From the NCBI RefSeq assembly GCF_026341035.1, contig NZ_JAPEOQ010000002.1, positions 1,426,001 to 1,490,000 of the forward strand: a stretch of 64,000 nt of DNA. Direction: 5' to 3'. This DNA comes from Streptomyces sp. NBC_01016 (GTDB lineage Bacteria > Actinomycetota > Actinomycetes > Streptomycetales > Streptomycetaceae). The notes beneath the pieces are model-generated. The model saw nothing but the letters and a program-made list of their open reading frames with translations. It had not been told where the DNA came from and did no database searches. How positions within the stretch are numbered: position 1 is the stretch's first letter; the number at the start of each line of letters is the position of its first letter. A program made the position numbers and the translations under genes. Below, piece after piece: positions 1 through 64,000 of the stretch.

Positions 1-789
1 CGGGACCTGCTCACCTTCGGTGAGCTGAACGTCGAGGGACAGATCCGCGAGGCGTCGAACGCGGTGCTGGTGTGCACGGTCACCCACGAGGGCCGCGAGG
101 CCACCTGCGTCTACAAGCCGGTACGCGGCGAGCGCCCGCTGTGGGACTTCCCCGACGGGAACCTGGCGCGGCGCGAGGTCGCCGCGTACGAGGTCTCCGA
201 GGCGCTCGGCTGGGGCCTCGTGCCGCCGACGGTGCTGCGCGACGGGCCGTACGGCGAGGGCATGGTCCAGCTGTGGATCGACACCCCGGAAGAGGTGGAC
301 GAGGGCGACGGGCTGCTCGCCCTCGTCGACGGTGAGGAGCCGGGGGAGGGCTGGAAGGCCATCGGGTTCGCCGAGGTCGGAGAGGGCCGCACGGCGCTGC
401 TGGTGCACGCCGACGACACCCGTCTGCGCCGGCTCTCCGTGCTCGACGCCGTGATCAACAACGGTGACCGCAAGGGCGGGCATCTGCTCGTCGACGCCGA
501 GGGGCACCTGTTCGGCATCGATCACGGTGTGACGTTCAACGCCGAGGACAAGCTGCGCACGCTGCTGTGGGGCTGGGCGGGGGAGCCGCTGACCGAGGAG
601 GCGACCGGGGCCCTGGAGGCGCTGCGGGCGTCCCTGGGGGCGGGCGAGCGGCTCGCTGAGCGGCTCGGTGATCTGATCACGCCGGCCGAACTGGAAGCCG
701 TACGGGAGCGGGTCGCGGACCTCCTCAAGACCGGTCGGCACCGGGAGCCGGGCGGGGACTGGCCCGCGATTCCCTGGCCGCCCGTCTGA
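1..789 (+). CDS. SCO1664-family PI3/4-kinase-like protein (5' end outside window)
   Basis: The reading frame is open from base 1 to a TGA at 787-789, so the gene begins upstream of the window and 262 residues are visible. It resembles the SCO1664 family, distantly related to phosphatidylinositol 3/4-kinase or HipA-type kinase folds. Visible support is a YKP strand with a candidate ATP-binding lysine, a WDFPDG...RREVAAYE helix, [10 protein letters not shown] resembling a catalytic loop, and FGIDHGVTF resembling a metal-binding DxG site. It lies directly upstream of mshC in the same direction, an arrangement I recall from other Streptomyces. The substrate is unknown. Confidence 0.8.
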
Positions 790-884
790 AAATCGCCGCT
801 CCTAGCGCGCCCGGCATGATCACGCAAGAGGGCGAGTTCGGCCATTACGCCTGGTCCGGTTCGTATGTGGAAGCAGCGTCCGGT

Positions 885-896
885 TACGCTCGATGC
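885..896 (+). promoter_or_regulatory. -10 box for leaderless mshC transcript
   Basis: TACGCT at 885-890 is followed by exactly six bases and then ATG at 897. No Shine-Dalgarno sequence precedes the ATG. The same TAnnnT-N6-start layout occurs before four other genes in this window, which supports a transcript starting at the initiator codon. No convincing -35 box was seen. Confidence 0.5.
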
Positions 897-2126
897 ATGC
901 ATGCCTGGCCCGCTTCTGAGGTCCCCGCCCTGCCCGGCAAGGGCCGCGACCTCCGGATCCACGACACCGCGACCGGTGGGCTCGTCACCCTTGACCCCGG
1001 TCCCGTCGCCCGTATCTACGTCTGCGGCATCACGCCGTACGACGCGACCCACATGGGTCACGCGGCGACCTACAACGCGTTCGACCTCGTGCAGCGCGTG
1101 TGGCTCGACACCAAGCGGCAGGTTCACTACGTCCAGAACGTGACGGACGTCGACGATCCTCTGCTGGAGCGGGCCGTGCGTGACGGCATCGAGTGGGACG
1201 GCCTCGCCGAGCGCGAGACCGCCCTCTTCCGTGAGGACATGACCGCCCTGCGGATGCTGCCGCCGCAGCACTACATAGGCGCCGTCGAGGCGATACCCGG
1301 CATCGTGCCGCTCGTCGAACGACTGCGTGACTCCGGTGCCGCCTACGAGCTCGAGGGCGACACCTACTTCTCCGTGGACGCCGACCCGCACTTCGGGTCC
1401 GTCTCGAACCTCGACGCCGCAGCGATGCGGCTGCTCTCCGCCGAGCGCGGGGGCGACCCGGACCGTCCGGGCAAGAAGAACCCGCTCGACCCGATGCTGT
1501 GGATGGCCGCCCGCGAGGGCGAGCCCAGCTGGGACGGCGGCTCGCTCGGCCAGGGGCGCCCCGGCTGGCACATCGAGTGTGTCGCCATCGCCCTCGACCA
1601 CCTCGGCATGGGCTTCGACGTCCAGGGCGGCGGCTCCGACCTGGCCTTCCCGCACCACGAGATGGGTGCCTCGCACGCCCAGGCGCTCACCGGCGAGTTC
1701 CCGATGGCCAAGGCGTACGTGCACGCCGGCATGGTCGCGCTCGACGGCGAGAAGATGTCCAAGTCCAAGGGCAACCTGGTGTTCGTCTCCGCGCTGCGCC
1801 GCGAGGGTGTCGACCCCGCCGCCATCCGGCTCGCGCTCCTCGACCACCACTACCGCTCCGACTGGGAGTGGACGGACCAGGTGCTCGCCGACGCGGTGGC
1901 CCGTCTCGACCGCTGGCGCGCCGCCGTCTCCCGCCCCGACGGCCCGTCCGCCGAGGCGCTCGTCGAGGAGATCCGCGAGGCGCTCGCCGACGACCTGGAC
2001 GCACCCACCGCGCTGATCGCCGTCGACCGCTGGGCCGAGGCCCAGTCGACCGATGGTGGCACGGACGAGGGCGCCCCCGGCGTCGTATCGCGTGCCGTGG
2101 ACGCCCTGCTGGGCGTAGCGCTGTAG
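897..2126 (+). CDS. mshC: Cysteine--1-D-myo-inosityl 2-amino-2-deoxy-alpha-D-glucopyranoside ligase (mycothiol synthesis)
   Basis: MshC joins cysteine to GlcN-inositol with ATP, the penultimate step of mycothiol biosynthesis, and is related to cysteinyl-tRNA synthetase. The 409-residue product has the class I nucleotide-binding signature as [12 protein letters not shown] (about residues 42-53) and the KMSKSKGN loop near residue 285. The central GWHIECVA and FPHHE segments supply the zinc/cysteine site seen in CysRS-like enzymes. An in-frame ATG exists 27 codons upstream, but ATG 897 is chosen because it gives the usual start MHAWPASEV and sits six bases after a -10 box. The gene ends just before a bidirectional terminator. 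Confidence 0.97.
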
Positions 2127-2148
2127 TCCCACCAGACAACAACCAAGA

Positions 2149-2178
2149 GGGCGCCTCCCTGTGCACGGGGAGGCGCCC
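2149..2178. terminator. Bidirectional terminator between mshC and the Q-rich gene
   Basis: Eleven-base arms (GGGCGCCTCCC at 2149-2159 and its complement at 2168-2178) flank an 8-base loop, followed by a CTTTTC run on the plus strand. It lies between convergent stop codons at 2126 and 2207. Confidence 0.85.
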
Positions 2179-2206
2179 CTTTTCGTGTGTGCCTTTCACC
2201 TTCCCG

Positions 2207-2866
2207 TCAGATGCGCTGGACGCGCACGCTGCGCAGGACGAGCGGCGTGCCCGTGTCCCAGATGCCGACGACCTGGTGGCCGAACGCGAAGGCCTCCTGG
2301 ACCTCGTCGTGGGCCTGCGGGGTCGGGTTGTTGAGGACCCGGAACTGGTTGTTGATGCGCAGGAAGATCTGCCGCGGCTGACCCGGGAGCGGCTGCACGA
2401 TGTCGATGTAGCCGTTCGCCACACCGGAGGCGAGTGCCTGCTGCTCGATCTGCTGCTGGGCCTGCTGGTGCGCGGCCTGCTGGACCTGCTGCAGATGCTG
2501 TTGCACCTGCTGCTCGATCTGCTGTGCCTGCTGGTCCTGCTGCTGGCCTTGCTGCTGCTGACCGTACTGCTGTTGCCCGTACTGCTGCTGGCCCTGCTGC
2601 ATCTGCTGGCCGAAGGGCTGCTGTTGCTGCTGCCCGCCGAGCTGCTGGAGCAGTTGCTGGTACGGCTGCTGCTGGCCGAGCTGCTGGAGCTGCTGCTGGA
2701 GCTGCTGGACGAGCTGCTCCTGGCCCTGACCACCCTGGCCCTGACCGCTCATGCCCGGCTGCTGCTGACCGTACGACTGCTGGCCCATGCCGTGCTGTTG
2801 CTGCTGGTAGGGCGAGGTGCTCGGGAACTGCTGACCCTGCTGGCCCATTTGGGGGGTGATGCTCAT
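2207..2866 (-). CDS. Glutamine-rich protein with subtilase-shared C-terminal domain
   Basis: A 219-residue protein of no family I recognise. Residues from about 5 to 145 are low complexity: runs of Gln with Gly, Met, Tyr and Leu, probably disordered or prone to self-association. The last 60 or so residues are ordered-looking. They contain FRVLNNPTP...VQEAFAFG, which matches the extreme C-terminus of the subtilase encoded 40 bp upstream (WRNLNNPSP...VHTAFAGG). There is no signal peptide or membrane segment. Start ATG 2866 is preceded by AAGGTGG. A longer upstream start at 2956 would overlap the protease gene and lacks a good RBS. It is probably co-transcribed with the protease. Confidence 0.8.
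   Translation of the reverse strand: MSITPQMGQQGQQFPSTSPYQQQQHGMGQQSYGQQQPGMSGQGQGGQGQEQLVQQLQQQLQQLGQQQPYQQLLQQLGGQQQQQPFGQQMQQGQQQYGQQQYGQQQQGQQQDQQAQQIEQQVQQHLQQVQQAAHQQAQQQIEQQALASGVANGYIDIVQPLPGQPRQIFLRINNQFRVLNNPTPQAHDEVQEAFAFGHQVVGIWDTGTPLVLRSVRVQRI
2438..2850. repeat. CTG/CAG-rich low-complexity tract
   Basis: A long run of CTG triplets on the plus strand, interrupted by GCC, GAG and TTG, is the complement of the CAG codons of the Q-rich protein. It produces spurious leucine-rich ORFs on the plus strand and could vary in length by slippage. Confidence 0.8.
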
Positions 2867-2906
2867 GCGGGTGCCACCTTCCATCAATGGTTGGTTGCGT
2901 TGCCTC

Positions 2907-4649
2907 TCAGCCCGTGACGACCAGGCCGACGACCTCGTCGTCCGAGAACCACACACGTACGTCGGGCCGTCCCCCTGCGAAGGCGGTGTGCACCGCCTGG
3001 CGGGTCTCGGGGGACGGATTGTTCAGATTGCGCCAGGAGCCCGCCACGAACAGGCGTAGCCGAGGCGGGAGTTCGGGCGGATACGGGATCAGCTCGTCCC
3101 AGTACCGCTCGGCCTGGCCCGAACCGACCGTCGAGGGAAGCAGGTTGGTGACCGCTCCCTTGATGTCGGGCCGGTTGCCGATCCGCTGCGAGGCGGGCCG
3201 GCCGGGGGCGTCCTGCTGTGGTGAGCCGGTCGCCCGGAGTACCTCGCGCGCCCGCTGCGAGGTCATCGGGCGCTGACCGCCTGCCTTGAGCATTCCTTGG
3301 AGGGCGGTCAGCGCGCCGACGACCACCGGGGAGGCGGACGAGGTGCCTGAGAAGGTGTCGGTGTACCAGGCGATCTCCTCGGTGCCGCCCTGAAGATCGC
3401 CGGGCTTGTTCCAGGAGCCGCCGGTGGTGGTGACCTCGCGGCCCCAGCCCTGGGCGTCCACGCGGGCACCGTAGTTGGAGAACGAGAGGCGCGAGCGGTC
3501 CGGGCCGTGGTCGCGGCCGTGGGTGCCGGGTGGCGGGGCGCCCGCGCCGACGAGGACCGCGTCCGAGGAGCGGTTCGACGGGTTGAACGGGTTGTGCCAC
3601 CACGTCGGGAACTCGTCGGGCCGCCGCTCGTACACGGCGTCGTCGAGGGACTCGGACCCGTTGCCCGCCGCGCCCACGACCACGATGCCCTTCGCCGTCG
3701 CGTACTTGATGGCCGCGAAGTCGTCGGGCCACCACTCCAGGGCGATGTAGCCGCGCTGGTCGTCGCGCGGTTCGAAGTCGAACCGCGGCCCCGGGCGGTG
3801 CAGTTCGATGAGGATGACGTCGCCGGCGCTCAGCCGGTCGGCCGCCGCGTGGATCGCCGCCGCCGTGCCCACGCCCTGGAAGGACGCGGCCGCCGTCACG
3901 GCCTCCGGCACGATGCCGGTGATGCCGCGATCGTTGCGGTCGCCGCCGATCACGCCGAGGACCGCGGTGCCGTGATTGCGCCAGGCCACGTCCGAGATCG
4001 GCGTGCCGACCACGATGCCGGCGAGCTTCGCCGACAGGTCCTCGTGCCCCAACTGCCAGGCGCCCTCGACGTCGATGACGGTGACGCCCTCGCCGCTGCC
4101 GCCGAGCCGCCGCCACGCCCACTGTGCGTCGATGCCGGCGGGCGCGGGGCCCAAGTAGCCCTGGCGGCCCGTGTAGTCGGGCGTCGCGGCCGTCTTCTCC
4201 TTCTGCCGCCGCGCCTCGTCGAAGTTCTCCGGGGACGACGCGCGCGCCGCGGGTACCGCGCCGGGCTTCACGTACGCCGTGTCGATCTCCGGGAGGGCCG
4301 CGATCCGCGACCGCAGCTCCTGCGCCCGCTCGGCCCCGCCGCGCACCCGGTAGAACAGCGCCAGGTCCGGGACGTCGGCCGCGGGTGCCTCGCCGACTTC
4401 CTGTACCCGCTCCTCGCTGCCGAACAGCGGTTCAAGAGCGAGTTGTTCGTCTCCGAGGAACATGTTCAGCGCCGATACGTCGGCGCCCGCCGCGGAGCGC
4501 ACACCGTCGGTCTGAACGCGCAGGCGGGCCTCCGGGCGCGCCACAACGATCAGTTCCTCTTCCGCCCCGCGATAGGTGAAACCGGATCCCTCCGGCCCCG
4601 GCCCGGCCGCTCCCGGCCCCTGCGCCGGGCTTGCGTGCTGGTCGGTCAT
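2907..4649 (-). CDS. S8 (subtilisin-family) serine peptidase without signal peptide
   Basis: A 580-residue subtilase. The triad is visible as Asp in VIDVEG, His in WRNHGTAVLG and Ser in FSGTSSASP, with oxyanion Asn in VVGAAGNG. The Asp motif is VEG rather than the usual DSG or DTG. The N-terminus (MTDQHASPAQGP) is hydrophilic, with no Sec, Tat or lipoprotein signal, so a cytoplasmic or non-classical location is inferred. About 200 residues precede the catalytic domain. The last 50 residues carry the LNNPSP...AFAGG domain shared with the downstream Q-rich protein. GAGGGGAG lies ahead of ATG 4649. It is not adjacent to parJ or mshC in S. coelicolor as I recall, so the pair may be a local insertion. 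Confidence 0.88.
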   Translation of the reverse strand: MTDQHASPAQGPGAAGPGPEGSGFTYRGAEEELIVVARPEARLRVQTDGVRSAAGADVSALNMFLGDEQLALEPLFGSEERVQEVGEAPAADVPDLALFYRVRGGAERAQELRSRIAALPEIDTAYVKPGAVPAARASSPENFDEARRQKEKTAATPDYTGRQGYLGPAPAGIDAQWAWRRLGGSGEGVTVIDVEGAWQLGHEDLSAKLAGIVVGTPISDVAWRNHGTAVLGVIGGDRNDRGITGIVPEAVTAAASFQGVGTAAAIHAAADRLSAGDVILIELHRPGPRFDFEPRDDQRGYIALEWWPDDFAAIKYATAKGIVVVGAAGNGSESLDDAVYERRPDEFPTWWHNPFNPSNRSSDAVLVGAGAPPPGTHGRDHGPDRSRLSFSNYGARVDAQGWGREVTTTGGSWNKPGDLQGGTEEIAWYTDTFSGTSSASPVVVGALTALQGMLKAGGQRPMTSQRAREVLRATGSPQQDAPGRPASQRIGNRPDIKGAVTNLLPSTVGSGQAERYWDELIPYPPELPPRLRLFVAGSWRNLNNPSPETRQAVHTAFAGGRPDVRVWFSDDEVVGLVVTG

Positions 4650-4868
4650 CGGTCCACAGCTCCCCTCGCCACATCAGGTCGTACGGGTCTGCTTGTGCCG
4701 TGTGTTTCCTTGCGGCTCGTCGGGGCTCACCCTGCTACGCCGACGCCCGCCCGTCCACCCCCCTGCCGACCAACTGCGTTTGAAAACAAGTTGAATGGGG
4801 AACCCCCTGCAACTGCCATCAATTCGGCCGGAAACAACTGTCACGCCGCAAACCGGCCAGATTCGGGG

Positions 4869-4892
4869 CGCGGGCGCGGGTGCGGGTGCGGG
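4869..4892. repeat. Four-copy hexamer repeat (YGCGGG)
   Basis: CGCGGG CGCGGG TGCGGG TGCGGG runs head to tail in the roughly 300-bp intergenic space (4650-4947) between the subtilase start and the parJ stop. That space also holds the parJ terminator. The subtilase promoter must lie in its AT-richer part, around 4770-4850. No gene was seen in it. Confidence 0.6.
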
Positions 4893-4898
4893 CACGAC

Positions 4899-4929
4899 GG
4901 AGGGCGGGGCGCTCGGCGCCCCGCCCTCC
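4899..4929 (-). terminator. Stem-loop terminator after parJ
   Basis: Perfect 14-base GC arms at 4899-4912 and 4916-4929 with a 3-base loop lie 18 bp downstream of the parJ stop codon. There is no T-tract, which is common for Streptomyces terminators. Confidence 0.75.
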
Positions 4930-4947
4930 GGTCACTTCGTGCTGCGG

Positions 4948-5913
4948 CTACTCGTCGCCGTCGTCGCCCTCGGGGCGCGGCGGCTTCGGCGGCCTGGTCC
5001 GGCCGCTGGGGTTGTCGCGCAGGTGCGAGGAGCCGTCGCCGCCGTCCGTCGCGTGACCGCCCGGCTCGGCGTCCGGATCGCGGCGCTGCAAGTAGCGCTC
5101 GAACTCGCGGGCGATGGCCTCGCCGGAGGCCTCGGGCAGCTCCGCGGTGTCGCGGGCCTCCTCAAGGGACTGCACGTACTCGGCGACCTCGCTGTCCTCG
5201 GCCGCCAGCTGGTCCACGCCCAACTGCCAGGCCCGCGCGTCCTCGGCCAGGTCGCCCAGCGGGATGCGCAGGTCGATCAGGTCCTCAAGACGGTTCAGGA
5301 GGGCCAGCGTCGCCTTCGGGTTCGGAGGCTGCGACACATAGTGCGGAACGGCCGCCCACAGCGAGACCGCGGGGACGCCCGCGTGCGTGCAGGCCTCCTG
5401 GAGGATGCCGACGATGCCCGTCGGACCCTCGTACTTGGTCTCCTCCAGGTTCATCCGCGAGGCCAGGTCCGCGTCCGACGTGACACCGCTGACCGGAACG
5501 GGCCGGGTGTGCGGGGTGTCGCCGAGCAGCGCGCCGAGGACGACGACGAGTTCGACGCCCAGCTCGTGCGCGAAGCCGAGCAGCTCGTTGCAGAACGAGC
5601 GCCAGCGCATGGACGGCTCGATGCCCCGGACCAAAACCAGGTCGCGCGGCTTGTCCCCGCCGATACGGATCACCGAGAGCCGAGTCGTCGGCCATGTGAT
5701 CTTTCGCACGCCGGCGTCGACGAACACGGTCGGGCGGTTGACCTGGAAGTCGTAGTAGTCCTCGGCGTCCAGCGCCGCGAACACCTCGCCCTTCCACTCC
5801 TTGTCGAGATGCGCGACCGCGGTGGAGGCGGCGTCGCCGGCATCGTTCCAGCCCTCGAACGCGGCCACCATGACCGGGTCGACCAGCTCGGGAACCCCCT
5901 CGAGCTCGATCAC
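4948..5913 (-). CDS. parJ: PAC2-family protein, ParJ (SCO1662) homologue
   Basis: A 321-residue PAC2-fold protein beginning VIELEGVPELVDPVMVAAFEGWNDAG, typical of actinobacterial proteasome-assembly-chaperone-like proteins. In S. coelicolor the homologue ParJ binds ParA and affects its assembly during chromosome segregation in sporulating hyphae. That role is transferred by homology. A longer ORF opens upstream, but GTG 5913 is chosen because AAGGAGG lies six bases ahead and the family starts here. It is monocistronic between the stem-loops at 6012-6052 and 4899-4929. The acidic C-terminus (PEGDDGDE) is probably flexible. Confidence 0.88.
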   Translation of the reverse strand: MIELEGVPELVDPVMVAAFEGWNDAGDAASTAVAHLDKEWKGEVFAALDAEDYYDFQVNRPTVFVDAGVRKITWPTTRLSVIRIGGDKPRDLVLVRGIEPSMRWRSFCNELLGFAHELGVELVVVLGALLGDTPHTRPVPVSGVTSDADLASRMNLEETKYEGPTGIVGILQEACTHAGVPAVSLWAAVPHYVSQPPNPKATLALLNRLEDLIDLRIPLGDLAEDARAWQLGVDQLAAEDSEVAEYVQSLEEARDTAELPEASGEAIAREFERYLQRRDPDAEPGGHATDGGDGSSHLRDNPSGRTRPPKPPRPEGDDGDE

Positions 5914-6011
5914 CCAGTGCCTCCTTCCGACGTGCCCTCGCGTACCTGCCCACCTTACGGCGTCGGCGGGGGCCCTCCGCAGCCCCCTTGTGGGCGCGGA
6001 CTGCCCCCAAC

Positions 6012-6052
6012 ACTGCCCCACGGTGGAGTGGTCCACTCCACCGTGGGGCAGT
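6012..6052 (-). terminator. 20-bp perfect inverted repeat after truncated MFS gene
   Basis: Arms at 6012-6031 and 6033-6052 are exact complements around a single central base. The repeat ends 2 bp from the MFS stop codon and lies about 100 bp upstream of the parJ start. A terminator is the simplest reading. Such a symmetric element could also form a cruciform or bind a protein, and it marks the left edge of the accessory block. Confidence 0.65.
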
Positions 6053-6054
6053 CG

Positions 6055-6912
6055 TCAGGTCCGCGCGAGCCGCGCCGCGTCGGGTTCGGCGGCCGGTGCC
6101 TCGCGGATCGGCCTGACCAGCAGCCATGCCCCGCACACCAGGGTCAGCGCCTGGGCCCCGGCGAGCAGGGTGAATCCGGCGCCGAAGCCGTGGCCGCCGC
6201 TCGCCGCGATGGCCACGCCCATGAGGGTCGGCATGAACGCCGACACGAGGTTGCCGACCCCGTTCACGACCCCGTAGGCGCTGCCGACGAAGTGGGCGGG
6301 CGCGCAGTGCTGGACGAGGGTGGGGATGGCGGGGCCCTGTAGGCCCCAGAAGGCGCCGGCCAGAATCAGGCCGGTGGCCGCGGCCCCGTCGCTGTCCGCG
6401 CCCGCGACGAGCAGCACACACACGGCGGTGCCGGTCGAGCCCACCACGAACGGCAGCGCGAGCAGCCGCCGCGGCAGCCGGTCGAGCAGCAGCCCGCCCA
6501 GGAACCCGGACACCAGCGACATCAGGAACGGCAGGGCGGAGACGATCCCCATCGCGGAGAGGGAGAAGTGCCGCTCGTGCAGCAGATACGAGGGCAGCCA
6601 GGCGCTCGACCCCCACAGATACGCGAGCGTGGCGATCTCGATGACCAGGATGGGCGCCAGGCGCGGCATGCGCAGCGCGCCCTTCAGCGTGGCCCCGAAG
6701 CCAGGCCGCTCGGCGCCGCGCACGCCACGTCCTCGTACGCACAGCAGGATCAGCGGCAGGCCGATCACCGCGTTCAGCGCCGCGAGGGCGAGGAACGAGG
6801 TGTGCCAGTCGAAACGGTAGACGAGGTACGTGATCAGGGGGAGGCCCGCGGCCGTGCCGAGGGACACCCCCATCGAGCTGACCGCGTTCGGGCGGCCCGC
6901 TTCGTGCGGCGC
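6055..6912 (-). pseudogene. MFS transporter, N-terminal third missing
   Basis: The translation from about PHEAGRPNAVSSMGVSLGT to ...ARLART is the C-terminal 280 or so residues of a major facilitator, probably of the anion:cation symporter type. It shows the centre of the protein onward with about eight hydrophobic helices. A full member is 400 residues or more. Upstream the frame meets a TGA at 6940-6942 with no transporter-like sequence and no RBS-supported start. An internal ATG at 6873 could initiate only a fragment. I read this as a 5'-deleted remnant. It may once have been the importer of the adjacent catabolic operon. Confidence 0.75.
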
Positions 6913-7157
6913 GCCCCGTGCGGCGCGAGTGCGGGTACTTCAAGCCCGCGAGGCGGCGGGTGCGGGCACATTAAGCCCCTGCGGCGATTGAGCAGCGGGG
7001 TCCGGGGCAGAGCCCCGTGGCCGCAACGCCGTCGGGGTGGGGGTCGACCGTGGGCGCTGCCCCGACGGGGTGCCGCCTTGCCCACCCTGCCGCCCCAGGC
7101 GGCGGACTGCCCAAGGCGGTGGCGCCCCAAGGTGGTGGAGCCCCAAGGCCGTGGCGG
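6913..7157. repeat. Non-coding junction with Streptomyces-type intergenic repeat sequence
   Basis: This 245-bp stretch between the truncated MFS gene and the Rieske oxygenase stop contains TTCAAGCCC, GCGATTGAGCA and GGGGCAGAGCCCC. These resemble degenerate copies of the short repeats scattered between Streptomyces genes. It also has several CCCCAAGG(C/T) near-repeats at 7105-7148. No gene is apparent. It is the probable deletion or insertion breakpoint. Confidence 0.5.
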
Positions 7158-8156
7158 TCACGTGGACGCCTGGGCCTCTGCGGCCGAGTGGTACATGCGG
7201 CGGAGCCGGACCACGCCGAGGTCGTGCTGGTACAGGTTCTCCTGCTGGTCGGCGTCGGCCGGCATGGCCTCCAGCATCTCCCGGTCCTGCTCCAGGACCT
7301 CCCAGTGCCGCTTCTCGATGAGCGTCTTGTAGAGGAAGCGCCAGGTGTCGCGCTGCCAGCCCTGGACCTTGCGGTAGCGCCAGAAGAAGACGGCGCAGCG
7401 CCCCTCGTCGACCGGGCGCACCATGCCGACGATGCCGAACGGGCCGCCGGGGCCCGCGGACGGCGGGTAGGGGATCGACAGGTCGACCCAGTCCACGCCC
7501 GTACGGCACAGCTCGACCCAGTCGAAGTTCACCCCCCGCTGGTCGGTCTTCTCGAAGAAGTAGCCGCGGTCGGTCTCCCGGATGCGGAACTTGGCGGTGG
7601 TGTCACCGTCGAACATGGTGTGTGAGTCGTGGTGCAGGAACTGGCCGTGCATCGGGTCGAGCAGGTTCTCGACGCCGTAGCGCCACGGCACGTTCCACTC
7701 CGCGTAGCAGAGGATCGCGTCGGTGTCGGGGTCGGTCAGCGGCTCGGGGAGCGTCAACTCGGCCGGTTCCGGGTGCTGTTCGTCGCCGAAGTAGGCGAGT
7801 ACGGCGCCGGACACCTCGCGCACGGGAAGCGACGTGACGAGCTTCTTGCCCTCCAGGTTGCAGCCGGGCAGGCCGGGCACGGAGGAGACGGTGCCGTCGG
7901 TCTCGATCTCGATGCCGTGGTACCAGCAGGCCACCCGGTCGCCCAGGTGTTTCCCGAGGGAGAGCGGGGCGCCGCGGTGCGGACAGCGGTCGGCGAGCAT
8001 GCTCAGGGTGCCGTCGGAGCGGCGGAACAGCAGCCACTGCTCGCCGAGGACGGTGACCTTGCGCATCGCGCCGGGCGCGACGAAGGAGGAGGGGACGACG
8101 GGGTGCCACTGGTTGCGCAGGCCGGTCGCGTAGATCTTGTCGGCGGTCAGAGCCAT
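7158..8156 (-). CDS. Rieske non-heme iron oxygenase, alpha subunit
   Basis: A 332-residue single-component-alpha aromatic oxygenase of the phthalate/vanillate type. The Rieske [2Fe-2S] ligands are in CPHRG (C58, H60) and CWYHG (C77, H80). The mononuclear iron site is in ENLLDPMHGQFLHH (D167, H170, H175), with a later QDREML acidic residue likely to complete the triad. It probably hydroxylates or O/N-dealkylates an aromatic substrate using electrons from the PDR-type reductase two genes upstream. It is the last gene of the ten-gene operon, 7 bp after the small HTH-like gene. The substrate cannot be assigned from sequence alone. Confidence 0.9.
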   Translation of the reverse strand: MALTADKIYATGLRNQWHPVVPSSFVAPGAMRKVTVLGEQWLLFRRSDGTLSMLADRCPHRGAPLSLGKHLGDRVACWYHGIEIETDGTVSSVPGLPGCNLEGKKLVTSLPVREVSGAVLAYFGDEQHPEPAELTLPEPLTDPDTDAILCYAEWNVPWRYGVENLLDPMHGQFLHHDSHTMFDGDTTAKFRIRETDRGYFFEKTDQRGVNFDWVELCRTGVDWVDLSIPYPPSAGPGGPFGIVGMVRPVDEGRCAVFFWRYRKVQGWQRDTWRFLYKTLIEKRHWEVLEQDREMLEAMPADADQQENLYQHDLGVVRLRRMYHSAAEAQAST

Positions 8157-8163
8157 GGGTGTG

Positions 8164-8406
8164 TCACGCTCCCAGTCGGTGCATCTCGGCGCGGAAGGAT
8201 TCCTCGGTCCACGGCGCCCCGTCGGGGGCGTGGACCTGACGGGCGTTCAGCCCGCTCACGACGTCGGTGAGTTCGTGGCCGACCTTGGTGAAGACCTCTT
8301 CGAGGGTGGCCGCCAGCTTGAACTCGTAGGGGCTCGGCTCGTGGTCGCGGGACTGGTGGACCTCCAGGTACGGCCAGTCGGTGGTGGTCTCGGTGGTGCT
8401 GCTCAT
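8164..8406 (-). CDS. Small protein with recombinase-like helix-turn-helix (HTH_62-like)
   Basis: An 80-residue protein, MSSTTETTTDWPYLEVHQSR..., ending in LNARQVHAPDGAPWTEESF. The C-terminal half reads like the small 'recombinase-like helix-turn-helix' family found beside Rieske oxygenases. That assignment is from memory and moderate. It is too small to be a recombinase. A regulator or an oxygenase accessory protein is possible. TAGGAGA precedes ATG 8406, and just upstream lie four 9-bp repeats carrying CCTCCT in the mRNA sense. It sits between the oxygenase and its reductase, with only 7 bp to the oxygenase start. Confidence 0.7.
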   Translation of the reverse strand: MSSTTETTTDWPYLEVHQSRDHEPSPYEFKLAATLEEVFTKVGHELTDVVSGLNARQVHAPDGAPWTEESFRAEMHRLGA

Positions 8407-8422
8407 GGGTGTCTCCTACGTC

Positions 8423-8458
8423 TTCAGGAGGTTCAGGAGGTTCAGGAGGTTCAGGTGG
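8423..8458. repeat. 9-bp tandem repeat (3 exact copies plus 1 variant)
   Basis: TTCAGGAGG occurs at 8423-8431, 8432-8440 and 8441-8449, with variant TTCAGGTGG at 8450-8458. It fills the 55-bp gap between the reductase stop and the small HTH gene. On the transcribed strand each unit reads CCTCCTGAA, complementary to Shine-Dalgarno sequences including the one 13-20 bases downstream. Confidence 0.9.
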
Positions 8459-8461
8459 GGC

Positions 8462-9412
8462 TTACAGGTCCAGTACGAGGCGGGAGCCGGCGGCGCAGCG
8501 CGAGACGCAGATCATCATCGAGGCGCTCGCGGCGTGCTCGGCCTCCGACAGGAGGAAGTCGCGGTGTTCGGGGGCGCCTTCGATGACGCGGGTCTCGCAG
8601 GAGCCGCAGATGCCGTCGCGGCACGAGCTGGTGACGTCGATGCCCGCGGTCTCGGCGGCCTCCAGGATCGAGGTGTCGGCGCCGACGGTGAGGGTCTGCC
8701 CCGAGGTGCGGCACTCGACCTCGAACTGGCCGTCGTCCTCGGACCGTTCGGCGACGGGTGCGGCGAACCTTTCGAGGCGCAGTCGGTCGCCGGGGCAGCG
8801 CTCCTCGACGGCGGCGAGCAGCGGCTCGGGCCCGCAGGAGTAGATGAGGGCCCCTTCGGGCAGCCCGGCGAGCGTCGCGTCCAGGTCGATGTGCCCCTGC
8901 TCGTCCTGCGGCACGAGGGTCAAGTCACCTCCCAGAGCAGCCAGTTCTTCGGTGAACGCCATCGAGGCACGCCCCCGGCCGCCGTACACCATGCGCCAGT
9001 CGGCGCCGCGCCGGGCCGCCTCCCTGGCCATCGCGAGGATCGGCGTGACACCGATGCCGCCGGCGATGAACACGTACGCGGGGGCGTCCTCCAGGGCGAA
9101 GTGGTTGCGCGGCTCGGACACGGTGACCTGCTGGCCGGGGCGCAGCTTGGTGTGCACGTGGCGCGAACCACCGCGCGAGGACGGCTCGTTGAGCACACCG
9201 ATGCGGTACGTGCCGCAGTCGGACGGGTCGCCGCACAGGCTGTACTGGCGCACCTGCCCGCCGACGTGCACGTCGAGGTGCGCGCCAGGCGCCCAAGCGG
9301 GGAGTGGCTTGCCGAGCTGGTCGGCGGGCCGGGTCAGCTCGACGGACAGGACGCCGTCGGCCTCCCAGGTCATCCGCCGGACCAGCAGGTCCAGGAGACG
9401 GTCGTCGGTCAT
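8462..9412 (-). CDS. PDR/VanB-family ferredoxin reductase
   Basis: A 316-residue phthalate-dioxygenase-reductase-type protein that passes electrons from NAD(P)H through FMN and a plant-type [2Fe-2S] centre to the Rieske oxygenase. RQYSLCG marks the flavin site. FIAGGIGVTPI and YSCGPEPL mark the nicotinamide-binding domain. SCRDGICGSCET with a later MICVSRC gives the four cluster cysteines in the C-terminal ferredoxin domain. It starts at ATG 9412, 10 bp after the ThDP-enzyme stop. Confidence 0.93.
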   Translation of the reverse strand: MTDDRLLDLLVRRMTWEADGVLSVELTRPADQLGKPLPAWAPGAHLDVHVGGQVRQYSLCGDPSDCGTYRIGVLNEPSSRGGSRHVHTKLRPGQQVTVSEPRNHFALEDAPAYVFIAGGIGVTPILAMAREAARRGADWRMVYGGRGRASMAFTEELAALGGDLTLVPQDEQGHIDLDATLAGLPEGALIYSCGPEPLLAAVEERCPGDRLRLERFAAPVAERSEDDGQFEVECRTSGQTLTVGADTSILEAAETAGIDVTSSCRDGICGSCETRVIEGAPEHRDFLLSEAEHAASASMMICVSRCAAGSRLVLDL

Positions 9413-9422
9413 GGTGGTCTCC

Positions 9423-11051
9423 TTACGCGCCGGGGATCTTCACGGGCGGGGTGAACGGGTTCTTCATCGGGCCGAGCGAGGCGAGGTCGACCTCGACGAG
9501 CGTCGGCCCCTCGGCGCCGACGGCCTGCTCGATCACCGGGCGTGCGTGCTCGGCGTCGGCGATCCGGAGGTACGGCAACCCGCAGGCACGGGCGAGGAGT
9601 TCGAAGTCCGGGGTGGCGAGGTCGACGCCGGAGCGGCGCTCGCTGTAGCGGTCCTGCATATTGCGCAGCACGCCGTAGCCGCCGTCGTTGAAGACCAGGA
9701 CGGTCAGGCGGGGGCGTTCCTGGGCGACGGTGAGCAGCTCGCCGAGGTGCACGGCGAGGCCGCCGTCGCCCGCGATGACGACGGTGGGCCGCTCGGGGTC
9801 GGCGAGCGCGGCTCCGATGCCCATGCCGAGGCCCTGCCCGATGCCGCCGCCGCGCGGGAAGACGTTGGAGCGCGGGTCGTACATCTCCAGGAGCCGGTTG
9901 CCCCAGCTGCTGGACGGGATGGTGACGTCGCGGGCGACGACGGCGTCGCGCGGCAGCACGGCGCGCAGTCCGTCGCAGATGGCGGCCTGGGGGCCGATGT
10001 TGTCGTGGAGCGTGGCGCGTACCTCGGCGCGTACGTCCTTGATTCGCTGGGTCCACGACGGCTCGGCGGGGCGGGCGTGCGGGAGCAGGGCGGCCAGGGC
10101 GTCTACGGCGTCGGCGTGCAGGGTGTGCGCGGCCGGGTAGACGCGGCCGAGGGCGGCGGCGTCGACGTCGATCTGGATGTGGCGGTCGGCGTCGGGGAGT
10201 TGGAGCCCGTAGTCGGCGGTCTCGTTGGAGCGGAAGTGCGTGCCGATGGTCAGCAGAACGTCCGCGTCGGCGAGCAGGGCCCGCCCGGCGGGGGTGGTGG
10301 CGAAGTTGCCGATGACCTGCGGGTGGTCCTCGGGGACCGCGCCGCGCCCGGAGTTGGAGGTGAGCAGCCCGGCGCCGGTCGCCTCGACGAGCGCGGTGAG
10401 CTCGGCGCCCGCGCGGGTGGCACCGCCGCCGGCCCAGATGAGGGGGCGCTCGGCGGAGGCCAACAGGGCGGCTGCGGAGGCCAGTTGGGCGGCATCGATA
10501 GCGGTGGTGACCTGCTCGACGTCCTCGGGAGCGTCCGTCTGCGCCGCGTACTGAAGGTCGATCGGCCACTCCACGCTCGCCGGGCCGCCGGGTGCGGCGA
10601 GCGCGGCGCGGGCGGCGGCGCGCAGGACGGTGCCCGCCTCCTCGGTGGAGCAGACGGTGGCGGCGTACGCCGAGACCGCGTCGAGCATGCCGAGCTGGTT
10701 CTTCGTCTCGTGGATGAACCCGCGTCCGCTGCCCAGGAATTCGGCCTCGACCTGGCCGGTGACGTGCAGCACGGACGTGCCGGAGGCGAGCGCCTCGATC
10801 AGCGACCCGGCCGCGTTGCCCGCACCCGTCCCGGTCGAGGTGAGCGCGCAGCCGATGCCTCCGCGGGCACGGCCGTACGCGTCGGCGGCGTTCACGGCGC
10901 TCGCCTCGTGCCGCACCGGTACGAAGCGCAGCTCGCGGTCGACGGCCTCGACCAGCGGCAGGTTGTGCACGGACACGATGCCGAAGACGGTGTCGACGCC
11001 GAGTTCCTTCAGGACGGCGACGAGGAGGTCACCGCCGTTGGTGTACTGCAT
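9423..11051 (-). CDS. Thiamine-diphosphate-dependent enzyme (benzoylformate decarboxylase/acetolactate synthase-like)
   Basis: A 542-residue three-domain ThDP enzyme. The conserved activating glutamate is E49 in RHEASAVNAADAYGR. The diphosphate/Mg site runs from GDGGLAVHLGEL (near 437) to NDGGYGVLRNM. The middle domain has LIWAGGGATRAGAEL. There is no hydrophobic FAD-specific block that I can identify, so a decarboxylase of a 2-oxo acid or a carboligase is likelier than true AHAS. Within the operon it could decarboxylate a 2-oxo acid produced after ring cleavage. The start at ATG 11051 has GAGGAG upstream. Confidence 0.88.
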   Translation of the reverse strand: MQYTNGGDLLVAVLKELGVDTVFGIVSVHNLPLVEAVDRELRFVPVRHEASAVNAADAYGRARGGIGCALTSTGTGAGNAAGSLIEALASGTSVLHVTGQVEAEFLGSGRGFIHETKNQLGMLDAVSAYAATVCSTEEAGTVLRAAARAALAAPGGPASVEWPIDLQYAAQTDAPEDVEQVTTAIDAAQLASAAALLASAERPLIWAGGGATRAGAELTALVEATGAGLLTSNSGRGAVPEDHPQVIGNFATTPAGRALLADADVLLTIGTHFRSNETADYGLQLPDADRHIQIDVDAAALGRVYPAAHTLHADAVDALAALLPHARPAEPSWTQRIKDVRAEVRATLHDNIGPQAAICDGLRAVLPRDAVVARDVTIPSSSWGNRLLEMYDPRSNVFPRGGGIGQGLGMGIGAALADPERPTVVIAGDGGLAVHLGELLTVAQERPRLTVLVFNDGGYGVLRNMQDRYSERRSGVDLATPDFELLARACGLPYLRIADAEHARPVIEQAVGAEGPTLVEVDLASLGPMKNPFTPPVKIPGA

Positions 11052-11060
11052 GTGAACTCC

Positions 11061-11837
11061 TCAGAGGATGCCGCGGCCGACGCCGCCGCAGACGTCGATG
11101 GCGGTCCCGGTGATGTACGAGGCGCGTGGCGAGAGCAGCGCGACGATCGCGTAAGCGACCTCCTCGGCGCGGCCGAGCCGGCCGAGCGAGACGCCGCGGT
11201 CGGCGGCCAGTTCCGCCTGCCAGTCCTCGTAACTCATCCCGGAGTCCGCGGCGGCGTGCCGGCGCGTCCACTGCCCGGTGTCGATGAGGCCGAGGCAGAC
11301 CGAGTTGACCCGGATGCCATCCGAAGCCAGCTCCTGGGAAAGGGACTTGGAGAGGTTGAGGATGCCGGCGCGGGCGGCGCTCGTCGTGATCAGCCGCGGC
11401 TCGGGCTGCTTGGCGAGCACCGCGTTGACGTTGACGACGGAGGCCGCTTCGGACGCCCGCAGATACTCCCGCGCCGCCTGGAGCGGATTCAGCACGCCCG
11501 CGAACTTCAGCTCCAGCTCGTCGCGCCAGTCGTCCTCGGTCGTGTCGTCGAGGCGCTTCATGCGGGACTGGCCGGCGTTGTTGACCAGTCCGTCGATGCG
11601 CCCGTCGAAGGCCTGCGCGGACGCCGCCACGAAGCCGCGTACGGCGTCGGCGTCGCGCACGTCGCAGGTGGCGGTGAAGAGGCGCTCGTGGGTGCCGAGC
11701 TTCTTCAGGCGGTCGGCGTCGCGCCCGCAGGTGGCGACGTTCGCGCCTTCGTCGAGGAGGGCGCGGACCGTGGCCAGGCCGACGCCCGAGCTGCCTCCGG
11801 TGACCACATAGGTCCGGTCGGCGAGGCCCAGATCCAT
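11061..11837 (-). CDS. SDR-fold protein lacking the canonical catalytic residues
   Basis: A 258-residue short-chain dehydrogenase fold with an intact cofactor motif (TGGSSGVG, residues 13-20) and NNAG (86-89). The catalytic positions are altered. NVNAV replaces the usual N-(I/V)-S-S strand. The YxxxK position reads TSAAR (T152, R156). Variants with TSAARAG occur in other SDRs I have seen, so this is probably a subfamily trait. It could be an isomerase, a dehydrogenase with another mechanism, or a non-redox protein. Start ATG 11837 has GGAGAA upstream. It is followed after 9 bp by the ThDP enzyme. Confidence 0.85.
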   Translation of the reverse strand: MDLGLADRTYVVTGGSSGVGLATVRALLDEGANVATCGRDADRLKKLGTHERLFTATCDVRDADAVRGFVAASAQAFDGRIDGLVNNAGQSRMKRLDDTTEDDWRDELELKFAGVLNPLQAAREYLRASEAASVVNVNAVLAKQPEPRLITTSAARAGILNLSKSLSQELASDGIRVNSVCLGLIDTGQWTRRHAAADSGMSYEDWQAELAADRGVSLGRLGRAEEVAYAIVALLSPRASYITGTAIDVCGGVGRGIL

Positions 11838-11872
11838 AACTCAGTTCTCCAGTACGGAAGTTGGGTGTTGGG

Positions 11873-12622
11873 TCAGTTCATGGTGAATCCGCCGTTGACG
11901 GCGATCACCTGTCCGGTCAGATAGCGGGACTCCTCGGAGAGGAGGAAGGACGCGAACCCGGTCAGGTCGTCGGGCTGCTGCGGCCGGGAGATCGCCCGGT
12001 TCGCGGCGTAGAGACCGTGCCGCTCCTCCGGGACCGTCTCGGTCGCCTCGCATTCGGTGAGGCCCGGCGCCAGCGCGTTCACGGTGATGCCGCGCTCGCC
12101 GAGCTCCCGGGCCATCGCGCGGGTGAGGGCGATGACCGCGCCCTTCGACGTGATGTAGTGCGCGAGCCGGGGCGAACCGTAAAGGGCGGCGTCCGAGGCG
12201 ATGTTGACGATGCGTCCGGTCGGGCCGAACAGCGGGTGCAGCGCCTTGGACACCAGCCAGGGGCCGCGCGCGTTCACCGTCATCAGGCGGTCCCAGGCCT
12301 CGATGTCGATGTCCTGGAACTCCTTGCCGCCGACGCCGTTGGCGAGGGCCGCGTTGTTGACGAGACCGTAGAGCCCGCCCAAGTCACGTACGAACGAGGC
12401 GAGTTCCTCGACGGACGCCGGGTCCGCCACGTCGCAGCGTGCGAAGTGCGCGTCGTGCCCCTCGCTCCGCAGCTCCTCGGCCGCGCGGGCGCCGCGCTCC
12501 GGGTCGAGCTCGGCGAGGACGACCCGGAAGCCGTCCGCGCCGGCCCGGCGGGCCATGGCCAGTCCCAGACCACGGCCCGCCCCGGTCACGACGACCGTGC
12601 GCGCGTCACGCGAGTCAGTCAC
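11873..12622 (-). CDS. SDR-family oxidoreductase (canonical)
   Basis: A 249-residue short-chain dehydrogenase. TGAGRGLG binds the dinucleotide, NNAA is the structural motif, and Ser (NIASDA) with YITSK completes the catalytic set. D39 in VVLAELD at the end of the second strand suggests preference for NAD(H). A likely role is oxidation of a dihydrodiol or a hydroxyacid intermediate. GTG 12622 overlaps the cupin stop by 8 bp, implying translational coupling. Confidence 0.92.
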   Translation of the reverse strand: MTDSRDARTVVVTGAGRGLGLAMARRAGADGFRVVLAELDPERGARAAEELRSEGHDAHFARCDVADPASVEELASFVRDLGGLYGLVNNAALANGVGGKEFQDIDIEAWDRLMTVNARGPWLVSKALHPLFGPTGRIVNIASDAALYGSPRLAHYITSKGAVIALTRAMARELGERGITVNALAPGLTECEATETVPEERHGLYAANRAISRPQQPDDLTGFASFLLSEESRYLTGQVIAVNGGFTMN

Positions 12623-13136
12623 GGGTGACGCCGTGCATCGGCGAGTACTCGGGGTACGAGGGCACCTGCGGCTTCTGCGTGCCGATGACCACGCAGAACA
12701 GGGCGTCGGTGTCGCCCTCGTTCTTCAGCGAGCGGGTCACACCGGCGGGCACCACGATCATGTCGCGGTAGCCGAGGGTGCGGTACTCGACCTCGTCCGG
12801 GCCGCGGTGGACGCCGACGCGAACCTCGCCCTCCAGGACGAAGAAGGCCTCCTCCACGTCGTGGTGGGTGTGGGCCGGGCCCTCGGCGCCGGGCGGAAGC
12901 AGCATGTTGGAGAAGGTGAAGCCGCCGGACGGCAGGATGCGGCTGTCGCCCTCGTGGTTGCCGGTGGCGCCGGAGCCGACGTAGCGGATCTGGCCGCGGC
13001 GGTACTGCTTGCCCGCCTTCTCCTGGAAGGAGAGCGTGTCGAAGTCGGCGACGCGGGACTCCTTCGACGCGATCAGCGAGTCGGTGTACGTGCCGAGGTC
13101 GCCGCCGTTGTCGTACTCGGTGGTGGTCAGAGGCAT
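12615..13136 (-). CDS. Cupin-domain protein
   Basis: A 173-residue single-domain cupin. HTHHDVEEAFFVLEGEVRV is cupin motif 1 with His, His and Glu metal ligands. Motif 2 is weaker (YRDMIVVPAGV...SLKNEG) and seems to lack the usual histidine. The N-terminal 60 residues are family specific. It could be a ring-cleavage dioxygenase, an isomerase or a binding protein. The start at ATG 13136 has GAAAGG upstream. Confidence 0.82.
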   Translation of the reverse strand: MPLTTTEYDNGGDLGTYTDSLIASKESRVADFDTLSFQEKAGKQYRRGQIRYVGSGATGNHEGDSRILPSGGFTFSNMLLPPGAEGPAHTHHDVEEAFFVLEGEVRVGVHRGPDEVEYRTLGYRDMIVVPAGVTRSLKNEGDTDALFCVVIGTQKPQVPSYPEYSPMHGVTRD

Positions 13137-13158
13137 GGTGTGAGCCTTTCGGGGTGCG

Positions 13159-13929
13159 TCAGCGGGTGACGATGTGCAGGTGGGACAGGACCCAGGCGTT
13201 GAACCGCTCGGGCTGTTCCTGGTTGGCGAGGTGACCGGCGTCCTTGACGATCACGTAGGCCGTCTTGTGCAGGCCGCCGGCGATGACCTGGGAGGCCTCG
13301 ACGCCGGTGACCTTGTCGCGGTCGCCGCAGATCACGAGCGTGGGCGCGGAGACGGCGGACAGTTCGGGGCGCAGGTCGGCGCCGGCCATGGCCTCGGCGG
13401 CGTACCCGTAGCCGGGCAGTCGCACGGAGGAGGCCATGGTGTCGACGACCCGCTCGACGAGTTCGGTGGGCGCGAGGTCCGAGACGAGGCGCGGCCCGCG
13501 CTTCTCGGCGAACGCGCGCGGCCCGGCCTCCGCCAGCTCCGCGGCGCGCGCCCGCATCCCGGCCGCCTTCGCCTCGTCGGTGCCGGAGCCCGCGCTGGAG
13601 TCGGCGACGATCAGCGAGTCGACGAGGTCGGGGTGACGGGTCGCGAGCCGCAGCGCGATGACACCGCCCCACGAGACACCGAGGACGTGCGCCGACGGGC
13701 CGTACGAGCGGATCAGCTCCGCCGCGGCGTCCGCGAATCCGTCGAGGTCCAACGGCCCTTCCGGGTCGGGGGACTTGGCGTATCCGGGCGCGTCCCAGGC
13801 GATGACCCGGGCGTGCGGGGCGAGCCCTTCGAGCTGCGGCGCGAACGCGGCCGACGAGGAGCCGATGCCGTGCAGGCACAGCAGCAGCGGACCTTCGTCG
13901 CCCGCCTCTTCGACATGTATGCCGGTCAC
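13159..13929 (-). CDS. Alpha/beta-fold hydrolase
   Basis: A 256-residue hydrolase with oxyanion motif LCLHGIGSS, nucleophile elbow GVSWGG, an acid in ICGDRDKVTG and His in DAGHLANQEQPE. This arrangement matches meta-cleavage-product (C-C bond) hydrolases and carboxylesterases. In this operon a ring-fission-product hydrolase is the natural reading. GTG 13929 overlaps the preceding stop as GTGA, so translation is probably coupled to the aspartate-dehydrogenase-like gene. Confidence 0.88.
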   Translation of the reverse strand: MTGIHVEEAGDEGPLLLCLHGIGSSSAAFAPQLEGLAPHARVIAWDAPGYAKSPDPEGPLDLDGFADAAAELIRSYGPSAHVLGVSWGGVIALRLATRHPDLVDSLIVADSSAGSGTDEAKAAGMRARAAELAEAGPRAFAEKRGPRLVSDLAPTELVERVVDTMASSVRLPGYGYAAEAMAGADLRPELSAVSAPTLVICGDRDKVTGVEASQVIAGGLHKTAYVIVKDAGHLANQEQPERFNAWVLSHLHIVTR

Positions 13930-14720
13930 AGGATCTGCCCCGAGCGCCCGGCGAGCGCGGCCACCGACCGCAGCACCGCGTACGGCACGACCTGGCTGGT
14001 CGCCGGGTTGCCCGGGTCGGGCCGGTGCGCGACCTCGAAGCGGTACGCGCCGTGCTCCCCGGACGCCTCGATGACGTGCCGGGTGCGGGTGGCCCCCGGA
14101 TCGGCGACGACCTCGACCCGCACAGCGTCCAGGTCGCCGACGGCGAGGGCGACCGAGGCGGCCACGTTCGTCGACTTGGGGAACTTCACCGGCACGTCGC
14201 GCGCCGTGCCCGACATGACCTCGACGGGTCCGGTCGCCGAGCGCATGCGCCCCAGCAACTCCTCGTCCATCCAAGGCTGTTCGAGGGTGGAGGGAAGCTT
14301 CGTGGTGGTGAGCCGGACGTCCTCGATCGGCCCCAGGGCCCGCACGGCCTGGAGCAGATCGAGGCCGCCGACCGCGCCGCCCGTGAAGTACACCCGGCCG
14401 GGACCGGCGTCGAGCAGCCGCTTGGCGAGCTCGTCGTCGGTGAGGGCCCCGGTCGAGGCCACGAGCAGATCGGTGCCGGAGGTGAGGACGTGCTCGCCCC
14501 ACTCCCGTACGACGCCTTGACCTGCCGCCTCGACGATCAGGTCGCACAAGTCGATGGCCTCGTCGAAGGTCACCTGCGGCGCGGGCGCCGCCTCGCCGAG
14601 CGGCCGGTTGTCGACGATGCACGTCAACTCGGCTCCCTGGACGTCGCCTTGGGCGAGCGCCGTGCCGACGACGCGGCCGATGGCGCCCCAGCCGACGAGT
14701 CCGACCTTCAGCGTGCTCAT
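13926..14720 (-). CDS. L-aspartate dehydrogenase-like protein (DUF108/NadX family)
   Basis: A 264-residue Rossmann protein opening MSTLKVGLVGWGAIGRVVG, with GGAVGGLDLL and KFPKSTNVAASVALA typical of the aspartate dehydrogenase family. The family oxidises aspartate to iminoaspartate, or runs the reverse. In an aromatic-degradation operon it more likely acts on a related amino or oxo acid, or releases ammonia from a nitrogen-containing substrate. That is inference. AAGGAG precedes ATG 14720. The start overlaps the VOC dioxygenase stop as ATGA. Confidence 0.85.
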   Translation of the reverse strand: MSTLKVGLVGWGAIGRVVGTALAQGDVQGAELTCIVDNRPLGEAAPAPQVTFDEAIDLCDLIVEAAGQGVVREWGEHVLTSGTDLLVASTGALTDDELAKRLLDAGPGRVYFTGGAVGGLDLLQAVRALGPIEDVRLTTTKLPSTLEQPWMDEELLGRMRSATGPVEVMSGTARDVPVKFPKSTNVAASVALAVGDLDAVRVEVVADPGATRTRHVIEASGEHGAYRFEVAHRPDPGNPATSQVVPYAVLRSVAALAGRSGQIL

Positions 14721-15640
14721 TTCTGTGCTCCTTCCGGAATGACCGGTGACTCCGGCGAACCGGCCATGTGACAGCGGATCTCCTTCGACGGCGCCCCCGC
14801 CGTGCCCCACAGATCGGACAGCTCCGGCACCCGCCGCCACACCTTGGCGATCCACCGGTCCTCGACGATCTGCGCGACCTCGGACGTGTACTCGCAGACG
14901 AGCCCGGTCGGGTCGGTGAAGTAGGAGAAGGTGTTGTTGCCCGGCCCGTGCCGCCCAGGACCCCACTTCGGGACGATCCCGTGGTGCCGGAGCCGCCCGA
15001 GCCCGCGCATGAAGTGGTCGACCGAACTCATCTCGTACGCCACGTGGTTGAGGGACACCCACTCGGCCTGGTTGAACGCGATGCAGTGGTGGTCGGCGTT
15101 GCAGCGCAGGAACGCCATCTGGTGCTCGGACCAGTCGGACACACGCAGGCCGAGGACGTCGCAGTAGAAGGCGACGGCGGCGTCGATGTCGGGGGTGTTG
15201 AGGACGGTGTGCGTGACGCCGACCGGCACGGCCGTGTCCTGCCCGCGCGGCGCCACCGCCCAGGTCTCGGCGGACAGCTCGACGAGCCGGCCCTCGTGGT
15301 CGTGGAACCGGAGGCCGTAGCCGCCACCTACCTGGTCGAGCGGTCCAGGCCCCGCGACCGGCACGATCCCGCGGGCCTCCAGGCGGCGCGCCGCCTCGTC
15401 GATCTCGGCGGGGGTGGTGACGGCGAACACGAGGCGGCCGAGGCCGGTGCGGTCGGAGCGGGTGAGCTGGAGGGCGTGGTGCTGCTCGCCGGTGCCGCGC
15501 AGCCAGCTCGCGCTGTGCTCGGACTCGACGACCTCAAGGCCCCAGGCCTCCTCGTAGAAGTCGGTGGCCTCGGCGAAGGAGGGGGTGAGCAGTTCGACGG
15601 AGCGCAGCGCGCGCAGCCGGGCGATCGGGGGGTGGGACAT
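14717..15640 (-). CDS. Extradiol-type ring-cleavage dioxygenase (VOC/type I)
   Basis: A 307-residue two-domain vicinal-oxygen-chelate protein. The C-terminal catalytic domain shows the 2-His-1-carboxylate set: H144 in GVTHTVLNTPD, H199 in LNHVAYEM and E250 in VCEYTSE. This points to meta-cleavage of a catechol-like ring. The N-terminal VOC repeat lacks the set, as usual in type I enzymes. ATG 15640 follows CAGGAG. An upstream in-frame ATG at 15742 would overlap the aldehyde dehydrogenase gene. Confidence 0.9.
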   Translation of the reverse strand: MSHPPIARLRALRSVELLTPSFAEATDFYEEAWGLEVVESEHSASWLRGTGEQHHALQLTRSDRTGLGRLVFAVTTPAEIDEAARRLEARGIVPVAGPGPLDQVGGGYGLRFHDHEGRLVELSAETWAVAPRGQDTAVPVGVTHTVLNTPDIDAAVAFYCDVLGLRVSDWSEHQMAFLRCNADHHCIAFNQAEWVSLNHVAYEMSSVDHFMRGLGRLRHHGIVPKWGPGRHGPGNNTFSYFTDPTGLVCEYTSEVAQIVEDRWIAKVWRRVPELSDLWGTAGAPSKEIRCHMAGSPESPVIPEGAQK

Positions 15641-15662
15641 CTCAGGAACTCCTGGATCGTGG

Positions 15663-17147
15663 TCAGTTGGCCCAGGGGAGCGGGGCTTCGGACGTGCCCC
15701 AGTACAGGGACTTCTGGCGTTGGTAGGCGCGGATGGCGTCACGCCCCTTCTCGGTGCCGAGGCCGCTGTCCTTCATCCCGCTGAACGGGGTGGACGCGCT
15801 GAACTGCTTGTACGTGTTGATCCACACGGTGCCCGCGTCGATCCGGCGGGCCAGGTTCCAGGCGGCGCGGTGGTCGCGGGTCCAGATCCCGCAGGCCAGG
15901 CCGTACACGGAGTCGTTGGCCTGGCGGACGAGGTCGTCCTCGTCGTCGTAGGGGAGGACCACCAGGACCGGGCCGAAGATCTCCTCCTGGCAGGTGCGGG
16001 AGTCGTTCGGCAGTCCGGCGAGGACGGTGGGCAGGTAGTACGCGCCGTTCTCGTACGCGGGGCCCTCGGGCGCGGCGCCGCCGCACAGCACCTCGGCGCC
16101 TTCGGAGCGGGCGAGGTCGACGTAGGCGGCGACCGAGTCCCGGTGCTTCTGGTGCACGAGCGGACCGACCTGGGTGTCGGGATCGGTCCCGGGCCCGACG
16201 CGCAACTTCCCTACCCGCGAGACGAGTTCATCGACAAACGACTCGTACAGCGACGCGTGGACGAACAGTCGCGAACCCGCGATGCAGGACTGCCCGCTGG
16301 ACGAGAAGATCCCGAACATCACGCCCGCGAGGGCCTGTTCGACGTCCGCGTCGGCCCGCACGATCGTCGGCGACTTGCCGCCCAGTTCGAGGGAGGCGGG
16401 GATCAGCTTGCGCGCGGCGATCTCGGCGATGGAACGGCCGGTCTCCGTGCCGCCCGTGAACCCGATCCGGCCGACGAGGGGATGCCGTACGACGGCGTCG
16501 CCGACGACCCGTCCGCTGCCCGGGAGTACGGACAACAGGGCGGTGGGCAGGCCGAGTTCGGCGAGGGCGCGGGTAATGATCCGCCCGAGCTTCAGTGAGA
16601 CCAGCGGGGTCCAGGCGGCCGGCTTGAGCAGCACCGCGTTCCCGGCGGCCAGGGCGGGCGCGATCTTCTGCGCGTCGCTGGCGACCGGGGAGTTCCACGG
16701 GTTGATCGCCCCGACGACGCCGATCGGCTCGTGCACGCTCATCGTGACGTACGGGCCGCGCGAGGGCGTGATCGCCTCCTCGGCGGTCTCCAGGGTCGCG
16801 GCCAGGTACCGGAAGGTGCCGGCCGCGCTGAGCGCGAGCGCTTTCGTCTCGGTGAGGGTCTTGCCGGTGTCGGCGGTCTGCGTCGCGGCCAGCTCGTCGG
16901 CGGCCTCCTCGGTCAGCTCCGCGATCCGGTACAGGAGCCGGGCCCGCTGGTGGGGGAGAAGCTCGCGCCAGGCCGGGTCCGCCGCGGCCGCTGCCGCCGC
17001 CCGCGCGGCCTCGTCGACGTCCTCGGCGGACGCGGTGTGCAGCGTGGCGAGCACCTGGCCGGTGGCGGGGTTCACGGTGTCCAGCGGAGCGCCGCCGCCG
17101 CGTCGCCACTGGCCCGCGACGAGGATTTCGGTGGGGTGGTGGGACAC
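15663..17147 (-). CDS. Aldehyde dehydrogenase, first gene of the Rieske operon
   Basis: A 494-residue NAD(P)-dependent aldehyde dehydrogenase of betaine-aldehyde/2-hydroxymuconate-semialdehyde type. LELGGKSP holds the general-base Glu and SSGQSCIAGSR the catalytic Cys. FTGGTETG is the cofactor loop. It likely oxidises a semialdehyde arising from ring fission. GTG 17147 has GGAGG upstream. Nine further genes follow on the same strand with gaps of at most 55 bp, so 17147 is the probable operon head. Confidence 0.93.
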   Translation of the reverse strand: MSHHPTEILVAGQWRRGGGAPLDTVNPATGQVLATLHTASAEDVDEAARAAAAAAADPAWRELLPHQRARLLYRIAELTEEAADELAATQTADTGKTLTETKALALSAAGTFRYLAATLETAEEAITPSRGPYVTMSVHEPIGVVGAINPWNSPVASDAQKIAPALAAGNAVLLKPAAWTPLVSLKLGRIITRALAELGLPTALLSVLPGSGRVVGDAVVRHPLVGRIGFTGGTETGRSIAEIAARKLIPASLELGGKSPTIVRADADVEQALAGVMFGIFSSSGQSCIAGSRLFVHASLYESFVDELVSRVGKLRVGPGTDPDTQVGPLVHQKHRDSVAAYVDLARSEGAEVLCGGAAPEGPAYENGAYYLPTVLAGLPNDSRTCQEEIFGPVLVVLPYDDEDDLVRQANDSVYGLACGIWTRDHRAAWNLARRIDAGTVWINTYKQFSASTPFSGMKDSGLGTEKGRDAIRAYQRQKSLYWGTSEAPLPWAN

Positions 17148-17354
17148 GGCGGAGCCTCCGGCGTACGGGAGTTGACTTGCTGAAGTGCTAGAAAGCTAAG
17201 CGCTTAAATGTTTTCCCGCAAGACCCTGCCGCCGGAAGCTTCGTGCTTCTCATGACTTCAGATGCCTAAGCGCCTAACCATTGACCGCTAAGGAGTTGGC
17301 TTCTACTGTCGCCGCAATCCCCTCGTGTTCGCGTGCTCGCGGAAGGACCCCTCC
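17148..17354. promoter_or_regulatory. Divergent promoter region with two TAAGCGC-type operator candidates
   Basis: The 207-bp gap separates the divergent aldehyde dehydrogenase and MFS genes. TAAGCGCTTA at 17197-17206 is a perfect palindrome. TAAGCGCCTA at 17267-17276 differs by one base, 70 bp away. Both lie in CTAAGCGCnTAA contexts. Two matching sites between divergent catabolic genes suggest a shared repressor, perhaps the local MarR or TetR-MarR protein. Confidence 0.55.
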
Positions 17355-18737
17355 ATGACGACTGTGGCCGGTAAAGCCGGAGAATCCGGCAAGCAGGGCC
17401 TCGGCTCGATCGCGGCCAGACTCGAACGGCTGCCGCACTCCCGCTGGCACGTCAAGGTGCGCTTCCTGATCGGCGCCGTGACGTTCTTCGAGGCCTTCGA
17501 CCAGCTCCTGGCCGCCTCCGCGCTGCCCGTCCTCATCAAGGACTGGCACCTGAGCACGGGGCAGGCGACCTTCGCGGTCACCACGGGATCCGTCGGCATG
17601 CTGTTCGGCGCGCTGGTCGCCGGGTGGCTGGGGGACCGGATCGGCAGGGTGCGCACGGTGGCCCTGGGCGTCGCGATCACCGGCGTCGCCAGCCTCGCGG
17701 TCGCCATGGCGAACGGGATCGAGCTGTTCTCGCTCTTCCGGTTCGTCCAGGGGCTCGGCATCGGCGGCGTCGTCCCGGTCGCGGCCACGTACATCAACGA
17801 GATCTCCCGCTCCGACAAGCGCGGCCGCTTCGTCCTGCTCTACGAGATGATCTTCCCGGCCGGACTCGCGGCGGCCAGCCTCGTCGCGGTGTGGGTCGTG
17901 CCGAACCTGGGCTGGCGCGCGATGTTCGTACTCGGCGCGCTGCCTGTCCTGATCGCGGTGGCGCTGCCCAAGCAGGTCGCCGAGTCGCCGCGGTGGCTGC
18001 TCTCGCAGGGGCGTCTGGAGGAGGCCGAGCAGGTCATCGCCCGGATCGAGGGCGAGGTCGAGCGGGCCGTCGGCGAACCGCTGCCGGAGCCCGGTCCCGC
18101 GCCCGTGGCGGAGACCGGGCGCGGCCGGCTGCGGGACCTGTTCACCGGCCGCTATCTGCGACGCACCGCCGTCCTGTCCGGGCTGTGGTTCGTCGCGTAC
18201 TACGTCAACCACGGCATCTCGACGTGGCTGCCCTCGCTCTACACCAAGAACTTCGGCCTCGACCTGACGACCGCGCTGGTCTACACGCTGCTCAGCAACA
18301 TCACCGGCCTGGTCGGCACCTTCGTCGTCGCGCTCCTCATCGACCGGATCGGCCGCCGCCCCGCCCTGGTCGCCGCGCTCGGCGGCACGGCGCTCACCCT
18401 CGGGATCCTGGCCCTGGTCGGGGTCACGTCGGGGATCCAGGTCGCGCTGTTCGCGTCCTGCACGACGTTCTTCGTCTACGCGATCAACGCGGGCCTCTAT
18501 CTCTACTCGCCGGAGCTGTACCCGACGCGGAACCGGGCCACCGGCGCGGCCTTCGGCGGCCTGTGGAACCGGCTCGGCGTCATCCTCGGCCCGATCACGG
18601 TCGGCGCGATCATCGGCTCGGGCGGCGGACTCGGCCTGGTCTTCGCCCAGTTGGCGGCCGTGGCGATGGTGGGCGCGGTGATCGCCCTGTTCGCGGTGGA
18701 GACGAAGGGGAAGACGCTGGAAGAGCTCAACTCGTAA
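17355..18737 (+). CDS. MFS transporter (sugar-porter/aromatic-acid-symporter-like)
   Basis: A 460-residue twelve-helix major facilitator. GDRIGRVR after helix 2 and its C-half counterpart DRIGRRPAL, plus SPRWLLSQGR before the central loop, place it in the sugar-porter/metabolite:H+ symporter group. ATG 17355 with GGAAGGA upstream is preferred over an ATG ten codons earlier. It is transcribed away from the Rieske operon and probably imports the substrate. It is intact, unlike the MFS remnant at the other end of the operon. Confidence 0.9.
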   Translation: MTTVAGKAGESGKQGLGSIAARLERLPHSRWHVKVRFLIGAVTFFEAFDQLLAASALPVLIKDWHLSTGQATFAVTTGSVGMLFGALVAGWLGDRIGRVRTVALGVAITGVASLAVAMANGIELFSLFRFVQGLGIGGVVPVAATYINEISRSDKRGRFVLLYEMIFPAGLAAASLVAVWVVPNLGWRAMFVLGALPVLIAVALPKQVAESPRWLLSQGRLEEAEQVIARIEGEVERAVGEPLPEPGPAPVAETGRGRLRDLFTGRYLRRTAVLSGLWFVAYYVNHGISTWLPSLYTKNFGLDLTTALVYTLLSNITGLVGTFVVALLIDRIGRRPALVAALGGTALTLGILALVGVTSGIQVALFASCTTFFVYAINAGLYLYSPELYPTRNRATGAAFGGLWNRLGVILGPITVGAIIGSGGGLGLVFAQLAAVAMVGAVIALFAVETKGKTLEELNS

Positions 18738-18806
18738 CGGAGGGTGGGGGTGTCGCGGCGTCGGAGGCAGGTGCCCCCGGCGCCGCCGTCGCGTGAGCGC
18801 CCGATG

Positions 18807-19904
18807 TCACGCGGGGTCCGGCGGGTCCGCGAGGGTCGCGCCCAACACCCCCATCAGTACCCGCAGTTGGCGCCGCTCGTCCACCCCGAGCCCGTCGAGC
18901 AGCTCCCGCTCGGCCGCCGTACGTTCCTCGGCCACCCGGTCGACCAGCTCCCGCCCCGCCCCGCTGAGGCGCAGGTACACGATCCGCCGGTCCCGGTCGT
19001 CCCGCTCCCGCTCGATGAGCCCGGCCCGCTCCAGTCGGTCCGCGTGCTGGGTCATCCCGCCGGCCCGGACCGCGCCCGCCGCCGCCAGCTCGCCCATGGT
19101 GCGGCGGTGCGGGGCCGGGGCGCGGCTCAGCTCGGCGAGCACCTCGAAGGCGGCGAGGCCGATGCCGTGCCGCTTGACGGCACGGCCGATCAGGGTGCGG
19201 TAGCGGTCGGCGCAGTCGGTGAGGGCGGCGAAGGCGCGGGTGTCGGCGTCGGTGGCGGGGGAGTCCTCGGGGCGCGTCGGCCCGGCGGCGCCCGCCGCGG
19301 GCGTGCCGATGGCCGCGGCCAGTACGTCCGCGAGCAGCGGCTCCAGGTCGGCCGTCGGCACCGAGCGGGCCGGCTCGTGCGCGAACAGGTAGCGCTCCAT
19401 GATGACGCCGAACAGGACGCTGCGGATCATGCCGATCCTGGCCGTCGCCTCGGGGCTCTCGCCGAGTACGCCCCGCAGGGGCCCGGTCACCAGCCGTTCC
19501 AGGAGCTCGCTCAACTGCTGTGCGCTGGGCGGGTGGTTGAGCGCCGAGCGGATCAGCGCGGCCAGCGGGTCCTCGGCGGAGAGGCGGTCCCAGCGGTCGA
19601 GGTAGGAGTGGGCGAGGGCCCCCGGGAGGCCGGCCGGATCGTTGCCCGCCTCGTCGAGCAGGGCGGCCGTGACGCCGGTCCCCTCGCCGACGACGGCGCG
19701 GAAGAGGCCGTCCTTGGACCCGAAGTACGACATCACGAGGCCGGGCGTCACGCCGGCCTCGGTGGCGATCGCCCGGATGCCGACGCCTTGGTATCCGTGG
19801 GCCGCGAACAGCCGCCGGGCCGCTTCGAGCACGGCCCTCCGGTTCCCCGCGGGGTCGTGGGAGCGGCCGCGCCGCCTCTCCTGCGTCTCGTGCTGTCCGT
19901 CCAC
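18807..19904 (-). CDS. TetR-MarR fusion transcriptional regulator
   Basis: One uninterrupted 365-residue frame encodes two regulators. Residues from about 20 to 200 are TetR-like: ARRLFAAHGYQGVGIRAIA...SYFGSKDGLFRAVV is the HTH, followed by a helical ligand domain. Residues from about 220 to 365 are MarR-like: RHGIGLAAFEVL, MTQHADRLERAGLIER and RDRRIVYLRLSG form the winged helix. Either half alone would be normal length for its family. GTG 19904 lacks a clear SD. It is preferred to ATG 20012 because the intervening DNA carries an operator-like inverted repeat. It is divergent from the molybdenum hydroxylase genes. Confidence 0.85.
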   Translation of the reverse strand: MDGQHETQERRRGRSHDPAGNRRAVLEAARRLFAAHGYQGVGIRAIATEAGVTPGLVMSYFGSKDGLFRAVVGEGTGVTAALLDEAGNDPAGLPGALAHSYLDRWDRLSAEDPLAALIRSALNHPPSAQQLSELLERLVTGPLRGVLGESPEATARIGMIRSVLFGVIMERYLFAHEPARSVPTADLEPLLADVLAAAIGTPAAGAAGPTRPEDSPATDADTRAFAALTDCADRYRTLIGRAVKRHGIGLAAFEVLAELSRAPAPHRRTMGELAAAGAVRAGGMTQHADRLERAGLIERERDDRDRRIVYLRLSGAGRELVDRVAEERTAAERELLDGLGVDERRQLRVLMGVLGATLADPPDPA

Positions 19905-19949
19905 GGCGCAACAGTAGTCGAGCCGATGGGCTGGCAAGCTTCTGCACGA

Positions 19950-19990
19950 CCGTTCAAAACGGTAACCGTTGAAAACACTGGTTTGAACGG
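19950..19990. promoter_or_regulatory. Inverted-repeat operator candidate upstream of tetR-marR
   Basis: CCGTTCAAA at 19950-19958 pairs with TTTGAACGG at 19982-19990. Between them AACGGT-A-ACCGTT (19958-19970) is a second dyad, and CCGTTGAAA at 19967-19975 is a third half-site. The site is 46 bp from the GTG start of the fusion regulator and fits autoregulation by its TetR domain. Confidence 0.6.
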
Positions 19991-20042
19991 ACCTATCGCT
20001 GCCTCTTGCCAAGAAGGTACTTCAGCATCAATCATTTCAGGC

Positions 20043-20114
20043 CTTAGGTACATGGCTCCAGGTGCATGGCCTTGGACGCATGGCGCCTTAGGTACATGGC
20101 CTGAGGTGCACCCG
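20043..20114. repeat. Five-copy 14-bp tandem repeat upstream of molybdenum hydroxylase genes
   Basis: CTTAGGTACATGGC occurs at 20043-20056 and 20087-20100. Diverged copies are TCCAGGTGCATGGC (20057-20070), CTTGGACGCATGGC (20071-20084) and CTGAGGTGCACCCG (20101-20114). A 2-base insert separates copies 3 and 4. The array ends 28 bp before the GTG of the FAD-subunit gene, where an operator array or leader element would lie. Confidence 0.8.
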
Positions 20115-20142
20115 TACCCGCTCTACCGATCCGAGAGGCCTG

Positions 20143-21015
20143 GTGGCAGACGGCTTGAAACCCACACCCTTCGACTACAGCGCGCCGCACTCCGTCCCGG
20201 AGGCGCTCGCGCTGCTCGCCGACGAGGACCGCGAGCCCAAGGTGGTGGCCGGCGGCCAGTCGCTGATCCCGATGCTGAGCATGCGGCTCGCCCGCCCCGG
20301 GCTCCTCGTCGACATCACGCGCATCCCCGGCCTCGGTGACCTCTCCGTCGACGCGTCGGGCGCGCTGCGCATCGGCGCCGCCGTCCGTCAGTCCGCCGCG
20401 GCCGCCGACCCCCGGCTCCGCGAAGGCTGGCCGCTGCTCGCCGCCGCGATCGGTCACATCGGACACCCGCAGATCCGGGCCCGCGGCACCGTCTGCGGCA
20501 GCCTCGTCCACCACGACCCGGCCGCCGAACTCCCCACCGCCGCCGTGGCGTTGGACGCCCGTTTCGTCATCGCGGGGCCGGCGGGGGAGCGCACCGTCGC
20601 GGCCGAGGAGTTCTTCGTCGCCACCTTCCAGACCGCCGTGGAACCGGACGAACTCCTCACCGAGGTCGTGTTCCCGGCCCGCCGCGGCGGCTGGGCCTTC
20701 GAGGAACTCGCCCGCCGGCACGGCGACTTCGCCACGGTCGGCGTCGCCGTCCTCCTCGAACGCTCGGGCCCCGCCGTGAGCACCGCCCGCGTCGTCTTCT
20801 GCGGCGTCGGCCCCACCCCGGTCCGGCTGCCCGCCGCCGAAGCGGCGCTGACCCGCACCGACGCGGGGCCGGCCGCCCAAGACGCCGCCCGCGAAGCCGC
20901 CCTCGCGCACCTCGACCCGTCCGACGACGTCCACGCCACGGCCGCGTACCGCCGCGAGGCCGCCGCCCACCTCCTCGCCCGCGCCTGCACCACCGCATGG
21001 GAGCGCACCCGATGA
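20143..21015 (+). CDS. Molybdenum hydroxylase FAD-binding (medium) subunit, CoxM-like
   Basis: A 290-residue FAD subunit of the xanthine dehydrogenase/CO dehydrogenase family. VVAGGQSLIPMLSMRL and GTVCGSLVHHDPAAELP are the two flavin-diphosphate motifs. The enzyme passes electrons from Mo through two [2Fe-2S] centres to FAD. GTG 20143 follows GAGAGG. It is the first gene of a 4-bp-overlapping set with the small and large subunits. Confidence 0.92.
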   Translation: MADGLKPTPFDYSAPHSVPEALALLADEDREPKVVAGGQSLIPMLSMRLARPGLLVDITRIPGLGDLSVDASGALRIGAAVRQSAAAADPRLREGWPLLAAAIGHIGHPQIRARGTVCGSLVHHDPAAELPTAAVALDARFVIAGPAGERTVAAEEFFVATFQTAVEPDELLTEVVFPARRGGWAFEELARRHGDFATVGVAVLLERSGPAVSTARVVFCGVGPTPVRLPAAEAALTRTDAGPAAQDAAREAALAHLDPSDDVHATAAYRREAAAHLLARACTTAWERTR

Positions 21016-21620
21016 CCGCCACGACACCCACGCCCGCCGCCACTCCCAAGGCCGTGCGGACGCCGCCGCTCGCCGAACCCTCCGGCTGGCACGAGGTCCG
21101 CCTCACCGTGAACGGCGAACCCGTCACCGCCCAGGTCGAATCCCGGCTGCTGCTCAGCGACTTCCTGCGCGACCGGCTCCGGCTCACCGGTACGCACGTC
21201 GGCTGCGAGCACGGCGTGTGCGGCGCCTGCACCGTCCTGGTCGACGGCACGCCCGTCCGCTCCTGCCTCACGCTCGCCGTGCAGTGCGAAGGCGCCGAAC
21301 TGCGCACCGTCGAGGGCCTGGCCCGGCCGGACGCGCCGCTCACCCCGGTGCAGGAGGCCTTCCACGCGTGCCACGGCATGCAGTGCGGGTTCTGCACCCC
21401 CGGCTTCCTCATGACGGCGACGGCCCTGACCGAACAGGGCGAGCGGCCGGGCGACACCGAGGTCGCCGACGCGCTCAGCGGCCACCTGTGCCGCTGCACC
21501 GGCTACCGCAACATCCGCCGCGCGCTGTCCCGTGCCCTCGACGAGACGTACGAGGTCGAAAGTGACACCGCCACCGCCACCGCCATCACCACCTCCACCG
21601 ACGCACAGCGAGGGAAGTGA
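21012..21620 (+). CDS. Molybdenum hydroxylase [2Fe-2S] (small) subunit, CoxS-like
   Basis: A 202-residue iron-sulfur subunit. CEHGVCGACTVLVDG with a following SC gives the plant-type cluster. CHGMQCGFCTPGF with CRCTGY gives the helical-domain cluster. ATG 21012 overlaps the FAD-subunit stop (ATGA) and is preferred over ATG 20997, five codons upstream. The N- and C-termini carry Thr/Ala/Pro-rich tails longer than usual for the family. Confidence 0.92.
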   Translation: MTATTPTPAATPKAVRTPPLAEPSGWHEVRLTVNGEPVTAQVESRLLLSDFLRDRLRLTGTHVGCEHGVCGACTVLVDGTPVRSCLTLAVQCEGAELRTVEGLARPDAPLTPVQEAFHACHGMQCGFCTPGFLMTATALTEQGERPGDTEVADALSGHLCRCTGYRNIRRALSRALDETYEVESDTATATAITTSTDAQRGK

Positions 21621-23971
21621 CCCGCATGCCCGCCCCCTGGATCGGCCGCCCCGTTCCCCGCGTCGAGGACGACCGCCTGCTGCGCGGCAACGGCCGCTAC
21701 GTCGACGACATCGAGCTGCCCGGCGCCGCCGAGGCCGCCGTCCTGCGCAGCCCGCACGCCCACGCCCGCATCGAGTCGGTCGACGTGACCGCCGCGCTCG
21801 ACGCCCCGGGCGTCCTCGCCGTGTGGACGGGCGCCGACGTCGCCCACCTCGCGCCACTCCTGAACAAGGAGGAGCTGCGCACCCCGCCCCGCCTCGCCGA
21901 ACTCCTCGCCCCGCGCGTCGCCGTGACCCCGATGCCGCTGCTCGCCACCGACAAGGTCCGCTACGTCGGCGAGCCCGTCGCCATCGTCTTCGCCGACAGC
22001 CGCTACCTCGCCGAGGACGCCCTCGAACGCGTCGACGTCCGCTACGCGCCGCTGCCCGTCCTCGTCGACCCGGACCGCGCCCTCGCGGACGGCGCCCCGC
22101 TGCTCCACGAGGACCTGCCGGACAACACGGCGGTGGCCGTCGCCACCCAAGTGGGCGACCCGGACGCCGCGTTCGCCGCCGCGCACACCGTCATCAGCGA
22201 GGAGTTCCGGGCCCACCGCTACGTCGCCTCGCCCATCGAGACCCGCGCAGTCGCCGCCCGCGTCGACCCCTACAGCGGAGGCCTCACCGTCTGGTCCAAC
22301 ACCCAGACCCCGCACCGTGTCCGCGAGTCCATCGCCACCACCCTCGGCCTCGACGCCGAATCCGTCCGTGTCATCGCCACCGACGTCGGCGGCGGCTTCG
22401 GCCAGAAGGGCATCCTCTACGTAGAGGAAATGCTGATCCCTTACGCGGCAGGCAAGTTGGGCCGCCCCGTAGTCTGGCGCGAGGACCGCAACGAGAACCT
22501 CACCGCCGCCTCGCACGCCCGCGAGCAGATCCACCGCATCGAACTCGCCGCCGACGCCGACGGCAGACTCCTCGCCGTACGCGACCGCATCACCGTCAAC
22601 TTCGGCGCGTACAACATGACCGGCCTGGTCGTCCCGTACAACTCGCTGTGCCACCTCCTCGGCCCCTACCGGATCCCGAACGTCGACATCGACGTCCTCG
22701 GCGTCCTCACCAACACCGCATTCGCCACGCCCTACCGGGGTGCGGGGCGCCCCGAGACGGTGTTCGCGATGGAGCGGGCCATGGACCGGCTCGCCGCACA
22801 ACTCGGGCTCGAACCGGCCGAGTTGAGAGCCCGCAACCTCATCGGCCCCGACGACATGCCGTACACGACCGGTCTCGTCGACCGCTCCGGAAACCCTCAG
22901 TCGTACGACTCCGGTGACTTCCCCGAACTGCTGCGCCGCGCCCGCGCCAAGGTGGACACCACTCGCCGTGCACCGCGCGACGGCAAGCACATCGGCGTCG
23001 GCTACGCCATGTACATCGAGGCCACCGGGCTCGGGCCGTTCGAGACCGCGCGCATCGACATCGCCCCCAGCGGCCGCGTCAAACTCGCCATCGGTGCGCC
23101 CTCGCAGGGCCAGGGCCACCGCACCTCCATGGCGCAGATCGCCGCCGACGCGCTCGGCGTCCCGCTGGACATCATCGACGTGGTGGGCGGGGACACCGAC
23201 AAGACCCCCTTCGGCGTCGGCACCATCGCCAGCCGCGCCCTCGTCAACGCGGGCAACGCGACCCACCGGGCCGGGAAACTCGTACGCGAAAAGGCCCTCG
23301 ACCTCGCCGCCCGCCGACTCGGCGTCCCGGTCGCCGAACTCACCCTCACCGACGGTGTGTTCACCACCAGGACGCCCGACGGGCCCACCCTCACCCTCGC
23401 CGAACTCGCGGGGCGCGCCCCGCTCCCCGGCAACCCCGAACCCACCGACGGCCGACACGGCACCGAACTCAGCGAGACCGTCCACTTCCGCCCGCCAGGC
23501 TTCGCCGTCGCCAGCGGAGCGCACGCCGCCGTCGTCGAAGTCGACGAGCACACCGGCGAGTTGGAGATCCTCCAGTACGTCGTCGTCCACGACGCCGGTG
23601 TCATCGTCAACCCGCTCATCGCCGAGGGCCAGGTCACCGGCGGCATCGCCCAGGGCATCGGCGGCGCCCTCTACGAGGAGATGATCTACGGCCCCGACGG
23701 CCAGCCCCGCACCGGCACGTACATGGACTACCTCGTCCCCACCTCCTCCGAGATCCCCGACCTCGACATGGACGAGATCCACTCGCCGAGCCCCATGAAC
23801 GACCTCGGAGTGAAGGGCCTCGGCGAGGGCGGCGCCATCGCTCCGCAGGCCGTTCTCGCGAACGCCGTCGAGGACGCGCTGCGCCCCTTCGGCATCGTGG
23901 TCCGCCGCGGCCCGCTCTCGCCCAGCCGCATCCGCGACCTGCTGCGCGACGCTCCCGCCGCCACTCACTGA
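21617..23971 (+). CDS. Molybdenum hydroxylase catalytic (large) subunit, form-II-CoxL-like
   Basis: A 784-residue Mo-cofactor subunit. GGGFGQKG, the active-site loop PYRGAGR (about residue 372) and the catalytic Glu in GLGEGGAI (about 737) are visible. Genuine CO dehydrogenase (form I) has AYxCSFR, so oxidation of CO is not supported. The AYRGAGR-type loop fits the broad group acting on aldehydes, purines or N-heteroaromatics. GTG 21617 overlaps the small-subunit stop as GTGA. An ATG three codons later is the alternative. Hydroxylation of the catabolic substrate is the contextual inference. Confidence 0.9.
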   Translation: MTRMPAPWIGRPVPRVEDDRLLRGNGRYVDDIELPGAAEAAVLRSPHAHARIESVDVTAALDAPGVLAVWTGADVAHLAPLLNKEELRTPPRLAELLAPRVAVTPMPLLATDKVRYVGEPVAIVFADSRYLAEDALERVDVRYAPLPVLVDPDRALADGAPLLHEDLPDNTAVAVATQVGDPDAAFAAAHTVISEEFRAHRYVASPIETRAVAARVDPYSGGLTVWSNTQTPHRVRESIATTLGLDAESVRVIATDVGGGFGQKGILYVEEMLIPYAAGKLGRPVVWREDRNENLTAASHAREQIHRIELAADADGRLLAVRDRITVNFGAYNMTGLVVPYNSLCHLLGPYRIPNVDIDVLGVLTNTAFATPYRGAGRPETVFAMERAMDRLAAQLGLEPAELRARNLIGPDDMPYTTGLVDRSGNPQSYDSGDFPELLRRARAKVDTTRRAPRDGKHIGVGYAMYIEATGLGPFETARIDIAPSGRVKLAIGAPSQGQGHRTSMAQIAADALGVPLDIIDVVGGDTDKTPFGVGTIASRALVNAGNATHRAGKLVREKALDLAARRLGVPVAELTLTDGVFTTRTPDGPTLTLAELAGRAPLPGNPEPTDGRHGTELSETVHFRPPGFAVASGAHAAVVEVDEHTGELEILQYVVVHDAGVIVNPLIAEGQVTGGIAQGIGGALYEEMIYGPDGQPRTGTYMDYLVPTSSEIPDLDMDEIHSPSPMNDLGVKGLGEGGAIAPQAVLANAVEDALRPFGIVVRRGPLSPSRIRDLLRDAPAATH

Positions 23972-23998
23972 CCCACGACCGGAAGAAAGAACCCCGCC

Positions 23999-24625
23999 AT
24001 GCAACTCGACCACACCTTCACCGTCCCGGCCGCGCCCGACGACGCCTGGAAGCTCTTCCACGACCTCGGCCGCGTGGCCCCCTGCATGCCCGGCGCCGTC
24101 CTCGACACCCTCGACGGCGACACCTTCACCGGCCGCGTGAAGGTCAAGGTCGGCGCGGTGCAGATGAGTTACCGGGGCGAGGGCACCGTGGCCCGCGACG
24201 AGGCCACCCGCACCATGCGGCTCGGCCTCAGCGGCAGCGAGACCCGCGGCGCGGGCACGGCCTCCGCGACCGTCACGGCGGAACTCGTCGCCGACCCCGC
24301 CGGCACCCGCGTCCGGGTCCGCACCGACCTCGACATCACCGGCAGGCCCGCCCAGTTCGGGCGCGGCATCATGACCGAGGTCGGCGACCGCATCGTCGGC
24401 CAATTCGCCGACCGTCTCGCGGAGTTGATGTCCGGTCCGCAGATGGAGTCCGCCGCACCGGCGGCCCTCGCCGCACCGGCGGTCCCCGCCGAACCGGAGG
24501 CCGTCGACCTCGGCGCCGCCGCCCTGCCCGTACTCCTGAAGAAGGCCGTCGTTCCGGCCGCCGCCGCACTCGCGGCGGTGATACTGGTCGGCGTGATCGG
24601 CAGGCGCCGCCGCGCGGCCCGCTGA
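23999..24625 (+). CDS. CoxG-like SRPBCC protein with C-terminal membrane anchor
   Basis: A 208-residue protein. Residues 1-145 form a START/SRPBCC domain of the CoxG type (LDHTFTVPAAPDDAWKLF, with CMPGA and GRVKVKVG). After an Ala/Pro linker, VVPAAAALAAVILVGVIG followed by RRRRAAR is a tail membrane anchor with positive-inside charge. CoxG in CO oxidisers tethers the Mo enzyme to the membrane. The same role is likely here. The start has GGAAGAAAG upstream and is 27 bp after the large-subunit gene. Confidence 0.88.
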   Translation: MQLDHTFTVPAAPDDAWKLFHDLGRVAPCMPGAVLDTLDGDTFTGRVKVKVGAVQMSYRGEGTVARDEATRTMRLGLSGSETRGAGTASATVTAELVADPAGTRVRVRTDLDITGRPAQFGRGIMTEVGDRIVGQFADRLAELMSGPQMESAAPAALAAPAVPAEPEAVDLGAAALPVLLKKAVVPAAAALAAVILVGVIGRRRRAAR

Positions 24626-24659
24626 CGGCCGGGGCGCCGTCCGCCCCTACCGTGATCGC

Positions 24660-24682
24660 TTCAGGGGTAGAATTTTCAGGGG
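24660..24682 (+). promoter_or_regulatory. Direct repeat TTCAGGGG upstream of marR
   Basis: TTCAGGGG at 24660-24667 and 24675-24682 repeats with 15-bp spacing in the 101-bp gap before marR. It overlaps an AT-richer AGAATTTT segment that could include a promoter. It is a candidate activator or repressor site. Confidence 0.4.
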
Positions 24683-24726
24683 CGTAACAATTCGCGCCCG
24701 CCCGTGAGACGTGCGAGGGGACGGGG

Positions 24727-25251
24727 ATGGCCGAGCGGAAGGCGAAGCGGCACGACGCCGTGACACAGATCGTGGCGGACTGGGCGCGGGAGCGGCCCGA
24801 GCTCGACACAGGACCGCTGGAGGTGCTGGCCCGCCTGCACCGCTCGTTCCTGCGCTACAACACCAAGCTCAACGCGTCGATCGAGCGGCACGGCCTGTCC
24901 GTCGCCGGCTTCGACGTGCTGACCGCGCTGCGTCGTGCGGGCAAGCCGTACCGGCTCACCGCAGGGCAGCTCGCCGACTCGGGGCTCGTCTCGTCCGCCG
25001 GGGTCACCCTGCGCATGGACCGCCTGGAGAAGGACGGCCTGATAGTCCGCGAGCGGGACGCCGAGGACCGCCGGGTCGTCTACTCCCGGCTCACCGACAC
25101 CGGACTCGCCAAGGTGGACGAGGTGTTCACCGACCACCTGGCCAACGAGGAGCGCATGCTCGCCGCCATCACCCCAGCCGAACGCCGCCAACTCGCCCGC
25201 CTCCTGGGCAAGTTGGAGTTTTCGATCCTGGACGCGGACGACGACAGCTAG
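24727..25251 (+). CDS. MarR-family transcriptional regulator
   Basis: A 174-residue winged-helix regulator. RHGLSVAGFDVLTALRRAG, the recognition helix region SSAGVTLRMDRLEKDGL and wing DAEDRRVVYSRLTDTG are typical of MarR proteins that bind aromatic ligands. It closes the molybdenum hydroxylase cluster, with GAGGGGACGGGG before ATG 24727. Its middle resembles the MarR half of the fusion regulator (HGI/LS..(G/A)F(E/D)VL, DRLE..GLI.RERD.(E/R)DRR), suggesting duplication. Confidence 0.9.
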   Translation: MAERKAKRHDAVTQIVADWARERPELDTGPLEVLARLHRSFLRYNTKLNASIERHGLSVAGFDVLTALRRAGKPYRLTAGQLADSGLVSSAGVTLRMDRLEKDGLIVRERDAEDRRVVYSRLTDTGLAKVDEVFTDHLANEERMLAAITPAERRQLARLLGKLEFSILDADDDS

Positions 25252-25281
25252 AGCCCCGCAACCCCGGCGCCGCGCAAGCGA

Positions 25282-25314
25282 AAGGGGCGGCACCCCCCGT
25301 GGGAGCCGCCCCTT
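25282..25314. terminator. Convergent terminator between marR and glpD
   Basis: AAGGGGCGGC at 25282-25291 pairs with GCCGCCCCTT at 25305-25314 around a 13-base loop. It lies between the marR stop (25251) and the glpD stop (25330) and marks the right edge of the accessory block. Confidence 0.8.
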
Positions 25315-25329
25315 CCGCCTGTCCGGGGA

Positions 25330-26946
25330 CTACTTCTTGTCGAGCACGTCCTGCACCTTCGCGCGCACGTCATCCGTGGCCAGGCCGCGGATCGTCAGCG
25401 TCGTACGACGGCGCAGCACATCGTCCTGCGTCTCGGCCCACTCGTGGTCACGCGCGTACACGACCTGCGCCCAGATCTCCGGCGCGTCCGGGTGCACCCG
25501 CTCGGCGAGCTCCGGGTTCTCGTTGGCGAGCCGGGCGATGTCGAAGGACAGCGAACCGTAGTGCGTCGCCAGGTGCTTGGCGGTGTCGGCGCCCATCCGC
25601 GGACCGGGCGCCGGGCTGTCGACGAGGAGGCGGTGCGCGACGGCGCGCGGGTTGGCGACACCGGGGAGCGGCAGCTTCTTCGGCAGCTCGCTGATCCGCT
25701 CGAAGTCGTCACCGAGCGGGTGCCCCGGCAGCGCCTCCAGCTTCTGCATGACCGTGCGGCCGATGTGCCGGAACGTCGTCCACTTGCCGCCCGCGACGGA
25801 CAGCATGCCGCCCTTGCCCTCGGAGACGACCGTCTCGCGCTTGGCCTTCGACGTGTCGCCGGGGCCACCGGGCAGCACCCGCAGACCGGCGAAGGAGTAC
25901 GTGATCAGGTCCCGCTTCAGCTGCTGGTCGCGCACGGAGAATGCGGCCTCGTCGAGGATCTGGTCGATGTCCTTCTCGTTGACCGAGACGTCCGCCGGGT
26001 CACCCTCGTACTCCTCGTCGGTCGTACCGAGCAGCAGCATGTCCTCCCAGGGGAGGGCGAAGGTGATGCGGTACTTGTCGATGGGGGTCGCGAGCGCGGC
26101 CTTCCACGGCGAGGTCCGCTTGAGGACCAGGTGGGCACCCTTCGACAGCCGGATCGAGGGCGCCGAGTTCGGGTCCTCCATCTTGCGCAGGTGGTCGACC
26201 CAGGGGCCCGTCGCGTTCAGCACCAGGCGGGCGTTGACCCCGAACTCGTCACCGCTCGTACGGTCCTTGAGCTCGGCGCCGGTGACCCGGCCGTTCGTGA
26301 AGCGCAGCCCGGTGACCTCGGAGTGGTTCAGGACGACGGCGCCCGCGTCGACGGCCGCGCGGACCGTCATCAGCGCCATCCGCGCGTCGTTCATCTGGTC
26401 GTCGCCGTACACGGCAACGGCCTTGAGGTTCTCCGTACGCAGCTCGGGAACGTCCTGCTGCGCCTTCGACGGGCTCAGAAGGTGCCCCACACCATCACCG
26501 AACGCGGACAGCGCGCTGTACGCGAAGACACCCGCGCCCAGCTTGGCCGCGCCGTGCGGGCCGCCCTTGTAGACGGGCAGGTAGAAGGTCAGGGGGTTGG
26601 CGAGGTGCGGGGCCACATTGCGGGACACCGCACGCCGCTCGAAGTGGTTCTCCGCGACCAGCTTCACCGCACCGGTCTGCAGGTAGCGCAGACCGCCGTG
26701 GAGCAGCTTGGAAGACGCGGAGGACGTGGCGCCGGCGAAGTCGCCGGCGTCGACCAGGGCCACCCTGAGACCGGACTGCGCCGCATGCCAGGCAGTGGAG
26801 ATGCCCAGGATGCCGCCGCCGATGACCAGGAGGTCGTACGTCGCCTTGGAAAGCTGCTCGCGGGTCTCGGCGCGGCTCGGGTTGGAACCGGCGACCGGGT
26901 GCGTTCCGAGGGCAGGCACGGTCTGCAGGGTGGACTGGGTAGTCAT
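25330..26946 (-). CDS. glpD: Glycerol-3-phosphate dehydrogenase (FAD)
   Basis: A 538-residue flavoprotein that oxidises sn-glycerol 3-phosphate to DHAP and feeds the quinone pool. YDLLVIGGGILGISTAWHAA is the FAD Rossmann motif. SSKLLHGGLRYLQ and the GLRVLPGG...GGKWTTFR segment are characteristic of GlpD. It is last in the gyl operon, 9 bp after glpK. Its SD is poor and overlaps the glpK stop, so coupled translation is likely. The S. coelicolor homologue is gylX/SCO1661 in my recollection. Confidence 0.96.
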   Translation of the reverse strand: MTTQSTLQTVPALGTHPVAGSNPSRAETREQLSKATYDLLVIGGGILGISTAWHAAQSGLRVALVDAGDFAGATSSASSKLLHGGLRYLQTGAVKLVAENHFERRAVSRNVAPHLANPLTFYLPVYKGGPHGAAKLGAGVFAYSALSAFGDGVGHLLSPSKAQQDVPELRTENLKAVAVYGDDQMNDARMALMTVRAAVDAGAVVLNHSEVTGLRFTNGRVTGAELKDRTSGDEFGVNARLVLNATGPWVDHLRKMEDPNSAPSIRLSKGAHLVLKRTSPWKAALATPIDKYRITFALPWEDMLLLGTTDEEYEGDPADVSVNEKDIDQILDEAAFSVRDQQLKRDLITYSFAGLRVLPGGPGDTSKAKRETVVSEGKGGMLSVAGGKWTTFRHIGRTVMQKLEALPGHPLGDDFERISELPKKLPLPGVANPRAVAHRLLVDSPAPGPRMGADTAKHLATHYGSLSFDIARLANENPELAERVHPDAPEIWAQVVYARDHEWAETQDDVLRRRTTLTIRGLATDDVRAKVQDVLDKK

Positions 26947-26955
26947 CGTGGGGTC

Positions 26956-28503
<1,548 letters not shown>

Positions 28504-28549
28504 GGTGTGCTCCTCGTCGTACGTAAGTGGTCGGTCTCGGCGGCGTCGC

Positions 28550-29344
28550 TCAGAACAGCTTGTAGATGAAGCCGGCGAGGGCACCGCCGATGAGCGGGCC
28601 GACCACCGGCACCCAGGCGTACGACCAGTCCGAGCCACCCTTGTTGGGCAGCGGGAGGAGCGCGTGCACGATGCGCGGGCCGAGGTCACGGACGGGGTTG
28701 ATGGCGTAGCCGGTCGGACCACCGAGGGAGAGACCGATGCTCACCACGACGAGCGCGGTGATGAGGGCGCCGAGGACGCCCAGGCCGTTGCCGTCGTCGT
28801 TGAGGCCCTGCGTGAGGATCGCCAGGACGAGCACGACCGTGGCGATGATCTCCGTCATGAGGTTCTGCGCCAGGTTCCGGATCTCCGGACCGGTGGAGAA
28901 GACGCCGAGCACGGGGCCCGCCTCGGGGGCGGCCTTCGGGTCGACCATGCCCTCGTCGCCGTCCGTGCCGTTGTGCGCGGCGAGAACCTCGCGGTCGGTC
29001 AGGTGGGCGTGGAACTGCCCGTAGTAGGCCAGCCAGACCAGCACCGCGCCGATCATGGCGCCGAAGAGCTGGGAGACCAGGTAGAGCGGTACGTCGCTCC
29101 ACTTGGTGCCGCCCTCGATGGCGAGGCCGACGGTGACGGCGGGGTTGAGGTGGGCGCCGGAGACGCCGCCCACCATGTAGGCACCGGTCAGAACCGCGAA
29201 GCCCCAGCCGAACGCGACGGCGACCCAGCCGGCGTTGAACGCCTTGGAGCGCTTGAAAGTGACGGCGGCGCACACGCCACCGCCGAGCAAAACGAGTACG
29301 GCGGTACCGATGGTCTCGCCGAGGAAGATGTCGTGGCTGGACAC
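28550..29344 (-). CDS. glpF: Glycerol uptake facilitator (aquaglyceroporin)
   Basis: A 264-residue six-helix MIP channel for passive glycerol entry. The first NPA box is intact ([12 protein letters not shown]). The second is [10 protein letters not shown], with Val in place of the usual Ala. The Asp-Leu-Gly-Pro-Arg segment after it supplies the Arg of the selectivity filter. GTG 29344 follows AAAGGAG. It is the promoter-proximal gene of the glycerol operon, with 46 bp to glpK. Confidence 0.95.
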
Positions 29345-29482
29345 CCGCGACTCCTTTGTCCTTCGTCCAGGGGAAAACCCGAGTAACGAACCTCCCGGGT
29401 CCCTTTCCGGTGGTCCGAGCCCTCAGGCGAGGGTCGGGTCCGGTCTGGCCTGTTCACACTCTAACGCGTATTGCCGGTAGGT

Positions 29483-29499
29483 GTTCGACAATGCCGACC
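29483..29499. promoter_or_regulatory. GylR-box-like site in the gyl operon promoter region
   Basis: GTTCGACAATGCCGACC matches GTTCGGCAATGCTGAAC upstream of gylR at 13 of 17 positions. It lies 138 bp before the glpF start. The whole gap 29345-29680 (336 bp) holds no gene. It contains this site, TATTGCC and ATCGATTGCGCGATCG segments, and room for the operon promoter(s). Confidence 0.6.
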
Positions 29500-29680
29500 G
29501 ATGGACGCGAGTCTCGCTCTGCGGGTCTTGGCTCGTCAAGGGATCTTTTATCGATTGCGCGATCGTTATTGATCGCCTGCGGTGATCGGCCCGCCGTTGT
29601 GGGGCGACAGGCCGGTGGGGCGTTCAACGATGGTCACTCGGATCGGTGCGGCCTGCACCTTGAGCCCCGGTGGGCGTGCC

Positions 29681-30454
29681 TCAGAAGCGGCTTGCGCCCA
29701 GATCGCGGGAGACGGCGCGGGCGCAGTCGCGGACGGCCGCGATCAGCTCGGGGCGCAGCGCCCCCGGCTCACCGTCCTTGCAGACCCGCTCCACCGCACC
29801 AGTGATGCCCACCGCACCCACCGGCATCCGGTGCCGGTCGTGGATCGGGGCCGCGACCGAGGCCACGCCCTCCCAGGTCTCCTCGACATCGGCGGCGTAC
29901 CCGCGCGCACGGGTGAGATCGAACACCGCCTCCAGGTCGGCGGAGTCGCACACCGTGCGCGCCGTGAAGCCCTTGCGCTCGGCCTCCAGGGCCTCGCTGT
30001 GCGCCACCGGGTCGTACGCGGAGAGCACCTTGCCCAGGGCCGTGGAGTGCAGCGGGTGCATCGCGCCCACCTCAAGGACCTGCCGGCTGTCGTCGGGCCG
30101 GAAGACGTGGTGCACGATCAGCACGCCCTGCTGGTGCAGCACACCGAGGTAGACCGCCTCGCCGCTGGAGCGGGCCAGGTCGTCCGTCCACACCAGGGCG
30201 CGCGCCCGCAGCTCGTGCACGTCCAGGTAGCTGTTGCCCAGGCGCAGCAGCTCGGCGCCCAACTGGTAGCGCCCCGAGGCGGAGTCCTGCTCCACGAAAC
30301 CCTCGGCCTGCAAGGTACGCAGGATGCCGTGTGCCGTGCCCTTGGCGAGGCCGAGCGCGGCGGCGATGTCCGAGAGGCCGAGCCGCCGCTCGCCGCCCGC
30401 GAGCAACCGGAGCATGGCCGCGGCCCGTTCGAGCGACTGGATGTTGCGTGCCAT
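29681..30454 (-). CDS. gylR: Glycerol operon repressor, IclR family
   Basis: A 257-residue IclR-type regulator. Residues 5-60 (SLERAAAMLRLL...LSDIAAALGLAKGTAHGILRTL) form the winged helix. The C-terminal effector domain shows GEAVYLGVLHQQGVLIV and MHPLHSTALGKVLSA. GylR represses the gyl operon and itself in the absence of glycerol 3-phosphate. ATG 30454 with GGAGGAAGGG upstream is chosen. It lies upstream of glpF in the same direction but has its own promoter region and operator-like sites. Confidence 0.94.
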   Translation of the reverse strand: MARNIQSLERAAAMLRLLAGGERRLGLSDIAAALGLAKGTAHGILRTLQAEGFVEQDSASGRYQLGAELLRLGNSYLDVHELRARALVWTDDLARSSGEAVYLGVLHQQGVLIVHHVFRPDDSRQVLEVGAMHPLHSTALGKVLSAYDPVAHSEALEAERKGFTARTVCDSADLEAVFDLTRARGYAADVEETWEGVASVAAPIHDRHRMPVGAVGITGAVERVCKDGEPGALRPELIAAVRDCARAVSRDLGASRF

Positions 30455-30517
30455 CGCAGTCCCTTCCTCCCTCGGTTCTTCTCGCTGGCAGGTCGCTGGC
30501 TGGAGTCGCCAAGCAAC

Positions 30518-30554
30518 GTTCGGCAATGCTGAACAGTATCGGTCGTTGCCGACC
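30518..30554. promoter_or_regulatory. GylR-box-like operators upstream of gylR
   Basis: GTTCGGCAATGCTGAAC (30518-30534) is a dyad with GTTC/GAAC ends. Just beyond it GGTCGTTGCCGACC (30541-30554) is a second dyad whose complement GGTCGGCAACGACC resembles the first. They sit 64-100 bp before the gylR start, in the divergent gylR/metH gap, and support autorepression. Confidence 0.6.
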
Positions 30555-30734
30555 TCCGGCGAGCGCGGCGTGCGCCAATATTTCCATCGGATGCTTCCGG
30601 CCACGACACGCGCACGCCGTTCCGGCTTGTGGACGTCCCCGCGACGGGACCATCGTCCCCGTTACCCTGACCGGGTGCGCCTCCGGGAGTGGAGCCGCAA
30701 AGCCGACAGCCGTCGCACCTCTGGGAGAACTTTC

Positions 30735-33700
30735 ATGGCCTCGTTGCCAACGCCCGCATCCGATCCCCGCGCCCGTGTGGACGCCCTCCGAGAAGCCCTC
30801 GCCACCCGCGTCGTGGTGGCCGACGGAGCGATGGGCACCATGCTGCAGGCGCAGGACCCGACCCTGGAGGACTTCGAGAACCTCGAGGGCTGCAACGAGA
30901 TCCTCAACCTGACCCGGCCCGACATCGTGCGCTCCGTGCACGAGGAGTACTACGCCGTGGGCGTGGACTGCGTCGAGACGAACACCTTCGGCGCGAACCA
31001 CACGGCCGCCACCGAGTACGACATCGCCCACCGCATCCACGAGCTGTCCGAGTCGGGCGCCCGCCTCGCCCGCGAGGTCGCCGACGAGTTCGCGGCCAAG
31101 GACGGCCGGCAGCGCTGGGTGCTCGGCTCCATCGGCCCCGGCACCAAGCTGCCCTCGCTCGGCCACATCGACTACGCCACGATCCGCGACGGCTACCAGA
31201 AGAACGCCGAGGGCCTGCTCGCGGGCGGCGCCGACGCGCTGATCGTCGAGACCACGCAGGACCTGCTGCAGACCAAGTCCAGCCTCATCGGCGCCCGCCG
31301 GGCGATGGACGCGCTCGGTGTCTCGGTCCCGCTGGTGTGCTCGCTCGCCTTCGAGACGACCGGCGTGATGCTGCTCGGCTCGGAGATCGGCGCCGCGCTC
31401 ACCGCCCTCGAACCGCTCGGCATCGACCTCATCGGCCTCAACTGCTCCACGGGCCCCGCCGAGATGAGCGAGCACCTGCGCTATCTCGCCCGCCACTCGA
31501 CGACGCCGCTGATGTGCATGCCGAACGCCGGCCTGCCCGTCCTCACGAGCGACGGCGCGCACTTCCCGCTGACCCCGCCGGAGATGGCCGACGCCCACGA
31601 GACGTTCGTCCGCGACTTCGGCCTCCAGCTGATCGGCGGCTGCTGCGGCTCGACGCCCGAGCACCTGCGCCAGGTCGTCGAGCGCGTCCGCGGCACCGAG
31701 CCGACGCCCCGCACCCCGCAGCCCGAGCCGGGCGCCGCCTCGCTCTACCAGACGGTGCCGTTCCGCCAGGACACCGCGTACATGGCGATCGGCGAGCGCA
31801 CCAACGCCAACGGCTCGAAGAAGTTCCGCGAGGCCATGCTCGAGGCCCGCTGGGACGACTGCGTGGAGATGGCCCGCGACCAGATCCGCGAGGGCGCGCA
31901 CATGCTCGACCTGTGCGTCGACTACGTGGGCCGCGACGGCGTCGCCGACATGCAGGAGCTGGCCGGCCGCTTCGCCACCGCCTCGACGCTGCCGATCGTG
32001 CTGGACTCGACCGAGGTCCCTGTGATCCGGGCCGGCCTGGAGAAGCTCGGTGGCCGCGCGGTCATCAACTCCGTGAACTACGAGGACGGGGACGGCCCCG
32101 AGTCCCGCTTCGCGAAGGTCACCAAGCTGGCCCAGGAGCACGGCGCCGCGCTGATCGCGCTGACCATCGACGAGGAGGGCCAGGCCCGCACCCCCGAGCA
32201 CAAGGTCCAGATCGCCGAGCGGCTGATCGACGACCTCACCGGGAACTGGGGCATCCTCGAGTCCGACATCCTCATCGACTGCCTGACGTTCACGATCTGC
32301 ACCGGTCAGGAGGAGTCCCGGGGAGACGGCATCGCCACCATCGAGGCGATCCGTGAACTCAAGCGCCGCCACCCGGACGTCCAGACGACGCTGGGTCTGT
32401 CGAACATCTCGTTCGGCCTCAACCCGGCCGCCCGCATCCTCCTCAACTCGGTCTTCCTCGACGAGTGCGTGAAGGCGGGCCTGGACTCGGCGATCGTGCA
32501 CGCCTCCAAGATCCTGCCGATCGCGCGGTTCGACGAGGAGCAGGTGCAGACCGCCCTCGACCTGATCCACGACCGCCGCGCGGAGGGCTACGACCCGCTG
32601 CAGAAGCTGATGGCGCTCTTCGAGGGCGCCACCACGAAGTCGCTGAAGGCCGGCAGGGCCGAGGAACTGGCGGCGCTGCCGCTGGAGGAGCGCTTGCAGC
32701 GGCGCATCATCGACGGCGAGAAGAACGGCCTGGAGGCCGACCTCGAAGACGCCCTTGAGACCCGGCCCGCCCTGGACATCGTCAACGACACCCTCCTGGA
32801 GGGCATGAAGGTCGTCGGCGAACTGTTCGGATCCGGCCAGATGCAGCTGCCGTTCGTGCTCCAGTCCGCCGAGGTCATGAAGAACGCGGTGGCCTACCTG
32901 GAGCCGCACATGGAGAAGTCCGACTCGGAGGGCAAGGGCACCATCGTCCTCGCCACCGTGCGCGGCGACGTCCATGACATCGGCAAGAACCTCGTCGACA
33001 TCATCCTGTCCAACAACGGCTACAACGTGGTCAACCTGGGCATCAAGCAGCCCGTCTCCGCGATCCTCGACGCGGCCGCCGAGCACCGGGCCGACGTCAT
33101 CGGCATGTCGGGTCTCCTGGTCAAGTCGACCGTGATCATGAAGGAGAACCTGGAGGAGCTCAACCAGCGCAAGATGGCCGCCGACTTCCCGGTGATCCTC
33201 GGCGGAGCCGCCCTCACCCGCGCGTACGTCGAGCAGGACCTGCACGAGATCTACGAGGGCGAAGTCCGCTACGCCCGCGACGCGTTCGAGGGCCTGCGCC
33301 TGATGGACGCGCTCATCGCGGTCAAGCGCGGCGTGCCCGGCGCGACCCTGCCGGAGCTGAAGCAGCGCCGCGTCCCGAAGCGCGACGTGGTGGTCGAGGA
33401 GACGCCCGACGAGGGCCCCGTGCGCTCCGACGTCGCCGTCGACAACCCGGTGCCCGAGCCGCCGTTCCGGGGCACCCGCGTCATCAAGGGCATCCAGCTC
33501 AAGGAGTACGCGTCCTGGCTCGACGAGGGCGCCCTCTTCAAGGGCCAGTGGGGCCTGCGCCAGGCGCGCAGCGGCGACGGACCCTCGTACGAGGAGCTGG
33601 TGGAGTCCGAGGGCAGGCCGCGGCTTCGCGGCTGGCTCGACAAGCTGCACACGGACAACATGCTCGAAGCGGCCGTCGTGCACGGCTACTTCCCGTGCGT

Positions 33701-34244
33701 GTCCAAGGGCGAGGACCTGATCATCCTGGACGACGCGGGCAACGAGCGGACCCGGTTCACCTTCCCGCGCCAGCGCCGCGGCCGCCGCCTGTGTCTCGCG
33801 GACTACTTCCGCCCGGAGGAGTCCGGCGAGACGGACGTGGTCGGCCTCCAGGTCGTCACGGTCGGCTCGCGGATCGGCGAGGAGACGGCGAAGCTGTTCG
33901 CGTCCGACTCCTACCGCGACTACCTCGAACTGCACGGTCTGTCCGTGCAGTTGGCGGAGGCCCTCGCCGAGTACTGGCACGCCCGGACCCGAGCCGAGCT
34001 GGGCTTCGCCGGCGAGGACCCGGCCGAGATGGAGGACATGTTCGCCCTGAAGTACCGGGGCGCCCGCTTCTCCCTCGGCTACGGTGCCTGCCCGAACCTG
34101 GAGGACCGCGCGAAGATCGCGGAACTCCTGGAGCCGGAGCGGATCGGCGTCCAGCTCAGCGAGGAGTTCCAGCTCCACCCCGAGCAGTCCACGGACGCGA
34201 TCGTCATCCACCACCCCGAGGCGAAGTACTTCAACGCGCGGTAA
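30735..34244 (+). CDS. metH: Cobalamin-dependent methionine synthase
   Basis: A 1169-residue modular enzyme that methylates homocysteine with methylcobalamin and 5-methyl-THF. In order: the homocysteine domain (GAMGTMLQ; zinc Cys in GLNCS and GGCCGS), the pterin-binding domain (AIGERTNANGSKKF), the B12 cap and B12 domain (GDVHDIGKN with axial His near residue 747), and the SAM activation domain (RRLCLADYF, YGACPNLEDR, ending HHPEAKYFNAR). ATG 30735 has GGGAGAA upstream. Longer upstream starts run into the gylR promoter. No riboswitch could be recognised in the leader. Confidence 0.98.
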   Translation: MASLPTPASDPRARVDALREALATRVVVADGAMGTMLQAQDPTLEDFENLEGCNEILNLTRPDIVRSVHEEYYAVGVDCVETNTFGANHTAATEYDIAHRIHELSESGARLAREVADEFAAKDGRQRWVLGSIGPGTKLPSLGHIDYATIRDGYQKNAEGLLAGGADALIVETTQDLLQTKSSLIGARRAMDALGVSVPLVCSLAFETTGVMLLGSEIGAALTALEPLGIDLIGLNCSTGPAEMSEHLRYLARHSTTPLMCMPNAGLPVLTSDGAHFPLTPPEMADAHETFVRDFGLQLIGGCCGSTPEHLRQVVERVRGTEPTPRTPQPEPGAASLYQTVPFRQDTAYMAIGERTNANGSKKFREAMLEARWDDCVEMARDQIREGAHMLDLCVDYVGRDGVADMQELAGRFATASTLPIVLDSTEVPVIRAGLEKLGGRAVINSVNYEDGDGPESRFAKVTKLAQEHGAALIALTIDEEGQARTPEHKVQIAERLIDDLTGNWGILESDILIDCLTFTICTGQEESRGDGIATIEAIRELKRRHPDVQTTLGLSNISFGLNPAARILLNSVFLDECVKAGLDSAIVHASKILPIARFDEEQVQTALDLIHDRRAEGYDPLQKLMALFEGATTKSLKAGRAEELAALPLEERLQRRIIDGEKNGLEADLEDALETRPALDIVNDTLLEGMKVVGELFGSGQMQLPFVLQSAEVMKNAVAYLEPHMEKSDSEGKGTIVLATVRGDVHDIGKNLVDIILSNNGYNVVNLGIKQPVSAILDAAAEHRADVIGMSGLLVKSTVIMKENLEELNQRKMAADFPVILGGAALTRAYVEQDLHEIYEGEVRYARDAFEGLRLMDALIAVKRGVPGATLPELKQRRVPKRDVVVEETPDEGPVRSDVAVDNPVPEPPFRGTRVIKGIQLKEYASWLDEGALFKGQWGLRQARSGDGPSYEELVESEGRPRLRGWLDKLHTDNMLEAAVVHGYFPCVSKGEDLIILDDAGNERTRFTFPRQRRGRRLCLADYFRPEESGETDVVGLQVVTVGSRIGEETAKLFASDSYRDYLELHGLSVQLAEALAEYWHARTRAELGFAGEDPAEMEDMFALKYRGARFSLGYGACPNLEDRAKIAELLEPERIGVQLSEEFQLHPEQSTDAIVIHHPEAKYFNAR

Positions 34245-34277
34245 TTGCGACCAGCCGTACACTGGTCGGTCCAGCGC

Positions 34278-34317
34278 AGGCCGGTTGCCCTTGTGTTCGA
34301 AAGGGGGCAACCGGCCT
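34278..34317 (+). terminator. Terminator after metH
   Basis: Thirteen-base arms, AGGCCGGTTGCCC (34278-34290) and its complement (34305-34317), flank a 14-base loop and are followed by CTTCGTCC. It lies 34 bp after the metH stop and only 25 bp before the HAD gene. Confidence 0.8.
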
Positions 34318-34342
34318 CTTCGTCCCTCATGGAGGTGTACGG

Positions 34343-35038
34343 ATGACCAGTACGGTCCCCGCACTCGGTACCCGAACGGCCGAAGGCTCCACGCTTCAGG
34401 CCGTGCTCCTCGACATGGACGGAACACTCGTCGACACCGAGGGATTCTGGTGGGACGCCGAGGTGGCCGTCTTCGCCGAACTCGGCCACGCCCTCCACGA
34501 CTCCTGGCGCCATGTCGTCGTCGGCGGGCCCATGACCCGCAGCGCCGGCTTCCTCATCGAGGCCACCGGCGCGGACATCACCCTGCCCGAGCTGACCGTG
34601 CTGCTCAACGACGGCTTCGAGAAGCGCATCAGCAGTTCCCTGCCGCTGATGCCGGGGGCCGCGAGACTCCTCGCCGAACTCGCCGCGCACGACGTGCCGG
34701 CGGCGCTCGTCTCCGCCTCCCACCGGCGCATCATCGACCGCGTCCTGGACTCGCTCGGACCGGCCAACTTCCGCCTCACCATCGCCGGTGACGAGGTCTC
34801 ACGGACCAAGCCGCACCCCGACCCGTACCTCCTCGCGGCCGCGGGCCTCGGCGCCGAGCCCGCCCGCTGCGCCGTCATCGAGGACACCGCCACCGGCGTC
34901 ACCTCGGCCGAGGCGGCGGGCTGCCAGGTCGTCGCCGTGCCGTCCGTGTCGCCGATCGAGCCCGCGCCCCGGCGCACCGTCGTCCGCTCCCTGGAACACG
35001 TCAACGTGCCTTTCCTGCAGGGGCTCATGACGTCCTGA
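34343..35038 (+). CDS. HAD-superfamily phosphatase (beta-phosphoglucomutase-like)
   Basis: A 231-residue HAD subfamily IA hydrolase. Motif I is LLDMDGTLVDTE, with nucleophile and acid Asp. Motif II is LVSASH, the motif III Lys is in SRTKPHPDPY, and motif IV is VIEDTATG. The cap domain is helical. The physiological substrate is unknown (sugar phosphate or phosphoglycolate are typical). ATG 34343 is preceded by GGAGG. Confidence 0.92.
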   Translation: MTSTVPALGTRTAEGSTLQAVLLDMDGTLVDTEGFWWDAEVAVFAELGHALHDSWRHVVVGGPMTRSAGFLIEATGADITLPELTVLLNDGFEKRISSSLPLMPGAARLLAELAAHDVPAALVSASHRRIIDRVLDSLGPANFRLTIAGDEVSRTKPHPDPYLLAAAGLGAEPARCAVIEDTATGVTSAEAAGCQVVAVPSVSPIEPAPRRTVVRSLEHVNVPFLQGLMTS

Positions 35039-35395
35039 AGTCCGCGGGGTGGCTGAATCTGTGCGTACGACAGGCTCGTTACGGGTGTGACCTTTCCCAC
35101 TTGTCCGAGGGTCGACAGCTTGCCGGGTACATGCTGTGCGGCCGCTTTCCGTGCGGCGGGCGGTGCCCTTGTGTCCCGATTGGCCACCCCATGCGACGAA
35201 CCTTCCTCCTGAGGTGTTTTCGGTGCGTCCACGCCTGATTCCACAGCGTGATGAAAGGTCGGATCCCGCGCCCGCGAACCGTGGCGGCACGCCCATTAAT
35301 GTCGTCGCGAGAACATCGCCGTACCCTCCCGTCGCCCACGCGTCCCACCCCTTTCGCCGGGCCGGCGGGTTCAACAGCTCTGGAGAACTTCGAGC
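35039..35395 (+). other. 357-bp intergenic region before the solute-binding genes
   Basis: No gene is evident. Short overlapping ORFs here lack RBS and codon bias. The segment GTGTGACCTTTCCCAC near 35084-35099 and the AT-richer stretch around 35195-35225 are the only promoter-like features. A long leader or regulatory region for the first substrate-binding protein is likely. Confidence 0.5.
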
Positions 35396-37003
35396 ATGAA
35401 CCGCAAGACTTTGGTGCTGCCGGTCGTCATCGGCCTGCTTGCCCCCGTGCTCGCCGCGTGCGGCGGCTCCGACAGCGGGGACGCGGGCGGCGATGCGATC
35501 AAGGTCGGCACCACGGACCGGTTCATCGCCTCCGGGAAGGTACCCGCGCCGTTCGACCCGGCGTACGCCTACGACACCGGGTCCTGGAACGTGCTGCGCC
35601 AGACCGTGCAGACGCTCATGGCGATGCCGCGCAGCGGCAGCGGCGAACCCGTGCCCGAGGCCGCGCAGAGCTGCATATTCTCCGACAGCGGCAGCGAGCG
35701 CTACGCCTGCAAGCTGCGCAAGGACCTCAAGTTCGCCGACGGCAAGCCGATCACCGCGGCCGATGTGAAGTACTCCATCGACCGCGTCAGGAACATCAAG
35801 AGCGACAGCGGCTCCTACGGTCTGCTCTCCTCGATCGACACCATCGAGACGCAGGGCGACCGCGAGGTCATCTTCCACCTCAAGTCCCCGGACGCCACGT
35901 TCCCGTACAAGCTGGCCACGCCCTCCGCCGGCATCGTCGACCCCGACGAGTACCCGAAGAACAAGCTGCGCAAGGGCTTCGAGGTGAACGGCTCCGGCCC
36001 GTACACCCTGAAGGCCACCGTCAAGAACGACGCCGTCGTCAGGACCGTCTTCACCAAGAACCCCAACTACAAGGGTCAGTTGAAGCCGAAGAACGACAAG
36101 GTGGAGCTGGACTCCTTCACCAGCGCCGGCGCCATGGGCAAGGCGCTGGAAAAGGGCAACATCGACATGATGACGCGCACCATGTCGCCGGAGCAGATCA
36201 AGAAGTACTCCGACAGCGCGCCCAAGAACGTCAACCTGGTCGAGATGCCCGGCATGGAGATCCGCTACCTCGGCTTCGACACCAAGGCGACCACCGTCAG
36301 GGACAAGGCCGTCCGGCAGGCCATGGCGCAGCTCGTGGACCGCGGCGAGATCGCCTCCGACGTGTACGGCAACGGCGCCGAGCCGCTGTACTCGCTCGTG
36401 CCCAGCGGCATCACGGGCCACCAGAACTCGTTCTTCAACAAGTACGGCAACCCGAGCAGGACCAAGGCCGCATCGATCCTGCAGCAGGCCGGCATCAGCA
36501 CGCCCGTCAAGCTCACGCTGCACTACACGAGCGACCACTACGGGCCGGCCACCAAGAAGGAGTTCGAGGTCCTTCAGAAGCAGCTGAACGCCAGCGGTCT
36601 GTTCCACGTCGACATCAAGGGCGACGTCTGGGACACCTACCGCGACGCCCAGCTCAAGGGGAAGTACGACGTCTACGGCCTCGGCTGGTTCCCCGACTTC
36701 CCGGACGCCGACAACTTCCTCGCGCCGTTCCTCGACAAGGACAACTTCCTGGCGTCCCCGTACACCAACAGCAGCATCCGCGGTGACCTGATCCCGGCCG
36801 AGCGCCGCGAGGCCGACCGGCTCACCGCGTCCAAGCCCATCCAGCAGATCCAGAACCTCGTCGCCGACGACGTGCCCGTCCTCCCGCTGTGGCAGGGCAA
36901 GCAGTACGTCGCCGCCCGCGACGACATCACCGGGGTGGAGTGGGCGCTGTCCGCCTCCTCGATCCTCCAGCTGTGGGAGCTGGGCCGCGGCGTCAGCGGC
37001 TGA
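35396..37003 (+). CDS. ABC transporter substrate-binding lipoprotein, family 5 (peptide/nickel type), copy 1
   Basis: A 535-residue extracytoplasmic binding protein. The signal peptide MNRKTLVLPVVIGLLAPVLAAC ends in a lipobox with Cys22 as the lipidation site. LRKDLKFADGKPITAADVKYSIDRV is the signature of SBP family 5 (DppA/OppA). The mature protein continues to QLWELGRGVSG. ATG 35396 follows GGAGAA. No permease or ATPase gene adjoins it. A paralogue follows after 71 bp. The ligand is unknown, though an oligopeptide is most likely. Confidence 0.93.
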   Translation: MNRKTLVLPVVIGLLAPVLAACGGSDSGDAGGDAIKVGTTDRFIASGKVPAPFDPAYAYDTGSWNVLRQTVQTLMAMPRSGSGEPVPEAAQSCIFSDSGSERYACKLRKDLKFADGKPITAADVKYSIDRVRNIKSDSGSYGLLSSIDTIETQGDREVIFHLKSPDATFPYKLATPSAGIVDPDEYPKNKLRKGFEVNGSGPYTLKATVKNDAVVRTVFTKNPNYKGQLKPKNDKVELDSFTSAGAMGKALEKGNIDMMTRTMSPEQIKKYSDSAPKNVNLVEMPGMEIRYLGFDTKATTVRDKAVRQAMAQLVDRGEIASDVYGNGAEPLYSLVPSGITGHQNSFFNKYGNPSRTKAASILQQAGISTPVKLTLHYTSDHYGPATKKEFEVLQKQLNASGLFHVDIKGDVWDTYRDAQLKGKYDVYGLGWFPDFPDADNFLAPFLDKDNFLASPYTNSSIRGDLIPAERREADRLTASKPIQQIQNLVADDVPVLPLWQGKQYVAARDDITGVEWALSASSILQLWELGRGVSG

Positions 37004-37074
37004 GCCCACCCCGGGGCCGGTCCACTGGCGGGCCGGCCCCTGCCCGTCCGCTCGACCGACGACAAGGCACGTAC

Positions 37075-38652
37075 GTGAGAATGCGCAACCAGTGGCTGGT
37101 CATGCCCCTCGGCGCGGGACTCGCCGCGGCACTCCTGACCGGCTGTGGCTCTGACGAGAGCGACTCCGCCGACGACGGCAACGCCGTGGTCATGGGAATG
37201 TCCGACGACATCCAGGCCACCGACCCGGCCTCCGGCTACGACCCCGGCTCGTGGCTGCTGTTCAACAACGTCTTCCAGTCGCTGCTCAGCTTCCCCAAGG
37301 GAGGCACCGAGCCGCAGCCGGAAGCCGCCAAGGAGTGCCACTTCAGCGACAGCGCGACCAAGGTCTATACGTGCACGCTGCGCGAGGGGCTGAAGTTCAG
37401 CAATGGTCACGCGCTCACGTCGAAGGACGTCAAGTTCTCCTTCGACCGCATGATGCGGATCAACGACGAGGCCGGCCCCGCGATCATGTTCCCGATGCTG
37501 GACAAGGTCGAGACCCCGGACGCCAGGACCGTCACCTTCAGGCTCAAGTCCGCCGACGCGACCTTCCCCAGCAAGATCGCCTCGGGCGCCGGATCGATCG
37601 TCGACCACACCGCGTACCCCGCGGACAAGCTGCGTAACGACGGCAAGGCCGTCGGCTCGGGCCCCTACAAGCTCGACTCCTTCGGCAAGAAGCAGGCCGA
37701 TTTCTCGGTCAACGCCAAGTACGAGGGCACCGCCAAGGTCAAGAACCAGGGCGTCACCATGAAGTTCTTCCACGGTGACCAGGCGGGCCTGAAGAAGTCG
37801 CTGCTCGCCGGGAATCTCGACCTCGCCTACCGCGGTCTTGCCGCCAAGGACGTCGCCGACATCGAGAAGTCCGGCACCAAGAACCTGGACGTCATCGAGG
37901 GCACGAGCGCCGAGGTCCAGCACCTCGTCTTCAACATGGACGACCCGGTCGCAGGCAAGATCGGCGTCCGCAAGGCGATGGCCTACCTCATCGACCGCGA
38001 CGCCCTCATCGACGACGTGTACGACCAGACCGCGACGTCGCTGTACTCGATCATTCCGGCGGGCATCACCGGCCACAACACCGCCTTCTTCGACAAGTAC
38101 GGGGCCCGCCCCTCGAAGAGCAGGGCGGCCGCCGCGCTGCGCGCCGACGGCGTCAACACGCCGGTCAAGCTCACGCTCTGGTCCACGCCCGCGCGCTACG
38201 GTCCCGCCACCGACGCCGAGTTGAAGACCATCGCCAAGCAGCTCAACGCGAGTGGCCTGTTCGACGCCGACGTGAAGTCCGTCGAATTCGCCCAGTACGA
38301 GCGGGACATCAAGTCCGGCAAGTACGGCGTCTACGTCAAGGGCTGGGTGCCCGACTACCCGGACCCGGACAACTTCACCCAGCCGTTCTTCGGCAAGGGC
38401 AACGTCCTGGACAACCGCTACGACAACAGCACCATCACCGGCAGGATCATCCCGGAGACCGGCGCCCAGAGCGACCGCTCCGGAACGGTCCCGCGCTACG
38501 AGCAGCTGCAGAACATCGTCGCCGACCAGCTGCCCATCCTGCCGGTCTGGCAGGCCAAGCAGTACGCCGTCGCCAAGTCCGACGTGTACGGCCTGGAGAA
38601 CTGCCTCGACGCGTCGACCGTCTTCCGGTTCTGGGAGATCAGCAAGGGCTGA
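37075..38652 (+). CDS. ABC transporter substrate-binding lipoprotein, family 5, copy 2
   Basis: A 525-residue paralogue of the preceding gene: same length class, LREGLKFSNGHALTSKDVKFSFDRM signature, and parallel segments such as SLYSIIPAGITGHNTAFFDKYG against PLYSLVPSGITGHQNSFFNKYG. The lipobox LLTGC puts the lipid on Cys24. GTG 37075 is preferred over ATG 37081 because AAGG lies eight bases ahead of it. It probably shares transcription with copy 1 and ends at a strong terminator. An orphan binding protein using a distant permease is inferred. Confidence 0.92.
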   Translation: MRMRNQWLVMPLGAGLAAALLTGCGSDESDSADDGNAVVMGMSDDIQATDPASGYDPGSWLLFNNVFQSLLSFPKGGTEPQPEAAKECHFSDSATKVYTCTLREGLKFSNGHALTSKDVKFSFDRMMRINDEAGPAIMFPMLDKVETPDARTVTFRLKSADATFPSKIASGAGSIVDHTAYPADKLRNDGKAVGSGPYKLDSFGKKQADFSVNAKYEGTAKVKNQGVTMKFFHGDQAGLKKSLLAGNLDLAYRGLAAKDVADIEKSGTKNLDVIEGTSAEVQHLVFNMDDPVAGKIGVRKAMAYLIDRDALIDDVYDQTATSLYSIIPAGITGHNTAFFDKYGARPSKSRAAAALRADGVNTPVKLTLWSTPARYGPATDAELKTIAKQLNASGLFDADVKSVEFAQYERDIKSGKYGVYVKGWVPDYPDPDNFTQPFFGKGNVLDNRYDNSTITGRIIPETGAQSDRSGTVPRYEQLQNIVADQLPILPVWQAKQYAVAKSDVYGLENCLDASTVFRFWEISKG

Positions 38653-38670
38653 TGAGCCCCGTACGCACAC

Positions 38671-38707
38671 GAAGGCGGCGGTCACCGTGATGGTGACCGC
38701 CGCCTTC
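38671..38707. terminator. Convergent terminator
   Basis: Perfect 16-base arms (38671-38686 and 38692-38707) with a 5-base loop lie between the second binding-protein stop (38652) and the response-regulator stop (38719). Confidence 0.88.
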
Positions 38708-38718
38708 GCTGGTACTGC

Positions 38719-39390
38719 CTACTGCGCGCCCGGGCGGACCAATCCGCTCTCGTACGCGTACACGGCCGCCTGCACCCGGTCGCGCAGGCCCAGCTTCGTC
38801 AGCACATGGCCGACATGAGTCTTCACCGTCGTCTCGCTCACGAACAGGTCGGCGGCGATCTCGGCGTTGGACAGGCCGCGCGCGACGAGCTTCAACACCT
38901 CCACCTCCCGCTCCGTGAGGGTGTGCAGGGTGTCCGGGACCGGCTCGTCCCCGGACGGAAGATGGTCCGCGTACTTGTCGAGCAGACGACGCGTGATGCT
39001 GGGCGCCAGCATCGCCTCGCCGGCCGCCACCACCCGGATCGCCTGCACCAGCTCGCCCGCGGGCGCGTCCTTCAGCAGGAAGCCACTGGCCCCCGCCTTC
39101 AACGCCTCCACCACGTACTCGTCGAGATCGAACGTGGTCAGGACCAGGACCTTCGCCGGGCCGTCCTTGCCGGGGCCCGAGATCTGCCGGGTCGCCTCCA
39201 CACCGTCCATCCGCGGCATCCGGATGTCCATCAGGACCACATCGGGCTGCAGGGCACGCACCTGGTCGAGCGCCTGCAGACCGTCCCCGGCCTCGCCGAC
39301 CACCGCGATGTCCTGCTCGGCCTCCAGGATCATGCGAAAGCCCGTACGCAGCAGCGGCTGGTCATCGACCAGTAGGACGCGGATGGCCAC
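38719..39390 (-). CDS. Orphan NarL/FixJ-type response regulator
   Basis: A 223-residue two-domain regulator. The receiver has acidic pocket D9/D10, phosphoacceptor D55 in LMDIRMPRMDG, Thr in LTTFD and Lys in GFLLKDAP. The C-terminal LuxR HTH is LTEREVEVLKLVARGLSNAEIA. All phosphorylation residues are present, but no sensor kinase gene adjoins, so the partner is elsewhere. GTG 39390 follows AAAGGAG. I recall a similar orphan at this locus in S. coelicolor. Confidence 0.93.
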   Translation of the reverse strand: MAIRVLLVDDQPLLRTGFRMILEAEQDIAVVGEAGDGLQALDQVRALQPDVVLMDIRMPRMDGVEATRQISGPGKDGPAKVLVLTTFDLDEYVVEALKAGASGFLLKDAPAGELVQAIRVVAAGEAMLAPSITRRLLDKYADHLPSGDEPVPDTLHTLTEREVEVLKLVARGLSNAEIAADLFVSETTVKTHVGHVLTKLGLRDRVQAAVYAYESGLVRPGAQ

Positions 39391-39439
39391 GAAACTCTCC
39401 TTTGATCCTTCGACAGACCCGGCGGCCCATTCTGCCCTG

Positions 39440-40339
39440 CTATGCCTGCGGGAGGTCCTCCGCCCCGGCCCGGGGCGCCGAGATGATCTGCAGCGGGTAC
39501 GGCGGGGGAGTGCCGCCGAACTCCGGGCACACCGCCTGGTGGTCGCACCAGCCGCACAGCTTCGTGGGCCTCGGCCGCCAGTCGCCCGTCTCCGTCGCCT
39601 GCTGGATCGCCTCCCACAACGCGAGCAGCTTCTGCTCCACCCGCTCCAGATCCGCCTCCACCGGGTCGTACGTCACCACGTCCCCACTGCCCAGATACAC
39701 GAGCTGAAGGCGGCGCGGCACGACCCCCTTCAGGCGCCACACCACAAGGGCGTAGAACTTCATCTGGAACAGCGCGCCCTCCGCGTACTGGGGGCGCGGC
39801 GCCTTGCCCGTCTTGTAGTCGACGATGCGCACCTCGCCCGTCGGCGCCACGTCCACCCGGTCGATGATCCCGCGCAGCTTCAGACCCGACTCCAACTCGG
39901 CCTGCACGAAGAGCTCCCGCTCCACGGGCTCGAGCCGCGTCGGATCCTCCAGCGTGAACCACCGCTCCACGAGGCGCTCCACATCGCCGAGCCAGCGCGC
40001 CATCCGCTCGCCCGCGGCCTCCTCGCCCTCGCCGGCGTCGGCGAACAGCTCGGCCAGCTCCGGCTTCGACTCCCGAAGGCGCTCCCACTGGCCGGGGATC
40101 AGCGCCGTGGCCCGCGGCGCCGTCCGCTCGTCCGCGGGCGCGTCGAAGAGCCGCTCCAGGACGGCATGGACCAGCGTGCCCCGCGTCGCCGCCTCGCTCG
40201 GCTTCTCCGGCAACTTGTCGATCACCCGGAACCGGTACAGCAGCGGGCACTGCATGAAGTCGCTCGCGCGCGACGGCGAGAGCGACCCCGGCGGGGCGGC
40301 CGCCGGCCGCGCGGGGGCCTGATCGGTGCTGGTCTCCAT
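39440..40339 (-). CDS. RecB/Cas4-like PD-(D/E)XK nuclease with Fe-S cysteines
   Basis: A 299-residue stand-alone nuclease of the PDDEXK_1 family. RGTLVHAVLERLF supplies the His motif, LRGIIDRVD the Asp, and RIVDYKTGK the DxK catalytic motif. A Cys in FMQCPLLYRF and three in LCGWCDHQAVCPEF form the four-cysteine [4Fe-4S] arrangement of AddB/Cas4 proteins. It probably acts in DNA end processing. ATG 40339 is chosen. The long in-frame extension upstream runs through the intergenic region into the divergent M50 gene. Confidence 0.9.
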   Translation of the reverse strand: METSTDQAPARPAAAPPGSLSPSRASDFMQCPLLYRFRVIDKLPEKPSEAATRGTLVHAVLERLFDAPADERTAPRATALIPGQWERLRESKPELAELFADAGEGEEAAGERMARWLGDVERLVERWFTLEDPTRLEPVERELFVQAELESGLKLRGIIDRVDVAPTGEVRIVDYKTGKAPRPQYAEGALFQMKFYALVVWRLKGVVPRRLQLVYLGSGDVVTYDPVEADLERVEQKLLALWEAIQQATETGDWRPRPTKLCGWCDHQAVCPEFGGTPPPYPLQIISAPRAGAEDLPQA

Positions 40340-40418
40340 GCCGTACGACGATACGGGGCCGCACTGACAGTCAGGCACCTGCACGCGGGCCGCGTCTTGC
40401 GTAGCGTGGCGCGGGGGA

Positions 40419-40438
40419 GTCGACGGGGGCCCGTCGAC
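40419..40438. promoter_or_regulatory. GTCGACGGG inverted repeat in divergent promoter region
   Basis: Nine-base arms GTCGACGGG (40419-40427) and CCCGTCGAC (40430-40438) are separated by two bases. They lie about midway in the 178-bp gap between the divergent nuclease and M50 protease genes. It may be an operator. Confidence 0.4.
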
Positions 40439-40517
40439 ACTGTCCGCATACCATCGACGCCAGAACGTCCCGCCGGGCGGCGGGAAACGCTTCGAACGAG
40501 GGGACCGAGGGATCACC

Positions 40518-42134
40518 GTGGACGAGAGCGGCCAGCCGCAGTCCGGCACCGGGGAGGCGACGTCGCCCCGACCTCCGGCCGCGGTCGAGCCGGACGCGAC
40601 CGAAGCCCGCGCAACCAGTGGGGCCCAGGATCCGGGAGAAGCCGAAACGCCGCAGGACCAGGGGGAGCGCGGGACCGGCACGGAACCGCAGGACGCGGTT
40701 GCCGGGCAGCCGGAGAGCGCGGCAGCGCAGCAGCCGGCCGACGCGGAACCGGACAGCGCGGCGCCGCAACAGACCCCCGACGCCCCGCAGTCCACCGGCA
40801 CTCCGCAGACTCCTGGCCCGCAGACTCCCGGCACCCCGCAGGCCGACCCCACCCCGGCCACGGACTCCACGCCCCAGTCGCAGGACACGCCGCCCGCGCA
40901 CCCCTACGACCGCCACCCCGAGCGCGCCACCGCCACCTCCGGCAAACGCAAGGGCGCCATCAAGGGCCCCACCAAGCGCCCCGAACCACGCGGCGGACTG
41001 CTCATGGGCCGCCCCTTCGGCGTCCCGGTGTACGTCGCCCCCAGCTGGTTCCTCGTGGCGGCACTGATCACCTGGGTGTTCGGCGGCCAACTCGACCGCG
41101 TGCTGCCCGAACTCGGCGCCGCCCGCTACCTGGTCTCCCTCTTCTTCGCCGTCGCCTTCTACGCCTCCGTACTCATCCACGAACTCGCCCACACCGTCGT
41201 CGCGCTGCGCTACAAGCTCCCGGTGCGCCGCATCCAGCTGCAGTTCTTCGGCGGCGTCTCCGAGATCGAGAAGGAGTCCGAGACCCCCGGCCGCGAATTC
41301 ATGCTCGCCTTCGTGGGCCCCCTGCTCTCCCTCGTCCTCTCCGGCGTCTTCTATGCGGCGATGCGGGTCGTCGAACCCGGCACCGTCCCCGGCGTGCTCC
41401 TCGCGGGCCTGATGATCTCCAACGTGATCGTCGCCGCGTTCAACCTCCTGCCGGGACTGCCCCTCGACGGCGGCCGCATGCTCCGCGCCGTCGTCTGGAA
41501 GCTCACCGGCAAGCCCATGAGCGGCACCATCGCCGCCGCCTGGGTCGGCCGCGCCCTCGCCGTCACCGTCCTCATCGGCCTGCCGCTGCTCACCCAGTCC
41601 GGCGCCCTCGGCGAAGGCGCCGAAGAAGCCGGCGGCATGGACACCCTCATGGACGCGCTGCTGGCCGCCATCCTCGCCGCGATCATCTGGACCGGCGCCG
41701 GCAACAGCCTGCGCATGGCCCGGCTGCGCGAACACCTCCCCGACCTGCGAGCCCGCACCCTCACCCGCCGCGCCGTCCCCGTCGAGAGCGAAACCCCGCT
41801 CTCCGAAGCCCTGCGCCGGGCGAACGAGGCGGGCGCCCGCGCCCTCGTCGTCGTCGACGCCGACGGCGACCCCCACTCCCTCGTCCGCGAGGCCGCCATC
41901 GTCGGCATCCCCGAACACCGCCGCCCCTGGGTCCCCGTCAGCGGCCTCGCCCAGGACCTCACCGACGGCATGCGCGTCTCCGCCGAACTCGCCGGCGAAG
42001 AACTCCTCGACACCCTCCGCGAGACCCCCGCCACCGAATACCTCGTGGTCGAGGAGAACGGCGCCATCTACGGAGTCCTCTCCGCGGCCGACGTGGAACG
42101 CGCCTTCGTCAAGGCCATGGCCCGCCCTTCGTAG
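40518..42134 (+). CDS. M50 site-2-type membrane metalloprotease with CBS domains
   Basis: A 538-residue integral membrane protease. Residues 1-150 are Pro/Gln/Thr/Ala-rich and probably disordered in the cytoplasm. The zinc site is LIHELAHTVVA (HExxH near residue 221), with the third ligand in NLLPGLPLDGGRML near 314. Several hydrophobic helices follow. The last 130 residues contain paired CBS-like segments (ALRRANEAGARALVVVDADG; TEYLVVEENGAIYGVLSAADV). Such proteins cleave membrane-bound regulators; the substrate here is unknown. GTG 40518 follows GAGGGA. Confidence 0.9.
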   Translation: MDESGQPQSGTGEATSPRPPAAVEPDATEARATSGAQDPGEAETPQDQGERGTGTEPQDAVAGQPESAAAQQPADAEPDSAAPQQTPDAPQSTGTPQTPGPQTPGTPQADPTPATDSTPQSQDTPPAHPYDRHPERATATSGKRKGAIKGPTKRPEPRGGLLMGRPFGVPVYVAPSWFLVAALITWVFGGQLDRVLPELGAARYLVSLFFAVAFYASVLIHELAHTVVALRYKLPVRRIQLQFFGGVSEIEKESETPGREFMLAFVGPLLSLVLSGVFYAAMRVVEPGTVPGVLLAGLMISNVIVAAFNLLPGLPLDGGRMLRAVVWKLTGKPMSGTIAAAWVGRALAVTVLIGLPLLTQSGALGEGAEEAGGMDTLMDALLAAILAAIIWTGAGNSLRMARLREHLPDLRARTLTRRAVPVESETPLSEALRRANEAGARALVVVDADGDPHSLVREAAIVGIPEHRRPWVPVSGLAQDLTDGMRVSAELAGEELLDTLRETPATEYLVVEENGAIYGVLSAADVERAFVKAMARPS

Positions 42135-42189
42135 ACGTCGCAGTAGACGTCGCACGAGCCGTGTGGTCGGCGTCCCCCGCCAAGCCCGG

Positions 42190-42195
42190 TAGGCT
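42190..42195 (+). promoter_or_regulatory. -10 box, leaderless tRNA methyltransferase gene
   Basis: TAGGCT followed by six bases and ATG 42202. No SD is present in between, so a leaderless transcript is likely. Confidence 0.55.
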
Positions 42196-42201
42196 GTTCA
42201 C

Positions 42202-43107
42202 ATGTCCGAACCGACCGGTGCCGCCCGCAGGCGCGGGCCCTTCACGGTCGGGGACCAGGTACAGCTGACCGACCCCAAGGGCCGCCACTACACGTTCACG
42301 CTCGAAGAGGGAAAGAACTTCCACACCCACAAGGGTTCCTTCCCGCACGACGAGCTGATCGGCGCACCCGAGGGCAGCGTTGTCCGCACCACCGGAAACG
42401 TCGCCTACCTCGCGCTGCGCCCCCTGCTCCCCGACTACGTCCTGTCCATGCCCCGCGGCGCCGCCGTGGTCTACCCCAAGGACGCGGGGCAGATCCTCGC
42501 CTTCGCCGACATCTTCCCCGGCGCCCGCGTCGTGGAAGCGGGTGTGGGCTCCGGCTCGCTCAGCAGCTTCCTGCTGCGCGCCATCGGCGACCAAGGCATG
42601 CTGCACTCCTACGAGCGCCGCGAGGACTTCGCCGAGATCGCCAAGGGCAACGTCGAGCGCTACTTCGGCGGACCGCACCCCGCCTGGCAGCTCACCGTCG
42701 GCGACCTCCAGGACAACCTGTCCGACGGTGACGTGGACCGCGTCATCCTCGACATGCTCGCCCCCTGGGAGTGCCTGGACGTCGTCAAGAAGGCGCTCGT
42801 CCCCGGCGGCATCCTGTGCTGCTACGTGGCCACCACCACGCAGCTCGCCCGCACCGTCGAGTCCATCCGCGAGATCGGCTGCTTCAACGAGCCGACCTCC
42901 TGGGAGTCGATGATCCGCAACTGGCACGTGGAGGGCCTCGCCGTCCGCCCCGACCACCGGATGATCGGCCACACCGGCTTCCTGCTCACCGCCCGCCGCC
43001 TCGCGGACGGCGTCGAGCCGCCCATGCGCCGCCGCCGCCCCGCCAAGGGCGCCTACGGCGAGGACTACGACGGCCCCAACGCCGCAGGCGGCAACCGGGG
43101 CCGCTGA
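42202..43107 (+). CDS. trmI: tRNA (adenine(58)-N1)-methyltransferase
   Basis: A 301-residue SAM-dependent enzyme that makes m1A58 in the T-loop of tRNA, normally as a tetramer. The N-terminal beta domain precedes VVEAGVGSGSLSSFLLRAIG (SAM motif I, near residue 112), SYERREDFAEIA, and VILDMLAPWECLDVV with the catalytic Asp near 181. The basic C-terminal tail (MRRRRPAKGAYGEDYDG) is typical of actinobacterial members. The gene lies upstream of the ARC ATPase region, as in other actinobacteria. Confidence 0.95.
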   Translation: MSEPTGAARRRGPFTVGDQVQLTDPKGRHYTFTLEEGKNFHTHKGSFPHDELIGAPEGSVVRTTGNVAYLALRPLLPDYVLSMPRGAAVVYPKDAGQILAFADIFPGARVVEAGVGSGSLSSFLLRAIGDQGMLHSYERREDFAEIAKGNVERYFGGPHPAWQLTVGDLQDNLSDGDVDRVILDMLAPWECLDVVKKALVPGGILCCYVATTTQLARTVESIREIGCFNEPTSWESMIRNWHVEGLAVRPDHRMIGHTGFLLTARRLADGVEPPMRRRRPAKGAYGEDYDGPNAAGGNRGR

Positions 43108-43152
43108 GCCACCGGGCCGAGTCACCGAAAACGTACAACCGCACAACGCGAC

Positions 43153-43202
43153 AGCGCCGCCGCTGAGTTCCCCCGCACCCACGGGAACTCTGCGGCGGCG
43201 CT
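43153..43202 (+). terminator. Terminator after trmI
   Basis: Nearly perfect 20-base arms at 43153-43172 and 43183-43202 with a 10-base loop are followed by TTGTTCG. The gap 43108-43339 otherwise holds only the upstream region of the next gene. Confidence 0.85.
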
Positions 43203-43339
43203 TGTTCGTTGGCGTAACGGCAGCAACAGGACCAGATATCACCGAGAGAAAGAACGGACCCCACCGTTCCCGCGCACTGTGACGTATGGCACGATGCTGG
43301 CCACCCCCACCGGCACAGCCCTCACAGGAGACGCTCCTC

Positions 43340-43915
43340 GTGCAGCAATCCGCCGTCCCGGAACTGGCGCACACCACCACACGACCCATCCACTGGCTGG
43401 CCACCGCGGCCGCCCTCGCCGCCGTCGTCGCGGTCTCCGGCTTCCTCAAGCCCGATTCCGCCACCGCGGCCCAGGCCGACCAGGAGTCACCCGCGAGCAA
43501 GCCCGCGGCCGTGGCCCCGCCCGACCCCGCCGCCGTGCACTTCCCGCTCGACTGCGGGCCCGTCAAGACCGCCGTCGTCAAGAAGGCCGCCGGGGACCTG
43601 GACGGCGACGGACGCCCGGAGACGGTCGCCGTCGTCCGCTGCGACGCCGGCGTCGGCACCCCGCCCAGCGGCATCTACGTCGTGACACAGCCCGCAGGAG
43701 CCAAGCCCCGCGTCGTCGCCACGCTCGTCACACCGAAGGACAACTACTCGGCGACCATGCTCGCCATACAGGACGGATCGGTCCTCGCCGACCTGGACGG
43801 TTACTCCTCGGACGCCGTGCCCCGATACCGCCCGGACGTCCACGAGAAGGCCAAGTGGCAGTGGAAGGGCGGGGCGTTCGTCCGCTCCACGCCCTCCGAG
43901 GCCCGAGCCGCCTGA
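43340..43915 (+). CDS. Membrane-anchored or secreted protein with a DxDxDG motif
   Basis: A 191-residue protein. WLATAAALAAVVAVSGFL near residues 16-33 is a signal anchor or uncleaved signal, followed by a Pro/Ala linker and an extracytoplasmic domain. DLDGDGRPETVAVV looks like a calcium-binding or FG-GAP-type loop, and two Cys (DCGPV, VRCDAG) could form a disulfide. GTG 43340 after AGGAG is preferred to an ATG 18 codons upstream, which lacks an SD. No further function can be assigned. Confidence 0.75.
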   Translation: MQQSAVPELAHTTTRPIHWLATAAALAAVVAVSGFLKPDSATAAQADQESPASKPAAVAPPDPAAVHFPLDCGPVKTAVVKKAAGDLDGDGRPETVAVVRCDAGVGTPPSGIYVVTQPAGAKPRVVATLVTPKDNYSATMLAIQDGSVLADLDGYSSDAVPRYRPDVHEKAKWQWKGGAFVRSTPSEARAA

Positions 43916-43927
43916 CACCGCACGCAA

Positions 43928-43964
43928 GGGGCCCCGTCCGCCGGATCACCGGCGGACGGGGCCC
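43928..43964. terminator. Convergent terminator
   Basis: Perfect 16-base arms (43928-43943 and 43949-43964) with a short loop lie between convergent stops at 43915 and 43991. Confidence 0.87.
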
Positions 43965-43990
43965 ACATGTTTACGCAGAGCTACCGAATT

Positions 43991-44305
43991 TTACTCAGCG
44001 TCAGGGCCGTAGATCTCGACCCTGTCCGAAACCCGGCGCACATGGATGCAGTCGCCCGGACACTCCTTCGCCGACGCCACCACATCCGTGAAAAGCGGAA
44101 GCGGCACGGGCGTTGACGCACCCACGTCCTGCAACAGCTCGTCGTCCGTGCTCTTCACATACGCGAGACCGTCGATGTCCAGCTCGAAGACCTCCGGAGC
44201 GTACTGCGCGCAGATCCCGTCCCCGGTGCACAGATCCTGGTCGATCCACACCTCCAGCGGAACGCCGCTGTCGGTCTCGGATCCGGCCTCTTGCCGCACG
44301 GTCAT
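43991..44305 (-). CDS. Ferredoxin
   Basis: A 104-residue small iron-sulfur protein. DLCTGDGIC and KECPGDCIHV give four cysteines, with the first CxxCxxC spacing broken (C-x5-C, then CPxxC). That suits a [3Fe-4S] or atypical [4Fe-4S] cluster, as in actinobacterial P450-type ferredoxins. ATG 44305 has GGCAGGAGAC upstream. It is divergent from the proteasomal ATPase gene, an order I recall as conserved (SCO1649). Its redox partner is not in the window. Confidence 0.9.
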   Translation of the reverse strand: MTVRQEAGSETDSGVPLEVWIDQDLCTGDGICAQYAPEVFELDIDGLAYVKSTDDELLQDVGASTPVPLPLFTDVVASAKECPGDCIHVRRVSDRVEIYGPDAE

Positions 44306-44524
44306 GTCTCCTGCCGTTTCCTGCGTCGCGGCCGCCGAAAAGCTCCTTCAGAGGAGCAAGTCGGGCCAAGCCTGACGGGTGTTGAACGCTTCGACCCTAC
44401 AACCGGCCGCTTTCCGATGTTGTTGGGTGGGTATTCCCCTGGCGTGAGGGAGAGCGCAAGGGTGAAGATCGGACACACCCCATCGTCTTTTTGATCTAGG
44501 GGTTTCAATCGACACCCGCCCAGG

Positions 44525-44530
44525 TAGGGT
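44525..44530 (+). promoter_or_regulatory. -10 box for arc
   Basis: TAGGGT at 44525-44530, with TTTCAA at 44503-44508 as a possible -35 (16-bp spacer), would give a leader of about 30 bases containing the strong GGAGGAGGTGAGG ribosome site of arc. Confidence 0.5.
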
Positions 44531-44568
44531 CTGGAAGCGTCCAGCTCCCCTTGGAGGAGGTGAGGACC

Positions 44569-46335
44569 GTGGCAGCCCACGACGACGACATCAACCGCGG
44601 CATCCGCCCGGGACGAGGGTCCGAAGACCCTGCCGGGCAGGTTGCCTATCTCGAGCAGGAAATCGCCGTCCTGCGGCGCAAGCTCGCCGACTCTCCGCGG
44701 CACACGAGGATTCTCGAAGAGCGGATCGTCGAACTGCAGACCAACCTGGCCGGCGTGTCCGCCCAGAACGAGCGGCTCGCAGGCACACTCCGAGAGGCCC
44801 GCGACCAAATCGTGGCCCTCAAGGAAGAAGTCGACCGGCTGGCACAACCACCGGCAGGCTTCGGGGTTTTCCTCTCGGCAAACGAGGACGGCACCGCCGA
44901 CATCTTCACCGGCGGCCGCAAACTCCGTGTGAATGTGAGTCCAAGCGTCGAACTCGAAGAGCTTCGGCGCGGCCAGGAACTCATGCTCAACGAAGCGCTC
45001 AACGTGGTCGAGGCCATGGAGTTCGAGAGCGTCGGCGACATCGTCACCCTCAAGGAAATCCTCGAGGACGGCGATCGAGCCCTCGTGGTCGGGCACACCG
45101 ACGAGGAACGGGTGGTACGGCTCGCCGAGCCGTTGCTGGACGTCACCATCCGCCCCGGCGACGCCCTGCTGCTCGAACCCCGATCCGGCTATGTCTACGA
45201 AGTCGTACCGAAGAGCGAAGTAGAGGAACTCGTCCTCGAAGAGGTCCCGGACATCGGCTACGAGCAGATCGGCGGCCTGGGCAACCAGATCGAACTGATC
45301 CGCGACGCGGTCGAGCTCCCCTACCTCTACCCGGACCTCTACAGGGAGCACGAACTGCGGCCGCCCAAGGGCGTCCTGCTGTACGGGCCCCCCGGATGCG
45401 GTAAGACCCTGATCGCCAAGGCAGTGGCAAACTCCCTCGCCAAGAAGGTCGCGGAAGTGACCGGAGTGGCCCAGGGCAAGAGCTACTTCCTCAACATCAA
45501 GGGTCCCGAACTTCTCAACAAGTACGTCGGTGAGACCGAGCGGCAGATCCGCCTCGTCTTCCAGCGTGCTCGTGAGAAGGCCAGCGAGGGCACGCCCGTC
45601 ATCGTCTTCTTCGACGAGATGGAGTCCCTGTTCCGCACCCGTGGCTCCGGCGTCAGCTCGGACGTGGAGAACACCATCGTCCCGCAGCTGCTCGCCGAGA
45701 TCGACGGCGTCGAAGGCCTGCAGAACGTGGTCGTGATCGGCGCCTCCAACCGCGAGGACATGATCGACCCGGCCATCCTGCGGCCCGGACGACTCGACGT
45801 GAAGATCAAGATCGAGCGCCCGGACGCCGAAGCGGCCAAGGACATCTTCGGCAAGTACCTCACCCAACGCCTCCCGCTGCACCTCGACGACCTCGACGAG
45901 CACAGCAGCGACCGGGCAGCCACCGTCCACGCCATGATCCAGACGGCCGTGGAGCACATGTACGCCGAAACCGAGGAAAACCGCTTCCTCGAGGTGACGT
46001 ACGCAAATGGCGACAAGGAAGTCCTCTACTTCAAGGACTTCAACTCCGGCGCAATGATCGAAAACATCGTCGGCCGCGCCAAGAAGATGGCCATCAAGGC
46101 CTTCCTCGAGCAGAACCAGAAGGGACTCAGGGTCTCCCACCTCCTGCAGGCTTGCATCGACGAGTTCAAGGAGAACGAGGACCTGCCCAACACCACCAAC
46201 CCGGACGACTGGGCCCGAATCTCCGGTAAGAAGGGTGAGCGGATCGTCTACATCCGCACCCTCGTCACCGGAAAGCAGGGCGCGGACACCGGACGCTCCA
46301 TCGACACGGTGGCGAACACCGGTCAGTACCTGTAA
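44569..46335 (+). CDS. arc: Proteasome-activating AAA+ ATPase (ARC/Mpa)
   Basis: A 588-residue hexameric unfoldase that recognises pupylated proteins and feeds them to the 20S proteasome. The N-terminal coiled coil (about 25-85, [18 protein letters not shown] onward) binds Pup. Two OB-like segments follow. The AAA domain has GPPGCGKT (near 273) and [10 protein letters not shown] (near 345), then [16 protein letters not shown]. The C-terminus GQYL carries the penultimate Tyr that docks into the proteasome ring. GTG 44569 with GGAGGAGGTGAGG ahead is chosen over an ATG six codons upstream. Confidence 0.97.
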
Positions 46336-46345
46336 AAGACAGGGT

Positions 46346-46378
46346 GGCTGCGGGTGCCCCAACCGGGTACCCGCAGCC
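46346..46378 (+). terminator. Stem-loop after arc
   Basis: GGCTGCGGGT (46346-46355) pairs with ACCCGCAGCC (46369-46378) 10 bp after the arc stop. The 281-bp gap to dop holds this and presumably a dop promoter. No gene was seen in it. Confidence 0.7.
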
Positions 46379-46616
46379 GACCTGTTTTGCGGCAGCACTC
46401 CGCGGCACACGACAGGAACCGACCACGCGACCACCCGCTCGAAGCCGGAGCGAATCCAATGACGCAAATGATCTCCCCACCAGCGCAAAGGCGTTCTAGG
46501 CTCTTCCATGCCGCCGGGTCGCGCAGTGCGGGGACGGGCACCGCACACGCACCGGAGAACCAGCGGTACTTGAGCGGCGCCCCCGACCGAGGGCGCTGCC
46601 GGGCAAGGAGGGCCGC

Positions 46617-48128
46617 ATGACCGTACGGCGAGTAATGGGCATCGAGACGGAATACGGGATCTCAGTCCCCGGCCACCCCAACGCCAATGCCATGCTCACC
46701 TCGTCCCAGATCGTCAATGCCTACGCGGCGGCGATGCACCGGGCCCGCAGGGCCCGCTGGGACTTCGAGGAAGAGAACCCGCTGCGCGACGCCCGAGGCT
46801 TCGACCTCGCCCGTGAGGCCGCCGACTCCAGCCAGCTCACCGACGAGGACATCGGTCTGGCCAACGTCATCCTCACCAACGGCGCGCGCCTCTACGTGGA
46901 CCACGCACACCCCGAATACAGCTCACCCGAGGTCACCAACCCCTGGGACGCCGTGCTCTGGGACAAGGCCGGCGAGCGCATCATGGCCGAAGCCGCCGAC
47001 CGGGCGGCCCAGCTCCCCGGCGCCCAGCCCATCCACCTCTACAAGAACAACACCGACAACAAGGGCGCCTCCTACGGGACGCACGAGAACTACCTGATGA
47101 AGCGGGAGACCCCCTTCTCGGACATCGTGCGCCACCTGACCCCGTTCTTCGTCTCACGCCAGGTCGTGACAGGGGCCGGCCGCGTCGGCCTCGGCCAGGA
47201 CGGCCACGAGCACGGCTTCCAGCTCAGCCAGCGCGCGGACTACTTCGAGGTCGAGGTGGGCCTCGAGACCACCCTCAAGCGCCCCATCATCAACACGCGC
47301 GACGAGCCGCATTCGGACGCCGAGAAGTACCGCCGCCTGCACGTGATCATCGGCGACGCCAACCTCTCGGAGATCTCCACCTATCTCAAGCTCGGCACGA
47401 CGTCACTCGTTCTGTCCATGATCGAAGACGGTTTCATCGCGGTCGACCTGGCCGTGGACCAGCCGGTCCGCACCCTCCACCAGGTCTCCCACGACTCGTC
47501 CCTCCAGCATTTGATCACGCTCCGTAGTGGCCGCACACTCACCGCGGTCCAGCTCCAGATGGAGTACTTCGAACTCGCCAGGAAGTACGTGGAGGAGCGC
47601 TTCGGCGCCGACGCGGACGACCAGACCAAGGACGTCCTGGCCCGCTGGGAGGACGTACTGGGGCGCCTGGAGTCCGACCCCATGAGCCTGTCCGGCGAGC
47701 TCGACTGGGTCACGAAGCTCGAGCTCATGCAGGGCTACCGGCGCCGCGACAACCTCGAATGGGACGCCGCCAAGCTGCACCTGCTGGACCTCCAGTACGC
47801 CGACGTACGCGCCGAGAAGGGGCTCTACAACCGTCTGGCGGCGCGCGGCAAGATGAAGCGCCTCCTGGACGAGTCGGCGGTCGAGAACGCCCGTACGAAG
47901 CCGCCTGAGGACACCCGGGCGTACTTCCGCGGACGCTGCCTCGAGCAGTACGCGGACGACGTCGCGGCGGCCTCCTGGGACTCGGTCATCTTCGACCTCC
48001 CGGGCCGGGACTCGCTCCAGCGTGTCCCCACCCTGGAACCCCTTCGCGGAACGCGGAACCACGTGAAGGAGCTGCTTGACAGGTGCCGCACGGCCGAGGA
48101 TCTGGTCCGGGTGCTGTCCGGGCAGTGA
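46617..48128 (+). CDS. dop: Deamidase/depupylase of Pup
   Basis: A 503-residue carboxylate-amine-ligase-fold enzyme that removes Pup from substrates and, where needed, deamidates Pup. [10 protein letters not shown] provides the Mg-ATP glutamates. [15 protein letters not shown] holds the catalytic Asp (about residue 95). [19 protein letters not shown] is shared with PafA. Asp-rich and Gly loops between about 38 and 80 match the Dop-specific insertion rather than PafA. AAGGAGGGC precedes ATG 46617. Confidence 0.96.
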
Positions 48129-48250
48129 CCGGCGCCCGATCCGCCGATGATCAATCACCGATCCGGGGCTGAAAAGTCGGTGGCAGGGGAATCACAGAGG
48201 TGGGTCCCGCACGTTGAGGAAAGTGCGGGGCCGATGTCAGAGCCGACGCG

Positions 48251-48256
48251 TAGGGT
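48251..48256 (+). promoter_or_regulatory. Possible -10 box for pup
   Basis: TAGGGT matches the -10 form seen before arc and lies 73 bp before the pup start, in a 201-bp dop-pup gap with no other gene. No clear -35 box was seen. Confidence 0.35.
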
Positions 48257-48329
48257 TCTGATCACGAACGACCTGAGCGAACCACGTCGTCCACGGCGTG
48301 GATGTCGAACCGAGCGGGGTGAGCTGGAC

Positions 48330-48548
48330 ATGGCAACCAAGGACACCGGCGGCGGGCAGCAGAAGGCGACGCGCTCCACCGAGGAGGTCGAGGAGCAGGA
48401 GGTCGACGAACAGTCGACCGAGGACCTCAAGGAGCGCCAGGAGAAGCTGAGCGACGACGTCGACTCGGTTCTGGACGAGATCGACGACGTTCTCGAGGAG
48501 AACGCAGAGGACTTCGTGAGGTCCTTTGTGCAAAAGGGCGGCGAGTAG
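48330..48548 (+). CDS. pup: Prokaryotic ubiquitin-like protein Pup
   Basis: A 72-residue acidic, intrinsically disordered tag. KERQEKLSDDVDSVLDEIDDVLEENAEDFV is the segment that folds on ARC, and the protein ends VQKGGE. The encoded C-terminus is already Glu, so ligation by PafA would not need prior deamidation by Dop. ATG 48330 gives the family length. The upstream frame to 48147 is not expected to be translated. It overlaps the next ORF by 23 bp. Confidence 0.97.
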   Translation: MATKDTGGGQQKATRSTEEVEEQEVDEQSTEDLKERQEKLSDDVDSVLDEIDDVLEENAEDFVRSFVQKGGE

Positions 48549-48795
48549 GCGAAGCGTCGCGTGCGGTGCGGTGCGCCCACACCGTGCGCGGCCTTTGCGG
48601 AACGTCCTCGCCGTACATGTGGATCACTGCCACGAGACGGGTAGGGTCCGAGTCGTACTGTGCTTCAACTGCAATTCGGCCCTCGGCAAGTTGGGAGACG
48701 ATCCCGACACCACACGTCGGGCCATCGCCTACTTGGAAGGAAACGCGTGGAAGCCAACCCTCGTAGCACCGGGCGTCTACCGGCTGCCTTCCTGA
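48526..48795 (+). CDS. Small endonuclease-VII/HNH-like ORF, possibly frameshifted
   Basis: An 89-codon frame starting at a GTG inside pup and ending inside prcB. Its C-terminal half, [29 protein letters not shown], is the zinc/HNH core of recombination-endonuclease-VII-like proteins. The N-terminal half ([20 protein letters not shown]) looks unlike protein and lacks the usual leading CxxC. The +1 frame across 48566-48630 reads [17 protein letters not shown], which could be the missing cysteine segment. The gene may be genuine with a shortened N-terminus, or frameshifted. S. coelicolor has a homologue at this place in my recollection. Confidence 0.55.
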
Positions 48796-49592
48796 CGCCT
48801 GGATCGTCGTCGTTCATGGACTTCCTGTCGGAGCACCAGCCCGAAATCCTGCCGGGCAACCGGCAGTTGCCGCCGACGCAGGGCGTCATCGAGGCCCCGC
48901 ACGGCACGACCATCGTGGCCACCACGTTCCCCGGCGGCGTCGTACTCGCCGGTGACCGCCGGGCCACGATGGGGAACGTGATCGCGCAGCGCGACATCGA
49001 GAAGGTCTTCCCGGCGGACGAGTACTCGGCCGTCGGCATCGCCGGCACCGCCGGTCTGGCCGTCGAGATGGTGAAGCTCTTCCAGTTGGAGCTGGAGCAC
49101 TTCGAGAAGGTCGAGGGTGCGCAGCTGTCGTTGGAGGGCAAGGCGAACCGGTTGTCGACCATGATCCGGTCGAATCTGGGGATGGCCATGCAGGGTCTGG
49201 CCGTCGTGCCGCTGTTCGCCGGGTACGACGTGGATCGCGAGAAGGGCCGGATCTTCTCGTACGACGTCACGGGTGGCCGCAGCGAGGAGCACGGTTTCGC
49301 GGCGACCGGTTCCGGTTCGGTGTTCGCGCGTGGGGCGATGAAGAAGCTCTACCGCGACGACCTGTCGGAGGAGGAGGCGACGACGCTGGTCGTGCAGGCT
49401 CTGTACGACGCGGCGGACGACGACTCGGCGACGGGTGGTCCCGACATGGCGCGGCGGATCTTCCCGATCGTCACGGTGATCTCGGACGAGGGCTTCCGTC
49501 GGCTGTCGGACGACGAGTCCTCGGGTATCGCCCGGTCGATCCTGGAGCGGCGTATGGAGCTGCCGGACGGTCCGCGGGCCGCTCTGCTCTAG
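48747..49592 (+). CDS. prcB: 20S proteasome beta subunit
   Basis: A 281-residue proprotein. A 53-residue propeptide ([19 protein letters not shown]...EAPHG) is removed autocatalytically to expose Thr54 ([11 protein letters not shown]), the N-terminal nucleophile. GDRRATMGN supplies the conserved Asp and Lys33-region context. It assembles as two inner heptamer rings with PrcA. GTG 48747 has GGAAGGAAAC upstream and overlaps the preceding ORF by 49 bp. Confidence 0.97.
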
Positions 49593-49654
49593 CCGGCCGA
49601 CTCCCTCTTGGTTGCCTACTCATCGAGCCACTGACAGAAAGGGACGGATAGCCG

Positions 49655-50425
49655 GTGTCGACGCCGTTCTATGTCTCACCCCAGCAGGCGATGGCCGACC
49701 GCGCGGAGTACGCGCGCAAGGGCATCGCTCGCGGTCGCAGCCTTGTCGTGCTGCAGTACGCCGATGGCATCGTGTTCGTCGGCGAGAACCCGTCCCGTGC
49801 TCTGCACAAGTTCAGCGAGATCTATGACCGGATCGGCTTCGCGGCCGCCGGTAAGTACAACGAGTACGAGAACCTTCGGATCGGTGGCGTGCGCTACGCG
49901 GATCTGCGCGGTTACACGTACGACCGTGATGATGTGACGGCTCGTGGTCTGGCGAATGTGTATGCGCAGACGCTGGGCACGATCTTCTCCAGCGCGGGGG
50001 AGAAGCCGTACGAGGTGGAGTTGGTGGTCGCCGAGGTCGGTCAGTCGGCCGAGGGCGACCAGATCTACCGGCTTCCGCACGACGGGTCGATCGTCGACGA
50101 GCACGGCTCGGTGGCGGTCGGTGGCAGTGCGGAGCAGATCAGCAATTATCTGGATCAGCAGCACCGTGACGGCATGACGCTGTCGGAGGCGTTGAAGCTG
50201 GCGGTGACGGCGCTGTCCCGGGACACCAATGGGGGCGAGCGGGAGATTCCCGCGGAGCGCCTTGAGGTGGCGGTCCTGGACCGTACGCGGCCGCAGCAGC
50301 GGAAGTTCAAGCGGATCGTGGGGCGGCAGCTGGAGCGGCTGCTCACGGCCGAGGGGGCTGCCGCGACGACGGAGGCCGAGTCGGATGCGGTGTCCGACGA
50401 CGAGGGTCCTTCAGAGGGCAAGTAG
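49655..50425 (+). CDS. prcA: 20S proteasome alpha subunit
   Basis: A 256-residue outer-ring subunit beginning [27 protein letters not shown], the gating N-terminus typical of actinobacterial Prc[23 protein letters not shown] and the VELVVAEVG strand follow the alpha fold, and no N-terminal Thr site is present. The C-terminus is acidic and flexible. It forms the docking surface for the C-terminal Tyr motif of ARC. GTG 49655 follows AAAGGGAC. It is 62 bp after prcB. Confidence 0.97.
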
Positions 50426-50440
50426 CAGCCCGTAGCGCGT

Positions 50441-50480
50441 CGTGTGCCCCGGCCGGTTGTCGAACCGGCCGGGGCACACG
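50441..50480. terminator. Convergent terminator between prcA and lacI-type gene
   Basis: Perfect 18-base arms (50441-50458 and 50463-50480) close on a GTCG tetraloop, between the prcA stop (50425) and the LacI-gene stop (50485). Confidence 0.9.
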
Positions 50481-50484
50481 TGTG

Positions 50485-51531
50485 TCAGGGGCGGGGCGCG
50501 GCCGGTCCCGTGGAGCCGCGCACGATCAGTTCGACCGGGAGCGGGGTGGTCTCGGCTTCACGGTCGTCGAGGACGGCGAGGAGTGCGCGCATGCCGTGTG
50601 CGCCGACCTCCTCGGCGGGCAGGCGCACGGTGGTGAGTTCGGGTTCGATCGCGGTGGCGAGGGTGAGGTCGTCGAAGCCGGTGATGGACAGGTCGTCGGG
50701 GACGCGCAGGCCCAGGCGGCGGGCGGCTTTGTAGGCGCCGGCGGCCAGTTTGTCGTCGTCGCAGACGATGGCGGTGGGTTCGACGAGGCCGGAGGTGCGC
50801 AGCGCCGTTTCGGTGGCGGTGACGGCGTCCTCGACGGTGAGGGCGGAGCGGATGGTGCGCACGGTGGTGTCCGGCAACTGCGCGGTGCGGGCGGCGAGTT
50901 CGCGGGCGCGGACGTCGAAGGTCCAGGACTGGACGGCGGAGGCGAGGTGCAAGAAGTTGCGGTGGCCGTGGGCGATGAGGTGGTCGGTGATCTGCCGGAT
51001 GCCGTCGGCGAGGTCGAGGTTGACGGTGGTGGCGCCGGGGCTGCCCGTGGGGTCGCTGTCGAGCATGACGAGGGGGATGGGCGGGGTGTCGTCGCCGCGC
51101 AGGGCGGTGAGGGCGTCGGCGGCCATGGAGGAGGCGAGGATGCCGTCGAGCGCGGCGCGGGCGGAGGGGAAGGGGTCGCGGGCGGGGCCGATGCCGTCGG
51201 GTGAGGGGTAGAGGACGACGCCGAAGTCGTGCTGTACGGCGACGCGGGCCGCTCCTGTGTAGACCCCGGCGAAGAACTCGTTGGTGAGTGCGGGGACGAC
51301 GAGGAGGGCGGTGCGGGTGCGGCCGGTGCGGAGGTTGCGGGCCGCGAGGTTGGGCCGGTAGCCGAGGTGCTCCGCTGTGGTGCGCACGCGTTCGGCGGTG
51401 GTCTCGGAGACTCGGCCGCGCCATTTGCCGCCCATGACGAGCGAGACGGCGGCCTGGGAGACGCCGGCCGCGCGGGCGACGTCTCTGCTGGTGGGGCGGG
51501 CGGTCGTGGTGCCGTCCTGGCCGCTGGTCAC
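50485..51531 (-). CDS. LacI-family transcriptional regulator
   Basis: A 348-residue repressor. Residues 13-60 hold the HTH and hinge (TSRDVARAAGVSQAAVSLVMGGKWRGRVS...RVRTTAEHLGYRPNLAARNLRTG). A periplasmic-binding-like effector domain follows, with DDDKLAAGAYKAARRLGLRVPDDLSITGFDD. The ligand is unknown, probably a sugar. GTG 51531 has GGAGGCACCA upstream. It is divergent from an MFS gene, with a 10+10 bp operator dyad between them. Confidence 0.93.
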   Translation of the reverse strand: MTSGQDGTTTARPTSRDVARAAGVSQAAVSLVMGGKWRGRVSETTAERVRTTAEHLGYRPNLAARNLRTGRTRTALLVVPALTNEFFAGVYTGAARVAVQHDFGVVLYPSPDGIGPARDPFPSARAALDGILASSMAADALTALRGDDTPPIPLVMLDSDPTGSPGATTVNLDLADGIRQITDHLIAHGHRNFLHLASAVQSWTFDVRARELAARTAQLPDTTVRTIRSALTVEDAVTATETALRTSGLVEPTAIVCDDDKLAAGAYKAARRLGLRVPDDLSITGFDDLTLATAIEPELTTVRLPAEEVGAHGMRALLAVLDDREAETTPLPVELIVRGSTGPAAPRP

Positions 51532-51600
51532 TGGTGCCTCCGTAGGTGTCGTCCAGGGTGCCCGACGTTAGCGGGTGGCTCTGTCCGCCGGGCACGTGGT

Positions 51601-51626
51601 ACGTATAACGCCGGGACGTTATACGT
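51601..51626. promoter_or_regulatory. LacI-type operator candidate
   Basis: ACGTATAACG (51601-51610) and CGTTATACGT (51617-51626) form a perfect dyad with a 6-bp spacer, located 26 bp before the MFS ATG and 70 bp before the LacI GTG. Its TATAAC and TATACG elements could double as -10 boxes. Confidence 0.7.
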
Positions 51627-51651
51627 AAAACTTCAGGGCGGGGGCGGGGCG

Positions 51652-52911
51652 ATGGCCGCGGGGTATGCGGAGATCCTCAGGGCGCGGCACGCGATGCGGC
51701 TGCTCACGGGGACCCTGGTGGGCAGGCTGCCGAACGCGACGGCCCCGATCGCCGTCGTGCTGTTCATCCGGGCCGAGGGCGGCACGTACAGCCTGGCGGG
51801 CGCGCTCGCGGCGGTGTACGGGGTGGCGAACGCGATCGGGCAGCCGCTCCTCGGGCGCCTCGTCGACCTGCGGGGCCAGCCGAAGGTGCAGCTGCCGGCG
51901 GCGGTCCTGTCGGGACTCGCCATGACGCTCTTCGCGTTCGTCGGGATGGACTCGCTGCCGTTGGCGTACGCGGCGATGGCCTTGGCCGGACTGTTCACGC
52001 CGCCGCTGGAGGGCGGCCTGCGGGCGCTGTGGCCCAGCGTGCTGGCGCGCGAGGAGCAGGTGCACACGGCGTACGCGATGGACGCGATCGCGCAGGAAGT
52101 CATGTTCACCGTCGGGCCGTTGCTGGTGACGTTGTGCGTGTCGCTGTGGTCGGCGCAGGCCGCGCTCGTGGTGCTCAACGTGATCGGTGTGCTCGGTGCG
52201 CTCTCCGTGGTGCTGTCGAAGCCCTCGCGCGCGTGGCGTTCGGCTCCGCGCGAGGCGCACTGGCTGGGCGCGTTGCGTTCGCCGGGGCTGCTGGTGCTGC
52301 TCGTCGCCTTCCTGTTCATCGGGACCGCGCTCGGTTCGATCACCGTGGCGGCGATGTCGTACGCGGAGGTCCGGGGCGGCGATGCCGTGTACGGCTGGTT
52401 GATGGCGGCGATCGGGATGGGTGCGCTGGTGGGCGGCAGTGTCTACGGGGCCCGTCAGTGGAGTGGTGCTCCGGAGCGGCGACTTCGGTGGCTGGTGGCG
52501 CTGCTGGCGTTGTTCTACGTGCCGTTGGTCCTGATGCCGGGGCCGGTCGCGATGGTGGCCCTGATGGTGGTGGCGGGGGTGTTCCTGGCGCCGTGCATCG
52601 CGTGCGCGTTCATCGTCGTGGACCGGCACGCACCGCCCGGCACGGTCACGGAGGCTTTCTCGTGGCTCGTGACGACGTTCATGGTCGGCTCCAGCGTGGG
52701 AACTGCCGTGGCGGGCCCGGTCGTCGAGTGGGCCGGTACGCGGTGGGGCTTCGCCGTTCCGGCCGTCACTGGCACGCTTGCACTGGTCGTACTGCTTTCA
52801 ACGGCTCGGGTCCTGGTGGAGCCGCGCACGTCCGGGCGTGTCGCGCGCTCGTCGGAAAATGATCCAAACCGTGCCGTCGAACCCCGTTTCAGCTCGGGGG
52901 ATCGGGCGTAA
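51652..52911 (+). CDS. MFS transporter, divergent from LacI-type regulator
   Basis: A 419-residue major facilitator with about twelve hydrophobic helices. It lacks the sugar-porter signatures but shows MFS symmetry: GQPLLGRLVDLRGQPKV after helix 2, and MSYAEVRGGDAVYGWLMAAIGMGALVGG at the start of the C-half. The general type resembles drug or metabolite exporters of the DHA/Bcr-like groups. ATG 51652 follows a G-rich SD. Its TAA stop lies inside the -10 box of pafA. The LacI-MFS pair separates prcBA from pafA. Confidence 0.87.
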   Translation: MAAGYAEILRARHAMRLLTGTLVGRLPNATAPIAVVLFIRAEGGTYSLAGALAAVYGVANAIGQPLLGRLVDLRGQPKVQLPAAVLSGLAMTLFAFVGMDSLPLAYAAMALAGLFTPPLEGGLRALWPSVLAREEQVHTAYAMDAIAQEVMFTVGPLLVTLCVSLWSAQAALVVLNVIGVLGALSVVLSKPSRAWRSAPREAHWLGALRSPGLLVLLVAFLFIGTALGSITVAAMSYAEVRGGDAVYGWLMAAIGMGALVGGSVYGARQWSGAPERRLRWLVALLALFYVPLVLMPGPVAMVALMVVAGVFLAPCIACAFIVVDRHAPPGTVTEAFSWLVTTFMVGSSVGTAVAGPVVEWAGTRWGFAVPAVTGTLALVVLLSTARVLVEPRTSGRVARSSENDPNRAVEPRFSSGDRA

Positions 52912-52914
52912 TGT
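52909..52914 (+). promoter_or_regulatory. -10 box for leaderless pafA
   Basis: TAATGT, six bases, then ATG 52921. The box overlaps the stop codon of the MFS gene, and no SD precedes the ATG. Confidence 0.5.
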
Positions 52915-52920
52915 TCAGTC

Positions 52921-54282
52921 ATGGACCGCCGCATTTTCGGGCTGGAGAACGAGTACGGCGTCACGTGTACGTTCAGGGGACAGCGGCGCCTGTCTCCTGA
53001 CGAGGTGGCGCGGTACCTCTTCCGCCGTGTCGTGTCATGGGGCCGCAGCAGCAATGTCTTTCTGCGGAACGGCGCCCGCCTTTACCTCGATGTCGGGTCG
53101 CATCCGGAATACGCAACTCCCGAATGCGACAACGTGACCGAGTTGGTCACGCACGACAAGGCGGGCGAGCGCATTCTGGAAGGCCTGCTCGTCGACGCCG
53201 AACGCCGCCTGCACGAGGAGGGAATCGCAGGCGACGTATACCTGTTCAAGAACAACACCGACTCGGCGGGTAACTCCTACGGCTGCCATGAGAACTACTT
53301 GGTGGCGCGGCACGGGGAGTTCTCGCGGCTCGCGGACATTCTCATCCCCTTCCTGGTCACAAGGCAGTTGCTGTGCGGCGCGGGCAAGGTGCTGCAGACT
53401 CCGCGCGGTGCCGTGTACTGCGTGAGCCAGCGTGCCGAGCACATCTGGGAGGGCGTCAGCTCCGCGACGACGCGTTCCCGGCCGATCATCAACACCAGGG
53501 ACGAACCGCACGCGGACGCCGAGCGCTATCGCCGTCTGCACGTCATCGTCGGCGACTCGAACATGTCGGAGACGACGATGCTGCTGAAGGTCGGAGCCAC
53601 CGACCTCGTGCTGCGCATGATCGAGGCGGGCACGGTGATGCGCGACCTCACCCTGGAGAACCCGATCCGGGCGATCCGCGAGGTGAGTCACGACATCACG
53701 GGTCGCCGCAAGGTGCGGCTCGCCAGTGGCCGTGAGGCCTCGGCCCTCGAGGTGCAGCGCGAGTACTACGAGAAGGCCGTGGACTTCTGCGAGCGCAGGG
53801 GCATCCGCAGCGGCACCGTGGAGCAGGTTCTGGAGCTGTGGGGTCGCACGCTCGACGCCATCGAGTCCGAGGACCTGGACCGGGTGGGCACCGAGATCGA
53901 CTGGGTCATGAAGTACCAGCTCATCGAGCGCTATCGCGCGAAGCACAACATGACGATGTCGCACCCGAGGGTCGCGCAGATAGACCTCGCGTATCACGAC
54001 ATCCACCGGCAGCGCGGTCTCTACTACCTCCTGGAGAAGAAGGGCCAGGCCAAGCGGATCTGCAACGATCTGAAGATCTTCGAGGGCAAGTCGGTGCCGC
54101 CGCAGACCACGCGCGCGCGGTTGCGCGGTGACTTCATTCGCCGTGCCCAGGAGCAGCGCCGTGACTTCACGGTCGACTGGGTGCACCTGAAGTTGAACGA
54201 TCAGGCGCAGCGCACGGTGCTGTGCAAGGACCCGTTCCGCAGTGTGGACGATCGAGTGGAGAAGTTGATCGCCGGTATGTGA
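52921..54282 (+). CDS. pafA: Pup--protein ligase
   Basis: A 453-residue ligase that joins the Pup C-terminal Glu to substrate lysines using [16 protein letters not shown] carries the metal-binding glutamates. [16 protein letters not shown] contains the catalytic Asp (about residue 57). [19 protein letters not shown] is common to PafA and Dop. The C-terminal domain ends [19 protein letters not shown], as usual. Dop (46617-48128) is the paralogue. It is followed by a long-armed terminator. Confidence 0.97.
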
Positions 54283-54315
54283 TCGCCGGTAGGTATGCGC
54301 ACACGCTGAGCAATC

Positions 54316-54360
54316 CGGCCAGGGGCCTCGTACGAATCATTCGTACGAGGCCCCTGGCCG
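54316..54360 (+). terminator. 22-bp-arm inverted repeat after pafA
   Basis: Arms 54316-54337 and 54339-54360 are exact complements around one central base, 34 bp after the pafA stop. It is an efficient terminator candidate. A T-tract is absent. Confidence 0.8.
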
Positions 54361-54364
54361 TCCC

Positions 54365-54392
54365 TTGGAATGTCGGGGCGAAGGCCTAGAGT
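54365..54392 (+). promoter_or_regulatory. Promoter of the FKBP gene
   Basis: TTGGAA (54365-54370), a 16-bp spacer, then TAGAGT (54387-54392), 34 bp before the GTG at 54427. Confidence 0.5.
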
Positions 54393-54426
54393 GGCCGGAC
54401 CATATTCGAGCGACTTGAGGACCACT

Positions 54427-55443
54427 GTGCGACGCCGACTTGCAGCACTACTGATCGTGCCGGCACTGGCGCTGACCGCGACGGCCTGCGGCAGTGACGA
54501 CAGCAAGAAGGATTCGGCGGACAAGGCGGACTCGTCGTCCTCCTCGCCGAAGGCAGCCGCGGTACCGAAGGCGGTCGACAGCGCGAACCCGATGCCGAAG
54601 GTCTCGGGCGCGTACGGCAAGCAGGCGAAGATCTCGCTGCCGAAGGGTGACCCGAGCGACAAGTTCGTCGTGCACAACGTGTCCGAGGGCGACGGCCCGA
54701 CGGTGAAGAAGAACGACCTGGTGTCGATGAACTTCACCGGCAAGGTCTGGAAGGGCGGCAAGGACCTCGGTTCCACGTACGGCTCGCAGGGCGGTGGCGA
54801 CCAGATGGTGACCGCCGGCGCCGAGGGTCAGCTCCCGGCGTTCTCGCAGGCCGTGCTCGGGCAGAAGGAGGGCAGCCGGGTCCTCGTCGTGGCGCCGCCG
54901 GCCGCGGGCTTCGGCAGCCAGGGCAACCAGCAGGTGGGCATCAAGGGCACGGACACGCTCGTCTTCGCCCTGGACGTCGGCAAGGTCATCCCGAAGAAGG
55001 TCGAGGGCAAGCAGGCCTCGATCCCGTCGAACCTGCCGCAGATCCAGGCCGACAAGGAAGAGCCGGCGACGATCTCGATCCCGAAGAGCGACCCGCCGAA
55101 GGACCTGGTGGACAAGGTCCTGATCCAGGGCAAGGGTGCCGAGGTCAAGAAGGGCCAGACGGTCACCATGCAGTACAGCGGTGCCGCCTGGAAGATCAAC
55201 GAGGGCAAGAAGAAGGCCGCGCTGTTCGACTCGTCCTGGAAGAGCGGCCAGCCGTTCACGACGCCGATCGGCGGCGGTCAGGTCATCAAGGGCTGGGACA
55301 ACGGGCTTGTCGGCAAGCACGTCGGTGACCGGGTGCTCCTGGTGATCCCGCCGGACCAGGCGTACGGCAAGAAGGCGCAGGGCAAGACGCTGCCGGCCAA
55401 CTCGACGCTGGTCTTCACGGTCGACATCCTCGCCGCGCACTGA
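54427..55443 (+). CDS. Two-domain FKBP-type peptidyl-prolyl isomerase lipoprotein
   Basis: A 338-residue extracytoplasmic lipoprotein. The signal VRRRLAALLIVPALALTATAC gives lipidated Cys21, then a Ser/Lys/Ala linker. Two FKBP domains follow. The first (about 75-190) is degenerate. The second (about 225-338) is canonical: VTMQYSGAAWK, GGGQVIKGWDNGLVGKHVGD, IPPDQAYG and STLVFTVDI. It assists folding of secreted proteins. GTG 54427 follows GAGGACC. The position downstream of pafA with a second FKBP gene is conserved in Streptomyces to my knowledge. Confidence 0.93.
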   Translation: MRRRLAALLIVPALALTATACGSDDSKKDSADKADSSSSSPKAAAVPKAVDSANPMPKVSGAYGKQAKISLPKGDPSDKFVVHNVSEGDGPTVKKNDLVSMNFTGKVWKGGKDLGSTYGSQGGGDQMVTAGAEGQLPAFSQAVLGQKEGSRVLVVAPPAAGFGSQGNQQVGIKGTDTLVFALDVGKVIPKKVEGKQASIPSNLPQIQADKEEPATISIPKSDPPKDLVDKVLIQGKGAEVKKGQTVTMQYSGAAWKINEGKKKAALFDSSWKSGQPFTTPIGGGQVIKGWDNGLVGKHVGDRVLLVIPPDQAYGKKAQGKTLPANSTLVFTVDILAAH

Positions 55444-55538
55444 GCCCGCGCACCAAGCCCGCGCACTGAGCGCACCGAGCCACAGAAGATGGCAGACTGT
55501 CCCGGTTGCAGAGCAGTCGACAAGCAGGAGCACTTCAC

Positions 55539-55913
55539 GTGAACATCGACAAGCCCGAGGTCGACTTCCCGATCGGTGACGCACCGGCGGACCTCCAGAT
55601 CGAGGAACTCTGGGAGGGCGACGGCGCCGAGGCCAAGGCCGGCGACTTCGTGAAGGTCCACTACGTGGGCGTGTCCTTCTCCACCGGCGAGGAGTTCGAC
55701 GCCTCCTGGAACCGGGGCAACCCGCTGGAGTTCCAGCTCGGTGCCGGTCAGGTCATCGCGGGCTGGGACAAGGGCGTGCAGGGCATGAAGGTCGGCGGTC
55801 GTCGTCGGCTGACCATCCCGGCGCACCTCGCGTACGGCGACCGTGGCGCCGGTGGCGGCCGCATCGCCCCCGGCGAGACGCTGATCTTCGTGTGTGACCT
55901 GATGGGCGTCTGA
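55539..55913 (+). CDS. Cytoplasmic FKBP-type peptidyl-prolyl cis-trans isomerase
   Basis: A 124-residue single-domain FKBP. VKVHYVGVSFSTGEEFDASW, GAGQVIAGWDKGVQGMKVGGRR, IPAHLAYGDRGAGG and ETLIFVCDLMGV cover the whole active-site cleft. There is no signal peptide. GTG 55539 after CAGGAG is chosen. An upstream in-frame start at 55506 has no SD. Confidence 0.95.
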   Translation: MNIDKPEVDFPIGDAPADLQIEELWEGDGAEAKAGDFVKVHYVGVSFSTGEEFDASWNRGNPLEFQLGAGQVIAGWDKGVQGMKVGGRRRLTIPAHLAYGDRGAGGGRIAPGETLIFVCDLMGV

Positions 55914-55943
55914 GTCAGTCACACTCCGACCGCAAGCGGTCAA

Positions 55944-55977
55944 CCGAAGGCCCATGCCTCCTGGCATGGGCCTTCGG
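55944..55977 (+). terminator. Rho-independent terminator after the FKBP gene
   Basis: Fifteen-base arms (55944-55958 and 55963-55977) with a TCCT loop are followed by CTTTTG, one of the few terminators here with a T-run. Confidence 0.9.
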
Positions 55978-56043
55978 CTTTTGCCAGGACACGCCCGAGC
56001 GGTACGGTCGTCCGTCGGGAGTCACCTTCAGGAAAGGGCGTCG

Positions 56044-56997
56044 ATGGCGATTGCCAAGGCCGAGCGGCTGATGAATCTGGCGCTGTGTCTGCTCGGGACG
56101 CGGCGTCCGCTCAGCAAGCGTGAGCTGCGTGGCTCCATCGAGGCCTACCTCGAAGCGGGCAGCGACGATTCCTTCAACCGGATGTTCGAGCGCGACAAGG
56201 ACGATCTGCGCGAACTCGGCCTGGTCATCGAGACCGTGGAGAACCTGGACGGCGAGGTCGGCTATCTGGCCGGCCGCGACAGCAACCGCCTGCCGCCCGT
56301 CACGCTCGACGCCGAGGAGGCCGCCGCCCTCGGCCTCGCCGCGAAGGTCTGGCAGCAGGCCCGCCTCGCCGGTGCCGCGAGCGGCGCCCTGCAGAAGCTG
56401 CGCGCGGCCGGGATGCCCGAAGAGATGGACCCGTACGAGAGCCATGGCGCGCTCGAACCCAGGATCCCGGTGCACGAGGCGTCCTTCGAGCCGCTGATGC
56501 TGGCCTGCCGCGACCGGCGCCCCGTCGTCTTCGACTACCGCAAGGCCACGGCCGCCCGGCCCGGGCAGCGGCACGTCGAGCCGTGGGCCCTGGAGTGCTG
56601 GCGCGGCCATTGGTACCTCGCGGGCTGGGACCGCGACCGGCAGGCCGAGCGCGTCTTCCGGCTGTCGCGGATCACCGGCAAGGTGCGCTCGCGGGCGGGA
56701 CAGTTCAAGGTGCCGGTGCCGGATGTGGTGACCGTGCGGGAGACCGTCGCGAGCTGGGCGGGGGAGACCGCCGACCGCTCCGCGCTGATCAAGCTCCGCG
56801 CGGGTGCCGGCTTCCCGCTGCGCTCCAAGGCCGCCTCCGTGCGTGAGCTCGGCGACGGCTGGGACGAGGTGGAGATCCCGTACGGGCACGGGCTCGACGC
56901 CTGGCTGGTGGAGTTCGGCCCGGACGTGGTGGTGCTGGAGCCCGCCGAGCTGCGGGCCGATGTCGTGGACCGGCTGCGCGCCGTGGCCAAGGGCTGA
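56044..56997 (+). CDS. pafB: WYL-domain regulator PafB
   Basis: A 317-residue HTH-WYL protein. Residues 3-60 (KAERLMNLALCLLGTRRPLSKRELR) form the DeoR/HTH-11 domain. The WYL domain includes RPVVFDYRKATA, EPWALECWRGHWYLAGWDRDR and ERVFRLSRI. In mycobacteria PafB and PafC form a heterodimer that activates the SOS-independent DNA damage response. The same function is inferred. ATG 56044 has GGAAAGGG upstream. It is 18 bp from pafC, so an operon is likely. Confidence 0.93.
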   Translation: MAIAKAERLMNLALCLLGTRRPLSKRELRGSIEAYLEAGSDDSFNRMFERDKDDLRELGLVIETVENLDGEVGYLAGRDSNRLPPVTLDAEEAAALGLAAKVWQQARLAGAASGALQKLRAAGMPEEMDPYESHGALEPRIPVHEASFEPLMLACRDRRPVVFDYRKATAARPGQRHVEPWALECWRGHWYLAGWDRDRQAERVFRLSRITGKVRSRAGQFKVPVPDVVTVRETVASWAGETADRSALIKLRAGAGFPLRSKAASVRELGDGWDEVEIPYGHGLDAWLVEFGPDVVVLEPAELRADVVDRLRAVAKG

Positions 56998-57015
56998 GGG
57001 GGAGTACGTACAAGC

Positions 57016-57972
57016 ATGGCTTCCAACGCCATTGACCAGACCCGGCGGATGTTGTCCCTGGTGACGTATCTGCGTGAGCGCCCCGGCGCGCGCGTGGAGG
57101 ATGTCGCGCGGGCCTTCGGCATCACCGAGGACGAGCTGATCTCCGACCTGGACGTGCTGCCGCTGTGCGGCACGAGCTTCCGGGGCGGCGATCTGCTTGA
57201 CATCGACACCGACGGCGACCGCATCTGGTGGCACAACCCGGACGATGTCGCCGAGCCGCTGCGGATCGCTGCCGACGAGGCGACCGCGCTGTTGGTGGCC
57301 GCTCGCGCGGTGGCCACGCTGCCCGGGCTGCGTGAGAGCGACCGTCTCGCACTGCTGCGGGCGACCGCGAAGCTGGAGACCGCGGCCGGTGAGGTGGCCG
57401 GTGCGAGTGCGCGCCTGAGCGTCACCTTCGAGTCGGAGGGCGGCGTCTTCGCGGATGTCGACCGGGCGATCTCGGAGCGGCGTCGGCTGTGGATCCGCTA
57501 CTACTCGCCCGCGCGTGACGAGGTCACCGAGCGGGAGATCGACCCGATCCGGCTCGTGAGCGTGGGCCACACCTACGTAGAGGCGTGGTGTCGTCGGTCG
57601 GAGGCGCGGCGGACGTTCCGGCTCGACCGGGTCGCCGAGATCAAGGTGCTGGACGAGCCGTCGGCGCCGCCGCAGGTCGAACTGCGGGACCTGTCCGAGG
57701 GGCTTGTGCAGCCCGCGGCCGAGGACCCCGAGGTGGTCATCGAGGTCGGGCCCGGCGGGCGCTGGGTCGCCGAGTACTACCCGCACGACAGCGCCGAGGA
57801 GTTGCCGGACGGCGGGCTGCGGATCACGCTGCGCACGCCGGACCCGTCCTCGCTGCGCAGGCTCGCGCTGCGGCTCGGCCGGGACGGGCACATCGTGTCG
57901 CCCGCCGAGCTGGCGACCAGTGCGCAGGCCGCGGCGCGCGAGGCGCTCGTGGCGTACGACGGGGCGGCGTGA
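57016..57972 (+). CDS. pafC: WYL-domain regulator PafC
   Basis: A 318-residue partner of PafB. The N-terminal HTH (IDQTRRMLSLVTYLRERPGARVEDVARAFG) is followed by a WYL domain (RRRLWIRYYSPARDEVTEREIDPIRLV, HTYVEAWCRRSEARRTFRLDRV) and a C-terminal extension domain. Both are required for ligand-gated activation in the mycobacterial pair. GGGGGAGTACG lies before ATG 57016. Confidence 0.93.
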   Translation: MASNAIDQTRRMLSLVTYLRERPGARVEDVARAFGITEDELISDLDVLPLCGTSFRGGDLLDIDTDGDRIWWHNPDDVAEPLRIAADEATALLVAARAVATLPGLRESDRLALLRATAKLETAAGEVAGASARLSVTFESEGGVFADVDRAISERRRLWIRYYSPARDEVTEREIDPIRLVSVGHTYVEAWCRRSEARRTFRLDRVAEIKVLDEPSAPPQVELRDLSEGLVQPAAEDPEVVIEVGPGGRWVAEYYPHDSAEELPDGGLRITLRTPDPSSLRRLALRLGRDGHIVSPAELATSAQAAAREALVAYDGAA

Positions 57973-58054
57973 GGGAGTTGGACGCGCCCCCGGGTTCCCG
58001 GCGACGTATCACGACGTACGGTGCACAACGGACAAATGGTGTGAGGTGTGTGAC

Positions 58055-58336
58055 ATGACTGGTGTGGCCGGTTTCACTGGCATTGCCGAAATGCCCGCCA
58101 CGGCGACCACCGTGGCGCCCGTCGTCTTCAGGGCCGGCTGCCCCGACTGTCGCGCACGCTTCGAACTGGCCGCCTCGGCGATCCGGTTGGCGATCGGGGC
58201 CAGCAGTCGCACCACGTTCTACTCGTTCACCTGCCCCGAGTGCGAGACCTCGGTGCGCAAGCCCGCCGGTGAGCGCATCATCGAACTCCTCACCGGTGGC
58301 GGGGTGCGCACGCTGCGCCTCCACCAGACCGTCTAG
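58055..58336 (+). CDS. Small zinc-ribbon protein
   Basis: A 93-residue protein with CPDCRARFEL and CPECETSV as two CxxC knuckles 36 residues apart, separated by a helix (ASAIRLAIGAS) and the strand RTTFYSFT. This suggests a single zinc ribbon; DNA, RNA or protein binding is possible. There is no signal peptide. ATG 58055 has GAGGTGTG upstream. Its TAG stop is the beginning of the next gene's -10 box. I recognise it only as a conserved Streptomyces hypothetical. Confidence 0.8.
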   Translation: MTGVAGFTGIAEMPATATTVAPVVFRAGCPDCRARFELAASAIRLAIGASSRTTFYSFTCPECETSVRKPAGERIIELLTGGGVRTLRLHQTV

Positions 58337-58339
58337 GCT
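58334..58339 (+). promoter_or_regulatory. -10 box overlapping a stop codon (leaderless membrane-protein gene)
   Basis: TAGGCT begins with the TAG stop of the zinc-ribbon gene and is followed by six bases and ATG 58346. Confidence 0.5.
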
Positions 58340-58345
58340 CGGCGC

Positions 58346-58543
58346 ATGTTCTGGGCGATGCTGGCGGTTGCTGTGGGTTTCGTGGGGCTCGCCGTGCTGG
58401 CGGTCCTCGCGGTGCGGGTCTTCGTCGAGGCGCAGCGCCTCAGCCGTCAAGTGGCCGACACCACGCAGCGGATCAACAGCGCGGCGGAGGATCTCGAGCG
58501 GGCCGCCGTAGGTGTCGCGAAGGCCGGCGGCGACGTGGTCTGA
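58346..58543 (+). CDS. Small single-pass membrane protein
   Basis: A 65-residue protein. Residues 2-27 (FWAMLAVAVGFVGLAVLAVLAVRVFV) form one membrane helix. The remaining 38 residues are a charged amphipathic helix (EAQRLSRQVADTTQRINSAAEDLERA) likely to form a coiled coil, rather like DUF948 proteins. It has no SD and a -10 box six bases upstream. The function is unknown. It sits upstream of the Tat genes, but a 260-bp gap separates them. Confidence 0.75.
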   Translation: MFWAMLAVAVGFVGLAVLAVLAVRVFVEAQRLSRQVADTTQRINSAAEDLERAAVGVAKAGGDVV

Positions 58544-58681
58544 CGCCCCGTCGGCGTCCTCGGCGGAAGCGTGGAAAGCGCTTTATCGCCGCGGCCTGTC
58601 CCGTTGTCGGGGTCGGCGGGTACGCTCCCTTTGGCGGTCCGGTAGTGAGGCGCGGTCCGCAATTGGGAGGACGCACGGGCA

Positions 58682-58712
58682 TTGCCTCGTGTTTACCCCC
58701 ACGGGATACGAT
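58682..58712 (+). promoter_or_regulatory. Possible promoter for tatA
   Basis: TTGCCT (58682-58687) and TACGAT (58707-58712) have a 19-bp spacer, about 90 bp before tatA. The gap 58544-58802 has no recognisable gene. Confidence 0.3.
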
Positions 58713-58802
58713 CGCTGCCAGCACGGTGGTCGGACAACAGTCCGAGGTCCGATCGGTACCGGCAGCCCCGCCCCTGCCGCCTCAGTGAGAAGGTAAACGG
58801 AT

Positions 58803-59096
58803 ATGTTCGGAAGGCTCGGTGCACCCGAGATCATCCTGATCCTCGTAGTGGTCATTCTGCTGTTCGGCGCGAAGAAGCTTCCCGACATGGCGCGTTCGCT
58901 GGGCAAGTCGGCCCGCATCCTCAAGAGCGAGGCCAAGGCCATGAAGAGCGAGGGCGGCGACAAGTCGGCTGCTCCCTCGGACCCGCCGCAGGACGCCGCG
59001 ACGCCTCCGGCGCAGCGCACCATCAAGGCGGCCCCCGGTGACGTGGACGGCTCGCGTCCTGTGAACGAGCAGACGAACCAGACGACCAAGAGCTGA
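58803..59096 (+). CDS. tatA: Sec-independent translocase subunit TatA
   Basis: A 97-residue pore-forming subunit of the Tat export system. The N-terminal helix [30 protein letters not shown] contains the FGxKKLP hinge, then an amphipathic helix ([14 protein letters not shown]) and a disordered polar tail. ATG 58803 follows GAGAAGG. tatC is next, 51 bp downstream. Confidence 0.96.
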
Positions 59097-59147
59097 TCGA
59101 AGGCCGCCCCTGCCATGGCGGCCTGCCGCACGAGATGAGGACGTGGG

Positions 59148-60113
59148 TTGCTCAAGCCTGCCCGCAAAGAGGAGAAGGATCCCGAGGGGCGGATGCCGCT
59201 CGCGGAGCACCTGCGTGAGCTCCGCAACCGGCTCGCGAAGGCGCTCCTGGCCGTCGTCGCGATCACCGTCGTCGCCGCGTTCTTCTACAACGACATCATC
59301 AACCTGATCACCCGGCCGATCCTCGACTCGGTCGGCTGTGAGCAGTCGTTCTCAGAGCTGGCCAGGTCCACGTCGGACAAGCCCTGCGCCCAGATCACCC
59401 TCAATGGTCTGCTCACCCCCTTCACGCTGGCGCTGAAGGTGTCGCTGATGGCCGGTGTCGTGGCTGCCTCCCCGGTCTGGCTGTTCCAGCTCTGGGGCTT
59501 CGTGGCACCCGGACTGCACCGGCACGAGAAGAAGTACGCGTACGCGTTCGTGGGCACGGGTGCCCCGCTCTTCATCGCCGGCGCCTACTTCGCCTACTCG
59601 GTGCTGCCGACGACGGCGAAGGTCCTCATCGAGTTCACTCCGGGCAACGCCCAGAACCTGCTGCCGCTCGACGACCTGCTCGACCTCGTGCTGCGCATGG
59701 TGCTCGTCTTCGGCCTCGCCTTCGAGCTGCCGCTGCTGCTCATCTTCCTCAACCTGATCGGGGCGATCACCGGCAGGCGGATGCTCGGCTGGTGGCGCGC
59801 GATGATCATGGGCATCACGGTGTTCGCCGCCGTCGCGACGCCGAGCACGGACCCGCTGACGATGCTGGCGCTCGCCGGTCCCATCTGGATCCTCTACTTC
59901 GCAGCGGTGTGCTTCTCGCTCCTCAACGACCGGCGCAGGCGGCTGAGCGAGGCCGCGGGGCCCGATGACGACGAGGCCTCCGAGCTCGACCTGACGCCGG
60001 AGGACATCGGCGAGATCGAGTCCGTCCCGGCGAGCCGGGCGCTCCCGGAGCAGGCGACGTCCGACGGGGCGTCGCGACCGGAGCGGGTCAACGGTTACGA
60101 CGATGTGACCTGA
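59148..60113 (+). CDS. tatC: Sec-independent translocase subunit TatC
   Basis: A 321-residue six-helix receptor for twin-arginine signal peptides. EGRMPLAEHLRELRNRL is the conserved N-terminal signature with the Glu that contacts the RR motif. FAYSVLPTTAKVLIEFTP and FELPLLLIFLNLIGAIT are typical. The long acidic cytoplasmic tail is an actinobacterial feature. The start is TTG 59148 with GATGAGGACG ahead. No in-frame ATG or GTG lies nearby. Confidence 0.96.
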   Translation: MLKPARKEEKDPEGRMPLAEHLRELRNRLAKALLAVVAITVVAAFFYNDIINLITRPILDSVGCEQSFSELARSTSDKPCAQITLNGLLTPFTLALKVSLMAGVVAASPVWLFQLWGFVAPGLHRHEKKYAYAFVGTGAPLFIAGAYFAYSVLPTTAKVLIEFTPGNAQNLLPLDDLLDLVLRMVLVFGLAFELPLLLIFLNLIGAITGRRMLGWWRAMIMGITVFAAVATPSTDPLTMLALAGPIWILYFAAVCFSLLNDRRRRLSEAAGPDDDEASELDLTPEDIGEIESVPASRALPEQATSDGASRPERVNGYDDVT

Positions 60114-60143
60114 GGTAACTCCAGTTCGGGCCGGGGCACTTGT

Positions 60144-60149
60144 TAGTGT
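60144..60149 (+). promoter_or_regulatory. -10 box, leaderless diacylglycerol-kinase-family gene
   Basis: TAGTGT, six bases, then GTG 60156, with no SD. Confidence 0.5.
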
Positions 60150-60155
60150 CCGCCC

Positions 60156-61058
60156 GTGAGCAGTGAGATCACCCTCTTCGTCAATCCCACCGCGGGACGC
60201 GGCCGGGGCGCACGTGCTGCGCAGCCGGCCGCTTCCGCTTTGCGGGCAGCCGGTTTCCAGGTGCGCACCGTCGTCGGCGAGGACGCCGACGACGCCCTTG
60301 CACGCGCGCGTGAAGCGGTGGCGGAGGGGACCGGGGCGCTGGTGGCCGTCGGCGGGGACGGCCTCGTGAACCTCGCGCTGCAGGCCGTCGCAGGGACCGA
60401 CACACCGCTCGGGATCGTCGCCGTCGGCACAGGCAACGACTTCGCCCGCGCCCTCGGGCTTCCGATACGTGACCCGGCCACGGCCGGGAGACTCGTCGCC
60501 GACGCGCTGAAGGGCTCGGGGACCCACGAGATCGACCTCGGCCGGATCGGTGACCACTGGTTCGGCACCGTGCTCGCCTCCGGCTTCGACTCCCGCGTCA
60601 ACGACCGCGGCAACCGGATGCGGCTCCCGCTCGGCCGCTTCAAGTACGACCTGGCGATCGCGCTGGAACTGGCCACCTTCAAGGCCGTGCCGTTCAAGCT
60701 GACCCTCGACGACGGCTCCGTACGCGAGGTCGCGGCGACCCTGATCGCCGTCGGCAACGGGACCTCGTACGGGGGCGGCATGCGGATCTGCGCGGAGGCC
60801 GACATGAGTGACGGGCTGTTCGACGTGACCGTGGTCGGGGACTGCTCCCGTACGACCCTGCTGAAGGTGTTCCCGCGGGTCTACAAGGGGACCCACCTCG
60901 ACCACCCGGCGGTGAGCGTGTACCGGGCCGCGCGTGTCGAGCTGGCCGCAGAGGGCATCACGGGATACGCGGACGGGGAGCCGGTCGGCGCGTTGCCGCT
61001 GGTCGCGCGGTGCGTGCCAGGGGCGGTGCGGATCCTCACCGGAGGCCTTACCGGATAA
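60156..61058 (+). CDS. Diacylglycerol/sphingosine-kinase-family lipid kinase
   Basis: A 300-residue DAGK-catalytic-domain protein. TLFVNPTAGRGRG binds phosphate, GALVAVGGDGLVNLALQAV contains the GGDG nucleotide motif, and GIVAVGTGNDFARALGLP and GDHWFGTVLASGFDSRVN follow. The C-terminal half has GGGMRICAEADMSDGLFDVTVV. It phosphorylates a lipid such as diacylglycerol. The exact substrate is not determinable. It lies 43 bp before helY. Confidence 0.93.
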   Translation: MSSEITLFVNPTAGRGRGARAAQPAASALRAAGFQVRTVVGEDADDALARAREAVAEGTGALVAVGGDGLVNLALQAVAGTDTPLGIVAVGTGNDFARALGLPIRDPATAGRLVADALKGSGTHEIDLGRIGDHWFGTVLASGFDSRVNDRGNRMRLPLGRFKYDLAIALELATFKAVPFKLTLDDGSVREVAATLIAVGNGTSYGGGMRICAEADMSDGLFDVTVVGDCSRTTLLKVFPRVYKGTHLDHPAVSVYRAARVELAAEGITGYADGEPVGALPLVARCVPGAVRILTGGLTG

Positions 61059-61101
61059 TGATCGTCCGATGTCAGTGGTCGTCGGTAGGCTGGAAAGCAC
61101 G

Positions 61102-63912
61102 ATGACAGAGGACCTCTCCCCGGCCGAGCGGTATGCGGCAGCCCGTCAGCGGGCCGCCGAGCAGGCCACCGCGCTCGCGGACTTCCGCGAGATGTACGAC
61201 TTCGGCCTCGACCCCTTCCAGATCGAGGCGTGCCAGGCGCTGGAGGCGGGCAAGGGCGTCCTGGTCGCGGCGCCCACCGGCTCCGGCAAGACGATCGTCG
61301 GCGAGTTCGCCGTGCACCTTGCCCTGCAACAGGGCAAGAAGTGTTTCTACACGACACCCATCAAGGCGCTGTCGAACCAGAAGTACCAGGACCTCTCGAA
61401 GCGCTACGGCGCGGACAAGGTCGGCCTGCTCACGGGCGACAACAGTGTGAACAGTGACGCGCCGGTGGTCGTGATGACCACCGAAGTGCTGCGCAACATG
61501 CTGTACGCGGGTTCGCAGTCGCTCCTCGGGCTCGGCTACGTGGTCATGGACGAGGTGCACTACCTCTCCGACCGCTTCCGTGGCGCCGTCTGGGAAGAGG
61601 TGATCATTCACCTCCAGCAGTCCGTGACACTCGTCTCCCTGTCGGCGACGGTGTCGAACGCGGAGGAGTTCGGCGACTGGCTCGACACCGTGCGCGGCGA
61701 CACCGAGGTGATCGTCTCCGAGCACCGGCCCGTGCCGCTGTTCCAGCACGTGCTCGCCGGGCGCCGGATGTACGACCTCTTCGAGGAGGGCGAGGGCAGC
61801 AAGAAGGCGGTCAACCCCGACCTGACGCGGATGGCGCGCATGGAGGCCAGCCGCCCCTCGTACCAGGACCGCAGGCGCGGCCGGCACATGCGCGAGGCCG
61901 ACAGGGAGCGGGAGCGCAGGCAGCGCTCCCGGATCTGGACGCCGGGCCGCCCCGAGGTCATCGAGCGCCTCGACAACGAGGGGCTGCTGCCCGCCATCAC
62001 GTTCATCTTCAGCCGGGCCGCCTGCGAGGCCGCCGTCCAGCAGTGCCTGTACGCGGGCCTCAGGCTCAACGACGAGGACGCGCGGGCCGAGGTCCGTTCG
62101 ATAGTCGAGGAGCGCACGGCGGCCATTCCCGACGAGGATCTGCACGTCCTGGGCTACTTCGAGTGGCTCGAAGGCCTCGAGCGCGGCATCGCCGCGCACC
62201 ACGCGGGCATGCTGCCGACCTTCAAGGAGGTCGTCGAGGAGCTGTTCGTGCGCGGCCTGGTGAGGGCCGTGTTCGCGACGGAGACGCTCGCGCTCGGCAT
62301 CAACATGCCTGCCAGGTCGGTGGTGTTGGAGAAGCTCGTCAAGTGGAACGGCGAGCAGCACGCGGACATCACGCCCGGCGAGTACACACAGCTCACCGGC
62401 CGTGCCGGGCGGCGGGGTATCGATGTCGAGGGCCACGCCGTGGTGCTGTGGCAGCGCGGCTTCAGCCCCGAGTACCTGGCGGGGCTCGCGGGCACGCGCA
62501 CGTACCCGCTCAAGTCGAGCTTCCGGCCGTCGTACAACATGGCGGTGAACCTGGTGGAGCAGTTCGGCCGCCACCGGTCGAGGGAGCTGCTCGAGACCTC
62601 CTTCGCCCAGTTCCAGGCGGACCGCTCGGTCGTGGGCATCTCGCGGCAGGTGCAGAAGAACGAGGAGGGGCTCGAGGGCTACAAGGAGTCCATGACCTGC
62701 CACCTCGGGGACTTCGATGAGTACGCCCGGCTGCGGCGCGAACTCAAGGACCGCGAGACCGAGTTGGCCAAGCAGGGCGCCGCGCAGCGGCGCGTGCAGG
62801 CGGCGGCCGCGCTCGAGAAGCTGAAGCCCGGTGACGTCATCCACGTGCCGACGGGGAAGTTCGCGGGCCTCGCGCTCGTGCTCGACCCGGGCATCCCGGC
62901 CGGCCGGTCCAACGGGCATCGCGGCTTCGAGCACCACGACGGGCCGAGACCGCTGGTGCTGACCGCCGAGCGCCAGGTCAAGCGGCTCGCCTCGATCGAC
63001 TTCCCGGTGCCCGTGGAGGCGCTGGATCGGATGCGCATCCCGAAGTCGTTCAACCCGCGCTCGCCGCAGTCCCGGCGCGACCTCGCCTCCGCGCTGCGCA
63101 CCAAGGCCGGCCACATCGTGCCGGACCGGCACAAGAAGAAGGGCCGCTCGCAGGCGGCGGACGACCGGGAGATCACGCGGCTGCGGGCCGAGCTGCGGGC
63201 GCATCCGTGCCACGGCTGCTCCGACCGCGAGGACCACGCACGGTGGGCCGAGCGCTACTACCGCCTCAAGCGGGACACCGGGCAGCTGGAGCGGCGGATC
63301 GAGGGGCGCACCAACACGATCGCGCGGACCTTCGACCGCATCGTCAAGCTGCTCACCGAAATGGACTATCTGCGCGGCGACGAGGTGACCGAGCACGGCA
63401 AGCGGCTCGCCCGCCTCTACGGCGAGCTGGACCTGCTCGCCAGTGAGTGCCTGCGGGACGGCGTCTGGGAGGACCTGAGCCCGGCCGAACTCGCGGCGTG
63501 CGTCTCGGCGTTGGTGTTCGAGGCGCGGGTCGCGGACGACGCGCTCGCGCCCAAGCTGCCCGCGGGCAGGGCCAAGGCGGCGCTCGGCGAGATGGTGCGG
63601 ATCTGGGGGCGGCTCGACGCCCTGGAGGAGGAGTTCCGGATCAACCAGGCGGAGGGTGTCGGTCAGCGCGAGCCCGACCTCGGCTTCGCCTGGATCGCGT
63701 ACCAGTGGGCCTCCGGCAAGGGCCTCGACGAGGTGCTGCGGGAGGCCGAGATGCCGGCCGGCGACTTCGTGCGCTGGTGCAAGCAGGTCATCGACGTGCT
63801 GGGGCAGATCGCGGCGGCCGCACCGACGGAGGGCTCCACGGTGGGGCGCAACGCGCGAAAGGCCGTGGACGCCGTGCGGCGGGGCGTCGTGGCCTACTCG
63901 TCCGTCGGCTAG
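61102..63912 (+). CDS. helY: Ski2-like DEVH-box RNA helicase HelY
   Basis: A 936-residue superfamily 2 helicase. APTGSGKTIV (near residue 58), TTPIKALSNQKY, VVMDEVHYLSD, SLSATVSNAEEFGDW, FVRGLVRAVFATETLALGINMPARS and QLTGRAGRRGID are motifs I to VI in order. An insertion rich in Arg (RRRGRHMREADRERERRQRS, near 265) separates the RecA domains. The C-terminal DSHCT domain begins near residue 750. A role in RNA turnover is likely. TAGGCT at 61086-61091 is the probable -10, giving a very short leader before ATG 61102. The whole protein lies within the window. Confidence 0.95.
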   Translation: MTEDLSPAERYAAARQRAAEQATALADFREMYDFGLDPFQIEACQALEAGKGVLVAAPTGSGKTIVGEFAVHLALQQGKKCFYTTPIKALSNQKYQDLSKRYGADKVGLLTGDNSVNSDAPVVVMTTEVLRNMLYAGSQSLLGLGYVVMDEVHYLSDRFRGAVWEEVIIHLQQSVTLVSLSATVSNAEEFGDWLDTVRGDTEVIVSEHRPVPLFQHVLAGRRMYDLFEEGEGSKKAVNPDLTRMARMEASRPSYQDRRRGRHMREADRERERRQRSRIWTPGRPEVIERLDNEGLLPAITFIFSRAACEAAVQQCLYAGLRLNDEDARAEVRSIVEERTAAIPDEDLHVLGYFEWLEGLERGIAAHHAGMLPTFKEVVEELFVRGLVRAVFATETLALGINMPARSVVLEKLVKWNGEQHADITPGEYTQLTGRAGRRGIDVEGHAVVLWQRGFSPEYLAGLAGTRTYPLKSSFRPSYNMAVNLVEQFGRHRSRELLETSFAQFQADRSVVGISRQVQKNEEGLEGYKESMTCHLGDFDEYARLRRELKDRETELAKQGAAQRRVQAAAALEKLKPGDVIHVPTGKFAGLALVLDPGIPAGRSNGHRGFEHHDGPRPLVLTAERQVKRLASIDFPVPVEALDRMRIPKSFNPRSPQSRRDLASALRTKAGHIVPDRHKKKGRSQAADDREITRLRAELRAHPCHGCSDREDHARWAERYYRLKRDTGQLERRIEGRTNTIARTFDRIVKLLTEMDYLRGDEVTEHGKRLARLYGELDLLASECLRDGVWEDLSPAELAACVSALVFEARVADDALAPKLPAGRAKAALGEMVRIWGRLDALEEEFRINQAEGVGQREPDLGFAWIAYQWASGKGLDEVLREAEMPAGDFVRWCKQVIDVLGQIAAAAPTEGSTVGRNARKAVDAVRRGVVAYSSVG

Positions 63913-63941
63913 CGCGGCGGTCAAGGCCCGACGGGGTTTCA

Positions 63942-63982
63942 CACAGTTCCCCGCGTCCCTCACAGGGGCGCGGGGAACTGTG
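63942..63982. repeat. Terminator-like stem of the common Streptomyces CAGTTCCCCGCG type
   Basis: CACAGTTCCCCGCG (63942-63955) pairs with its complement at 63969-63982, with a further CCCT/AGGG pairing inside. Near-identical stems occur at many intergenic sites in Streptomyces genomes in my experience. Here it ends helY 30 bp after its stop. Confidence 0.75.
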
Positions 63983-64000
63983 CGTTCGCGCGCGTGGACG

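Follow-up and report, generated by a model that had tools for sequence, protein, structure and literature searches.

Kynurenic acid, a brain-active compound derived from tryptophan, targets glutamate and aryl hydrocarbon receptors and is found in microbes as well as in plants and animals. How bacteria break it down was reportedly described about 60 years ago, and the Pseudomonas pathway (Hayaishi, Taniuchi and colleagues, 1961–63) is said to be known by its enzymes and intermediates. This pathway shares with the one proposed below a dihydroxylation at C7–C8, dehydrogenation of the dihydrodiol, extradiol cleavage, decarboxylation and aldehyde oxidation. We know of no sequences for EC 1.14.99.2, EC 1.3.1.18 and EC 1.13.11.10, and a literature search found no genes assigned to kynurenate degradation. 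The routes for quinoline and quinaldine start, like the scheme below, with an XDH-family Mo hydroxylase, after which the quinoline ring is attacked by a Rieske oxygenase, 2-oxoquinoline 8-monooxygenase (1t3q and 1z01 are among the solved relatives of the proteins described here); these routes proceed by other ring cleavages and are not known to have the set of ThDP enzyme, cupin and aspartate dehydrogenase (AspDH). Meta pathways of the biphenyl/phenylpropionate type also have Rieske, SDR, VOC extradiol and alpha/beta hydrolase components, whereas they feature a hydratase, an aldolase and an acylating aldehyde dehydrogenase where this locus has the ThDP enzyme, the cupin and AspDH. According to passages of PMC11354673, pseudomonads convert kynurenic acid to glutamate, alanine and organic acids, glutamate and alanine being the Pseudomonas products to be compared with those proposed here. 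A degradation pathway with formation of 7,8-dihydroxykynurenic acid was suggested for P. fluorescens (Taniuchi and Hayaishi 1963, as cited in a passage of PMC5610271). The Arthrobacter kpi cluster for 4-hydroxypyridine offers a parallel to the later steps, in that the pyridine ring is opened oxygenatively and an alpha/beta hydrolase then works on an N-acyl enamine, but its ring is opened by an amidohydrolase-family dioxygenase, and the words “Rieske” and “aspartate” are absent from the main text of that paper (PMC7356986).

The window analysed is a stretch of 64,000 nucleotides from Streptomyces sp. NBC_01016. It carries an apparent operon of 11 genes on the minus strand (7158–17147). Its core probably encodes degradation of kynurenic acid (4-hydroxyquinoline-2-carboxylate), with a neighbouring Mo hydroxylase feeding in quinaldate. 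The features of the locus are the following:

6055–6873, minus strand: second MFS transporter, a remnant with the C-terminal part only (Pfam match begins at 128 of 347)
7158–8156, minus strand: Rieske oxygenase, VanA/CarAa-like (PF00355, PF19112)
8164–8406, minus strand: small acidic HTH_62 protein of 80 aa, between the reductase and Rieske genes (PF20552, 107 bits)
8462–9412, minus strand: Rieske oxygenase reductase with NAD-binding domain and C-terminal plant-type [2Fe-2S] (PF00175, PF00111)
9423–11051, minus strand: ThDP-dependent enzyme with all 3 of 3 TPP domains (PRK07064, 689 bits, above the cut-off of 495)
11061–11837, minus strand: SDR1 (PRK07062 SDR family, 349 bits, above the cut-off of 266)
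11873–12622, minus strand: SDR2 (PF13561; top NCBIfam model pyridoxal 4-dehydrogenase, 195 bits, below the cut-off of 325)
12615–13136, minus strand: cupin (PF07883)
13159–13929, minus strand: alpha/beta hydrolase, enol-lactonase-like, under cut-offs
13926–14720, minus strand: aspartate dehydrogenase family protein, AspDH (PF01958 and PF03447)
14717–15640, minus strand: VOC-family type I extradiol dioxygenase (PF00903)
15663–17147, minus strand: aldehyde dehydrogenase (PF00171, 538 bits)
17148–17354: divergent promoter region with two TAAGCGCYTA sites, at 17197 and 17267
17355–18737, plus strand: MFS importer, nearest to aromatic acid/H+ symporters (TIGR00895, 230 bits, below the cut-off of 419)
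18807–19904, minus strand: TetR-MarR fusion regulator in a single frame, start uncertain (PF00440, PF17920 and MarR domains)
20143–21015, plus strand: Mo hydroxylase FAD subunit (PF00941, PF03450)
21012–21620, plus strand: Mo hydroxylase 2x[2Fe-2S] subunit (PF00111, PF01799)
21617–23971, plus strand: Mo hydroxylase large subunit (PF02738, PF20256, PF01315)
23999–24625, plus strand: CoxG/SRPBCC protein with a hydrophobic C-terminal stretch in its translation (PF06240)
24727–25251, plus strand: MarR regulator, a relative of which adjoins the Rieske gene in many other loci

Neighbouring core genes are spaced by −8 to +55 bp, with 4-bp overlaps between VOC and AspDH and between AspDH and hydrolase. 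The ten closely spaced minus-strand enzyme genes of the initial annotation are all there, although the operon counts eleven because the HTH_62 gene had been missed. The genes it placed opposite (MFS importer, three-subunit Mo hydroxylase, CoxG-like protein and two regulators) were recovered with Pfam and NCBIfam profiles; only the TetR-MarR fusion, preserved in two relatives, is on the minus strand on that side. In relatives the frame behind the Rieske gene continues upstream, and the N-terminal part absent here is visible from the printed start in 5 of the 7 inspected. The window has no further TAAGCGCYTA site, even allowing one mismatch. These sites are palindromic and each is counted on both strands, giving 4 matches against a mean of 0.95 expected; 4 or more were obtained in 2 of 100 shuffles.

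In the five aligned Rieske sequences the motifs C-P-H and C-W-Y-H are invariant, as are C58, H60, C77 and H80 and the mononuclear iron residues D167, H170 and H175. Taking C-x-H...C-x2-H and D-x2-H-x4-H as the defining motifs, the protein is predicted to be a Rieske ring-hydroxylating oxygenase. Its closest solved relative is the carbazole dioxygenase CarAa, with 2-oxoquinoline 8-monooxygenase (1z01) lower down. The small HTH_62 protein is a partner of the Rieske gene by co-occurrence: a strong match is found in 30 of 31 Rieske-positive and in none of 168 Rieske-negative Streptomyces genomes. In the VOC enzyme H144, H199 and E250 are identical in all six aligned sequences; presumably, by comparison with BphC/HpaD ligands, they form the 2-His-1-Glu iron site, which makes the protein a predicted type I extradiol dioxygenase through its C-terminal domain. 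It is catechol 2,3-dioxygenase/HpaD-like, under cut-offs, with 3b59 as nearest solved chain. The aldehyde dehydrogenase is BADH/HpaE-like and falls under the curated cut-offs of the 25 families listed.

AspDH has the NAD-binding and Asp_DH_C domains (PF03447, PF01958) of L-aspartate dehydrogenase 2dc1 and its relatives and aligns with 2dc1 over nearly its full length (E 4e-25), as well as with 1h2h. It differs from them in scoring under the curated NCBIfam cut-offs (147 bits versus 207 for TIGR03855 and versus 177 for PRK13303.1-3) and in sitting in a catabolic operon, and its activity is a predicted one. The structure model of the alpha/beta hydrolase (pLDDT 97) has an uncharacterised hydrolase, an esterase and an enol-lactonase as its nearest solved folds. 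Its family is alpha/beta, with enol-lactonases and esterases closest; the initial label “C-C hydrolase” is at most tentative. The cupin is 41–87% identical to 13 homologues, in which H89, H91 and E95 are invariant. Of the cupin metal-site motif looked for in a quercetinase/Dke1-type ring-cleaving enzyme, HxH-x3-E is preserved, and an invariant R135 stands at the fourth-ligand position. Oxalate oxidase ranks above the quercetinase QueD (E 9e-6) in its profile search, and no diketone-cleaving enzyme by name is among the matches listed.

The core gene set occurs together far above chance expectation. Among the best 80 loci retained from the species-genome scan, all ten core genes are found in 51 and nine in 14, while 13 of the remaining 15 are on stretches shorter than 18 kb. 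The core of ten genes is also present in other Actinomycetota and in alpha-, beta- and gammaproteobacteria, arranged in at least five different orders, which bears out the view that the genes form a single conserved unit. Within Streptomyces the block is not universal: its Rieske gene is present in 31 of 199 genomes. It occupies an insertion hot spot between a PAC2-family gene, which we take to be parJ, and glpD. The gap between these genes, measured in the 37 Streptomyces genomes where a single contig carries the two, is below 2 kb in 26, 2.6–4.8 kb in 3 and at least 8 kb in 8, five of the latter lacking the cluster's Rieske gene. Here it spans 19.3 kb, in line with the insertion initially suspected.

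We infer the substrate, the reactions and their order from these families. Kynurenate would be imported by the MFS protein and converted to the 7,8-cis-dihydrodiol by the Rieske oxygenase, its reductase and the HTH_62 partner (kynurenate 7,8-dioxygenase). One SDR, proposed to be SDR2, would re-aromatise the dihydrodiol as cis-dihydrodiol dehydrogenase. The VOC enzyme would act as 7,8-dihydroxykynurenate 8,8a-dioxygenase, cutting the 8–8a bond; the product would be a pyridine that carries a 2-oxobutenoate side chain. The second SDR (SDR1 proposed; the two roles may be swapped) would reduce the side-chain C=C bond, SDRs being an unusual choice for this step. The ThDP enzyme would then decarboxylate the 2-oxoacid side chain and the aldehyde dehydrogenase oxidise the formylethyl to a carboxyethyl group, yielding 5-(2-carboxyethyl)-4,6-dihydroxypicolinate. 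These two enzymes occupy the place of the hydratase and aldolase of ordinary meta pathways, neither of which is among the family matches of the operon. The steps upstream of the cupin reportedly follow the kynurenate pathway of the 1960s (EC 1.14.99.2, 1.3.1.18 and 1.13.11.10), while those of the cupin and hydrolase are proposed on chemical grounds of our own. The cupin would use O2 to open the ring between C4 and C5 of the beta-dicarbonyl dihydroxypicolinate, and the hydrolase would split the resulting enamide into 2-oxoglutarate and aminofumarate/iminosuccinate. AspDH would convert iminosuccinate to aspartate (or act in reverse). In other taxa the iminosuccinate would instead go to RidA, with hydrolysis giving oxaloacetate and ammonia. 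The Mo hydroxylase would be an optional entry step, in the simplest case from quinaldate to kynurenate (quinaldate 4-hydroxylase). Judged by predicted enzyme class, each step of the earlier pathway has a suitable gene, the ring-opening assignment being the putative one; no proposed step lacks a gene and no core enzyme lacks a step. The likeness of the hydrolase to enol-lactonases and esterases counts against its proposed enamide role. So does, for the ring-cleavage role of the cupin, a profile favouring oxalate oxidase over quercetinase.

The imine deaminase RidA is found at 9 of 16 loci without AspDH and at 1 of 27 with it, related loci being counted separately. An imine or enamine intermediate is likely because RidA is commoner where AspDH is missing. 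Seven of the 16 loci lack both: L081 and L095 on full stretches, four on short stretches, and L161, where the edge of the locus truncates the first copy. At L082, L096 and L098 RidA adjoins partial sets only. The initial proposal of a nitrogen-containing aromatic substrate gains indirect support from this exchange and from the nearest solved Rieske and Mo proteins by score, which include enzymes for degrading carbazole, nicotine and quinoline, although the second-ranked hit of the Mo protein is a CO dehydrogenase.

The same chemistry (ring dihydroxylation, meta cleavage, decarboxylation and imine release) could serve another quinoline- or pyridine-carboxylate, such as xanthurenate, quinaldate alone or a plant or microbial 4-quinolone-2-carboxylate, kynurenate not being the main natural substrate. 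The optional modules vary by taxon as if several compounds were funnelled: besides the Mo hydroxylase, a 3-hydroxybenzoate 6-hydroxylase-like FAD monooxygenase, which has no place in the kynurenate scheme, is near 12 of 43 loci. Genes for kynurenate formation, whose linkage would be supporting and not required, are not linked to the cluster. A search of all cluster loci, and of extended stretches in 21 genomes, found no tryptophan 2,3-dioxygenase, whose presence in Streptomyces is uninformative because 194 of 199 genomes have it; near the clusters, a class I aminotransferase query had no match and a class V query gave a single weak one (L143, 29%). We nonetheless regard another main substrate as unlikely, for the unchanged core points to one shared intermediate and kynurenate fits all core steps.

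It is rather more improbable that the Mo hydroxylase block belongs to an unrelated system, for instance a CO dehydrogenase-like enzyme, that landed at the same hot spot. Its Mo, FAD and 2x[2Fe-2S] parts are encoded side by side, as in the xanthine oxidase family. Its nearest solved large subunits are 7dqx, 8uem and 1t3q; the CO dehydrogenase 8uem scores slightly above the quinoline oxidoreductase, and among NCBIfam models a CO dehydrogenase group comes first (748 bits, under the cut-off of 950). Form I CO dehydrogenase is disfavoured: its active-site loop AYxCSFR is absent and the large subunit has ATPYRGAGRPE. Scoring five candidates per genome in 199 genomes found no orthologue in 20 of the 31 Rieske-positive Streptomyces, and Rieske-less wide gaps do occur at the hot spot. 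Against this, the Mo hydroxylase goes with the Rieske gene: an orthologue is found in 11 of 31 Rieske-positive and 0 of 168 Rieske-negative genomes (Fisher p 2e-10, ancestry ignored), in 3 of the 11 on a contig other than that of the Rieske gene. XDH-family enzymes also recur at some clusters elsewhere: they are near clusters in Rhodospirillales and Actinoallomurus, and in Caballeronia one adjoins, with an SRPBCC gene, a second ferredoxin-HTH_62-Rieske-ThDP-VOC set. On the other side, outside Streptomyces a strong XDH-family match is near only 3 of 43 loci, in two of them with ~31–33% identity to the window's enzyme. Plasmid-borne relatives are at most 42.5% identical among the best 40 of 439, and at least one is annotated kdhC.

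Least credible is a benzene ring carrying alanine as its side chain (from phenylalanine or meta-tyrosine), which Rieske oxygenase and SDR would convert to 2,3-dihydroxyphenylalanine for VOC cleavage and a C–C cut by the hydrolase to L-aspartate, consumed by AspDH: such a hydrolase would indeed free aspartate, and the VOC, AspDH and hydrolase genes overlap, but the ThDP enzyme, aldehyde dehydrogenase, cupin and one SDR are left roleless, the hydratase and aldolase needed are not seen in the operon, and the AspDH/RidA exchange stays unexplained.

Beyond kynurenate degradation in this strain, we tentatively, and with some doubt, suggest that the cluster may be the genetic basis of the process in Actinomycetota and Proteobacteria, that the cupin may represent a new dihydroxypyridine-opening family cutting between two carbonyl carbons, that HTH_62 proteins may serve one Rieske oxygenase family exclusively, as a small acidic subunit or assembly factor, rather than bind DNA, and that AspDH and RidA may be interchangeable last steps acting on iminosuccinate. 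If the kynurenate assignment is right, it would provide sequences for EC 1.14.99.2, 1.3.1.18 and 1.13.11.10, the opening of the second, nitrogen-containing ring would become directly testable, and kynurenate consumers, including soil and clinical bacteria, would be readable from genomes.

The window (G000:C1:1426001-1490000, from a genome of 10.0 Mb in two contigs) carries eleven genes on the minus strand, running from 17147 down to 7158, as delimited by ORF and codon-position analysis and by family scans. Their successive intergenic distances are 22, −4, −4, 22, −8, 35, 9, 10, 55 and 7 bp, a spacing from which we infer that they are co-transcribed. The initial annotation had described a minus-strand set of ten genes with short gaps and overlaps; the ten enzymes are all there, while the count has to be raised to eleven by the addition of an HTH_62 protein. 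The organization of the region is as follows.

Features of the cluster region (window coordinates)
6036-25330: interval from the PAC2 gene to glpD
6055-6873: second MFS transporter, downstream of the Rieske gene, cut to its C-terminal part
17147-7158, minus strand, putative operon in order: aldehyde dehydrogenase (ALDH), type I extradiol dioxygenase (VOC), aspartate dehydrogenase family protein (AspDH), alpha/beta hydrolase, cupin, SDR2, SDR1, thiamine diphosphate (ThDP) enzyme, reductase, HTH_62 protein, Rieske oxygenase
17197-17206 and 17267-17276: a pair of TAAGCGCYTA sites within the divergent promoter, matched nowhere else in the window
Divergent side in order: MFS importer, TetR-MarR fusion, three Mo hydroxylase subunits, CoxG, MarR
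18807-19904, minus strand: the fusion regulator, with a TetR repressor and a MarR domain in one protein (Pfam)

The MFS remnant of the window lacks its N-terminal part, which related loci retain: there the frame that immediately follows the Rieske gene has a longer start and includes it. Copies of the fusion regulator are found at two other cluster loci, with both domains recognized by Pfam in L102 (9372-10526) and alignment over nearly the full length in L104 (5918-7066). The paired TAAGCGCYTA sites are a possible operator. An operator common to the core and Mo promoters was rejected, the palindrome being found in the window, with up to one mismatch, at the core promoter alone. Only two operon matches passed NCBIfam cut-offs among the up to 25 families listed per protein, and both models are generically named (PRK07064, “thiamine pyrophosphate-binding protein”, and PRK07062, “SDR family oxidoreductase”). 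AspDH matches eight aspartate dehydrogenase models, below the cut-off of every one.

A Rieske oxygenase, an SDR and a VOC extradiol enzyme are a standard means of opening a fused benzene ring. The operon has no hydratase-aldolase, yet it encodes a ThDP enzyme and an ALDH, an unusual combination. The kynurenate pathway described in the 1960s reportedly begins with the formation of a dihydrodiol and its dehydrogenation; 8,8a cleavage follows, the side chain is reduced and then decarboxylated to give an aldehyde, and oxidation of the latter is said to yield 5-(2-carboxyethyl)-4,6-dihydroxypicolinate. The families encoded in the operon would match these steps exactly. The start and the end of the pathway find support in two papers: kynurenate degradation by P. 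fluorescens is suggested in one, where formation of 7,8-dihydroxykynurenic acid is cited to Taniuchi and Hayaishi 1963 (PMC5610271), and glutamate, alanine and organic acids are given as end products in the other, cited to Horibata 1961 (PMC11354673). In the proposed scheme the cupin would cleave this dihydroxypicolinate dioxygenolytically between C4 and C5, and the hydrolase would then hydrolyse the enamide to 2-oxoglutarate and aminofumarate, leading to glutamate and oxaloacetate-derived products. The hydrolysis that KpiB is described to carry out after pyridine ring opening (PMC7356986) offers a comparison for this hydrolase step. The cupin and the hydrolase each resemble several activities, the fold search for the latter returned the general alpha/beta hydrolase fold alone, and the division of roles between SDR1 and SDR2 is a guess. 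Quinaldic acid is dehydroxylated kynurenic acid (PMC11354673); a Mo hydroxylase adding a hydroxyl group to quinaldate would thus be a natural entry step.

The distribution of AspDH and RidA was followed by profile searches over 43 non-Streptomyces loci (L019, a near-copy of L014, was omitted; 21 of the 43 were searched with flanks extended to ~30 kb on at least one side). AspDH was found in 27 loci, only one of which has RidA, while RidA is present in nine of the 16 loci without AspDH (p 1.7e-4, related loci uncorrected). In Rhodococcus, Gordonia, Nocardia, Tsukamurella and Corynebacterium, all six clusters that lack AspDH have RidA; of the nine loci with RidA, three (L082, L096, L098) have it next to partial sets. 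Seven loci have neither gene. Two of them are on full stretches (L081, L095) and four on short ones (L083, L084, L087, L091); in the seventh, L161, the locus edge cuts the first cluster copy. Streptomyces loci yielded a single distant RidA match (L044, 34%). RidA proteins hydrolyse enamines and imines, and the simplest substrate common to AspDH and RidA is iminosuccinate/aminofumarate. Release of aminofumarate would account for both proteins alike.

A phenylalanine-type substrate was rejected as the main reading: it would leave four enzymes idle and the RidA exchange unexplained. Similarity to HpaD and HpaE prompted consideration of a homoprotocatechuate-like route, which was discarded as the operon family matches include no isomerase, hydratase or aldolase and as AspDH and the cupin would have no role in it. 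Two observations count against kynurenate degradation. Neither the cluster loci nor their extended flanks gave a tryptophan dioxygenase (TDO) match; TDO occurs in 194/199 Streptomyces genomes and, among 28 searched genomes or records that bear the cluster and are nearly all non-Streptomyces, in 17, so that TDO linkage as a test of kynurenate is negative or uninformative. A FAD monooxygenase resembling 3-hydroxybenzoate 6-hydroxylase/urate hydroxylase, for which the kynurenate scheme offers no step, recurs near 12 of the 43 loci (L072 at 7436-8605, L074, L067, L071, L073, L078, L085, L088, L093, L139, L153, L158), in Actinomycetota and a single alphaproteobacterium.

The set extends well beyond Streptomyces. 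A scan with a Rieske alignment, one genome per species, gave at least 480 relatives among at least 597 pattern matches, of which the best 80 loci were kept, the 47 highest-ranking being from Streptomyces, and scored by tblastn with fixed identity floors for ten core genes (Rieske, HTH_62, both SDRs, ThDP enzyme, cupin, hydrolase, VOC, ALDH, AspDH). All ten were present in 51 of these 80 loci and nine in 14; 13 of the other 15 lie on stretches shorter than 18 kb. The search in other phyla that had been proposed initially finds the set in Proteobacteria too, for example in Paraburkholderia, Novosphingobium, Acinetobacter and Klebsiella, and annotated plasmid-collection records include it from Novosphingobium, Caballeronia, Acinetobacter, Klebsiella, Nitratireductor, Paracoccus and Pseudosulfitobacter. 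The composition of the set is constant, but its genes are arranged differently in Streptomyces, Amycolatopsis, Paraburkholderia, Novosphingobium and Rhodospirillales. Most Burkholderiales loci and Acinetobacter have a Rieske ferredoxin and a FAD ferredoxin reductase in place of the reductase, which Cupriavidus EM10 retains. In a sample of the phylum the Rieske gene was found in 2/296 genomes, both of the genus of the window (at most seven candidates scored per genome). A like cluster presumably surrounds P. aeruginosa PA3505. This gene is an essential-gene call in one study (PMC9732424). In a Klebsiella pneumoniae record (L157, 22164-22932) the AspDH reading frame, unannotated, is apparently split in two. 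A Salinigranum plasmid (L017, 1163-12321) carries haloarchaeal AspDH, VOC, ThDP enzyme, SDR, IclR and an aromatic ring-hydroxylating dioxygenase subunit, a neighbourhood resembling the set but composed of other family members.

Within Streptomyces the Rieske gene is present in 31/199 genomes (partial in G485 and G401), so the block is not universal in the genus. The suspicion that it was inserted holds. Of 41 genomes drawn, 37 have the PAC2 gene and glpD on the same contig, with a gap of 28-1823 bp in 26, 2.6-4.8 kb in three and 8.3-20.6 kb in eight. Three of the wide gaps hold the cluster (the window, G021, G023) and five, of 8-19 kb, do not (G014, G019, G033, G036, G040). The site is closed in G004, G015 and G024, which have the Rieske gene elsewhere; in G002 this gene adjoins the PAC2 gene and glpD is on a different contig. 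The variable gap widths, the wide gaps devoid of the cluster and the closed site in some carriers identify the PAC2-glpD interval as a Streptomyces insertion hot spot. The cluster also occurs away from it, e.g., on a 1.16-Mb S. chartreusis replicon. The borders show no repeat (the longest word common to 5901-7200 and 24601-25500 is 12 bp), no tRNA is found at them (the sole one found in the window is at 43582), and GC content differs little (0.72 inside, 0.71 left, 0.69 right).

An orthologue of the Mo large subunit (≥81% identity; E limit of 1e-200, with five candidates per genome scored) is found in 11/199 Streptomyces genomes, all 11 Rieske-positive (Fisher p 2e-10, shared ancestry uncorrected). 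It lies 13-16 kb from the Rieske gene in eight and on another contig in three (G004, G386, G428), two of these genomes being drafts in 140 and 540 contigs. Strong XDH-family matches are found near 3/43 non-Streptomyces loci (Rhodospirillales L075, Actinoallomurus L090, Caballeronia L161), two further ones being weak (131 and 154 bits). In L161 (Caballeronia NK8 pNK84, 13287-22518) a second, partial cluster copy (ferredoxin, HTH_62, Rieske, ThDP, VOC) is followed by a block of Mo hydroxylase and SRPBCC (CoxG-like) genes. The top NCBIfam model of the large subunit is of the CO dehydrogenase group, below cut-off; the active-site loop and the co-occurrence with the Rieske gene disfavour a CO dehydrogenase.

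A strong HTH_62 match occurs in 30 of the 31 Rieske-positive genomes, the exception (G401) carrying a mere Rieske fragment, and in 0/168 Rieske-negative ones, where three weak matches occur, two just above the Pfam cut-off. The family, whose copy in the window is at 8164-8406, is termed “recombinase-like helix-turn-helix”. Its stretches are acidic (median pI 5.0, n=85, near-copies kept), which counts against DNA binding; as it also travels with one Rieske family, the name may be misleading. The fold search with its model returned nothing under E 2.7.

No gene-level account of the set or of kynurenate degradation was found among the open-access papers listed by the searches (preprints and most subscription papers are outside this scope). 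The cluster belongs to the ring-hydroxylation/meta-cleavage gene clusters and possibly represents the missing genes of a long-described pathway.
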